A stretch of DNA of 38,167 nt, taken from contig DJPR01000037.1 of NCBI GenBank assembly GCA_002438605.1, positions 1 through 38,167 of the forward strand, in the 5' to 3' direction. The stretch's first letter is position 1; each line of letters begins with the position of its first letter. This document shows, piece by piece, positions 1 through 38,167 of the stretch. The DNA is from Ruminococcus sp. UBA6407 (GTDB lineage Bacteria > Bacillota > Clostridia > Oscillospirales > Ruminococcaceae). The position numbers and the translations under genes are program-made. Under the pieces are notes generated by a model. It was not told where the DNA came from and did not search any database. It saw nothing but the letters and a program-made list of their open reading frames with translations.

Positions 1-1
1 C

Positions 2-23
2 AACCCTTTGGAAACCCATTTTT
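2..23. repeat. Edge of a CCCTTTGG-type palindromic repeat
   Basis: A 22-bp stretch running from AACCCTTTGG to CCCATTTTT is identical to 12100-12121, and its first part is the reverse complement of the ychF terminator arm at 32598-32613. The window therefore opens inside another copy of this repeat, downstream of the minus-strand S1 gene. Confidence 0.6.
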
Positions 24-52
24 CAGATATAATATCCCATTTTTAATAAACA

Positions 53-80
53 AAGGCGGATATGCTACTATATCCGCCTT
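53..80 (-). terminator. Intrinsic terminator of the yabP-yabQ-divIC-S1 operon
   Basis: An 11-bp perfect stem (AAGGCGGATAT at 53-63, ATATCCGCCTT at 70-80) with a 6-nt loop lies immediately after the stop codon of the S1 gene. On the minus strand it is followed by a T-rich tract (TTTGTTTATT). Confidence 0.8.
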
Positions 81-84
81 AAAA

Positions 85-516
85 TTATTTTCTTCTTGTA
101 CCATTTTTACGGTCAGTACTTCTTTTTAAATCGCACATTCTTTCTTCGCTGTTCTGCTTGAAACGTGAAATCATATCCTCAAATGAAAGCTCACTCATAG
201 GAGTCTGCTTTTTAGGCTCCCATACATTCTGACGAGGACGTTCCTCACGTCTTGGCTGCTTCGGCTTCTGCGGCTGAGGATTGTCAACAGCCTTTTTAAT
301 AGAAAGGCTTACCTTACCTGCGTCATTAATGCCGATAACCTTAACCTTGACCTCCTGATTTTCGGTAAGATGATCTCTTATCTCATTGACAAAAGTATTG
401 GCAATTTCAGAAATATGTACCATACCTGTACCGCCGCCGTCTATATCAACGAAAGCACCGTATTGAGTAATGCCCTTAACTTTTCCGTTATAAATTTTTC
501 CAATTTCCAGCTGCAT
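85..516 (-). CDS. yabR: S1-domain RNA-binding protein, YabR/CvfD-like
   Basis: A 143-aa cytoplasmic protein. Residues 1-75 form one S1 RNA-binding domain, with the typical G-x-V-x-x-I-x-x-Y-G-A-F-V-D start, a G-x-V-H-I-S-E-I core and an ending K-V-S-L-S-I-K-K. A basic Pro/Arg/Gln-rich linker (about 78-105) and a charged tail follow. Length and architecture fit the small YabR family, which binds RNA or ribosomes and acts post-transcriptionally. It is the last gene of the yabP-yabQ-divIC-S1 series, 23 bp after divIC, the same neighbourhood as in Bacillus. The ATG at 516 is preceded on the minus strand by AAAAGGAG. It could also be described simply as an S1-motif protein of the general stress type (GSP13). 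Confidence 0.85.
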   Translation of the reverse strand: MQLEIGKIYNGKVKGITQYGAFVDIDGGGTGMVHISEIANTFVNEIRDHLTENQEVKVKVIGINDAGKVSLSIKKAVDNPQPQKPKQPRREERPRQNVWEPKKQTPMSELSFEDMISRFKQNSEERMCDLKRSTDRKNGTRRK

Positions 517-539
517 AAAGTAAAAAACTCCTTTTAATC

Positions 540-851
540 CTAATCTCTTGAGGTATCGTAAAAGCGTCGTTCGTCAGGATAAGCATAGCCTTGTTCTTCT
601 AAAGCCACCTGTTCCATATACGATGAAACGTCACTGTTACTGAGAACACGTTCAATTTCCTCGTTATCACCCTCAAGAACGCTGATTTTATCATTGATTT
701 TTACTAAGTCAGCTTCTTTTTCGGCACAATCGGTTTCGATAACAACAAGCAGTACAGCACAGCTTATTACAAAAGCGACTGCGGCCATTCTGGTAAGTGC
801 GTTATTAAACAGACCTTTTCTTTTGTTCCTTTTGCTTGATTTTTTTGCCAA
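540..851 (-). CDS. divIC: Septum formation initiator family protein (DivIC/FtsB-like)
   Basis: A 103-aa bitopic membrane protein. It has a very basic cytoplasmic N-terminus (residues 1-14), one membrane segment (about 20-38) and an extracytoplasmic helical coiled-coil region (about 40-75). The end contains E-x-x-A-x-E-E-x-G-Y-x-Y-P-x-E-R, close to the FtsB/DivIC signature ending. This family forms the FtsL-DivIC-DivIB bridge of the division machinery. The likely start is a TTG at 851, which overlaps the end of yabQ by 47 bp; no strong ribosome-binding site is visible. An internal ATG at residue 22 would remove the basic leader and part of the membrane segment, so it is less likely. Confidence 0.8.
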   Translation of the reverse strand: MAKKSSKRNKRKGLFNNALTRMAAVAFVISCAVLLVVIETDCAEKEADLVKINDKISVLEGDNEEIERVLSNSDVSSYMEQVALEEQGYAYPDERRFYDTSRD

Positions 852-1380
852 CGCAATTCACGTTCTTTCTATGAATATTTACTTTTTTATTATACAACAT
901 TTTGCAGTGTTCAATCAAGGGGATTTTTAAATTTCTGCATCCTTTCAGCTTATTTTTGGAACTTCCCACAAATTTAGCAATGACTTTTTTATATATAAGT
1001 ACATATATTAATTTAAAAGGACGTAAAATAACATTAATGACTGAATAGAAAATCTTAAAAAGCTGTCTTATGATTTTTATGACAGCACTTCCGACAGTTA
1101 AAATGTAAACGGTAAATCCCAGTATGCTGCCAAGTACAAAATAAACCCGAAATTCACCTCTTGCCGCAGCAGATGTAAATGAGATAATAAATACAGAATA
1201 AATCAGAAGAAATGCAATGTCCTCAAGAGCAACAAGTATTTTATTATGCGGCAAAGCAATTCTTAACGCTCTGAAAGCGTCATAGATAACACCGAGTGCT
1301 GCACCCAATAAACATGATGCTCCGAACAATGTGAGCTGTTCGTGGACAGTGAAATATGTTTCAGGTATAATTTTCGTCAT
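805..1380 (-). CDS. yabQ: Sporulation protein YabQ
   Basis: A 191-aa hydrophobic protein with an N-terminal block of three to four predicted membrane helices (residues about 12-110) and a highly basic cytoplasmic C-terminus. Its order directly after yabP and before divIC matches the conserved yabP-yabQ-divIC cluster. In Bacillus, YabQ is a sigma-E-dependent membrane protein needed for spore cortex formation. Start and stop overlap with yabP as ATGA (yabP ends at 1377, yabQ starts at 1380), so translation is probably coupled. Identification rests on topology plus synteny; the sequence itself is poorly conserved. Confidence 0.8.
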   Translation of the reverse strand: MTKIIPETYFTVHEQLTLFGASCLLGAALGVIYDAFRALRIALPHNKILVALEDIAFLLIYSVFIISFTSAAARGEFRVYFVLGSILGFTVYILTVGSAVIKIIRQLFKIFYSVINVILRPFKLIYVLIYKKVIAKFVGSSKNKLKGCRNLKIPLIEHCKMLYNKKVNIHRKNVNCVGKKIKQKEQKKRSV

Positions 1381-1658
1381 CTGAATAATCTCCCAAGCAT
1401 TGAAAGAGGCCCACGCCTATCCCTGTCGCCATAAACTATTGACCATATATCACCTGTAATGGTCATATCACCTGTTTCCACACTCATTGAGTCGATATGA
1501 AGCTCCTTTCCCTGAATGGTAAGCTCCCCAAGCTGAGTGTAAAGACAGATTTCTCTTTCGTCAAAGCTGTCTACATCGGTTATTCCTGAAATGCTTAAAC
1601 TCCTGCGGTTTTCAAGTATAAGGTTCTGAGCTGTTTTGGGTGTTTTTTCCTGAATCAT
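1377..1658 (-). CDS. yabP: Sporulation protein YabP
   Basis: A 93-aa soluble protein rich in beta strands. Its YabP/YqfC-type core reads N-R-R-S-L-S-I-S-G-I-T-D-V-D-S-F-D-E, then T-Q-L-G-E-L-T-I-x-G and L-H-I-D-S-M-S-V-E-T-G-D. YabP is a sporulation (cortex/coat-stage) protein made in the mother cell in Bacillus. The ATG at 1658 follows AAAGGAA on the minus strand. It is the first gene of a four-gene operon. Its leader holds one copy of the dispersed hairpin repeat (1679-1726). Its presence with yabQ suggests that the organism can sporulate. Confidence 0.87.
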   Translation of the reverse strand: MIQEKTPKTAQNLILENRRSLSISGITDVDSFDEREICLYTQLGELTIQGKELHIDSMSVETGDMTITGDIWSIVYGDRDRRGPLSMLGRLFR

Positions 1659-1678
1659 AATTTATATTCCTTTCTTTT

Positions 1679-1726
1679 GGCAGCACCGAACAAAGCAAGT
1701 CAAAAGACCTTGTATAGTTCTGCCTT
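1679..1726. repeat. Dispersed hairpin repeat (yabP leader copy)
   Basis: GGCAGCACC followed by a CAAAG-type arm, a loop containing CAAGTCAAAAGA, then CCTTGT and CTGCC. The outer arms (GGCAG/CTGCC) pair and the inner arm is degenerate. It lies between the yabP start and its upstream promoter region. Confidence 0.6.
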
Positions 1727-1753
1727 TTTCGTTTCTATATTTATATTGTATTG

Positions 1754-1783
1754 ATTATAAAAATATTACCTCTGATTTGTCGT
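1754..1783 (-). promoter_or_regulatory. Possible promoter of the yabP operon
   Basis: On the minus strand a perfect -10 (TATAAT, plus-strand 1754-1759) has a weak -35 (ACGACA, 4 of 6) at 18-bp spacing. An alternative TTACAA-18-TAATAT lies at 1763-1792. A sigma-E promoter, as used in Bacillus, could not be recognised with confidence. Confidence 0.35.
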
Positions 1784-1812
1784 TTTTTGTAACTTTTTTT
1801 TTAGAAAACCTC

Positions 1813-1841
1813 TTGAAAATGCTGCTTGGGTATGATATAAT
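1813..1841 (+). promoter_or_regulatory. Sigma-A promoter of secG-rnr
   Basis: TTGAAA (1813-1818), 17-bp spacer, TATAAT (1836-1841). Transcription should begin near 1848, giving an ~80-nt AT-rich leader before the secG ribosome-binding site GGAGG (1916-1920). Confidence 0.8.
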
Positions 1842-1929
1842 AATATAAATGTTAATATGTGAATTATGTCATTTCACATAAATATAAATTTTTGTTCGCA
1901 TTTTTATTATTTTTTGGAGGCAGCTTAAA

Positions 1930-2190
1930 ATGAAAGAAACTTTACAGATCGTAGGAGGAGTTTTGCTCCTTATTTCATGTGTTTTAATTATTATCCTTTG
2001 TCTTATGCAGGATCAGAAACAACAGCAGAATATGACCTCTGCCATTACCGGAGGAAGCAACGATTCTTTCTACGGAAAGAATGAAGGCAGAACCAAGGAA
2101 GCTATCTTGAATAAGATTACAAGATTCCTTGCAATTGTTTTCTTTGTTGTTACGCTGGCTATAAATATTGTTCCAACGTTTATCGATTAA
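1930..2190 (+). CDS. secG: Preprotein translocase subunit SecG
   Basis: An 86-aa protein with two membrane helices (residues about 5-27 and 62-82). They are separated by the glycine-rich cytoplasmic loop typical of SecG, here I-T-G-G-S-N-D-S-F-Y-G-K-N with the conserved F-x-G-K. SecG joins SecYE and assists SecA-driven translocation. The ATG at 1930 follows GGAGG at good spacing. It is followed by rnr, the usual secG-rnr order of Gram-positives. A hairpin at 2199-2224 lies between them. Confidence 0.95.
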   Translation: MKETLQIVGGVLLLISCVLIIILCLMQDQKQQQNMTSAITGGSNDSFYGKNEGRTKEAILNKITRFLAIVFFVVTLAINIVPTFID

Positions 2191-2198
2191 ACCCCGCC

Positions 2199-2224
2199 TG
2201 CCCTATGACAAACGTCATAGGGCA
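2199..2224 (+). terminator. secG-rnr intergenic hairpin, partial terminator or processing site
   Basis: An 11-bp perfect stem (TGCCCTATGAC at 2199-2209, GTCATAGGGCA at 2214-2224) with a 4-nt loop is followed by TACTTTTTG. No separate promoter is visible for rnr, so this is probably a leaky terminator or an mRNA-stabilising hairpin that lowers rnr expression relative to secG. Confidence 0.6.
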
Positions 2225-2248
2225 TACTTTTTGAAAGGAGTTTTAAAT

Positions 2249-4423
2249 TTGTCGTCCAAAGCAGATAAAAAATCAAAGGCGGCTAAAGGTGCAGCCTTAT
2301 CAGCAAAGTATTCAGTGGAAAGCTATAAAAATAAAATAATGGTTTTTCTTAATCAAAATAAGAAAAAGGTTTTGTCATGCAGTGAGCTTGCTGCAAAATG
2401 TCACAGCAGAAAGGGCTGTCAGTCAAATTATAATACTGCTCTCCGTGAACTTGCTGAGGACGGTATTATTTTCATAAAAAAACAGCAAAAGGTAGTTTTA
2501 TCCTCAAAAATGGGCTATTACCCTGCAAAAGTCACACGTCTGAGCAAAACATTCGGATTTGTTGTCACTGATGACGGAACGGAAGTTTTTATTCCGGGAA
2601 AGTTTCTTCTGGGTGCAATGCCTGAGGATAAGGTGCTGATTTCATATATAAAGTCACGTTCAGGCTCACCTGAAGGTGAGGTTGTTGATATTCTCAAGGA
2701 GGGCAGTAGCCGGCTTACAGGAAAAATAGAGGTTTGTGACGGTGAACCCTATTTTGTTTCAGATACAATGTCGAAAAATCATATCCGCATCTGTGAAGAT
2801 GACAATGCTCCGTTCAATGACGGCGACAAGGTTGTTGCAGAGCTTGTTTACAGGGGCAGACGTCATGCAGACCATAAGGTCAGGATAGAAACCGTTCTGG
2901 GAAACAGTGAAAATGCCGCCGCCTGTGCAAAGTCAATCCTTCTTATTCATGGCATAGAGGAGGCTTTTCCTGCGGACGCCTTGAAGGATACTGCCCGTAT
3001 TGCCGAGGCAGGAATACATGATTATGATTTCAATAATCGTGAGGACCTGCGTGACCTTACTGTATTTACCATTGACAGTGCCGAATCCAAAGACCTTGAC
3101 GATGCAGTTTCAATAGAAAAAACAAAAAACGGCTATCGTCTGGGAGTTCACATTGCCGATGTTTCCCACTATGTAAAGGGTAACAGTGCATTGGATAAGG
3201 AGGCTCTCAGGAGAGGGACAAGCATTTATTATGCAAACAAAGTAGTCCCAATGCTGCCTAAGGAGCTTTCAAACGGTATATGCTCGCTTAATCCGAATGA
3301 AAACAGGCTTACAATGTCCGCATTTATCGACCTTAACAATGACGGTGAAATGATTTCATACGGATTTTGCAAAAGCGTGATTTGTTCAAGAGTCAAGGGA
3401 GTTTATTCTGAAATAAATCAGATACTTGACGGAACAGAGTCCGCTGATATAAAGGAGAAGTACAAGGACGTAAGAAATGAAATATTCATTATGAATGAGC
3501 TTGCGGATATTCTTATTGAAAATAAAAAACGCCGTCATGCACCACAGATTGAAACAATTGAAAGCAAGCTTGTAATTGATGAAAATGACGTTTGCGTTGA
3601 CGTTATGCCGAGAACTCGTGGAAAATCGGAGTGCATTATAGAGGAATTTATGCTTAAAGCCAATGAAGCGGCAGCTCAGCTTGCAAAGGAAAAGGGGGTT
3701 CCTTTTGTATATCGTGTGCATGAAGCTCCGCCGCCCGAAAAGGCTGAAAAACTGAAGGAGATTGTTCGGAAGTTCGGAATAGAGTGTCCGCCGTTTACTG
3801 AAATAAAGCCTGTTCACATAGCTGAAATTATAGAAAATGCCAAGGGAACGGACGTTTATGAGGCTGTCAATCTCATTGCATTAAGGTCAATGGCAAAGGC
3901 TAAGTACCTTAATGAACCGCTTGGACATTTCGGACTTGTTCTTGATGATTATGCCCACTTTACCTCGCCTATAAGACGATATCCCGACCTTGCGATACAC
4001 AGGATACTGACCGATATTCTTGCAGGTTATGATAAAGCATGGCTTAACAAGAGATACAGCGGATTTGCACTTAATGCCGCAGAGCGCTCATCTTCCGCAG
4101 AAATTCGTGCAGTAACCGTAGAAAGAGAGTGCGAGGACTGCTATAAGGCGGAATTTATGAAAAGCAGGGTGGGACAGTCCTTTGAGGGCAAAATTTCAAG
4201 TGTTACCGAGTTCGGCTTTTATGTTACGCTTGAAAATACTGTTGAGGGACTTGTTCACATCAGAACACTTCCGGGAAGTGAATACGACTACTCCGAGCCT
4301 GCAATGCTTACCGAAAAATTCAGCGGTGTGACATACAAGCTTGGGGATAAAGTAAATGTAATTTGTGCAGCAGTCAGCGTCAATGACGGACTTGTTGATT
4401 TTGTGCTTGATGAAAGTAATTAA
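2249..4423 (+). CDS. rnr: Ribonuclease R (3'-5' exoribonuclease)
   Basis: A 724-aa protein. The order is a basic N-terminal tail (1-20), a winged-helix-like segment (about 28-80), an OB/cold-shock domain (about 92-150), the RNB catalytic domain (about 225-560) and a C-terminal S1 domain (about 635-715). The RNB signature T-I-D-S-A-E-S-K-D-L-D-D-A-V carries the Asp cluster that binds two metals; the later Y-A-H-F-T-S-P-I-R-R-Y-P-D-L block is also intact. RNase R degrades structured RNA and takes part in rRNA/tmRNA quality control. I place the start at TTG 2249, after AAAGGAG (2234-2240). The frame is open upstream to an ATG at 2168, but that would overlap secG and the hairpin. smpB and ssrA, often neighbours of rnr, are absent here. 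Confidence 0.95.
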   Translation: MSSKADKKSKAAKGAALSAKYSVESYKNKIMVFLNQNKKKVLSCSELAAKCHSRKGCQSNYNTALRELAEDGIIFIKKQQKVVLSSKMGYYPAKVTRLSKTFGFVVTDDGTEVFIPGKFLLGAMPEDKVLISYIKSRSGSPEGEVVDILKEGSSRLTGKIEVCDGEPYFVSDTMSKNHIRICEDDNAPFNDGDKVVAELVYRGRRHADHKVRIETVLGNSENAAACAKSILLIHGIEEAFPADALKDTARIAEAGIHDYDFNNREDLRDLTVFTIDSAESKDLDDAVSIEKTKNGYRLGVHIADVSHYVKGNSALDKEALRRGTSIYYANKVVPMLPKELSNGICSLNPNENRLTMSAFIDLNNDGEMISYGFCKSVICSRVKGVYSEINQILDGTESADIKEKYKDVRNEIFIMNELADILIENKKRRHAPQIETIESKLVIDENDVCVDVMPRTRGKSECIIEEFMLKANEAAAQLAKEKGVPFVYRVHEAPPPEKAEKLKEIVRKFGIECPPFTEIKPVHIAEIIENAKGTDVYEAVNLIALRSMAKAKYLNEPLGHFGLVLDDYAHFTSPIRRYPDLAIHRILTDILAGYDKAWLNKRYSGFALNAAERSSSAEIRAVTVERECEDCYKAEFMKSRVGQSFEGKISSVTEFGFYVTLENTVEGLVHIRTLPGSEYDYSEPAMLTEKFSGVTYKLGDKVNVICAAVSVNDGLVDFVLDESN

Positions 4424-4443
4424 ACATCTGGGGGAAACGTAAA

Positions 4444-5301
4444 ATGAAGAAAAAAATAATCTTAATAATGACTCTTGCAATCTGCTCTGCATCATTCCTT
4501 GGGTGCAGTTTAAGTGTAAACGGAAATGAAATTCTTAAGGTTGAAAGCGGCGGAGCTTCAAATGCAAATACTGAAACTGCTGAAACAGGCAGTCAATCGG
4601 CAAATCAAACGACAGCTTCCGTAAACAGTGAGGTTCAGACGAATACCACGTCACAAACAGCTGCAGTCAGTGAAACAAAGCAGACATCTGAAACAGAAGC
4701 CGCTGCCAAGACATCAACAACAGAGGCAAAAACTGAGCCTTCATCAGATGCAAATACAATAGACGGTTCATTTACATTTGGCGATAACGGAGTTGATATA
4801 CTTTCACCTGATGAAGATGCAAATGATTCGCTTCTTATTGCAGCAGCCGACCGACTTTTTGATGTTGCATGCAAAATTGAATGGAAGTTTCATGTAGGCT
4901 GTCCTTATACACTTGACTATAATACGAGCATATCAGTCGGAGATTTCGGCTGGGAATATTATCTGATTACTGACAGCTCAATAAAGTCACTTTCAGATGT
5001 GGAAAATGACTATTATAAGGTTTTCAGCAGTTCATACGGCAATGACCTTTCTGAAATTTATACTGAAAAGGACGGAAAGGTTTATGCTCTTGCAGGTGAA
5101 AGAGGTGCAAGTATCTTTTATAAGGGTTCAAAGGTTACGGGTATAACATCAAGAACTGACAAGGAAATATTCTTTACGGTAGAAAATTATTATGATGTTG
5201 ACGAAGACGATCCATACCTTAAACCTGTGGAAAAGGACGAGTTTTCCATGGTTATTGACGGCAAGAAAGTAAGGGTGGGAAAATTCAGGCTGCCGTATTA
5301 A
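4444..5301 (+). CDS. Secreted lipoprotein of unknown function
   Basis: A 285-aa protein with a type II signal peptide: basic K-K-K, hydrophobic 5-18, and lipobox F-L-G-C with the lipidated Cys at residue 21. A low-complexity Thr/Ser/Gln/Glu-rich linker (about 35-100) follows. The C-terminal domain (about 105-285) has a conserved-looking core (D-F-G-W-E-Y-Y-L-I near 155-165) and many Asp/Tyr/Lys residues. The linker would hold the domain away from the membrane. It lies 20 bp after rnr and probably shares the secG-rnr transcript; GGGGGAAA precedes the ATG. I do not recognise the C-terminal domain and assign no function. Confidence 0.75.
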   Translation: MKKKIILIMTLAICSASFLGCSLSVNGNEILKVESGGASNANTETAETGSQSANQTTASVNSEVQTNTTSQTAAVSETKQTSETEAAAKTSTTEAKTEPSSDANTIDGSFTFGDNGVDILSPDEDANDSLLIAAADRLFDVACKIEWKFHVGCPYTLDYNTSISVGDFGWEYYLITDSSIKSLSDVENDYYKVFSSSYGNDLSEIYTEKDGKVYALAGERGASIFYKGSKVTGITSRTDKEIFFTVENYYDVDEDDPYLKPVEKDEFSMVIDGKKVRVGKFRLPY

Positions 5302-5478
5302 GACAATATCGTTATATAGATTTTAATGGATTGTTAAAAATAAAGGTAAAAATAATCTGCATATAAAGTCGAAAATATCCTATCATCTTGAATAGAATTG
5401 ATTTTAGAATAATTTATCAATATATGAACTTTTTGCGACATTGAGCAATATAGTTATAAAAAAACGCAACATTGTCAA
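5302..5478. other. AT-rich spacer after the lipoprotein gene
   Basis: 177 bp of very AT-rich DNA with no convincing ORF, no clear intrinsic terminator for the upstream operon and no recognised RNA. The region from 5479 on is treated separately as a promoter and leader. Confidence 0.5.
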
Positions 5479-5507
5479 TTGAAAATATATGTGAACTGCG
5501 TTATAAT
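5479..5507 (+). promoter_or_regulatory. Sigma-A promoter of the long leader/ncRNA before the CDF gene
   Basis: TTGAAA (5479-5484), exactly 17 bp, TATAAT (5502-5507). The predicted start is near 5514, about 505 nt upstream of the CDF start codon. Confidence 0.75.
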
Positions 5508-5513
5508 ACAATT

Positions 5514-5951
5514 GTTGGATATATTTGATAAATGTCAGATTTTATCCGGCGTTGCGTTTCAGCGTTAAGTACTGCATTTACTGCATTGCTTAAATTGCCC
5601 ATAAAGCTCTTAATACAGCATTTTTCAGCGGTTAAAACTCCTCCGTTGCTTAATGTATGTTTCGACCCGAAAATCTTTTTGATTTTTTCCAAGCTCATGC
5701 AGCTGTTATTAAACATTGACGCCTATAATATGTTTAATCGCCTATGAACAGCTGTTTAGTTCTTCAACTTATTTTCCTAATGGTTAAACTTGCAAGAGCA
5801 ATATGATGACGTTATCGGGTTTTAGTCATCTTTGGGGCGTTTCGGATGAATGTATAGAGGGTGCATTTGTTCGATTTTGAAAATATCGGCTTTGATTGGC
5901 TTTTTGAGAGGGAGTCAATGTGAGTCGATATTTTTTTGTATTTTATGCACC
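5514..5951 (+). ncRNA. Candidate structured leader or ncRNA upstream of CDF transporter
   Basis: About 425-440 nt lie between a strong promoter and two successive terminator-like T-runs, with no convincing ORF. Visible helices include CAGCGG/CCGTTG (near 5628-5648), a long arm at 5700-5754 (CAGCTGTT/AACAGCTG enclosing ATTAAACAT/ATGTTTAAT) and GATGAC/GTCATC (5805-5830), followed by the composite terminator. A clear promoter closer to the CDF gene was not found, so CDF expression may depend on read-through of the terminator. I looked for RNase P RNA, tmRNA, 6S, NiCo and yybP-ykoY motifs and did not recognise any. Confidence 0.5.
5860..5951 (+). terminator. Composite tandem terminator upstream of the CDF gene
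   Basis: The inner hairpin pairs AAATATCG (5881-5888) with CGATATTT (5926-5933), extended by GCT/AGT and TTGATT/AGTCAA inside, and ends in seven T (5931-5937). The outer pair GGTGCAT (5860-5866) with ATGCACC (5945-5951) encloses it and is followed by six more T. Two nested terminators in front of one transporter gene suggest conditional termination. Confidence 0.65.
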
Positions 5952-6018
5952 TTTTTTGTGAATAACGCATAAATTATAGCAAATAGTGCGATAATCAACA
6001 TGAAAAGAGGTTTTTTAC

Positions 6019-7185
6019 ATGACAAGACTTCTGATAAAAAAATTCGTTAAAAATCCCGAAGATATTGATTCGTCTGAAACTCGTGCGTCCTATGGAGCTT
6101 TAAGCAGCGGTGTCGGTATTATATGCAACGTATTTTTATTTATGCTGAAATACATCATGGGATTGCTGACTAATTCAATATCAATCATTTCTGACGCATT
6201 TAATAATCTTTCTGACAGTGCAAGCTGCATAATAACGCTTCTGGGGTATAAAATGGCAGCAAAGCCTGCTGATAAGGCACACCCGTTCGGTCATGGACGA
6301 ATGGAATACTTAACGTCACTTATTATATCTGCAATTATAGTTCTCATGGGATTTGAGCTTTTTAAAAGCTCGGCAGTAAAGCTCATACACCCTGAAGAAG
6401 TCAAATTCAGTATCGCAGCTGCAATTTCACTTTTGGTATCCATAGCAATAAAATTATGGATGTCTTTTTTTAACGGATTTCTGGGCAGGAAAATAAAGTC
6501 TGTTGTTATGATTGCGACATCTCAGGACAGCCGCAATGACGTTATAACCACAACGGCGGCTTTAATTGCACTTATAGCCTCAATTTTTACCGATTTGCCT
6601 GTTGATGCAGTTATGGGTATTTTCGTTTCTGTATTTATTCTTAAATCAGGATACGAAATTATAAAGGATACGGTTGATGAATTGATAGGAAAACCCGTTT
6701 CACATGAGCTTACGGAAAAAATAAGGAGTATTGTAACAGAGGACGAGCGAATTATGGGTATACATGACCTGATTATCCACAGCTACGGGCCGGGAAATAT
6801 GATAGGGAGCTGTCATGTTGAGGTCAATGCCGCTGACAACTTTGTTGCAATTCATGAGCTTGTTGATAAAATAGAACGCAGTATTTCTCAGCAGCTTGGA
6901 GTAATGATGACAATTCATATGGACCCTGTTGATACAGATGATGTTCGTGTGGCAGAATGCAAGTCAATGATAAACGACATCATTTCAGGCATTGACAGCT
7001 GTCTGCATATTCACGATTTTCGCATAGTTTCAGGAGAGATGCATACGAATCTTATCTTTGACTTGGTAGTGCCGTTTGATTACAGGTATACTTATGAAGA
7101 AATAAAAAATATGATTGATGCAAAGCTGTTTGAAAAGAGTCATCAGTACTTTACCGTTATAACTTTTGATGCTGATTATTCTTAG
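6019..7185 (+). CDS. Cation diffusion facilitator metal exporter, probably Mn-type
   Basis: A 388-aa CDF protein with six predicted membrane helices in residues about 28-235 and a cytoplasmic C-terminal domain (about 240-385, longer than in FieF/YiiP). The family exports divalent metals by proton antiport. The transport site normally has HxxxD or DxxxD pairs in helices 2 and 5. Here helix 2 has N62-x3-D66 and helix 5 has D170-x3-D174. The lack of His is typical of Mn-exporting MntE-like members rather than Zn exporters; this is my reading of the family and needs an alignment. The H-P-F-G-H-G-R motif (88-94) is intact. The ATG at 6019 follows AAGAGG. A long leader with a composite terminator precedes it. 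Confidence 0.9.
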   Translation: MTRLLIKKFVKNPEDIDSSETRASYGALSSGVGIICNVFLFMLKYIMGLLTNSISIISDAFNNLSDSASCIITLLGYKMAAKPADKAHPFGHGRMEYLTSLIISAIIVLMGFELFKSSAVKLIHPEEVKFSIAAAISLLVSIAIKLWMSFFNGFLGRKIKSVVMIATSQDSRNDVITTTAALIALIASIFTDLPVDAVMGIFVSVFILKSGYEIIKDTVDELIGKPVSHELTEKIRSIVTEDERIMGIHDLIIHSYGPGNMIGSCHVEVNAADNFVAIHELVDKIERSISQQLGVMMTIHMDPVDTDDVRVAECKSMINDIISGIDSCLHIHDFRIVSGEMHTNLIFDLVVPFDYRYTYEEIKNMIDAKLFEKSHQYFTVITFDADYS

Positions 7186-7196
7186 ATGTAATTATT

Positions 7197-7240
7197 TAAG
7201 GTAATACTTATACAAAGCACGTCATAAAATCTTAAAAAAA
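7197..7240. repeat. Degenerate copy of the dispersed hairpin repeat
   Basis: AAGGTAATACTTATACAAAG followed by CACGTCATAAAATCTT matches the left arm and loop of the repeat family. The right arm is largely lost. It lies directly after the CDF stop codon. Confidence 0.45.
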
Positions 7241-7251
7241 CAGCTTAATAA

Positions 7252-7280
7252 TTGACTTTTTTGTGTGTTTGTGGTATGAT
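7252..7280 (+). promoter_or_regulatory. Sigma-A promoter of the zinc-ribbon gene
   Basis: TTGACT (7252-7257), 17-bp spacer, TATGAT (7275-7280). The start is expected near 7287, giving a ~75-nt leader. Confidence 0.75.
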
Positions 7281-7362
7281 ATATCTTGGTTTGTGATAAC
7301 TTTCAGGATGTTTTCCTATGCGGATTTACCGTAAGGATATGTTTTGTTTATGGAGGTTTAAT

Positions 7363-8172
7363 ATGAAGTATTGTAAATTTTGCGGAACTCAATTAGATGA
7401 TGATGCAGTCTGCACCTGTGAGGAAGCACAGAAGGAATTAAATGAAAAGCAGACGGAAGCAAGGGCTTACGAAACTGATGATGATAAAAAAGCTGATTTG
7501 GCGGCAGGGGAAATGAAATTGCCGTCTGATATGGAGGTTCCGTCCAAAAATCAAAGTGACTTCAGCTTACTTGCCTGTGACATAAGAACATTTGCGTTTA
7601 TAGGCATAGGCTCTGTAATAGCAATTACTATTATTGTAATGATTATTTCTGCTATTGTTGGCGGTGGCTATAAAAAACCGCTGAATGACCTGAAAAAAGG
7701 TCTTAACAAAGGTGATTTTGATATATTTGCAGAGGCTTTTCCCGAAGATATAGCCGATGATATGGACGACAATGACGGTGATGAGGTATTTGATAACTGT
7801 ATTGACGCTCTTGAAGATGAGTACGGAAAAAATCTTAAATTCAAGTATAAGGTTGACTACAAGGAGAAAATTTCTGACAGAAAGCTTGAAAAGATTGAGG
7901 ATATTCAGGATATAAAGCTGAAAAAGGCTTATGAGGTTGACTTAGCAGTAAAGGTCAAGGGTAAAGAGGATAAGGACGATATTGAATTTACGGTTTTCGT
8001 GGGCAAGGTGAAGGACGAGGGCTGGAAGCTGGTATATATGGACGAAAATGATACCGATGAAATGTTTGAACTTCTTGAAAAATATGAAGAAAGCAGCTTG
8101 AGGGATAAGCTGAAAGATGATGACGTAAACGATGCTTTGGACGATTATTTCAGTGACTATGATTTTGAATAA
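7363..8172 (+). CDS. Zinc-ribbon membrane protein of unknown function
   Basis: A 269-aa protein. The N-terminus begins with a short zinc ribbon (C-K-F-C-G, then C-T-C at residues 4-19). A Lys/Glu/Asp-rich stretch, one membrane segment (about 80-105, ending in G-G-G-Y) and a strongly acidic C-terminal domain (about 110-269, many D-D/E-D pairs) follow. This layout is common in Gram-positive proteins with a zinc-ribbon head and an extracytoplasmic domain. The start is set at ATG 7363 because GGAGG (7352-7356) precedes it; the in-frame ATG at 7318 has no such site. No function can be assigned. It is transcribed from its own promoter and ends at a bidirectional terminator. Confidence 0.8.
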   Translation: MKYCKFCGTQLDDDAVCTCEEAQKELNEKQTEARAYETDDDKKADLAAGEMKLPSDMEVPSKNQSDFSLLACDIRTFAFIGIGSVIAITIIVMIISAIVGGGYKKPLNDLKKGLNKGDFDIFAEAFPEDIADDMDDNDGDEVFDNCIDALEDEYGKNLKFKYKVDYKEKISDRKLEKIEDIQDIKLKKAYEVDLAVKVKGKEDKDDIEFTVFVGKVKDEGWKLVYMDENDTDEMFELLEKYEESSLRDKLKDDDVNDALDDYFSDYDFE

Positions 8173-8174
8173 TA

Positions 8175-8210
8175 AAGGCAATACCGCATAAGCTTTATGT
8201 AGTGTTGTTT
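8175..8210. repeat. Degenerate dispersed hairpin repeat copy
   Basis: AAGGCAATACCGCATAA, then TTATGTAGTGTTGT. The inner CATAA/TTATG arms pair; the outer arms pair only partly. It lies just after the stop codon of the zinc-ribbon gene. Confidence 0.55.
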
Positions 8211-8215
8211 ATAAT

Positions 8216-8253
8216 AAAAAGCTTGAAATCCAATTCAGGATTTCAAGCTTTTT
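8216..8253. terminator. Bidirectional terminator between convergent genes
   Basis: A 16-bp perfect stem (AAAAAGCTTGAAATCC at 8216-8231, its complement at 8238-8253) with a 6-nt loop has A/T tails on both sides. It serves the zinc-ribbon gene (+) and the cohesin/dockerin gene (-). Confidence 0.9.
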
Positions 8254-8264
8254 GCTTTATTTTA

Positions 8265-9554
8265 TTACTTTAATTCGGAAAGTGACGGAATAACGTGAAG
8301 AATATGCTTTGCAATAGCAACAGCGTCCTGAGCGTTTAAACCATTGCTGCTTCCATGAACGTCTGCATTGGCAAAGCCCTGAGCTGACAATTTGTATTCA
8401 TTAGGATTAATAATGTAGCACTTAATTAATACAACATCTGCAATATCAACTGTTTTATCACAGTTAGCGTCACCGGCAAGTGACGGTTTAGGAAGTGTAG
8501 TTGCAGGTGTTGTGGTAGTAGTTGCAGGAATAGTGGTAGTAGTTGTTGTGGTGGTTGCAGGAATAGTGGTAGTAGTTGTTGTGGTGGTTGCAGGAACAGT
8601 GGTAGTTGTAGTGGTTGTGGTTGCAGGGAGAGTAGTCGTTGTAGTAGTTGTGGTTGCAGGGAGAGTAGTCGTTGTAGTAGTTGTGGTTGCAGGAATAGTG
8701 GTAGTTGTAGTGGTTGTGGTTTCAGGGAGAGTAGTTGTAGTAGTGGTTGTGGTTGCAGGAACAGTAGTAGTTGTAGTGGTTGTGGTTGCAGGAATAGTGG
8801 TAGTTGTAGTGGTTGTGGTTGCAGGAATAGTTGTCGTTGTAGTGGTTGTGGTTTCAGGAATAGTAGTAGTTGTAGTGGTTGTGGTTTCAGGGAGAGTAGT
8901 AGTTGTAGTAGTGGTTGTGGTTTCAGGGAGAGTGGTAGTTGTAGTGGTTGTGGTTTCAGGGAGAGTGGTAGTTGTAGTGGTTGTAGTAGCAGGAGTTGTA
9001 GTCGTTGTGGTACTTCTGTTGACTGTTATAGAGCCGTCTGTAATGGTAAGAGGCAGACTTCCTCCGAACAGCAGATTTTCCAGACTGCTTGCCATTGTAT
9101 AATCTCTGTCCCACTTTATTTGATATACTCCGTTATTGGCAGTATCCTTTACCTTGAAACCGAAGTAAATAACGGTATCGCCCTCTTTTGCCTCAAGCGG
9201 CATCATATTCGGGTCATTTGTTTCAATTGACCACCTCAAACAGCCCTCACTCTCATTTGTAACAACTAATCCGTAGCAGGAATCTGCCGGTACTTCAACA
9301 AGCTCCAGAGCAGAAGCGTCATAGCTGATACTGCCCTGCATTGCATAAACCTCTGTTCCGTCAGGGATTTGAGTTACAAAAACATCAACATACTGTACGC
9401 TATTCTTAGGGTTATAGTCGATGTTTGTCATTTCAAAGGTGAGCGTTTCACTTTCGGCTGATGTGCAGAAAGCAGGTACAGCAAGACAGCCTGAAACACC
9501 TGAAACTGCAATCAAGGCTGAAACAGCAAGGGATAAAAATTTTTGATTTTTCAT
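8265..9554 (-). CDS. Secreted cohesin-like / Thr-rich linker / dockerin protein
   Basis: A 429-aa secreted protein. A signal peptide (1 to about 32, cut near A-F-C-T-S-A) is followed by an Ig-like cohesin-type domain (about 36-178). A Thr-rich linker (181-358) comes next, then a C-terminal type I dockerin (359-429). The dockerin shows two calcium loops: [12 protein letters not shown] and [14 protein letters not shown]. The linker has 14 units of eight (once nine) Thr followed by [ILV]-P-[AE]. A cohesin and dockerin on one chain is an adaptor-scaffoldin layout, as in Ruminococcus cellulosomes and amylosomes: the dockerin docks on a scaffold and the cohesin receives another dockerin protein. 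The cohesin call is from fold-like pattern only; a carbohydrate-binding module is the main alternative. It has its own promoter and a long leader. Confidence 0.8.
8505..9005 (-). repeat. 33-bp in-frame tandem repeat encoding the Thr-Pro linker
   Basis: About 14 tandem 33-bp units encode T8-x-P-[A/E], with silent ACT/ACC/ACA variation and one unit longer by a codon. Such a minisatellite can expand or contract by slippage or recombination without a frameshift, changing linker length between strains. Confidence 0.9.
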
Positions 9555-9760
9555 AATTAACTCCGTTCTGCCGCAGATATGATTCAGATTGAAATTTTAC
9601 TGCGGCGTTCCAAGCAGGCATCGGAGATATTTCTGCGGTGCTTCAGCGGTATTTTCAATCTGTATTTTTGGAAAAAGAATTCCCCGAAATCCAATATGTA
9701 ATTATTGCAATAAAAAATACATATTGTATGAATTTACCATTAATTTATCTGTTTTTTTGT
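9555..9760 (-). promoter_or_regulatory. Structured 5' leader of the cohesin/dockerin gene
   Basis: The predicted ~205-nt leader holds a 10-bp perfect pairing (plus-strand CAGATTGAAA at 9585-9594 with TTTCAATCTG at 9653-9662). A 7-bp pairing crosses it (GCCGCAG at 9570-9576 with CTGCGGC at 9600-9606). Together they form a pseudoknot or two alternative structures close to the ribosome-binding site. No known riboswitch consensus was recognised. Confidence 0.45.
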
Positions 9761-9766
9761 ATATTT

Positions 9767-9795
9767 ATTATAGCACTGACAGTAAAATTTGTCCA
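9767..9795 (-). promoter_or_regulatory. Sigma-A promoter of the cohesin/dockerin gene
   Basis: On the minus strand TGGACA (plus 9790-9795), 17-bp spacer, TATAAT (plus 9767-9772). Confidence 0.7.
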
Positions 9796-9887
9796 GTGGT
9801 ATTTTTTAATTTTTTATAAATTTTTCCCTGCCCGACATAAAAGTGACTGCTGCCGAATCAGTCAATCATTTTTATAAAATCAGACTT

Positions 9888-9914
9888 AGGGCAGAACCGA
9901 AACGGCTCTGCCCT
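9888..9914 (-). terminator. Terminator-like hairpin downstream of the Na/Pi cotransporter
   Basis: AGGGCAGAACC (9888-9898) pairs with GGCTCTGCCCT (9904-9914) except for one mismatch, with a 5-nt loop. It lies downstream of the nptA-like gene on the minus strand, after the dispersed repeat at 9943-9980. Confidence 0.6.
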
Positions 9915-9942
9915 TATAGCAATACAACAAGCTTTTAAGTCA

Positions 9943-9984
9943 ACACCGCACAAAGCACGTCAAAAGACTTTGTGCGGTATTGCT
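9943..9984. repeat. Dispersed hairpin repeat abutting the Na/Pi cotransporter stop codon
   Basis: ACCGCACAAAG (9945-9955) and CTTTGTGCGGT (9968-9978) form an 11-bp perfect stem around a CACGTCAAAAGA loop. The outer arm is AACA and TATTGC. The repeat ends exactly at the stop codon at 9985. Confidence 0.85.
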
Positions 9985-11736
9985 TTAATTAACAGCGTAT
10001 TTTTCACTGTATGCTTTGAGATTGTTTTCATATTCCTTGTTATGCAGGTCTTTTAGGTTTTGCAGGTAGCTGTGCATATCAAAGCTTTCATGTGCAATTT
10101 CTATAATGCATACGGCAATATTTGAACAATGGTCTGAAACTCTTTCAAGATTTGTAAGCAGGTCTGAAAGAACAAATCCCATTTCAATTGTACATTCCTT
10201 TTTTCTAAGACGTGTAACGTGCTGTTTTTTAATAAAGGACTGGAGATTGTCAACAACCTGTTCAAGCGGTTCAACCTTATATGCTTTTTCAAGGTCATTT
10301 TCAACGAATGCACCAAGTGCAAGAGAGAGTATCTCGCTTACTGCCGACATCATGGTGGTAATTTCGGATTTAGCCTGTTCGGAGAATTCCATTTTCTTTT
10401 CTTTTATTTCTTCTGCTGATTCAAGAATGTTGACAGCATGGTCACTTATTCGCTCAAAGTCGCCGATTATATGGAGCAGCTTTGAAACCTCGCGGCTGTC
10501 ATCATCTGTAAGTGTTTTTCCGCTGACTTTTACAAGATATGTGCCTAAAGCGTCCTCATATTTATCAGCAGCGTTTTCACCGTTTCTGATTTTTTTGGCA
10601 CGTTCTTCACTGAAGTCGAAAAGATTTGCAAGGGAATCCTTGAGAATGTCAACAGAAATTTGTGCCATGTCGCATGTAACATTTCGGCTTCTTTCAATGG
10701 CAACGGCAGGAGTTGAAAGGAGTCTTTCGTCAAGAAGTTCTTTTTTATCCTTTTCGGAAGCGTCCTCTTTGATAATTTTATATGAAAGCTTTTCAAGCTG
10801 TTTTGTAAACGGCATAAGAAGTCCGAGAGCAAGAAGCTTGAATACTGTATGGACTATGGCAATTCCGAGAGGTGTTGCCGCTTTTTCAACAAAGCTGAAC
10901 TGGAAAATGCTTTCAAGCGTATAATAAACGGTAAGCCATACAACAGCACTTATCAGGTTAAAGCTGAGGTGGATTACAGCGGCTCTTTTTGCATTTTTAG
11001 TTGCACCTACGGAAGAAATCATTGCACTTACACAAGTACCGATATTCTGTCCCATTACAATAGGAACAGCAGTAGAGTAAGTTACAGTACCCGTAAGAGT
11101 GAGAGCCTGCAAAATTCCGACAGACGCTGATGACGACTGTACAATGGCAGTAAATACAGTACCAACAATGAGTCCGAGAACAGGATTTGAAAACAGAAGA
11201 AGAATCTTGCTGAATTCCTCTGACTGTGCCAGCGGTTCAACAGCAGCCGACATTGTTTCCATACCGAACATTAAAATGGAAAAGCCTATGAGAATGAGTG
11301 CGGTATCTTTTTGCTTGCTGTTCTTTACAAACATTATGAAAATAATGCCGATAAATGCAAGCAGCGGAGTAAAGCTGCTTGGTTTAAGTATCTGAACCCA
11401 GAAGCTTTCACCCTCGATACCTGTAAGACTAAGCAGCCATGACGTAACGGATGTACCCAAGTTAGCACCCATAATAACACCGACAGCCTGATGAAGTGTC
11501 ATAATTCCTGAGTTTACAAAGCCTACGACCATAACCGTTGTTGCAGATGAGGATTGAATGATACCTGTGACAACAAGACCAAGCATAAAGCCTTTAAAGG
11601 TATTTGAAGTAAGGTTTTCAAGAATGGATTTCAGTTTAGTGCCTGCTTTGCGTTCAAGGGCATCGCCCATCAGGTTCATGCCGTAGAGGAAAAAAGCAAG
11701 ACCGCCTAACAGGGTAAACACGTCAAAAATACTCAT
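9985..11736 (-). CDS. Na/Pi cotransporter family protein with C-terminal PhoU-like domain
   Basis: A 583-aa protein. The membrane domain (residues about 1-310) has two inverted halves, each with the Na/Pi signature Q-S-S-S (Q-S-S-S-A-T-T near 61-67 and Q-S-S-S-A-S-V-G near 200-207). The cytoplasmic half (about 340-560) consists of PhoU-like helical bundles with E-x-x-x-D spacing. The family (NptA/YjbB type) couples sodium to phosphate movement, and bacterial members with PhoU tails can export phosphate. The ATG at 11736 follows AGGAGAAT on the minus strand. It is monocistronic here, with repeat hairpins on both sides. No pho regulon genes are nearby. Confidence 0.92.
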   Translation of the reverse strand: MSIFDVFTLLGGLAFFLYGMNLMGDALERKAGTKLKSILENLTSNTFKGFMLGLVVTGIIQSSSATTVMVVGFVNSGIMTLHQAVGVIMGANLGTSVTSWLLSLTGIEGESFWVQILKPSSFTPLLAFIGIIFIMFVKNSKQKDTALILIGFSILMFGMETMSAAVEPLAQSEEFSKILLLFSNPVLGLIVGTVFTAIVQSSSASVGILQALTLTGTVTYSTAVPIVMGQNIGTCVSAMISSVGATKNAKRAAVIHLSFNLISAVVWLTVYYTLESIFQFSFVEKAATPLGIAIVHTVFKLLALGLLMPFTKQLEKLSYKIIKEDASEKDKKELLDERLLSTPAVAIERSRNVTCDMAQISVDILKDSLANLFDFSEERAKKIRNGENAADKYEDALGTYLVKVSGKTLTDDDSREVSKLLHIIGDFERISDHAVNILESAEEIKEKKMEFSEQAKSEITTMMSAVSEILSLALGAFVENDLEKAYKVEPLEQVVDNLQSFIKKQHVTRLRKKECTIEMGFVLSDLLTNLERVSDHCSNIAVCIIEIAHESFDMHSYLQNLKDLHNKEYENNLKAYSEKYAVN

Positions 11737-11795
11737 TAAAAAATTCTCCTATCGTTTTCTCTCTCTTAAAATTATTTCCCAAAATTCCAATGATA

Positions 11796-11801
11796 ATTAT
11801 A
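11796..11801 (-). promoter_or_regulatory. -10 box of the Na/Pi cotransporter promoter
   Basis: TATAAT on the minus strand about 60 bp upstream of the ATG. The expected -35 region holds only a weak match, so a regulated or extended promoter is possible. Confidence 0.4.
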
Positions 11802-11902
11802 CATTGAATTTGTAAAACCAATGTGCGTCTTATGTAAAATTTGAGTAAAATGCAGTTTATCCTACAATATATACAAGTTTTTAAGGCTGATGTATATTTT
11901 TT

Positions 11903-12122
11903 AAGGCAACACCGCACAAAGATTGCATGTGCATTGTGTTTAAGGGAACGCTCTCTCTTGCAGAGCGTTCCCTCTTAAAAAACAGTCCACAGGACTGTTT
12001 TTTAATTCACCCTTTGCAGAGTGCCCTGCGGCTGTTTGTGGGACTCTGTCCCACACCCTGCAAGGGCTTTCAGCCCTTGACCTGACCAAAGGGTTAGCAA
12101 ACCCTTTGGAAACCCATTTTTT
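11903..12122. repeat. Multi-hairpin intergenic repeat cassette
   Basis: A half copy of the GGCAACACCGCACAAAG repeat (11903-11922) is followed by several hairpins. These are AGGGAACGCTCT/AGAGCGTTCCCT (11943-11973), AAAACAGTCC/GGACTGTTTT (11979-12001, then T), TGTGGGA/TCCCACA (about 12037-12055), AAGGGCT/AGCCCTT (12062-12079) and CCAAAGGGTT/AACCCTTTGG (12086-12109). The last 22 bp are identical to 2-23 of this window. No ORF is present. It lies between two minus-strand genes. Confidence 0.8.
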
Positions 12123-12144
12123 ATTTTTTAGTTTTCATAAACTT

Positions 12145-12180
12145 AAGGCAATACCGCATATTTTCTATGCGGCGTTACTT
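12145..12180. repeat. Dispersed hairpin repeat downstream of the aminotransferase gene
   Basis: AAGGCAATACCGCATA pairs with TATGCGGCGTTACTT: seven perfect inner pairs (12154-12160 with 12166-12172), then a mix of wobble and mismatch. It ends within 2 bp of the stop codon at 12182 and probably acts as its terminator. Confidence 0.75.
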
Positions 12181-12181
12181 A

Positions 12182-13465
12182 TTATTCCATTTCAGAAAGA
12201 AGCTTATCTGCACTTACCAGTTTAACACAAATTACAAAAAGCTCCATAGCCTTTTCAAGCTCCTCAACTGATGGATATGACGGAGCAATACGGATATTCT
12301 TATCATCAGGGTCTTTTCCATAAGGGAAAGTTGCTCCTGCATTTGTAAGTGTTACACCTGCCTCCTTGCAAAGCTGTACAATTTTCTTTGCACAGCCGTT
12401 CATGGCGTTGAATGATACAAAATATCCACCCTTTGGAGTAATCCATGACGCAATTTTTCCGCATGGAGTCAGTTCCTTTTCAAGAGTATCAGTTACAGCC
12501 TTAAAACGTGGTTCGAGAAGCTTTCTGTGCTTTTCCATATGTTTGAGAATATTTTCATATGTTCCAAAGTATTTTGCATGGCGTAGCTGATTGAGCTTAT
12601 CAAAGCTTATCGTACTGATTGCAAGTGATTCTTTAAGACTTTCAATATTCTCTCTGCTTGAACCAAGTACAGCAACACCTGCACCTGAAAAGGTGATTTT
12701 AGATGTTGAACCGTAAATATAAACGATATTATCGTTTCCTACTGCCTTTGCTTCTTCAAGAATATTGAGTATTCTGCTTGTATCATCTGTAAGATGATGA
12801 ACACAGTAAGCATTATCCCAAAAGATTCTGAAGTCCTTAGCCTTAGGCTTGAGTGATGCAAAACGCTTTACAACAGCGTCACTGTAACAGATTCCCTGTG
12901 GATTTGAATACTGAGGAACACACCATATTCCCTTGATGCTGTCATCATTTGAAACAAGTTCTTCAATCATGTCCATATCAGGGCCGTCCTGATGCATTGG
13001 AATATTAATCATTTCTATACCAAAAAATTCACATATTGCAAAATGACGGTCATATCCCGGAACAGGACAAAGGAATTTTACCTTGTCAAGCTTTCCCCAA
13101 GGTGTTTCACCGAGAATACCATGAGTGAACGCCGTCTGGATAGTCCAGAACATAATGTTAAGACTGGAGTTGCCGAAAACTATAATTTCGTCAGGATTTA
13201 CGCCTATCATAGGGGCAAAAAGCTTTTTAGCTTCGGGAATGCCGTCAAGCATGCCATAGTTTCTGCAATCCATACCATTTTCTGATTTATAATTACCGTC
13301 ATTGAGGATATTAAGCATATCCATGCTTAAATCAAGCTGTTCCGGTGACGGCTTGCCTCTTGACATATCAAGTTTAAGACCAAGTGCTTTAAAATCGTTG
13401 TATTTTGCTTCCGTTTCGTTTCTAAAGTTCAGAAGCTCCTCTTTGTTCATCTGAAACATATCCAT
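12182..13465 (-). CDS. PLP-dependent aminotransferase class I (aspartate-type, subgroup Ic-like)
   Basis: A 427-aa fold-type I aminotransferase. The N-terminus has the substrate-lid motif L-D-M-S-R-G-K-P. The cofactor pocket includes F-G-N-S-S-L, V-P-G-Y-D-R-H, the Asn and Pro of Q-Y-S-N-P-Q-G, and D-N-A-Y for the Asp that contacts the pyridine N. The Schiff-base Lys is in Y-G-S-T-S-K-I-T-F-S-G-A-G, and R-I-A-P-S-Y-P carries the carboxylate-binding Arg. The length and the Y-G-S-T-S-K motif fit the aspartate aminotransferase group described for some Actinobacteria and Firmicutes (PF12897-like). It probably interconverts aspartate/2-oxoglutarate with oxaloacetate/glutamate; the exact substrate is not certain. 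The ATG at 13465 follows AAAGGAGA. It stands alone between its own promoter and a repeat-type terminator. Confidence 0.85.
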   Translation of the reverse strand: MDMFQMNKEELLNFRNETEAKYNDFKALGLKLDMSRGKPSPEQLDLSMDMLNILNDGNYKSENGMDCRNYGMLDGIPEAKKLFAPMIGVNPDEIIVFGNSSLNIMFWTIQTAFTHGILGETPWGKLDKVKFLCPVPGYDRHFAICEFFGIEMINIPMHQDGPDMDMIEELVSNDDSIKGIWCVPQYSNPQGICYSDAVVKRFASLKPKAKDFRIFWDNAYCVHHLTDDTSRILNILEEAKAVGNDNIVYIYGSTSKITFSGAGVAVLGSSRENIESLKESLAISTISFDKLNQLRHAKYFGTYENILKHMEKHRKLLEPRFKAVTDTLEKELTPCGKIASWITPKGGYFVSFNAMNGCAKKIVQLCKEAGVTLTNAGATFPYGKDPDDKNIRIAPSYPSVEELEKAMELFVICVKLVSADKLLSEME

Positions 13466-13514
13466 TCAAGAATCTCTCCTTTGATTTCAATTACATGAAA
13501 TTCATACTTTTAAT

Positions 13515-13543
13515 AGTATACCACATAAAAAAGACCATTTCAA
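13515..13543 (-). promoter_or_regulatory. Sigma-A promoter of the aminotransferase gene
   Basis: On the minus strand TTGAAA (plus 13538-13543), 17-bp spacer, TATACT (plus 13515-13520), about 45 bp from the start codon. Confidence 0.75.
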
Positions 13544-13569
13544 GAGAGAAAATTACAAAATCTATATAG

Positions 13570-13755
13570 CAGTAAGCGTATTTTTTTGATATATTTGCCC
13601 ACAACAGACGGACAAGTGTTTTCCAATTGCTTACTGTATAACATGGTGCTGCCTTAACGCAAATACACAAATTGCAAAATATACAATAAAAGTTTTAAGT
13701 AATTGTATGACTGCACAAAAAGCGTGCTGTAAATATTTAAAAATTGTTAATTCTA
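13570..13755. other. AT-rich divergent intergenic spacer
   Basis: No ORF or RNA gene recognised. It holds an 8-bp inverted repeat (CAGTAAGC at 13570-13577, GCTTACTG at 13629-13636) and a decayed fragment resembling the dispersed repeat (GTGCTGCCTTAACGCA near 13645-13660). Together with the two flanking promoters this accounts for the gap. Confidence 0.4.
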
Positions 13756-13784
13756 TTGACATTTGTTTCAGTCTAATGTATAAT
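13756..13784 (+). promoter_or_regulatory. Perfect sigma-A promoter of the transglutaminase-dockerin gene
   Basis: TTGACA (13756-13761), 17-bp spacer, TATAAT (13779-13784). Both boxes match consensus. The ribosome-binding site AGGAGG (13840-13845) follows. Confidence 0.85.
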
Positions 13785-13850
13785 ATTTTTATAAATATAG
13801 AGGGGATAGAAATTAAAAGGTCTTTATAGACAATAATGCAGGAGGAAGAA

Positions 13851-15182
13851 ATGAAAGGTATTTTTTCAAGAATTTCAGCAATTGCATTAACTCTGTCCCT
13901 TTTTTCGGGAAACGGAGCTTTTTATGCTTGTGCTGATACAGTAATAAACGAGTATGGTACAATTGATTTGTCAGAGGAAACCATTGAACTGGATATGGAG
14001 GATTTTGACGCATTATATATGCCTGAAATTCCAAAAATCAATGTGTCAGATGCAGAAAACGGTTATTTTTACGGCGATTTTATTGACAAAAATAACAGGG
14101 CGGTTTATGATGCCCTTAAAGAATTTACGGACAAACCTTCCGAAGAAACTGTTACAGTCAAATTTCCGGAGGCAGTTAAGGTCAACCTTTCTGCACTTCC
14201 AAATTCAGAAAGCTATACGGAAGAAGACCAGGAAAATCTTTATAATACGCTGATGTCAAACTGCAAGGGCGGCAGAGATTGTATTTTGTTTGACTACCCC
14301 GAAGTATTTTGGCTTGACCCGAATTTAATGTCGATAAATCTGATTAACACGTCCTATTCGTATAACCGAATACAAAATTATTATACTTTAAAAATAGGCG
14401 GAATAATAATTAATCCAAAGCTTTGTGAATTTTGTGACAGCGTTGATTCTGCAAATGAAATGATGAAGCAATTAGATGAGGCTGTTGAGAACTTTGAAAT
14501 TCATGGAGATAAATTATACGACCGCTTGCTTGATGTCTATACTCAAATAGCTGAACGGACATATTACGATTCAAGTAAATCATATGCTCATACGGCAATT
14601 GGTGCACTTGTTAATGAAGGCGTAGTATGCGAAGGCTATTCCAAGGCACTGAAATTAATATGCGACCGTGAGAAAATTCCATGCGTCCTTGTTTTCGGCA
14701 ATTTTGACTCAACTGCAATGACTGCTCATATGTGGAACTATATTCAAATGGATGACGGAAAGTGGTATGCTGTTGATTTGACTTGGGACGATGTGGATGG
14801 TGAAAACGGCAAAGTTCTGAAAACAGAAAACTTTTTAAAAGGTTCATCAGCCTTTTATCAGAAGCATTCACCCGAAAAGGACTTTTTAGGAACCATTTTT
14901 ACATATCCCGATATTAGTGAAGAAGATTATTCATTCAGTCAGCAGACAACAACATCTTCAACCGTTTCTGTAACTGAACCAACCACTACAGTGACCACTG
15001 TGCCGCCTGTGATTGACGGTGACTTTAATCTTGACGGCAGGGTTGATATTGCAGATGCAATAATATGCTCAAGAACAGTATGCGGAGATGTCAGCGGTTA
15101 TAATTGTGATTTTGATAAGGACGGAATAATTGATATATTTGATTTTGTAATGTTCAGAAAATACCTTATTAATAAAATTTAA
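13851..15182 (+). CDS. Secreted transglutaminase-like protein with C-terminal dockerin
   Basis: A 443-aa secreted protein: signal peptide (1 to about 28, A-C-A-D region), an N-terminal domain (about 30-195), a transglutaminase-like core (about 215-320), a short Thr/Ser linker (about 365-385) and a dockerin (about 388-443). The catalytic triad is visible as Cys in V-V-C-E-G-Y-S, His in A-H-M-W-N and Asp in A-V-D-L-T-W-D-D. The dockerin has two calcium loops: D-F-N-L-D-G-R-V-D-I-A-D and D-F-D-K-D-G-I-I-D-I-F-D. The triad fits a cysteine protease, peptidoglycan amidase or cross-linking enzyme of the extended superfamily; the dockerin would attach it to a cohesin scaffold. The start is at ATG 13851 after AGGAGG; an in-frame ATG at 13836 lies upstream of the binding site and is unlikely. 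Confidence 0.88.
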   Translation: MKGIFSRISAIALTLSLFSGNGAFYACADTVINEYGTIDLSEETIELDMEDFDALYMPEIPKINVSDAENGYFYGDFIDKNNRAVYDALKEFTDKPSEETVTVKFPEAVKVNLSALPNSESYTEEDQENLYNTLMSNCKGGRDCILFDYPEVFWLDPNLMSINLINTSYSYNRIQNYYTLKIGGIIINPKLCEFCDSVDSANEMMKQLDEAVENFEIHGDKLYDRLLDVYTQIAERTYYDSSKSYAHTAIGALVNEGVVCEGYSKALKLICDREKIPCVLVFGNFDSTAMTAHMWNYIQMDDGKWYAVDLTWDDVDGENGKVLKTENFLKGSSAFYQKHSPEKDFLGTIFTYPDISEEDYSFSQQTTTSSTVSVTEPTTTVTTVPPVIDGDFNLDGRVDIADAIICSRTVCGDVSGYNCDFDKDGIIDIFDFVMFRKYLINKI

Positions 15183-15192
15183 CAAAACAAAA

Positions 15193-15225
15193 AAGGCAGC
15201 ACACTTCAAGTGAAGGTGTTGCCTT
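15193..15225. repeat. Dispersed hairpin repeat acting as bidirectional terminator
   Basis: AAGGCAGCACACTTCA pairs with TGAAGGTGTTGCCTT, with A-rich and T-rich flanks. It lies between the convergent transglutaminase and CPBP genes. The inner arm (CTTCA/TGAAG) differs from other copies on both sides, so pairing is kept. Confidence 0.8.
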
Positions 15226-15234
15226 AAATTATTT

Positions 15235-16410
15235 TTATGAAACCATAACAATATTGAAAATCATCATTCCCATAAAACCTGCTGCAGCAATAACAGTCGG
15301 TATTGAAGTTACTGCAACTGCAAAGCCTCGTCTGCTCTGCTGCGGTGTTGTTGCAGGCAGCTTATTTTTAAGTCTGAATTCAATAAACATTACCAATCCT
15401 GCAAGCGTTATAATAATATAAAGGAAATTTATAATCATATTGGCAGTTGAATATCCGTCTGTAGAAAATTCCGTTACAATCGTTGAGAAAGTATTTATAG
15501 TCATATGGCATAATATCGAGGGGATTATTGAATTGTGCTTTTGAGTTATATGAGCAAGAAAAATTCCTGCTATAAATCCAAGAGCAAATTGTGCGATATT
15601 TCCATGCCCAAGCCCAAAAAATATTGCAGTAATTATAATTCCAAACCGCTGATTTGCTTTTGAAAACAGCTTCAGAAGCATTCCTCTGTAAAACAGTTCT
15701 TCCGTTATCGGAGCAACAATGCAGGCATATACAATTGTTACAAGCTTTCCTGTCAAAAAATTACTCTCAAAAGCATCATCAACACTGTATACCGTATATC
15801 CGTACTGTTCAACTATATCTGATATTCCTAATGAAATATAACCTGCAACAGATTGGAGAAAAAGTCCGATAAAACAGTATTGAACAGCATTGACAGCTGT
15901 AAAGTCATGGGTTTTGATAAGCTCCGATGGTTTTATTTTTGCAATTGAAAGTCCCAGAAATGCAAATCCGCAGTTGCAGATTAAAAAAGTAATAAGATTT
16001 AATGCCATAGAAATTGATGTACTGCTCTCGTAAGCAGATATGATTGAATAATCTGCATCAGGATTTGAAAATTTGAGAATACCGTTTGATATTGCAATAA
16101 AAATCAGCATAATCAAGGTGGACGCAATGCTGCTCAAAATAACACACAGTCCTGCAATATTATAATACTTTCTTATTGCCTTTTTTTCTTTTCCGTTAGG
16201 GGATATTGGAATTTTACAGCCCTGTTCTGTTACCTGAGGCAGTATTTTTGAATAATCTCCGCTGTAATCCGGATATTCGGTAGGATTATCAAACGGATTG
16301 TATTTATTCAATGTATCACGCCGCTGAGCTTCTTCACGAAGCTGGGCAATTTCATGATTCATATATGAAAGCTCTGCCCGATACTGTTCGGGAGATATGT
16401 TGTCTATCAT
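15235..16410 (-). CDS. CPBP-family intramembrane glutamic protease
   Basis: A 391-aa membrane protein. A hydrophilic N-terminus (1-80) is followed by about eight membrane helices. The CPBP (CAAX protease / bacteriocin-processing) motifs are all present: E-E-L-F-Y-R-G (the E-E-x-x-x-R motif), F-G-L-G-H-G-N (F-x-x-x-H) and H-M-T-I-N (H-x-x-x-N). The family cleaves within or near the membrane. Members act in bacteriocin self-immunity, prenyl-protein processing or signalling, and the substrate here is unknown. It starts at ATG 16410 after TAGGAGG, 82 bp downstream of the TtcA-like gene, and probably shares its transcript. No bacteriocin gene was found near it. Confidence 0.88.
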   Translation of the reverse strand: MIDNISPEQYRAELSYMNHEIAQLREEAQRRDTLNKYNPFDNPTEYPDYSGDYSKILPQVTEQGCKIPISPNGKEKKAIRKYYNIAGLCVILSSIASTLIMLIFIAISNGILKFSNPDADYSIISAYESSTSISMALNLITFLICNCGFAFLGLSIAKIKPSELIKTHDFTAVNAVQYCFIGLFLQSVAGYISLGISDIVEQYGYTVYSVDDAFESNFLTGKLVTIVYACIVAPITEELFYRGMLLKLFSKANQRFGIIITAIFFGLGHGNIAQFALGFIAGIFLAHITQKHNSIIPSILCHMTINTFSTIVTEFSTDGYSTANMIINFLYIIITLAGLVMFIEFRLKNKLPATTPQQSRRGFAVAVTSIPTVIAAAGFMGMMIFNIVMVS

Positions 16411-16476
16411 GTTTTACCTCCTATAGCATAGAATTTATAATTATGAACATCTATCTTAGAACTTGTATCAATAGGA

Positions 16477-16497
16477 CTTGTGCAATGTTGCCTTAAT
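16477..16497. repeat. Half copy of the dispersed hairpin repeat
   Basis: GACTTGTGCAATGTTGCCTT equals one arm of the repeat and lies at the end of the TtcA-like gene. The partner arm is missing. Confidence 0.5.
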
Positions 16498-17239
16498 CCT
16501 TTTTCGGCGGTTCAGTCCAGTTGATTCCGCCCCAACCGTCTATATTGCTGCGTTTCATAGCTCCGAACAGCCTATCCTTGAAGCCATGGTCATTTCGTTC
16601 CATGTCCGCAATAAAATTTTTCGTTTTCTCCCTGTTAGTATGACCATCGGCAGGACATTTTGACTTTACTATTTCAAGTCCGTTTTTTAATGCCGTTTTT
16701 TTTACCGCAGCTTCCGGAGCAAGTACAAGCGGTCTTATTAAAGTTATCTGCTTTCTGGATAAAAAGCTTTTAGGAGAAAAGCAGCCTATCCTGCCCTCAT
16801 TAAAGAGATTCATAACAAAGGTTTCAACTGCATCATCATAATTATGCCCCAGAGCAATTTTGTTGCATCCGTATTCAAGCGTAGCATCATGCAGAGCACC
16901 TCTCCTCATTCTTGCACATAAGCTGCATGGATTAGGTTCTTTTCTTATATCAAATACAATTTCACCTATATGAGTGGGAATTACATGATACTCAACACCG
17001 TTTTCTTCACATAATCTGCTTACTGAGCTGTAATCACCGTCTGTACCGTTAAATCTTGGATCAAGTGTTACTCCGACCAAATCATAGTTAATTCCGATAA
17101 AGCGTTTAAGCAGGATAAGTCCGTATAATAAAACAAGGCTGTCCTTTCCGCCTGAAATTCCAATGCAAATTCTGTCGCCGTTTTGTATAAGGTCATATTC
17201 CTGAATTGCTCTCCTCATATATCCAAGTATTTTCTGCAT
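16493..17239 (-). CDS. ttcA: TtcA-like tRNA 2-thiolation ATP pyrophosphatase
   Basis: A 248-aa PP-loop ATPase. The S-G-G-K-D-S ATP-binding loop is near residues 29-34. A C-x-x-C pair lies in P-C-S-L-C-A-R-M-R-R-G, and a third Cys in K-S-K-C-P-A-D-G. This set matches TtcA-type enzymes, where the cysteines hold a [4Fe-4S] cluster used for 2-thiocytidine formation at tRNA position 32. G-H-N-Y-D-D-A and R-P-L are also typical. The ATG at 17239 is preferred because GCGGAGG precedes it; the frame is open for 30 more codons upstream through a repeat-filled leader. Gram-positive paralogues may modify other positions, so the tRNA substrate is inferred. Confidence 0.85.
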   Translation of the reverse strand: MQKILGYMRRAIQEYDLIQNGDRICIGISGGKDSLVLLYGLILLKRFIGINYDLVGVTLDPRFNGTDGDYSSVSRLCEENGVEYHVIPTHIGEIVFDIRKEPNPCSLCARMRRGALHDATLEYGCNKIALGHNYDDAVETFVMNLFNEGRIGCFSPKSFLSRKQITLIRPLVLAPEAAVKKTALKNGLEIVKSKCPADGHTNREKTKNFIADMERNDHGFKDRLFGAMKRSNIDGWGGINWTEPPKKD

Positions 17240-17263
17240 ACAAACCTCCGCTTTTATGATCTG

Positions 17264-17351
17264 AAACAGCAATGCACAAAGACAACTCATGACTTTGCAC
17301 CTTAAAACCTGCTTATTCTTCTGCCGCACAATTTTTATGCGATGCTGTTTT
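17264..17351. repeat. Two degenerate tandem copies of the dispersed hairpin repeat
   Basis: The first copy is CAGCAATGCACAAAG, a short loop, then ACTTTGCAC. The second is CTGCCGCACA, a spacer, then TGCGATGCTGTTTT. Both fall in the leader between the ttcA promoter and its ribosome-binding site. Confidence 0.55.
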
Positions 17352-17352
17352 A

Positions 17353-17381
17353 ATTATATCATATTTTGCAGAATTTTGCAA
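17353..17381 (-). promoter_or_regulatory. Sigma-A promoter of ttcA-CPBP
   Basis: On the minus strand TTGCAA (plus 17376-17381), 17-bp spacer, TATAAT (plus 17353-17358). Its -35 is only 7 bp from the -35 of the divergent promoter at 17389. Confidence 0.75.
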
Positions 17382-17388
17382 TTACATC

Positions 17389-17417
17389 TTGAAAAAATAT
17401 AAATACTGTTATATAAT
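17389..17417 (+). promoter_or_regulatory. Sigma-A promoter of the small membrane protein / ung unit
   Basis: TTGAAA (17389-17394), 17-bp spacer, TATAAT (17412-17417). The start is expected near 17424. Confidence 0.75.
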
Positions 17418-17425
17418 ATGATTAT

Positions 17426-17499
17426 ACGTCATTGCACGTCAATCATCATGGAATGTGTCTTTACATAATCTTGAAATTATGATGAGAATAAAATGACGT
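17426..17499 (+). promoter_or_regulatory. Leader stem-loop at the transcription start of the 17531 gene
   Basis: ACGTCATT (17426-17433) pairs with AATGACGT (17492-17499), and inside it TCATCAT (17443-17449) pairs with ATGATGA (17479-17485). The stem begins at the predicted +1. It may stabilise the mRNA or be a protein-binding site; ACGTCA is also directly repeated (17426 and 17436). Confidence 0.4.
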
Positions 17500-17530
17500 T
17501 ATATGCATTTTGCCATAAGGGGATTTAAGT

Positions 17531-18091
17531 ATGAATTTTATTATTGCCAATAGTTTATGTTTGTTTAAAACAGAAATTTCACCTCAGATGAGAAATTTTT
17601 TCATAATACTGATAGCAATAGCTGTAGTTCTTTTGCTTATTGTCTTTTTCGGTTCAGGAAAAAGCAGGGTAAGACGTGGAGTTTCAATGTTTCTTGCTGA
17701 GAACGAAAATGAAAGACGCCAATATTCAAATCCGCACAACAATCACTCACAGCAGCAAAAGCAGTCAAAACAGCGTCAATTAACTCCCGGGGAGGCATAT
17801 TACGAAATGGATAATGACCACCAGAAATATTCCATGAATAATCAGATTGAAATGGTCACACTTATAAGAAAAAGTGATGACCGTCTGAGAGTTATTGAAA
17901 GTACAGGTCAGACTCGTCTTATGGACGAATTTTATCAGCTTGTATTTAAAACACGAAAAGGACATACAATAAAGGTTGAATGCTCAAGACAAGCCTATGA
18001 GCAAATTCCGTTTAATCAGCAGGGGTCATTGACCTATAAGAAAAATACTCTTGTGAAATTCAAGTATCTTGAAGGGACAATTTATAATTAA
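17531..18091 (+). CDS. Small membrane-anchored protein, DUF2500-like C-terminal domain
   Basis: A 186-aa protein with one membrane helix (residues about 21-41), a charged Gln/Asn/His-rich region (about 55-95), and a C-terminal beta-rich domain (about 105-186). The domain ends F-K-T-R-K-G-H-T-I-K-V-E-C, then Q-G-S-L-T-Y-K-K-N-T and F-K-Y-L. That ending resembles the DUF2500/DUF7489-type pattern of a polypeptide compared with G-x-L-T-x-x-G-x-x-F; this is a weak match by eye. The ATG at 17531 follows AAGGGGAT. It precedes ung by 32 bp, so the two are probably co-transcribed, but no functional link is evident. Confidence 0.65.
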   Translation: MNFIIANSLCLFKTEISPQMRNFFIILIAIAVVLLLIVFFGSGKSRVRRGVSMFLAENENERRQYSNPHNNHSQQQKQSKQRQLTPGEAYYEMDNDHQKYSMNNQIEMVTLIRKSDDRLRVIESTGQTRLMDEFYQLVFKTRKGHTIKVECSRQAYEQIPFNQQGSLTYKKNTLVKFKYLEGTIYN

Positions 18092-18111
18092 AGCAATACC
18101 TTGCAATCCAA
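18091..18111. repeat. Half copy of the dispersed hairpin repeat before ung
   Basis: AAAGCAATACCTTGCAATCC resembles the left arm of the repeat and sits between the stop of the upstream gene and the ung ribosome-binding site. No partner arm is present. Confidence 0.35.
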
Positions 18112-18123
18112 AAAGGAGCTTAT

Positions 18124-18792
18124 ATGATAGAATTTAATAACGAATGGGACGAACTTCTGAAAGATGAATTTAAAAAGCCGTATTATCTTGAATTAAGAAA
18201 AAAACTAATTTATGAATACAGAACACAGCAGATTTTCCCCGGAATGTATGATATATTTAACGCCCTTAAATACACCTCATACAGTGATATAAAGGCTGTT
18301 ATTATCGGGCAGGACCCATATCATGGTGTCGGACAGGCTCATGGACTCAGCTTTTCTGTAAAAAAAGGAGTTGCACCTCCGCCATCGCTTGTCAATATCT
18401 TCAAGGAGATAAAGTCAGATTTAGGAATTGACAACATGGGCAAGCATGGTGAATTGACCGAATGGGCAAAAAATGGAGTTCTCCTGCTGAATTCAGTTCT
18501 TACAGTAAGAGCAAATCAGGCAAGAAGTCATCGCAATTTAGGCTGGGAAGAATTTACCGATAATGTAATACGTCTTATAAATCTTAGAGAAAAGCCTGTA
18601 GTATTCATGCTCTGGGGTGCAGACGCAAAGGCAAAGGAAAAACTGATTACAAATCCAAATCACCTGATATTAAAAGCAGCTCATCCGAGTCCGCTTTCAG
18701 CTTTTAACGGATTTTTCGGATGCAGGCACTTTTCAAAGGCAAATGAATTTTTAAAGTCAAAGGGAATAGAAGAAATTGATTGGTCTATTTAA
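18124..18792 (+). CDS. ung: Uracil-DNA glycosylase, family 1
   Basis: A 222-aa enzyme that removes uracil from DNA to start base excision repair. The water-activating loop G-Q-D-P-Y-H-G is at residues 62-68, with Asp 64 as the catalytic base. A uracil-binding loop L-L-L-N-S-V-L-T follows near 120. The leucine-intercalation loop H-P-S-P-L-S carries the catalytic His near 187. Length equals the family norm and no residue is missing. The ATG at 18124 follows AAAGGAG. It converges on rpoC across a strong hairpin and a repeat copy. Confidence 0.97.
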   Translation: MIEFNNEWDELLKDEFKKPYYLELRKKLIYEYRTQQIFPGMYDIFNALKYTSYSDIKAVIIGQDPYHGVGQAHGLSFSVKKGVAPPPSLVNIFKEIKSDLGIDNMGKHGELTEWAKNGVLLLNSVLTVRANQARSHRNLGWEEFTDNVIRLINLREKPVVFMLWGADAKAKEKLITNPNHLILKAAHPSPLSAFNGFFGCRHFSKANEFLKSKGIEEIDWSI

Positions 18793-18796
18793 TGAA

Positions 18797-18832
18797 CCAC
18801 CGCACAAAAATCATCAAAAGACTTTGTGCGGC
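18797..18832. repeat. Dispersed hairpin repeat after ung
   Basis: CCGCACAAA (18800-18808) pairs with TTTGTGCGG (18823-18831), loop AATCATCAAAAGAC. It begins 5 bp after the ung stop codon. Confidence 0.8.
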
Positions 18833-18849
18833 GATTTATTAATAAATGC

Positions 18850-18886
18850 AAATCCACTTTTGATACACTGTATCAAAAGTGGATTT
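18850..18886. terminator. Bidirectional terminator between ung and rpoC
   Basis: A 17-bp perfect stem (AAATCCACTTTTGATAC at 18850-18866, complement at 18870-18886) with a 3-nt loop. The plus strand continues TTTATTGTT; the minus strand continues into an AT-rich stretch and the repeat hairpin. Confidence 0.85.
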
Positions 18887-18892
18887 TTATTG

Positions 18893-21800
18893 TTATATTA
18901 CAGGATTAACCACAGGAGCATTATGTTCTATATAAGTCTCATTACGTTCAATTTCAACATTATTGTAACAGTCCATACCTGTTCCTGCCGGAACAAGCTT
19001 ACCGATAATAACGTTTTCCTTAAGTCCGAGAAGATTATCGCTCTTGCCCTTGATTGCGGCATCGGTAAGTGCCTTGGTTGTTTCCTGGAATGAAGCAGCT
19101 GAAAGGAAGCTGTCTGAATTTGAAGCGGCCTTTGTAATACCCTGAAGAACAGGTACTGTTTCAACAAATGCAAGGTCATATTCGCCTGCGTCCATTCTTG
19201 CCTTGATGCTTTCGTTGATTTCGTCAACTTCTTTCTTGTCAACGAGAGTTCCCGGAAGCAAATAACTGCTGCCTGTTTCAGCAACCTTTATCTTACGGAG
19301 CATCTGACGAACAATAACTTCAATGTGCTTATCGTTGATATCAACACCCTGTAAACGATATACTTTCTGTACTTCATGGATAATATAGTCCTGGACAGCC
19401 TGTGTCCCAAGAATTGAAAGAATATCAGTAGGATAAATATTACCCTCTGTAAGACGAGTACCCTTTTCGATGTATTCGCCCTCCTGAACTCTGATTTTCA
19501 GGTTGTAAGGAATCATATAGCTTTCAGATTCACCTGTTGCGTCATTTGTTATTATAATATTTCTTGTAGTCTTGATTTCCTCAATGTGAACCACACCTGA
19601 AATTCGTGTCAGCATAGCAGCATTCTTTGGACGTCTGCCCTCAAAAAGCTCCTCAACACGAGGAAGACCCTGTGTAATATCTTCTGCTGACGCAATACCG
19701 CCTGTATGGAAAGTTCTCATTGTAAGCTGTGTACCAGGTTCACCGATTGACTGAGCAGCAATAATACCAACAGCCTCACCGACAGATACCATGTTGCCGT
19801 TTGCAAGGTTAGCACCGTAACATTTTGCACATACACCCTGCTTTGCTTTACAGTGAAGAACTGAACGGATCTTGACTCTTTCAACACCTGCATCAACAAT
19901 TTTCTTAGCATCAGCCTCTGTCATGAGCTTATTTTTGGAAACAATAATTTCTCCTGTTTCCTTATCTCTGAGGTCATTAACAAGGAATCTGCCTACCAGA
20001 CGCTCTGAAAGCGGTTCAATCATTTCGTTGCCGTTCTTGATTTCGTATACTTCAATACCGTCATCTGCACAGCAGTCATCTTCACGAATAATAACGTCCT
20101 GAGAAACGTCAACAAGACGACGTGTAAGGTAACCTGAGTCAGCAGTACGGAGAGCCGTATCGGCAAGACCCTTTCTCGCACCTCTTGAAGAAATGAAGTA
20201 TTCCAGAATGTTAAGTCCTTCACGATAATTAGCTCTGATCGGGATTTCAATTGTAGTACCTGATGTATTTGCGATAAGTCCACGCATACCTGCAAGCTGA
20301 CGAATCTGGCTGATACTACCACGGGCACCTGAGTCAGCCATCATGAAGATAGGATTGTATTTATCAAGGTTAGCTTTCAGTGCAGTTGTAACATCATCAG
20401 TAGCCTTATTCCAGATAGAAATAACTCTCTTTGACTTTTCCTCGCCTGAAATATAACCATACTCATATTCCTGTGTGATTTCAGCAATATCCTCATCTGC
20501 TTTTGCAAGAATATCTTTTTTCTGCGGAGGAATTTCTGCATCGCATACAGCAACTGTAATTGCAGCCTTTGTTGAGAATTTAAAGCCTAATGCCTTGATT
20601 TTGTCAAGAACCTCTGATGTTGTTGTTGTTCCATGAATACGGATACAGCGTTCAATAATATCAGAAAGCTGCTTTTTGCCTACAAGGAATGAAACCTCAA
20701 GGTCAAACTGACAATCTGAATTTGTTCTGTCAACATAGCCGATGTCCTGCGGAATATTCTCATTGAAAATAAGACGTCCGACTGTACAGTTAATAATCTT
20801 TGAAACTGTCTTGTCGCCAAGAACCTTTGTAATTCTTACCTTAATTGCAGCATGAAGTGAAACAACGTGTTCATTGTAAGCCATAAGTGCTTCATTTACA
20901 TCTCTGAACACCTTGCCCTCACCCGGTTCTCCTTCTTTTTGCATTGTAAGATAATATGAACCAAGAACCATATCCTGTGACGGTACTGCAACAGGCTTAC
21001 CGTCAGAAGGCTTCAACAGGTTATTTGCAGCAAGCATAAGGAATCTTGCTTCTGCCTGAGCTTCAGCTGAAAGCGGAAGGTGAACAGCCATCTGGTCGCC
21101 GTCAAAGTCCGCATTGAACGCAGAACATACAAGCGGATGAAGCTTGATTGCACGTCCTTCAACAAGTACAGGTTCAAAAGCCTGAATACCAAGACGGTGA
21201 AGTGTGGGGGCACGGTTGAGCATAACAGGATGATCCTTAATTACGTCCTCAAGAGCGTCCCAAACCTTATCAGATGCCTTATCAATAACTTTTCTTGCAC
21301 TCTTTATATTGGCAATTGCCTTTTTGTCAACAAGTCTTTTAAGAACAAACGGCTTGAAAAGCTCAATAGCCATTTCCTTTGGAAGACCGCACTGATACAT
21401 TTTAAGCTCAGGGCCGACAACGATAACAGAACGTCCTGAATAGTCAACACGCTTACCGAGAAGGTTCTGACGGAAACGTCCCTGCTTACCTTTAAGCATA
21501 TCTGAAAGTGACTTCAATGCTCTGTTATTAGGGCCTGTAACAGGTCTGCCATGTCTGCCGTTGTCAATAAGTGCGTCAACAGCTTCCTGAAGCATTCTTT
21601 TTTCGTTTCTTATGATAATATCAGGAGCTTCAAGCTCAATCATTCTTTTAAGGCGGTTATTTCTGTTGATAACACGACGATAGAGGTCGTTAAGGTCAGA
21701 TGTAGCATAACGTCCGCCGTCAAGCATTACCATAGGACGAATATCAGGCGGAATTACAGGAACAACTGTAAGAATCATCCATTCCGGCTTATTTCCTGAA

Positions 21801-22609
21801 AGTCTGAATGCCTCGATAATCTGAAGTCTTTTAAGAATCTTAACCTTTTTCTGACCTGCAGGAAGTCCTGCAAGTTCAGCTTTAAGGTCATCAGAAACAA
21901 GCTCTATATTATTCTTCCAGTCAACATCAACCTCTGAACAATAAGGACAATCCTTACAGTTGAAGTTTCTGTCACAGTTTTTGCAGTTTTCACGCTGGAA
22001 CTTGTCAAGTGAAAGCTTGCCAAGCTCAACAAGGCGATTTTTATGAGCGTCATATCTTTCAGGGTCATATTCATGAAGAAGCTTTCTTATAGCCTCCGCA
22101 CCCATTTCAGCCTTAAAGTCGTCACCGTACTTTTCAAGATAAGCAAGGTAGTCCTTTTCGCTGAGGAGCTGTTTTTTTGCAAGGTCTGTATTTCCAGGGT
22201 CAGTAACAATATACTTTGTGAAATAAAGAATTTCCTCAAGACGCTTTTGTGATATTTCAAGCACCTGACCGATTCTTGACGGTGTACCCTTGAAGTACCA
22301 GATGTGAGAAACAGGAGCAGCAAGCTCGATATGTCCCATTCTTTCACGTCTTACCTTAGCTCTTGTGACCTCAACACCGCAGCGGTCACAGATTTTGCCC
22401 TTAAAGCGTATTTTCTTAAATTTACCGCAATGACATTCCCAGTCTTTTGATGGTCCGAAAATTCTTTCGCAGAACAAGCCGTCACGCTCAGGCTTTTGAG
22501 TTCTGTAGTTGATTGTTTCAGGTCTTTCAACAGCACCGTAAGACCATTTTCTTATTTGTTCAGGAGATGCCAAACCTATTTTAATAGATTCAAATGTATT
22601 AAATTCCAA
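18893..22609 (-). CDS. rpoC: RNA polymerase subunit beta'
   Basis: The 1238-aa large subunit carries the catalytic centre. The N-terminal zinc site reads C-H-C-G...C-D-R-C-G (about 58-78). The active-site Mg loop is N-A-D-F-D-G-D (near 490). The bridge-helix/trigger-loop region contains G-A-R-G-S and R-G-L-I-A-N-T-S-G. The second zinc site has C-C plus [11 protein letters not shown]. Lid, rudder and clamp regions are present and no large insertion stands out. The start is TTG at 22609, eight bases after GAGGAGG. It follows rpoB by about 110 bp and is expressed from the rpoB promoter. Confidence 0.98.
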
Positions 22610-22718
22610 ACTATTACCTCCTCTTAGAAGTCAGTTGATTTATACTAAGCAAATTGCATATGTGCATTGCACATTTCTGATGAAACATGATAATTCATCA
22701 GTATATAAATATCTGTAA

Positions 22719-25700
22719 TTATTCCTCGTCTTCGTCAATGTCAAATGAGAAGAGGTCATCTCCGTCATCATCGCCGAAATCATCAAGAACGTCATCAGCT
22801 TCATCAAGTGAAAATTCATCATCTTTATCGAGTGTTTCAGCTTCGCCGTCCTGATCTTCAAACATAAAGCCTTCATTTCCGATTGAATCGCCTGAATAAT
22901 CTGTACTGTCAGCTGTATTTTCATCAGCATAGGAAGTATCATGCGGAATAGGGTCATTATCCTCATCAAAGTTTTGTCTGAGGTCAATTTCCTCCTGATT
23001 GATGTCAAGCACCTTAACATCAAGAGCAAGTGACTGCAATTCCTTAATAAGAACCTTGAATGACTCAGGAACGCCCGGCTTAGGAACATTCTGTCCCTTA
23101 ACAATTGCTTCATAGGTATTAACACGTCCGATAGTATCGTCAGACTTAACTGTAAGAATTTCCTGAAGTGTATATGCTGCACCGTAAGCTTCCAATGCCC
23201 AAACTTCCATTTCTCCGAATCTCTGTCCGCCGAACTGAGCCTTACCGCCAAGCGGCTGCTGAGTAACAAGTGAATACGGGCCGACAGAACGTGCATGTAT
23301 TTTATCGTCAACAAGGTGGTGGAGCTTGAGGTAGTACATATAACCTACTGTTACTCTGTTATCAAACTTTTCACCTGTACGTCCGTCATAAAGGGTGAAC
23401 TTACCGTCCTCGCTCATTTCAAGAGCCTTAGGATTTATAACCTTATCCATAGGATTGAGTTCAAACATATCATCTCTATGGTCTTTGTTTTTCTCATTTG
23501 CAGCACGGAAACAAGCTCTGATATCATCTTCGTGTGCACCGTCAAATACAGGAGTCATGATATGCCAGCCAAGTGCCTTTGCAGCCATACCGAGATGAAC
23601 TTCAAGAACCTGACCGATATTCATACGTGAAGGTACGCCGAGAGGATTAAGAACGATATCAAGCGGTGTACCGTCAGGAAGGAACGGCATATCCTCCTCA
23701 GGAAGAATTCTTGAAACGACACCCTTGTTACCGTGACGTCCCGCCATTTTATCGCCGACAGTAATCTTACGCTTCTGGGCAATATAGCAGCGTACACGCA
23801 TATTTACGCCTGCACCGAGTTCATCGCAGTTTTCTCTTGTAAATATCTTAACGTCAACAATTACACCTGCTGCACCATGCGGTACTTTAAGTGAATTATC
23901 TCTTACTTCTCTTGCCTTTTCGCCGAAAATAGCACGAAGGAGTCTTTCCTCAGCGGTAAGCTCTGTTTCACCCTTCGGAGTTACCTTACCTACAAGAATA
24001 TCACCTGCATGAACCTCTGAACCGATACGGATAATACCGCCTTCATCAAGGTTAGCAAGAGCATCTTCACCAACGTTAGGAATATCTCTTGTAATTTCCT
24101 CTGGTCCAAGCTTTGTATCACGACATTCTGTTTCATATTCTTCAATATGAACGGAAGTAAATACGTCCTCACGAACAAGACGCTCATTAAGAAGAACAGC
24201 GTCCTCGTAGTTATAGCCTTCCCATGTCATAAATCCGATAAGAGCGTTTTTACCGAGTGAAATCTCGCCGTCTGCTGTAGCAGGACCGTCAGCAAGCACC
24301 TGACCTTTTTTGATTTCCTCGCCAACCTCAACGATAGGACGCTGATTTACGCAGGTACCCTGGTTGGAACGCTTGAATTTAGTAAGCTTATATTTACGCT
24401 CAAGACCTGTATCATCAATAAGTCTGATTTCATCGGCAGATACTGATGTTACCTTACCGTTGCAGTCGGCAACAATACAAACTCCTGAGTCAACAGCAGC
24501 CTTGTATTCCATACCTGTACCAACAAAAGGTCTTTCTGTTTTAAGGAGAGGAACAGCCTGACGCTGCATGTTTGAACCCATAAGAGCTCTGTTTGCGTCA
24601 TCATTTTCAAGGAACGGAATCATTGAGGTAGCAACGGATACAACCATTTTAGGTGAAATATCCATGAAGTCAACCTTTTCTCTTTCACATTCAAGAATCT
24701 GCTCACGATAACGTGCATTAACTCTTGGTCTTGCAAACTTTCCGTCCTCTGTAAGAGGCTCATTTGCCTGTGCAACAATAAAGTTATCCTCTGTATCAGC
24801 AGTCATGTATATAACTTCGTTTGTTACAACGCCTGTAGCCTTATCCACCCTTCTGTAAGGAGCTTCGATAAAGCCGTATTCATTTATTCTTGCAAATGTA
24901 GCAAGGTATGAAATAAGTCCGATGTTAGGACCTTCAGGAGTTTCGATAGGACACATTCTTCCATAGTGGCTGTAGTGAACGTCACGAACCTCAAATCCTG
25001 CTCTGTCTCTTGAAAGACCGCCCGGTCCGAGGGCTGAAAGTCTTCTTTTATGTGTAAGCTCTGCAAGAGGGTTGTTCTGATCCATGAACTGTGAAAGAGG
25101 TGATGAACCGAAAAATTCCTTCATTGCGGAAACAATAGGTCTGATATTTACAAGTGTTGCAGGAGTAAGTGTATTGACGTCTTGTGTCTGGAGATTCATT
25201 CTTTCACGAATAACCTTTTCCATTCTTGAAAAGCCTACTCTGAACTGATTTTGAAGAAGCTCGCCGACTGAACGGATACGTCTGTTTCCGAGGTGGTCAA
25301 TATCGTCAACAGTGCCTACACCCTCGCAAAGATTAAGGAAATAACTGATTGTAGCGTAGATATCATCAAGAATGATATGCTTAGGAACAAGCTCATCAGC
25401 TCTCTTTTTAACGCTTTCCTCCAGTTCGTCAGCATCAGCTGAGCTTTCAAGAATTTCTCTGAGAACCTTAAAGCTTACCTTTTCATTTATTCCGTACTGT
25501 TCAACGTCAAAATCAACATAGCCCTTAATGTCAACCATGCCGTTGCCTATGATTTTAACATTCTTTTCAACCATACGGATATCTGTTTCGCCGTTTTCCT
25601 TAACGAAGTATTCCTTTGCCTCAACAGTAACAAAAGCCTCCATTACACCTGCCTGCTCGATTTCACAAGCCTTATCATAGCTTACGATTTCACCTGCATC

Positions 25701-26618
25701 AGCCATAACTTCACCTGTCATAGGATTAACAATTGGCTGAGAAAGGAGATGTCCTGAAAGTCTTGAGGCAATACCGAGTTTCTTATTATATTTGTAACGG
25801 CCGAAACGGCAGAGGTCATATCTCTTTGCGTCAAAGAAGAGATTATTAAGATGCGACATAGCACTTTCTACTGTCGGAGGTTCGCCCGGACGGAGCTTTT
25901 TATAAACATCAATAAGAGCATCTGAGTTATTCTTTGTGCCGTCCTTCTGAAGAATAGTTTGTTTAAGACGTTCATCCTCGCCGAAAAGCTCATAAATCTC
26001 ATCATCACTGCTTACGCCCAATGCTCTGATGAATGTTGTAAGAGGAATTTTTCTGTTTTTATCAATTCTTACATAAACTATATCGCTTGAATCCATTTCA
26101 TATTCAAGCCATGCACCTCTGTTAGGAATAACGGTAGACTTAAACAGATCCTTACCTGTCTTATCCTTTTCAAAAGCGTAATAAACGCCCGGTGAACGAA
26201 CGAGCTGTGAAACTACTACACGCTCTGCACCGTTAATAACGAAAGTACCGCTTTCTGTCATAAGAGGAAATTCGCCCATGTAGATTTCGCTTTCGCTTAC
26301 CGCACCTGTTTCCTTGTTGCAGAGTGTGGCAGTAGCTCTCATAGCAACCTGATACGTTGCATCACGTTCTTTACATTCAGCGATTGTATACTTAGGGGTA
26401 TCGTCAAATCTGTAGTCCTTGAAGTTAAGCACAAGATTTCCGTTATAATCTGTGATAGCAGTCATATCACGGAAAACCTCTTTAAGACCTTCTTCTCTGA
26501 ACCACTTGTATGAATTCTTCTGCACCTCGATAAGATTAGGCATTTCCAAAGCTTCAGTGATTTTTCCGAAGCTCATTCTGACGTTCTTTCCAAGCTGCTT
26601 AGGCGTAACATTCACCAT
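22719..26618 (-). CDS. rpoB: RNA polymerase subunit beta
   Basis: A 1299-aa subunit. The rifampicin-binding cluster is intact and of sensitive type: [11 protein letters not shown], then [13 protein letters not shown], with the Asp, His and Ser that are commonly mutated in resistance all present. The nucleotide-binding [10 protein letters not shown] block and the C-terminal [20 protein letters not shown] clamp segment are present. The last ~95 residues form a very acidic Asp/Glu/Ser-rich extension beyond the usual end. The ATG at 26618 follows AAAGGAGG. It is first in an rpoB-rpoC unit; rplJ-rplL, the usual upstream genes, are not adjacent, and a perfect promoter lies 170 bp upstream. Confidence 0.98.
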
Positions 26619-26680
26619 AGGCGGAATCCTCCTTTTATTTTCAGAACAGCAAGCTGTTCAAAATTCCATATCAAAAATAT

Positions 26681-26700
26681 TAAAGGCAGCATCGCACAAA
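26681..26700. repeat. Half copy of the dispersed hairpin repeat in the rpoB leader
   Basis: AAGGCAGCATCGCACAAAG matches one arm of the family almost exactly; the second arm is missing. It lies between the rpoB promoter and ribosome-binding site. Confidence 0.6.
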
Positions 26701-26718
26701 GAAATTTTTAACAAGCTC

Positions 26719-26747
26719 TTGACAATCATGTATACTCATGTTATAAT
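26719..26747 (+). promoter_or_regulatory. Perfect sigma-A promoter facing the rpoB promoter
   Basis: TTGACA (26719-26724), 17-bp spacer, TATAAT (26742-26747) on the plus strand, inside the rpoB leader and pointing away from rpoB. The predicted start is near 26754. No plus-strand gene follows, only a terminator at 26842-26880. Confidence 0.7.
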
Positions 26748-26790
26748 AACAAGAAAAAAGCGATACTTGCACATTATGATACATTTTATA

Positions 26791-26819
26791 ATTATAATAT
26801 AATCCGTATTAAATGTCAA
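26791..26819 (-). promoter_or_regulatory. Perfect sigma-A promoter of rpoBC
   Basis: On the minus strand TTGACA (plus 26814-26819), 17-bp spacer, TATAAT (plus 26791-26796). The start is near 26785, giving a ~165-nt leader. Confidence 0.8.
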
Positions 26820-26841
26820 TAGCCTGATTTTAAGTTTATGT

Positions 26842-26880
26842 AAAGTGCTGTAATTCATTGTTTGATTTACAGCACTTTTT
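26842..26880 (+). terminator. Intrinsic terminator of the candidate rpoB-antisense RNA
   Basis: A 12-bp perfect stem (AAAGTGCTGTAA at 26842-26853, TTACAGCACTTT at 26867-26878) with a 13-nt loop is followed by a T-run on the plus strand only. The minus-strand side continues ACATAAAC, so it is oriented for a plus-strand transcript. Confidence 0.7.
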
Positions 26881-26919
26881 GAATTAATCAGCAACAGTAT
26901 ATTGAGAACACCTCTAAAA

Positions 26920-26963
26920 ACAACACCTTACAAAGCATGTTTAAAGACTTTGTAAGGTGTTGT
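26920..26963 (-). terminator. prfB terminator formed by a dispersed hairpin repeat copy
   Basis: A 16-bp perfect stem (ACAACACCTTACAAAG at 26920-26935, its complement at 26948-26963) surrounds a CATGTTTAAAGA loop, with TTTTTA after it on the minus strand. Compared with the common arm CCGCACAAAG, this copy has CCTTACAAAG, and the opposite arm carries the matching changes. Confidence 0.9.
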
Positions 26964-26972
26964 CCGAATTAT

Positions 26973-28091
26973 TTATTTCTTTAAATCACCATGAGAAAGT
27001 GATTTGAGATATGCATTGATAAATCCGTCAATATCACCGTCCATAACCGCCTGAATATTGCCGTTTTCAAAGCCTGTTCTATGGTCTTTTACAAGAGTAT
27101 ACGGCATAAAGACGTATGAACGGATTTGTGAACCCCATGCAATTTCACGCTGAACGCCCTTAATATCCGAAACCTTTTCCAAATGTTCACGTTCCTTTAT
27201 CTCAACGAGCTTTGAACGGAGCATTTTCATGGCGTAATCTTTATTCTGGAACTGGCTCCGCTGTGTCTGGCATGATACAACGATCCCTGTAGGAATATGT
27301 GTAATACGAATGGCAGATGATGTTTTATTGACCTTCTGTCCACCTGCACCGCTTGAACGGTAAGCATCAATGTGAAGGTCCTCAGGACGAATGTCAATTT
27401 CTATTGAATCGTCAATTTCAGGCATAACCTCAAGTGCGGCAAAAGATGTATGACGGCGTCCTGAAGCGTCAAACGGAGAAATTCTTACAAGACGGTGAAC
27501 GCCAACTTCTGATTTGAGATAACCATATGCATTTTCCCCCTCAACCAGAATTGACGCTGACTTCAAGCCGGCATCATCACCGTCAAGATAATCCAGTAAT
27601 GTAACCTTGAAATTATGGCTTTCTGCCCATTTATTATACATTCTGTACAGCATTTCCGCCCAGTCCTGAGCTTCTGTACCGCCTGCACCCGCATGGAATG
27701 TAAGAATAGCGTTGCTTTTATCGTATTCTCCCGTAAGAAGTGTGGAAAGCTTTTTGTCTTCAAGTTTTTTCTTGAACGATGCAATTTCACGATTTATTTC
27801 ATCAATTGATGACTCATCATCTTCCTCAATTGAAAGCTCAATCAGTGCAATAATATCTTCAAGGGTATTATTCAGCTTGTTATAATCATTGATTTTATTT
27901 TCAAGTCCTTTTGACTTTTGCAGTATCTTCTGAGAATTCTCCAAGTCGTCCCAAAATCCGTCTTTACTTATTTCCTCACGAAGTTCTGCAAGCTCCTCCT
28001 CTGCTTTTTTTAAATTCAATACATCGGAAAGCTCCTTCATCTCACTTCGGTAATTTACCATTTCTACTCTAAGGTCATCAAGTATAACCAT
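26973..28091 (-). CDS. prfB: Peptide chain release factor 2
   Basis: A 372-aa class I release factor for UGA and UAA stops. The tripeptide anticodon S-P-F is in R-I-S-P-F-D-A-S-G-R, and the peptidyl-transferase motif G-G-Q is in S-S-G-A-G-G-Q-K-V-N-K-T. A helical N-terminal domain precedes them. The reading frame is continuous through the region where many prfB genes use a +1 programmed frameshift at an in-frame UGA. The corresponding codons here read K-E-L-S-D-V-L, so autoregulation by frameshifting is absent. The ATG at 28091 follows AAAGGAA. It has its own promoter and a repeat-type terminator. Confidence 0.96.
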   Translation of the reverse strand: MVILDDLRVEMVNYRSEMKELSDVLNLKKAEEELAELREEISKDGFWDDLENSQKILQKSKGLENKINDYNKLNNTLEDIIALIELSIEEDDESSIDEINREIASFKKKLEDKKLSTLLTGEYDKSNAILTFHAGAGGTEAQDWAEMLYRMYNKWAESHNFKVTLLDYLDGDDAGLKSASILVEGENAYGYLKSEVGVHRLVRISPFDASGRRHTSFAALEVMPEIDDSIEIDIRPEDLHIDAYRSSGAGGQKVNKTSSAIRITHIPTGIVVSCQTQRSQFQNKDYAMKMLRSKLVEIKEREHLEKVSDIKGVQREIAWGSQIRSYVFMPYTLVKDHRTGFENGNIQAVMDGDIDGFINAYLKSLSHGDLKK

Positions 28092-28137
28092 AATACAATT
28101 CCTTTCACCTAATTATGTTTTTATGATGTGCATTATA

Positions 28138-28160
28138 AAAGGCAGCACTGCACAAAGAAA
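28138..28160. repeat. Half copy of the dispersed hairpin repeat in the prfB leader
   Basis: AAAAGGCAGCACTGCACAAAG is one arm of the family. On the minus strand it starts at about +3 of the predicted prfB transcript. The opposite arm is absent. Confidence 0.6.
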
Positions 28161-28168
28161 TTATTTCA

Positions 28169-28197
28169 ATTATACCACATTTTACTGATGTCTGCAA
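28169..28197 (-). promoter_or_regulatory. Sigma-A promoter of prfB
   Basis: On the minus strand TTGCAG (plus 28192-28197), 17-bp spacer, TATAAT (plus 28169-28174). Confidence 0.75.
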
Positions 28198-28244
28198 CAA
28201 TATAACAAGAATTTACTGCAGGTATTACCTTGACGATTATTTTA

Positions 28245-28273
28245 TTGACATATTCGATAAAAAGATTTATAAT
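28245..28273 (+). promoter_or_regulatory. Perfect sigma-A promoter of the EAL gene
   Basis: TTGACA (28245-28250), 17-bp spacer, TATAAT (28268-28273). A second -35-like TTGACG lies at 28230-28235. Confidence 0.85.
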
Positions 28274-28288
28274 AAGTATAAATAATAT

Positions 28289-28344
28289 AAAGGCAACACC
28301 AAATCAATAAGCAAGTCAAAAAAACTTATTCATCAGTATAAAGG
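28289..28344. repeat. Dispersed hairpin repeat in the EAL gene leader
   Basis: AAAGGCAACACC, then AATAAG (near 28306-28311), a loop CAAGTCAAAAAAA, then CTTATT (28325-28330). The inner arm replaces CACAAAG/CTTTGTG with AATAAG/CTTATT, keeping the pairing and the loop. Its 3' end merges with the ribosome-binding site. Confidence 0.65.
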
Positions 28345-28356
28345 GGTTTGCACCGT

Positions 28357-31092
28357 ATGAGTATTTTTAATTTTAATAAAAACTCCGTATCGTTAAGCGG
28401 AGATTGGCAGCTCTTTCAGAAGTTTATGGGAAATATCGGTGCGTTTACATATATAGCAAAAGAAAAAAGTGCATATATGGATTCTGTAACATGCAAGCTT
28501 TTGAATTGCAGTCATGAAAAGATAAATGAATATGAATTTTTCAATCTGCTTGATAAAATTTCAAAAAATCCTGTAGACGGCTATAAGCATGTTTATTACT
28601 ATTCTTCTGAAAACCAGACAATATACATAAAAATGAATATTTTTGAAAGCAGTGATGTATGGCTCGGATTTGTGCAGGACTATACAAGACAGATATCTGA
28701 ATTTCAATCAGAGAAAAACAGCATAGATTATAACAGCATTACACGGCTTCCTTCATACAGTTCGTTCACTCATAAGGTCAAGGAGCTTTTGCCCTCAATA
28801 AAAAACTGCTGTCTTGCAACAATGCATATAAACGGTATAGACAAGCTTAGCAGTTTTCTTACAGTAGAAAATACGAACAGCTGCATTACGTCTGTAGCTG
28901 AGGTGCTGAAGAGCTTTGAATCGGAAAAGATTATTCTGGGAACAAAATCAAATTACGAAATCTGTATTTTATTTATAAATCATGACAGAATGACCATAAA
29001 CAGCATACTGAACAGCATGGATGAGGCAGTCCGTACCTGCGTTGCTACTGATGACTTCGGCGAAATAATTGATATCTCTGATAAAACAAATCTCAGTCTT
29101 TCGATAGGCTGCTGTGCTTTTCCTGAACAGGCATACGAGTTTAATATGCTTGTTAATTACTCTGAATTTGCTCTTTATGAGGCAACATCAAAAAAAAGAA
29201 GCGTTGTAAATTGGTTTAATCAGCAAAACTACATAAGAGAAAAGGATTCTTACAAGGACGCTCAGATTTTTGCGAAAATCATTCAGGAAAATCTGCTTAC
29301 ATATCATTTACAGCCTATTGTAGATGCAAAAACGGGTGAAATATTCGGCTATGAAGCATTAATGCGTACCAATTGTGCAGATATCAACATGACGCCTATT
29401 CAGCTTTTGAAAATTGCTGACGAACAAAATAATATGTATGCAATCGAAAAAGCTACATTTTATAATACAATGAAGCTTTTAAGCGATAATCAGCAGGCTT
29501 TAAGCAAGAGAAAGCTTTTTATCAATTGTATTCCCGAATATCTCATTTCAGACGAAGAATTTAACGAGTTATTCCTTACATACGGAGAACTTTTTGAAAA
29601 GGTTGTCATTGAAATTACCGAGCAGTCAAAACCAACTGAAAGCAGTATTCAGACATTGCAGAAAAGATGCAAATTCTGCCGTTCCCAGCTTGCCATTGAT
29701 GATTACGGCACAGGCTATTCAAACAGTTCAAATCTGCTTACATATACCCCTGATTACATCAAAATTGACCGTTCGCTTATCTGCGATATCCATAATGACC
29801 TGAAAAAACAGCAGCTTTTTGCTTCAATTGTTGACTTTTGTCACGCAAATCAGCTTATGTCGCTGGCTGAGGGCGTAGAAACCTCTGCTGAAATGAAAAC
29901 CGTAATAAGAATGGGCGTTGACCTTATTCAAGGTTACTATACTTCAAGACCCAAACCGCTGTTTCTTGATAATATTTCATCTGATGTCATTGATGAAATA
30001 ATAAAAACCAACCTTGAAACACGCTCTGACGGAACAAAAAAGATTTACAGTGCAAGAAATGAAACCGAACTTGACCTTGTTAAACTTGCCTTGGATAAAT
30101 ACACCGATATACATGTGCATCAAAGCAAATTAACTCTTATCGGGGATATAAATAAACTCATCAAAATAGCAATTGTCATTCCCGATAACAGCAGCTGTGA
30201 GCTTACACTTAAAAATGCAAATATAACAAGCGGTACTGATAAGCCTGCAATACAGCTGGGAGAATATTCACGTCTTGAACTGAATCTTCAAAAGAAAAAC
30301 AAAATCAGTGCGTCAGGAATCTATGTCCCGCAGGGTTCGCAGCTTGAGCTTAAAGGAAACGGCGATTTATTCATCGAGAGTTTCAATTCTGCGGGTATCG
30401 GAATCGGCAATGATTATGAACACTCATACGGCGATATTTGTGTAAATATGGACGGCAAACTTGAAATTTCAAGCAACAATGATGATATTATATGCATCGG
30501 CGGCGGATATAATTACGAGGACTCCGAAATAAGACTCCTTGCAGGTGAAATAAAAATAAATATGCATGCTAAAAACGGACTTGCAGTAGGCAGCTTCAAT
30601 GGCAACTCAATTATAGATATTTCTGAATCTGTAAAGCTTAATATATTTGTTGCAGGCATTCATGTTGCAGGTATAGGAAGTATTGCAGGAAGTGTTGATA
30701 TTAAATCCGCAGGTGAAATTCAGCTTGCATGTTCAGGTGCAAAAGCTGTCGGAATCGGAATTCTTGAAGGCGGAACAGGCTTGATAAATATTTATCAGGG
30801 AAAAGCTGATATAAAAGTCCGTTCGGCCAAGCATATTTGCATAGGCACAATCAATGGTAATACCAACATCAGCATAAGTAATGCGGCTGTTTCTGTTGAC
30901 TGTGAGGGTGATGAGTCCTCCGGTATCGGTGATGCCTACGGAAACGGCAATATCAAGCTTACAGGTGCTGATATTAAGATAAAAATTTCCGCTTCACTTC
31001 CTATGGACATAGGCTCTAAAAACGGAGAACTGGTATTGTATAATTCAAAGGTTGATTCAGTCGTAAATGAGAAAAATATTACTCATAAATAA
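28357..31092 (+). CDS. c-di-GMP phosphodiesterase (PAS-like, degenerate GGDEF, EAL) fused to a C-terminal beta-solenoid
   Basis: A 911-aa protein without signal peptide or membrane helix. A PAS-like region (about 20-115) is followed by a GGDEF-like domain (about 128-292) whose signature is degenerate (S-N-Y-E-I in place of G-G-D-E-F), so it is probably not a cyclase. The EAL domain (about 315-545) keeps the catalytic set: E-A-L-M-R, the Asn of I-N-C-I-P, E-I-T-E-Q, D-D-Y-G-T-G-Y, K-I-D-R, A-E-G-V-E-T and I-Q-G-Y. It should hydrolyse c-di-GMP. Residues about 600-905 repeat every 20-25 residues with G-I-G-[IN/GG] turns and I-x-I strands, like a right-handed beta-helix of surface proteins. The start is at ATG 28357, 10 nt after AAAGGGG; an in-frame TTG at 28348 is too close to that site. 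Confidence 0.9.
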   Translation: MSIFNFNKNSVSLSGDWQLFQKFMGNIGAFTYIAKEKSAYMDSVTCKLLNCSHEKINEYEFFNLLDKISKNPVDGYKHVYYYSSENQTIYIKMNIFESSDVWLGFVQDYTRQISEFQSEKNSIDYNSITRLPSYSSFTHKVKELLPSIKNCCLATMHINGIDKLSSFLTVENTNSCITSVAEVLKSFESEKIILGTKSNYEICILFINHDRMTINSILNSMDEAVRTCVATDDFGEIIDISDKTNLSLSIGCCAFPEQAYEFNMLVNYSEFALYEATSKKRSVVNWFNQQNYIREKDSYKDAQIFAKIIQENLLTYHLQPIVDAKTGEIFGYEALMRTNCADINMTPIQLLKIADEQNNMYAIEKATFYNTMKLLSDNQQALSKRKLFINCIPEYLISDEEFNELFLTYGELFEKVVIEITEQSKPTESSIQTLQKRCKFCRSQLAIDDYGTGYSNSSNLLTYTPDYIKIDRSLICDIHNDLKKQQLFASIVDFCHANQLMSLAEGVETSAEMKTVIRMGVDLIQGYYTSRPKPLFLDNISSDVIDEIIKTNLETRSDGTKKIYSARNETELDLVKLALDKYTDIHVHQSKLTLIGDINKLIKIAIVIPDNSSCELTLKNANITSGTDKPAIQLGEYSRLELNLQKKNKISASGIYVPQGSQLELKGNGDLFIESFNSAGIGIGNDYEHSYGDICVNMDGKLEISSNNDDIICIGGGYNYEDSEIRLLAGEIKINMHAKNGLAVGSFNGNSIIDISESVKLNIFVAGIHVAGIGSIAGSVDIKSAGEIQLACSGAKAVGIGILEGGTGLINIYQGKADIKVRSAKHICIGTINGNTNISISNAAVSVDCEGDESSGIGDAYGNGNIKLTGADIKIKISASLPMDIGSKNGELVLYNSKVDSVVNEKNITHK

Positions 31093-31097
31093 TAACG

Positions 31098-31248
31098 TGT
31101 TCTCATAGGTATAATGTGCAGATTTTTATGCATCATTCAGCAGAGAGCAAGAAAAAAGTGTACAGTCATACTGACGTATAACAAGGATTTTTGATGCAGC
31201 TGTCGTCTGAATTTGCCAAAAAGCTGTATGTTATATCCTATGAGAACA
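31098..31248. repeat. Inverted-repeat-bounded 151-bp element (MITE-like or structured RNA)
   Basis: TGTTCTCATAGG (31098-31109) and CCTATGAGAACA (31237-31248) are perfect 12-bp inverted ends, extended by TATAA/TTATA with a one-base offset. A further inner pair is GCATCA/TGATGC. No ORF is present and no clear target duplication is visible. It may be a small mobile element remnant, or a long-range stem after the EAL gene. Confidence 0.5.
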
Positions 31249-31387
31249 AGTTCTATAGCAATGAAATAAAATAATGCGACATAAGATGACAAAAGCAAAT
31301 CGCATAGTACAAGCCGGACGGCAAAAGCATACTGTCATATGGTGAGGAACACAACGCAGTAATATGCGGTTTGAATTGTCAGATTAG
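31249..31387. other. Non-coding spacer upstream of ychF
   Basis: No ORF, tRNA or recognised riboswitch. It contains short pairings such as ATGCGA/TCGCAT (about 31274-31303). Confidence 0.4.
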
Positions 31388-31415
31388 TTGCAGCATTTTG
31401 TTGTATTGCTATAAT
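31388..31415 (+). promoter_or_regulatory. Sigma-A promoter of ychF
   Basis: TTGCAG (31388-31393), 16-bp spacer, TATAAT (31410-31415). Confidence 0.65.
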
Positions 31416-31424
31416 ATAAAGAAG

Positions 31425-31472
31425 ACAGCACCGCACAAAGCACATTTCAACACTTTGCACGGTACTGACTGA
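31425..31472. repeat. Dispersed hairpin repeat in the ychF leader
   Basis: ACAGCACCGCACAAAG, loop CACATTTCAACA, then CTTTGCACGGTACTG. It lies just after the ychF promoter. Pairing is imperfect (three mismatches). Confidence 0.75.
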
Positions 31473-31492
31473 AAAGAGAGGTTACTTATTAA

Positions 31493-32587
31493 ATGAAACT
31501 TGGAATGGTTGGACTTCCGAATGTCGGAAAAAGCACACTTTTTAACGCACTTACAAATGCAGGAGCAGAATCTGCAAACTATCCCTTTTGTACAATTGAA
31601 AAAAATGTAGGTATAGTTTCTGTCCCTGATGAAAGACTTGACGCTCTTGCAAAAATGTATGAGCCTGATAAGTTCACTCCTGCAACTCTTGAATTTGTTG
31701 ATATCGCAGGACTCGTTAAAGGTGCTTCAAAGGGTGAGGGACTTGGAAATAAGTTTCTTGCGGATATAAGAGAGGTTGACGCTATCGTTCATGTTGTCCG
31801 CTGCTTTGAAAACATTGACGTTGTTCATGTAGACGGTGAAATTAATCCTGCCCGTGATATTGAAACAATAAATCTTGAGCTTATTTTTTCTGATATTGAG
31901 ATTATAGAGCGTCAGATTGAAAGAACAAAGAAAGCTGCAAAAGGTGATAAAAAGCTGCTTGTAAACGTTGAATTTCTTGAAAGACTTAAAGAACATCTTG
32001 AAAACGGCAAGTCTGCAAGAAGCTTTGACTTTACTGATGAGGAAGCTGAAATAATCAGACAGACTCCTCTTTTATCGGCAAAACCTGTCATATATGCAGC
32101 TAACTTATGTGAAGATGACTTTAAAAATAATATTGAAAATAACAAGAACTTCCTTACAGTAAAAGCTATTGCAGACGAAGAACACTCTGCTGTTCTTCCA
32201 ATATGTGCTCAGATAGAGGCTGAAATTTCAGACATGGAGCCTGAGGACAAGGAAATGTTCCTCAATGATCTGGGACTTGAGGTTTCGGGACTTAACAGAA
32301 TTATAAAAGAGGGATATAAACTCCTCGGACTTATTTCATATCTTACAGCAGGAAAGCCTGAAGTTCGTGCATGGACAATAAAAAAAGGTACGAAAGCACC
32401 TCAGGCAGCAGGAAAAATCCACACAGACTTTGAAAAAGGCTTTATTCGTGCTGAGGTTATATCATTTGATGACCTTATGGCATGCGGTTCAATGGCTGCT
32501 GCAAAAGAAAAAGGTCTTGTTCGTCTTGAGGGCAAGGAATATGTAATGCAGGACGGAGATATTGTATTATTCAGATTTAATGTCTGA
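31493..32587 (+). CDS. ychF: Redox-regulated ATPase YchF (Obg-family)
   Basis: A 364-aa universally conserved P-loop protein that prefers ATP over GTP and binds ribosomes. G1 is G-L-P-N-V-G-K-S (residues about 6-13), G3 is D-I-A-G-L-V-K-G-A-S-K-G, and the G4 position is N-L-C-E-D rather than N-K-x-D, which explains the ATP preference known for the family. A helical insertion and a C-terminal TGS domain (about 280-364) ending D-I-V-L-F-R-F-N-V follow. Its length is as expected. The ATG at 31493 follows AGAGAGG. It has its own promoter and terminator, and no operon partner. Confidence 0.96.
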   Translation: MKLGMVGLPNVGKSTLFNALTNAGAESANYPFCTIEKNVGIVSVPDERLDALAKMYEPDKFTPATLEFVDIAGLVKGASKGEGLGNKFLADIREVDAIVHVVRCFENIDVVHVDGEINPARDIETINLELIFSDIEIIERQIERTKKAAKGDKKLLVNVEFLERLKEHLENGKSARSFDFTDEEAEIIRQTPLLSAKPVIYAANLCEDDFKNNIENNKNFLTVKAIADEEHSAVLPICAQIEAEISDMEPEDKEMFLNDLGLEVSGLNRIIKEGYKLLGLISYLTAGKPEVRAWTIKKGTKAPQAAGKIHTDFEKGFIRAEVISFDDLMACGSMAAAKEKGLVRLEGKEYVMQDGDIVLFRFNV

Positions 32588-32597
32588 TGCATAATAA

Positions 32598-32638
32598 CGG
32601 GTTTCCAAAGGGTTGATAACCATTTGGAAACCCGCTTT
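32598..32638 (+). terminator. ychF terminator made from the CCCTTTGG repeat
   Basis: GGGTTTCCAAAGGGTT pairs with AACCATTTGGAAACCC with a single mismatch, a short GAT loop, and then GCTTTTT. Its left arm is the reverse complement of 2-17 and 12100-12115, so a repeat family supplies the terminator. Confidence 0.85.
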
Positions 32639-32686
32639 TTAAGATTCCCATAAATGTTAAGGAAAAATAAATAATTTCTAATTTCC

Positions 32687-32715
32687 TTGACAACAGGTAT
32701 TACTTATAATATAAT
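32687..32715 (+). promoter_or_regulatory. Perfect sigma-A promoter of the tetR-RND operon
   Basis: TTGACA (32687-32692), 17-bp spacer, TATAAT (32710-32715). Transcription should start near 32722, inside the palindromic operator. Confidence 0.85.
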
Positions 32716-32722
32716 ATAAATT

Positions 32723-32746
32723 GTGTCATGGAGTGACACGTTGTCA
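32723..32746 (+). promoter_or_regulatory. Candidate operator for the TetR-family regulator
   Basis: GTGTCA-TGGAG-TGACAC (32723-32739) is a perfect-arm palindrome. An overlapping TGACA-CGT-TGTCA (32734-32746) shares a half site. Three alternating half sites at the transcription start suggest binding of two dimers and autorepression. Confidence 0.65.
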
Positions 32747-32768
32747 TTTTTTGAAAAGGGGTGAATAA

Positions 32769-33386
32769 ATGCCAAGCGAACGCTTTTTTAATCTGTCAGA
32801 GAATAAGCAGATGAGAATTATCGGAGCTGCTGTTTGCGAGCTTTCAAGAGTTCCTGCAAATGAAATTTCAATAAACAAAATCATTAAGGACGCTGATATC
32901 TCACGAGGCAGCTTTTATCAGTATTTTGAAGATAAAACCGACCTTATAAGCTATATCCTTTCAGAATTTAAAAGCAGAGTAATGAAATGCTTTGTCGAGT
33001 ATAAAGACAAGTATGACGGTAATATCTTTAAAATGGCAGAAGTCACATTTAACGCTGCTGCAACCTGCAATGAATGCGAAAACATCGACGTTATAAGAAA
33101 CTTTTTTATCAGTCTCAGAATTTCAAACAACACGTTTACAAATATGTTTAAAGAACTCCACTTTGAAAATGATTTCTTTTGGGAGCGTTTAAGAGATTTT
33201 GCTGAAAAATCAGGTTTTATTCGTCAGGATGATGAGTTTATTGAGGATGTTGTAAACATGCTTGCTCTGATTATGGGCAGGTCACTTGCTGATCTGTATT
33301 GTGACTACGGAAATGCAGAAAAATATAAACAGAACTTCTATACACAGCTTGATATAATCAGGCGTGGTGCATCAGCAGTTCACTAG
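32769..33386 (+). CDS. TetR/AcrR-family transcriptional regulator
   Basis: A 205-aa protein with an N-terminal helix-turn-helix (residues about 25-50: I-S-I-N-K-I-I-K-D-A-D-I-S-R-G-S-F-Y-Q-Y-F-E-D-K), the TetR signature in full. The all-helical C-terminal ligand domain is variable. It lies 15 bp before the RND exporter gene and is preceded by the operator at 32723-32746. It therefore probably represses its own operon until an exporter substrate is bound. The ATG at 32769 follows AAAAGGGG. Confidence 0.92.
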   Translation: MPSERFFNLSENKQMRIIGAAVCELSRVPANEISINKIIKDADISRGSFYQYFEDKTDLISYILSEFKSRVMKCFVEYKDKYDGNIFKMAEVTFNAAATCNECENIDVIRNFFISLRISNNTFTNMFKELHFENDFFWERLRDFAEKSGFIRQDDEFIEDVVNMLALIMGRSLADLYCDYGNAEKYKQNFYTQLDIIRRGASAVH

Positions 33387-33401
33387 AAAAGGAGAAGATA
33401 T

Positions 33402-36400
33402 ATGTCAAAATTCAGTGTAAAAAAACCACTGACTGTCTTTATGGCAGTAATTGCGGTTATCGTTCTTGGTATAGTTTCATACACAAGAATGACTCCCGAC
33501 TTAATGCCTAACATGAACATGCCTTATGTCATGATTATGACAAGTTATCCGGGAGCTACACCTGAAAAGGTTGAAACCTCCATATCAAAGCCTATGGAAC
33601 AGGCTATGGCTACTCTTGACGGTATAAAGGGTGTTTACTCAACGTCAAGTGAAAACTATTCAATGGTTACTCTTGAGTTTGAGGAAGATACGAATATGGA
33701 CTCAACCACCGTTGATATTTTGCAGAAAATCAATCAGATTGAGGGCTATTGGGACGATATGGTTGGTACGCCTTACATATTGAAAATAAACCCTAATATG
33801 ATGCCTGTTATGGTTGCTGCCGTTGAAATTGACGGAATGACCAATACAGAGCTTTCCGAGCTTCTCGACAAGGAGCTTTTAAGCAAGCTTGAATCTGTAA
33901 ACGGTGTCGCAAACATCAATGAAAGCGGTAACGTTCAGGAAAAAATAAGCGTTATGCTTTCTCAGGATAAAATTGATAAGCTTTACAGCAGAATTTACGG
34001 TGAAATTGACAAAAATTTTGCTGAACCAATGGAAGCAATCGAAAACGGATATGCTGCACTTCAGCCTGCATATGATGCATTTGAAAAGTCAATTTCTGAT
34101 ATTAAGTCAAATGCGGAAATGACAGAGGAAATGAAAAATGCAGCAATAAATCAGATAACTGTCTCCGCTGAATACACGCAGGTAATGGACGGCTGGAAAC
34201 AGCTTCAGGACAGCGAGGCTCAGCTCAAGGACTCAATGGAACAGGCTCATTCCGCTGTTGACCTCAGTCAGCTTCTTTCAATGGACACACTTTCCGGTAT
34301 CCTTACTGCTCAGGACTTCTCAATGCCTGCCGGATATGTAACTCAGGACGGTGTAAAGTGTCTTGTAAGCGTAGGTGATGAAATCAAATCTATTGAAGAA
34401 ATACAGAATCTCGTTCTCGTTGATTTGGACATGGAAGGCATTGAACCCGTTAAGGTCAGTGATGTTGCAGACGTATTTATGATGGACAACAGTGCTGAAA
34501 TTTATGCTAAAATAAATGGCAATGACGGTGTTGTGCTTTCATTCTCAAAGCAGTCATCTTATGCTACCGCAGATGTTGCAGACAACATTTCTGAAAAATT
34601 CGATGAGCTTTCCGATGAATATGAGGGACTTAACTTTACAGTCCTTATGAGTCAGGGCGATTACATTGATATTATCATCAACTCTATTACATCAAGTCTT
34701 TTATGGGGTGCACTTTTTGCTGTAATCATTCTCTTTGTATTCCTTAAAGATATTCGTCCTACATTTATAACACTTTGCAGTATTCCTGTCAGCGTTATTT
34801 TTGCCGTTGTACTCATGTACTTCTCAGGCATCAGCCTTAACATGATGTCACTTTCAGGACTTGCAATTGCTGTTGGTATGCTCGTTGACAACTCTGTTGT
34901 TGTTATCGAAAATATTTACAGACTCAAATCAAAGGGTGAATCTGCTGTCAAGGCGGCAGTATCAGGTGCAGTTCAGGTTGGCGGAGCTATTACATCTTCA
35001 ACACTTACAACAATCTGCGTATTTCTCCCTATCGTATTCGTAGACGGTCTTTCAAGAGAATTGTTTACGGATATGGCACTTACACTCGGATATGCACTTG
35101 TTGCCAGCCTTATCATTGCTCTTACTCTTGTTCCTGCATTGGCTTCGGGACTTCTTAAAAAGGCTCAGCCTAAGGAGGACAAATTCTTCAAGAAATTCAA
35201 CAGCGGATATAAAAAGGCTGTTACATGGTCACTCTCACATAAGCCTGTTGTTTTGATTTTAGCTGTTGCACTTCTTGCAGGAAGCTGTTTTGCAGCAATA
35301 AGAAAGGGCTTTGTGTTCATGCCTGACATGGATATGCCTCAGCTTACAGCTACTCTTGAAATGGAACAGGGGTCTACTCTTGAAGAAACAAAGGACGTTT
35401 CAAATCAGGCTGTCAGCAGAATTTGTGACGTTGAAGGCGTTGTAACTGTCGGTGCAATGACAGGCGGAAACAACATGATGGGAATGGGTGAAGCAAGCGA
35501 TACATTGGTTTCATTCTATATAATTCTTGATGAAGATACCGACCGTGAATTTTCTGACATTGCAGACGAAATAAATGAAAAATGTTCTGACCTTGACTGC
35601 GAATTTGAAGTAACAAACGCTATGGACCTTTCAGCTTATATGGGCGGTTCAGGACTTTCAATCCAAATCTTCGGCAATAACCTTGACGACCTCCAGAATA
35701 CCGCAAAGGATGTAGCTGATATTATAGGCGGCGTTGAGGGTACACTTAATGTTTCCAACGGCCTTGAAGAAAATGACCCTGCACTCAGAATTACTGTTGA
35801 CAAGGAAAAGGCAATGCTTAAAGGTCTGACAGTTGCTCAGGTATTCAGTGACATTTCAGCAAACCTTACAACAGAAAAAACTGCTGTTGACATTACTGAT
35901 GCAAACGGCACTTATGACGTTGTGGTTTCATCAGACAGTTCTGAGGAGCTTACACCTGATTTCATAAGAAATTATAAGCTCACTGTAACAGGCAAGGACG
36001 GCTCAGCATCAGAAGTCGCACTTTCAGACATTGCAGAAATCAATGAAACAGAAACATTAAGCAGTATTTCAAGAGAAAATCAGAAGCGTTATATTACCGT
36101 TACTTCCGAGGTTGACGATGACCATAATGTAACACTTGTTACAAAAGACGCTAAGGACGCTCTCAAGGATTATGAAGTTCCTAACGGAATTACTATTGAA
36201 TTTGGCGGTGAAAACGAGTCTATTGCCGATTCCATGAGTGATATGGTTCTTATGATGCTTCTTGGAATCATTCTTGTATACATGATTATGGTTGCACAGT
36301 TCCAGTCACTTAAATCGCCATTTATCGTAATGTTTACAATTCCGCTTGCATTTACGGGCGGTCTGCTCGGACTTCTCATTGCAGGACTTGAAATAAGCGT

Positions 36401-36767
36401 TATTTCAATGCTTGGATTTGTAATGCTCTGCGGTATTATAGTAAACAACGGTATTGTGCTTGTTGACTACATCAATCAGCTTCGTATTGACGGCGTTGAA
36501 AAGAAAAAAGCAATTGTTGAGGCAGGAGCGACAAGAATGCGTCCAATCCTCATGACATCAATCACAACGGTTCTCGGACTTATTGTAATGGCTCTTGGAC
36601 AGGACAGCGGTTCAGCAATGATGCAGCCTATTGCTATCGTTTGTATCGGCGGTCTTGTTTACGCTACTGCTCTTACACTTTTCGTTATCCCTTGTCTGTA
36701 TGACATGATGAACAAAAAGGAAATGAAAAAAATTGATGAAAAAGATCTTGAAATAAGCAGCAAATAA
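33402..36767 (+). CDS. RND-family efflux permease (HAE1/SwrC-like)
   Basis: A 1121-aa proton-driven exporter with two repeated halves. Each has one N-terminal membrane helix (the first at about 10-28), a large outside porter domain, and a block of membrane helices. Helix 4 carries the proton-relay pair in A-V-G-M-L-V-D-N-S-V-V, and G-A-I-T-S-S-T-L-T-T and C-G-I-I-V-N-N-G-I-V-L are typical. It is most like Gram-positive SwrC-type members, which lack an outer-membrane partner. Residues about 190-290 hold a helical, acidic insertion in the first porter domain. No membrane-fusion protein gene is adjacent. Substrates may be drugs, bile acids or surfactants; none can be read from sequence. The ATG at 33402 follows AAAGGAGAAG. 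Confidence 0.93.
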   Translation: MSKFSVKKPLTVFMAVIAVIVLGIVSYTRMTPDLMPNMNMPYVMIMTSYPGATPEKVETSISKPMEQAMATLDGIKGVYSTSSENYSMVTLEFEEDTNMDSTTVDILQKINQIEGYWDDMVGTPYILKINPNMMPVMVAAVEIDGMTNTELSELLDKELLSKLESVNGVANINESGNVQEKISVMLSQDKIDKLYSRIYGEIDKNFAEPMEAIENGYAALQPAYDAFEKSISDIKSNAEMTEEMKNAAINQITVSAEYTQVMDGWKQLQDSEAQLKDSMEQAHSAVDLSQLLSMDTLSGILTAQDFSMPAGYVTQDGVKCLVSVGDEIKSIEEIQNLVLVDLDMEGIEPVKVSDVADVFMMDNSAEIYAKINGNDGVVLSFSKQSSYATADVADNISEKFDELSDEYEGLNFTVLMSQGDYIDIIINSITSSLLWGALFAVIILFVFLKDIRPTFITLCSIPVSVIFAVVLMYFSGISLNMMSLSGLAIAVGMLVDNSVVVIENIYRLKSKGESAVKAAVSGAVQVGGAITSSTLTTICVFLPIVFVDGLSRELFTDMALTLGYALVASLIIALTLVPALASGLLKKAQPKEDKFFKKFNSGYKKAVTWSLSHKPVVLILAVALLAGSCFAAIRKGFVFMPDMDMPQLTATLEMEQGSTLEETKDVSNQAVSRICDVEGVVTVGAMTGGNNMMGMGEASDTLVSFYIILDEDTDREFSDIADEINEKCSDLDCEFEVTNAMDLSAYMGGSGLSIQIFGNNLDDLQNTAKDVADIIGGVEGTLNVSNGLEENDPALRITVDKEKAMLKGLTVAQVFSDISANLTTEKTAVDITDANGTYDVVVSSDSSEELTPDFIRNYKLTVTGKDGSASEVALSDIAEINETETLSSISRENQKRYITVTSEVDDDHNVTLVTKDAKDALKDYEVPNGITIEFGGENESIADSMSDMVLMMLLGIILVYMIMVAQFQSLKSPFIVMFTIPLAFTGGLLGLLIAGLEISVISMLGFVMLCGIIVNNGIVLVDYINQLRIDGVEKKKAIVEAGATRMRPILMTSITTVLGLIVMALGQDSGSAMMQPIAIVCIGGLVYATALTLFVIPCLYDMMNKKEMKKIDEKDLEISSK

Positions 36768-36776
36768 TTGTATAAT
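36748..36776 (+). promoter_or_regulatory. Sigma-A promoter of the DtxR/MntR-like gene
   Basis: TTGAAA (36748-36753), 17-bp spacer, TATAAT (36771-36776). The -35 overlaps the last codons of the RND gene, so this regulator can be expressed independently. Confidence 0.7.
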
Positions 36777-36809
36777 AAAGATGTAAATTGTTTAAGGAGG
36801 TCGGACATC

Positions 36810-37202
36810 ATGAGATATTGTGCAGGACAGATTAAATACCTTACAGCCATTAAAGAGCTGAAGGATAAGGGCGGCAGGATTCGCTGTGTGAATATATCAA
36901 ACTTATTGGGGGTATCACGTCCGAGCGTGAGCAAAATGCTCAGATGTCTGGCTGATTCAGGTCTTGTTTATGAAGACTTCTGCAACAGTGTCGAGCTTAC
37001 TGACAAGGGCAGGGCTGTTGTGGAGGAAATCTATTCGGAATACAACGAAATTTATATTTTCTTTAAACGCATTCTCCGCTTACCCGACTCTGAGGCAAAG
37101 GAACAGACATTGCTGTTTATAAATACCTTTCCGAAGTCAACGGGAGAACGTTTGAGTGAGGTCGTAAAGAAAAGTCTTAACAAGAAAAATAACAAGGAAT
37201 AA
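36810..37202 (+). CDS. DtxR/MntR-family metal-dependent regulator
   Basis: A 130-aa protein with an N-terminal winged helix (residues about 5-60: Y-L-T-A-I-K-E-L, then L-G-V-S-R-P-S-V-S-K-M-L-R-C-L) and a short dimerisation domain (about 65-125). This is the MntR-size form without the SH3 domain of DtxR. In MntR the metal is held by residues including Asp8, Glu11, His77, Glu99, Glu102 and His103. The usual His pair is not obvious here, so its metal is uncertain. The start is at ATG 36810 after AAGGAGG (36794-36800); the open frame extends upstream to a TTG at 36768, which overlaps the -10 box. The only metal exporter in the window is 30 kb away. Confidence 0.8.
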   Translation: MRYCAGQIKYLTAIKELKDKGGRIRCVNISNLLGVSRPSVSKMLRCLADSGLVYEDFCNSVELTDKGRAVVEEIYSEYNEIYIFFKRILRLPDSEAKEQTLLFINTFPKSTGERLSEVVKKSLNKKNNKE

Positions 37203-37207
37203 AACCA

Positions 37208-37257
37208 AAGGCAGTATTGTGCAAAGTACGTTTGACGACTTTGTGTGATACTGCCTT
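37208..37257 (+). terminator. Terminator formed by a dispersed hairpin repeat copy
   Basis: AAGGCAGTATTGTGCAAAG (37208-37226) pairs with CTTTGTGTGATACTGCCTT (37239-37257) over all 19 positions if G-U is allowed. Four positions are G-U wobbles, showing that pairing is kept at RNA level. TTAAAATTTTT follows. It lies 5 bp after the MntR-like stop codon. Confidence 0.9.
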
Positions 37258-37277
37258 AAAATTTTTGCAGACAGTGC

Positions 37278-37306
37278 TTGCAAAACAAAAAAATGTATGC
37301 TATAAT
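37278..37306 (+). promoter_or_regulatory. Sigma-A promoter of the GNAT gene
   Basis: TTGCAA (37278-37283), 17-bp spacer, TATAAT (37301-37306). The start is near 37313, giving a ~145-nt leader. Confidence 0.75.
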
Positions 37307-37351
37307 ATTTTTACAAGCATAAGCTTGAATTTATTTTTAGGAGATTGTTGT

Positions 37352-37387
37352 TTGAAGAAAAATAACACCTTGGAGATTGTATTGTAA
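37352..37387 (+). CDS. Possible 11-residue leader peptide before the GNAT gene
   Basis: A TTG-started frame of 11 codons (M-K-K-N-N-T-L-E-I-V-L) has AGGAG (37339-37343) eight bases upstream and ends one base before a strong hairpin (37388-37425). This is the layout of translational attenuators. It could be chance: the frame is very short and the start is TTG. Confidence 0.3.
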   Translation: MKKNNTLEIVL

Positions 37388-37425
37388 ACGAGAGGTTTGC
37401 AAATACACTCCCGCAATCCTCTCGT
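37388..37425 (+). promoter_or_regulatory. Leader hairpin before the GNAT gene
   Basis: ACGAGAGG (37388-37395) pairs with CCTCTCGT (37418-37425), continued by TTGC/GCAA after one mismatch. No T-run follows, so it is not a simple terminator. It sits just after the possible leader peptide and 33 bp before the GNAT start. Confidence 0.55.
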
Positions 37426-37458
37426 AATTGATATGTGCAATTATGAAAGGATAAAAAA

Positions 37459-38082
37459 ATGAAAAATCTTATTATTCGTTTAGAAACTGAAAAAGACTAT
37501 AAAGCAGTTGAAAATCTTACTCGTGAGGCATTCTGGAATGTCTATAAACCCGGCTGTTCAGAGCATTATGTACTTCATACCTACCGCAGCTCCCCTGATT
37601 TTGTTTCAGAGCTTGACTTTGTTATGGAAAAGGACGGAGTGCTTATCGGTCACGTTATGTTTGTTCGTGCAAATATTGATACCGATGATGGACGTGTACT
37701 GCCGATTATGACATTCGGCCCAATCAGCATACATCCTGATTATCAAAGACAAGGATATGGAAAAATACTTCTTGATTATGCACTGGAAAAAGCAGCTGAA
37801 ATGGGTGCAGGAGCAATCTGCATAGAAGGCAATATTGACTTTTACAGCAAATGCGGTTTTGTTGTGGCAAGTACAAAAGGTATACACTACTATGCCGAAC
37901 CAAGAGAAAATGTTGTTCCATATTTCCTGCTGTGCGAGCTGAAAAAGGGATTTCTTGACGGTGTTACGGGTACATACCATACCCCGAAGGGTTATTTTGT
38001 TGAAGATTCCGATGTAGAGGAGTTTGATAAAACCTTTCCGCCGAAGAAAAAACTGAAACTGTCGGGACAGCTTTTTGACTAA
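37459..38082 (+). CDS. GNAT-family N-acetyltransferase (YhbS-like)
   Basis: A 207-aa protein. The GNAT fold covers residues 1-165, with the acetyl-CoA binding loop R-Q-G-Y-G-K (motif A) after P-I-S-I-H-P-D-Y-Q-R. A F-Y-S-K-C-G-F segment (motif B) follows. The C-terminal extension ends F-P-P-K-K-K-L-K-L-S-G-Q-L-F-D. The layout matches YhbS-type acetyltransferases, whose substrates are mostly unknown. The ATG at 37459 follows AAAGGAT. It has its own promoter and a structured leader. Confidence 0.9.
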   Translation: MKNLIIRLETEKDYKAVENLTREAFWNVYKPGCSEHYVLHTYRSSPDFVSELDFVMEKDGVLIGHVMFVRANIDTDDGRVLPIMTFGPISIHPDYQRQGYGKILLDYALEKAAEMGAGAICIEGNIDFYSKCGFVVASTKGIHYYAEPRENVVPYFLLCELKKGFLDGVTGTYHTPKGYFVEDSDVEEFDKTFPPKKKLKLSGQLFD

Positions 38083-38109
38083 ACGAAAATGCAGTACTTC
38101 ATAAAAGTG

Positions 38110-38137
38110 AAGGCAATACCGCACAAAGCTTGTGCGA
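38110..38137. repeat. Partial dispersed hairpin repeat after the GNAT gene
   Basis: AAGGCAATACCGCACAAAG runs straight into CTTGTGCG, forming a small GCACAAAGCTTGTGC palindrome; the outer right arm is missing. It lies 27 bp after the stop codon. The last 30 bp of the window hold nothing recognisable. Confidence 0.6.
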
Positions 38138-38167
38138 CAGAAACGCAGATATATTTTTCGTCAGATT

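Follow-up and report, generated by a model that had tools for sequence, protein, structure and literature searches.

A MITE family of Ruminococcus with IS5-type ends and short hairpins behind stop codons

Recurrent hairpins between genes

Why should one small hairpin recur between the genes of a single Ruminococcus contig, and does its covariation reflect selection on RNA or the upkeep of a mobile DNA element? The contig in question, from Ruminococcus sp. UBA6407, is 38,167 nt long and is referred to here as the window; a sequence-only reading had named ten fuller copies of the hairpin in it. The repeat family surfaced unprompted in a direct-repeat search of the window, and it is real and far above chance. 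With up to two mismatches allowed, the window's genome (2.14 Mb, 46 contigs) contains AGGCARCACCGCACAAAG at 258 sites and a reversed-pattern control at none, and 777,460 sampled bases of this genome (the window and 37 further stretches) hold 118 elements versus one with reversed arms. A first whole-genome covariance search returned at least 147 matches, with 150 of 2068 first-look candidates scored and some places counted on both strands.

Fold and arm scans together with a covariance model support eight of the ten copies named, six of exactly 50 nt and two of exactly 37 nt. Several of these lie at or immediately behind a stop codon. For example, the 37-nt hairpin at 8175–8211 has the stop of a plus-strand gene (ending at 8172) 2 nt upstream, and the other, at 12145–12181, abuts the stop of the minus-strand gene at 12182–13465. 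A second hairpin with a T-run is seen at about 8215–8255, after the first of these. The 50-nt hairpins at 9937–9986 and 18791–18840 are both flanked by a TTAA target duplication that overlaps a stop codon by 2 nt: the right TTAA of the former overlaps the stop of the minus-strand gene at 9985–11736, and the left TTAA of the latter, which occupies a convergent gap, overlaps that of the plus-strand gene at 18124–18792. At 26917–26966 a 50-nt hairpin with the block-swapped arms CCTTAC/GTAAGG, a swap that had been described correctly, has the stop of the minus-strand gene at 26973–28091 6 nt upstream, and no separate canonical terminator was found in the 304-nt remainder of that gap. The copy at 37208–37257, which has the stop of the plus-strand gene at 36810–37202 5 nt upstream, carries four G-U pairs and no mismatch, as had been claimed, within its outer 14 pairs. 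The remaining two 50-nt hairpins lie before genes; that at 1677–1726, with a TTTT duplication, sits in a divergent gap with a called start 18 nt away, and that at 31422–31471 has the called start of the plus-strand gene at 31493–32587 21 nt downstream.

Two of the ten copies fared less well. The hairpin at 15193–15225, in a convergent gap, is only 33 nt long and marginal in the covariance model (E 0.037), and is a possible shorter member of the family. In the degenerate copy at 28290–28330 only the inner AATAAG/CTTATT segments that had been pointed out can pair; its best fold lacks the hairpin, and at E 0.05 the covariance model returns no match there, so that a hairpin is not supported. Half copies are indeed present. 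One good arm lies at 11903–11940, a weak covariance-model match that the position and size analyses treated as a pair of 150 nt whose second arm is poor, and left arms only were recovered by the direct-repeat search at 26683–26705 and 28139–28161. The segment at 38110–38167, on the minus strand, is the right end of a full-length element that the contig end truncates; contigs break inside this element, and the window itself ends in one. The placement between genes that had been reported is borne out for the eight supported copies and the half copy at 11903, apart from the 2-nt stop-codon overlaps at 9937 and 18791.

Target duplications, IS5-type ends and size classes

Full-length copies of the family, about 176 nt long and mostly 160–200 nt, fold over their whole length. 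Their terminal inverted repeats are GGCARCACCGCACAAAG, with ends of 17 bp; the copies contain no gene and are too short for a transposase. Among 111 facing arm pairs from 134 fetched loci, overlaps not removed, 43 measured 176 nt, 7 measured 177 nt and 20 measured 50 nt. Exact 4-bp duplications stand beside the GG..CC termini in 74 of 93 full copies (shuffled mean 30.0) and in 32 of 47 short copies (shuffled mean 10.2), or 106 of 140 in total, a rate that is valid for well-kept copies, which were found via their conserved ends. TTAA accounts for 59 of the 106. In an offset scan, no copy matched over 5 bp and other offsets gave 0–2 copies; a 2-bp duplication, our initial reading of the flanks, was dropped on this evidence. 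Because the same 4-bp duplications flank the short copies, these too are insertion-derived. Within the window a perfect duplication is kept in three of nine measured copies, as expected of older copies.

Ends of this kind were also found around a transposase. At one locus in the genus (L247), ends with at most three mismatches to those of the repeat stand 1126 bp apart with TAAA on both sides and flank two transposase pieces that match the IS5 model NCBIfam NF033581 (E 1.9e-71, over cut-off) and Pfam PF01609 (1.5e-31), which identifies the candidate helper as an IS5-type DDE transposase. It was the sole such locus among 30 DDE_Tnp_1 loci fetched in a search of 60 genus genomes. A stop interrupts the L247 copy; a related locus, L274, contains a 329-aa open frame. 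At E 1e-15, relatives of the L247 transposase were found in 8 of 125 genus genomes, and 13 of 16 fetched relative loci show an end within four mismatches, although some of these loci overlap and the end at L287 is poor. Both ends are kept, with an identical 4 bp on each side, at L273 (the same copy as L247), L274 and L279; in the latter two the 4 bp are TTAA, and L279 is an internally deleted IS whose ends are intact. In all, ends shared with the repeat were seen in L247, L274, L275 and L279. IS5-group elements make 4-bp YTAR duplications, in agreement with those of the repeat. The likeness to the IS5 family comprises 14–15 identical end bases and a 4-bp AT-rich duplication, whereas the repeat lacks a gene and shows no blastn-short similarity to the IS (E 0.05) beyond the ends.

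Terminal inverted repeats, lack of coding capacity, target duplications and ends in common with an autonomous element identify the hairpins as a MITE family of Ruminococcus, of which we found no prior description. Judged from these sequence features, the family is apparently moved by an IS5-family transposase. The transposase with matching ends that the sequence-only reading had proposed to look for elsewhere in the genome was found in relatives within the genus but not in the window's own genome, which at E 1e-15 lacks the helper and has only two stop-ridden PF01609 fragments. PF01609 is absent in two MITE-rich genomes, G013 and G030.

Several other candidates were rejected. A 16-base match in L277 was not counted as an IS end, as it belongs to a MITE beside an IS remnant. 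Fourteen stretches of G013 were inspected for an autonomous element with MITE ends, and all ends with at most two mismatches were partnered at 45–172 nt except the truncated L230 and L234, which have no adjoining transposase. Ends 1.26 kb apart in R. flavefaciens FD-1 (L123) resolved into a full MITE and a second partial copy, with no transposase recognised among the open frames, and an IS701-type DDE_5 (PF13546) helper was present in 2 of 60 genus genomes, with no such end within four mismatches at either fetched locus. Small intergenic palindromes in high copy number also recall REP-type palindromes moved by a RAYT (Y1) transposase. Movement by a RAYT is not known to leave a duplication. Such an origin is extremely improbable in view of the exact 4-bp duplications and of the DDE-type IS with the same ends.

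At least one site was found in 35 of 60 genomes searched, the window's included. High site numbers are confined to the 36 same-genus genomes and are unevenly spread, from 0 to 252 sites per relative, with at least 100 end sites in four of the 36; the 24 genomes from outside the genus hold 7 sites, which is control level (6). Named genomes scanned for an exact 20-base match gave at least 117 matches, and the 80 listed belong to Ruminococcus, including many MAGs as well as R. flavefaciens FD-1 and YRD2003, R. albus AR67 and R. callidus ATCC 27760, and to Ruminococcaceae, Oscillospiraceae, Clostridiales/Clostridia MAGs and one Alistipes MAG.

The two commonest short sizes appear to derive from the full-length element. 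We predicted deletion products from direct repeats of at least 6 bp within full-length copies of three sampled genomes, and nine of 72 possible sizes were predicted by at least three full copies: 37, 50, 55, 67, 73, 75, 79, 95 and 99 nt. A predicted size is shared by 107 of the 143 short copies in the three genomes, with 50 nt seen 70 times and 37 nt 32 times; nine of 72 is many, so a size match alone is suggestive, and the argument is strong mainly since the two commonest sizes are among those predicted. The repeats behind the 37- and 50-nt sizes are TTGTGCGG and CTTTGT, or their complements. Sizes of 67, 73, 79 and 99 nt were unseen among the short copies of the three samples (73 nt occurred once among the earlier arm pairs), and of the 27 sizes observed 22 fall outside the nine; these are mostly singletons or differ from 37 or 50 by one or two bases. 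In the window's genome 13 of the 19 full copies contain N. These comparisons strongly indicate that the 50- and 37-nt hairpins are products of internal deletion between direct repeats, and we infer that slippage across the palindrome produces them.

Covariation of the palindrome

A full copy folds with −78.2 kcal/mol (z −10.2). From the 93 full copies we retained the 67 with few N and a length of 160–182 nt, and 46 of these after removal of near-identical ones; as RNAalifold missed the inner helices on the gapped alignment of these 46 rows, the analysis was restricted to the 29 with a length of exactly 176 nt and the other 17 were set aside. In the 29 copies 96.7% of cells pair. Changes on both sides of a pair fill 84 cells in 19 pairs, versus 19.6 in shuffled alignments and at most 11 in slid versions, and by parsimony 30 changes are double Watson-Crick swaps on one branch, with 32 two-base events versus 6 in the slid control. 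Kinship can push sequences above shuffles without any structure, and for this reason the slid versions and the parsimony control weigh more. In twenty short copies from the window's genome the excess is smaller, with 17 double-change cells versus 9.1, a value reached in 1 of 500 shuffles, and the CCTTAC/GTAAGG swap at 26917 is of the double Watson-Crick type.

Pairing kept despite divergence had been taken to argue for selection on RNA structure and against simple decay of a mobile repeat. The repeat is mobile, and its departures from perfect pairing do not bear out the first part of that argument. In the 29 full-length copies these are 12 G-U pairs, 26 A-C pairs and 22 other mismatches. Selection on RNA should tolerate G-U more than A-C, and the lack of such a preference argues for upkeep of the palindrome in DNA. 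DNA-level upkeep is thus the likelier source of the full-length covariation, and the data point to a route in which one arm is copied from the other by template switching, or to a constraint on the palindrome itself. A structured-RNA family (a riboswitch, sRNA or processing signal) held by RNA selection, and not produced by a transposon, would suit the long conserved fold and the excess of double changes. It cannot be the whole explanation, given the exact 4-bp duplications and the IS5-type ends. Rfam gives no match in the window at gathering score, the G-U preference it predicts is missing, and at the one orthologous place checked, before the gene at 31493–32587, none of the 29 loci fetched from relatives showed the hairpin. 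We consider it very improbable. Searches for RNA families could be misled by this element, since it covaries without the wobble signature of RNA.

Hairpins at gene 3′ ends and related systems

Elements are rare inside called genes (2 of 118 in the window's genome, which is 88% coding, and 1 of 38 and 4 of 40 in the relatives G020 and G018; the gene caller was home-made), and between genes the short copies are not placed at random. In same-direction gaps of the window's genome 26 of 53 short copies have a stop no more than 15 nt away, versus 11.5% expected from weighted target sites (p 1.6e-11). The same holds for 4 of 8 short copies in G020 (p 0.004) and 3 of 8 in G018 (p 0.044), the expectation across the three genomes being 9.6–11.5%. 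A TTAA duplication leaves a TAA stop intact, which aids insertion exactly there, and this is included in the target-site null. Full-length copies near stops are few, at 4 of 11, 1 of 7 and 3 of 10 in the three genomes. Per base, convergent gaps are richest, with 13 of 62 short copies in 2,560 of 36,332 intergenic bases of a first sample. Random placement relative to gene ends, the outcome that would have spoken against a role at the borders of transcription units, was therefore not observed, and for 3′ ends the association with such borders is supported both by the enrichment at stop codons and by a scarcity of separate terminators there.

This scarcity was measured in three genomes, in gaps with at least 60 nt free of elements and with a home-made terminator finder. 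A separate canonical terminator was found in 3 of 29 gaps that have a short hairpin at the stop, versus 179 of 479 element-free gaps and 33 of 78 gaps with an element elsewhere; the stratified expectation for the 29 gaps is 10.8 (p 0.0008). From these counts, the shortest copies behind stops seem to take the place of the usual signals that end transcription. Insertion into an older terminator that was then lost could produce the same pattern. Stop-proximal copies also show, on the transcribed strand, 60 G-U versus 27 A-C cells, a lean that selection on RNA would be expected to leave and that no other group of copies shows. Cells within an element are not independent, and counted by element the lean is a modest 21 versus 8 (21 of 29 informative elements, p 0.024), a result left unchanged when common polymorphic positions were excluded in turn. 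The corresponding counts are 42 and 42 in other same-direction copies and 61 and 60 in divergent ones, and convergent copies lean the opposite way (23 versus 32, p 0.28), which is ambiguous as both strands may be transcribed. The G-U excess could also stem from a C-to-T mutation bias of the coding strand.

Do these hairpins then act as terminators? The idea of a mobile terminator is supported in part, in that the repeat is mobile and its hairpins lie at 3′ ends with few separate terminators, but the canonical U-tract is missing and any terminator activity is putative. No U-tract enrichment was found behind stop-proximal copies (4.35 versus 3.95 T per 10 nt, p 0.36), and none of 27 stop-proximal hairpins scored as a canonical intrinsic terminator with the home-made finder. 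A genuine mobile intrinsic terminator, whose hairpin and T-rich flank halt transcription both ways, would explain why hairpins sit at stops where another terminator is seldom found, and some copies do run into TTTTT, for example that at 26917 on the minus strand. The failure of all 27 to fit the canonical definition, a T content behind 3′ copies that resembles that of other copies, and the presence of 31 of 99 short copies in divergent gaps of the window's genome sample, where a strong terminator should hurt, make this reading unlikely. Alternatively, the copies could be purely selfish MITE debris, with those near stops marking the least harmful places of insertion and serving no function. The patchy numbers in the genus, the copy upstream of 31493 that was not found in relatives and the missing U-tract enrichment all suit such debris, and the same tolerance argument appears in the parts of a paper on pneumococcal repeats drawn on here (PMC3049150). 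Tolerance alone does not predict that separate terminators should be fewer where hairpins follow stops, nor a strand-specific G-U excess, and we regard pure debris as a real possibility that falls somewhat short of being probable.

Taken together, the sequence comparisons suggest that a stop-proximal hairpin is most likely a weak or factor-dependent 3′-end signal or a hairpin that protects the mRNA. As an explanation of the whole, we think it probable that this is a Ruminococcus MITE moved in trans by an IS5-family transposase, with deletion-derived hairpins kept at 3′ ends. The transposase would mobilise the MITE, whose insertion would be tolerated mainly in intergenic sequence; internal deletion between the direct repeats CTTTGT and TTGTGCGG would then yield the 50- and 37-nt hairpins. 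Small hairpins behind stops would be retained because the mRNA upstream has its 3′ end formed or shielded by them, and separate terminators at those stops would consequently be lost or displaced. The palindrome's double changes would arise largely in DNA, by template switching or palindrome constraint. A bolder version is doubtful but worth stating: one transposon family may have supplied a large part of some Ruminococcus transcript 3′ ends, with slippage-made 50- and 37-nt hairpins that land on TTAA/TAA stops replacing U-tract terminators by U-tract-poor ones that need a factor, and with template switching renewing the palindrome such that the fold is kept while the sequence drifts.

Elements of this kind are already known. 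In the CC-licensed PMC literature that we searched on Ruminococcus with MITEs or repeats (titles and abstract starts), no description was found of the family, of its link to IS5 in Ruminococcus or of its deletion-derived size classes. Naming the family would aid intergenic annotation in a genus studied for fibre breakdown, and its many copies of differing ages and two fixed sizes, along with a comparison set away from stops, allow the conversion of a transposon into a 3′-end signal to be tested cleanly. A 2024 review, in the part drawn on, calls the formation of terminators by MITEs conceivable (PMC10969869). MITEAba12 of Acinetobacter is likewise a MITE with the ends of a named IS and a near-fixed length, 90% being 113 bp; it differs in its 9-bp duplications, its 90 copies over some 30 genomes and its weak predicted folding, and the passages of its description used here mention no 3′-end bias (PMC6382973). 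In S. pneumoniae, the ends of RUP resemble IS630-Spn1 and those of BOX resemble ISSpn2, and both, as portrayed in the sections consulted, share with the Ruminococcus MITE target duplications, ends that resemble an IS from their own host and tight folding (PMC3049150). The Ruminococcus MITE differs from them in its IS5-type ends, its 4-bp duplication and the dominance of 50- and 37-nt deletion forms in the window's genome. Nearest in behaviour, as far as the same excerpts describe it, is the pneumococcal SPRITE, which has a U-rich tract of about 48% U and AAAA/TTTT ends, with no target duplication established and no similarity to IS ends found (PMC3049150). The Ruminococcus MITE, in contrast, has a clear target duplication and IS5-type ends and lacks U-tract enrichment. 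Both are repeated small hairpins enriched near gene 3′ ends, and co-option as a terminator was suggested by the SPRITE authors; the Ruminococcus MITE has plausibly been co-opted at 3′ ends in much the same manner.

Architecture of full-length MITEs

In the alignment of full-length copies of the MITE, the Ruminococcus hairpin family, columns 44-45/145-146 and 66-67/121-122 form internal loops that separate helices and carry TC on each side. These TC dinucleotides are unpaired, yet conserved or nearly so, and possible roles include protein contact or shielding of the palindrome against cleavage. Some full-length MITEs are enlarged to 233-341 nt, as found in four of the sampled loci (L122 2894-3126, L130 5644-5934, L134 6347-6686 and L147 4512-4852); in L122 and L147 the additional sequence looks like a different palindromic element nested within the MITE.

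IS5-type elements and an Alistipes-labelled record

IS5-type elements with MITE-like ends, the proposed helper source, were identified in L247 (1040-2165), L274 and L279. They are scarce in the genus, with relatives in 8 of 125 genomes and none found in the window's own genome. PF01609 (DDE_Tnp_1) gave no matches in genomes G013 and G030, though both are rich in MITE sites and hold young copies. In L277, a gap of ~135 nt separates a 163-nt MITE (728-890) from the terminus of an IS5-type remnant. A single short MITE-like hairpin occurs in a record labelled Alistipes (L140 2483-2540); either the element was transferred, or the MAG is mixed or carries the wrong label.

Other repeats in the window

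A repeat search of the window also revealed a small repeat distinct from the MITE, AACCCTTTGGAAACCCATTTTT, at 2-23, 12089-12123 and 32607-32641. The copy at 12089 contains AAGGGTT/AACCCTT, which are able to pair, followed by a T-run; this repeat is possibly another repeated terminator-like unit. The same search revealed a coding tandem repeat at 8432-9061, within the minus-strand gene at 8265-9554, comprising 14 overlapping matches spaced by 33 nt, with one spacing of 36. It also revealed a match in inverted orientation between 8435-8479 and 15013-15057. Both of the latter segments resemble dockerin motifs, suggesting that the window encodes two dockerin proteins.
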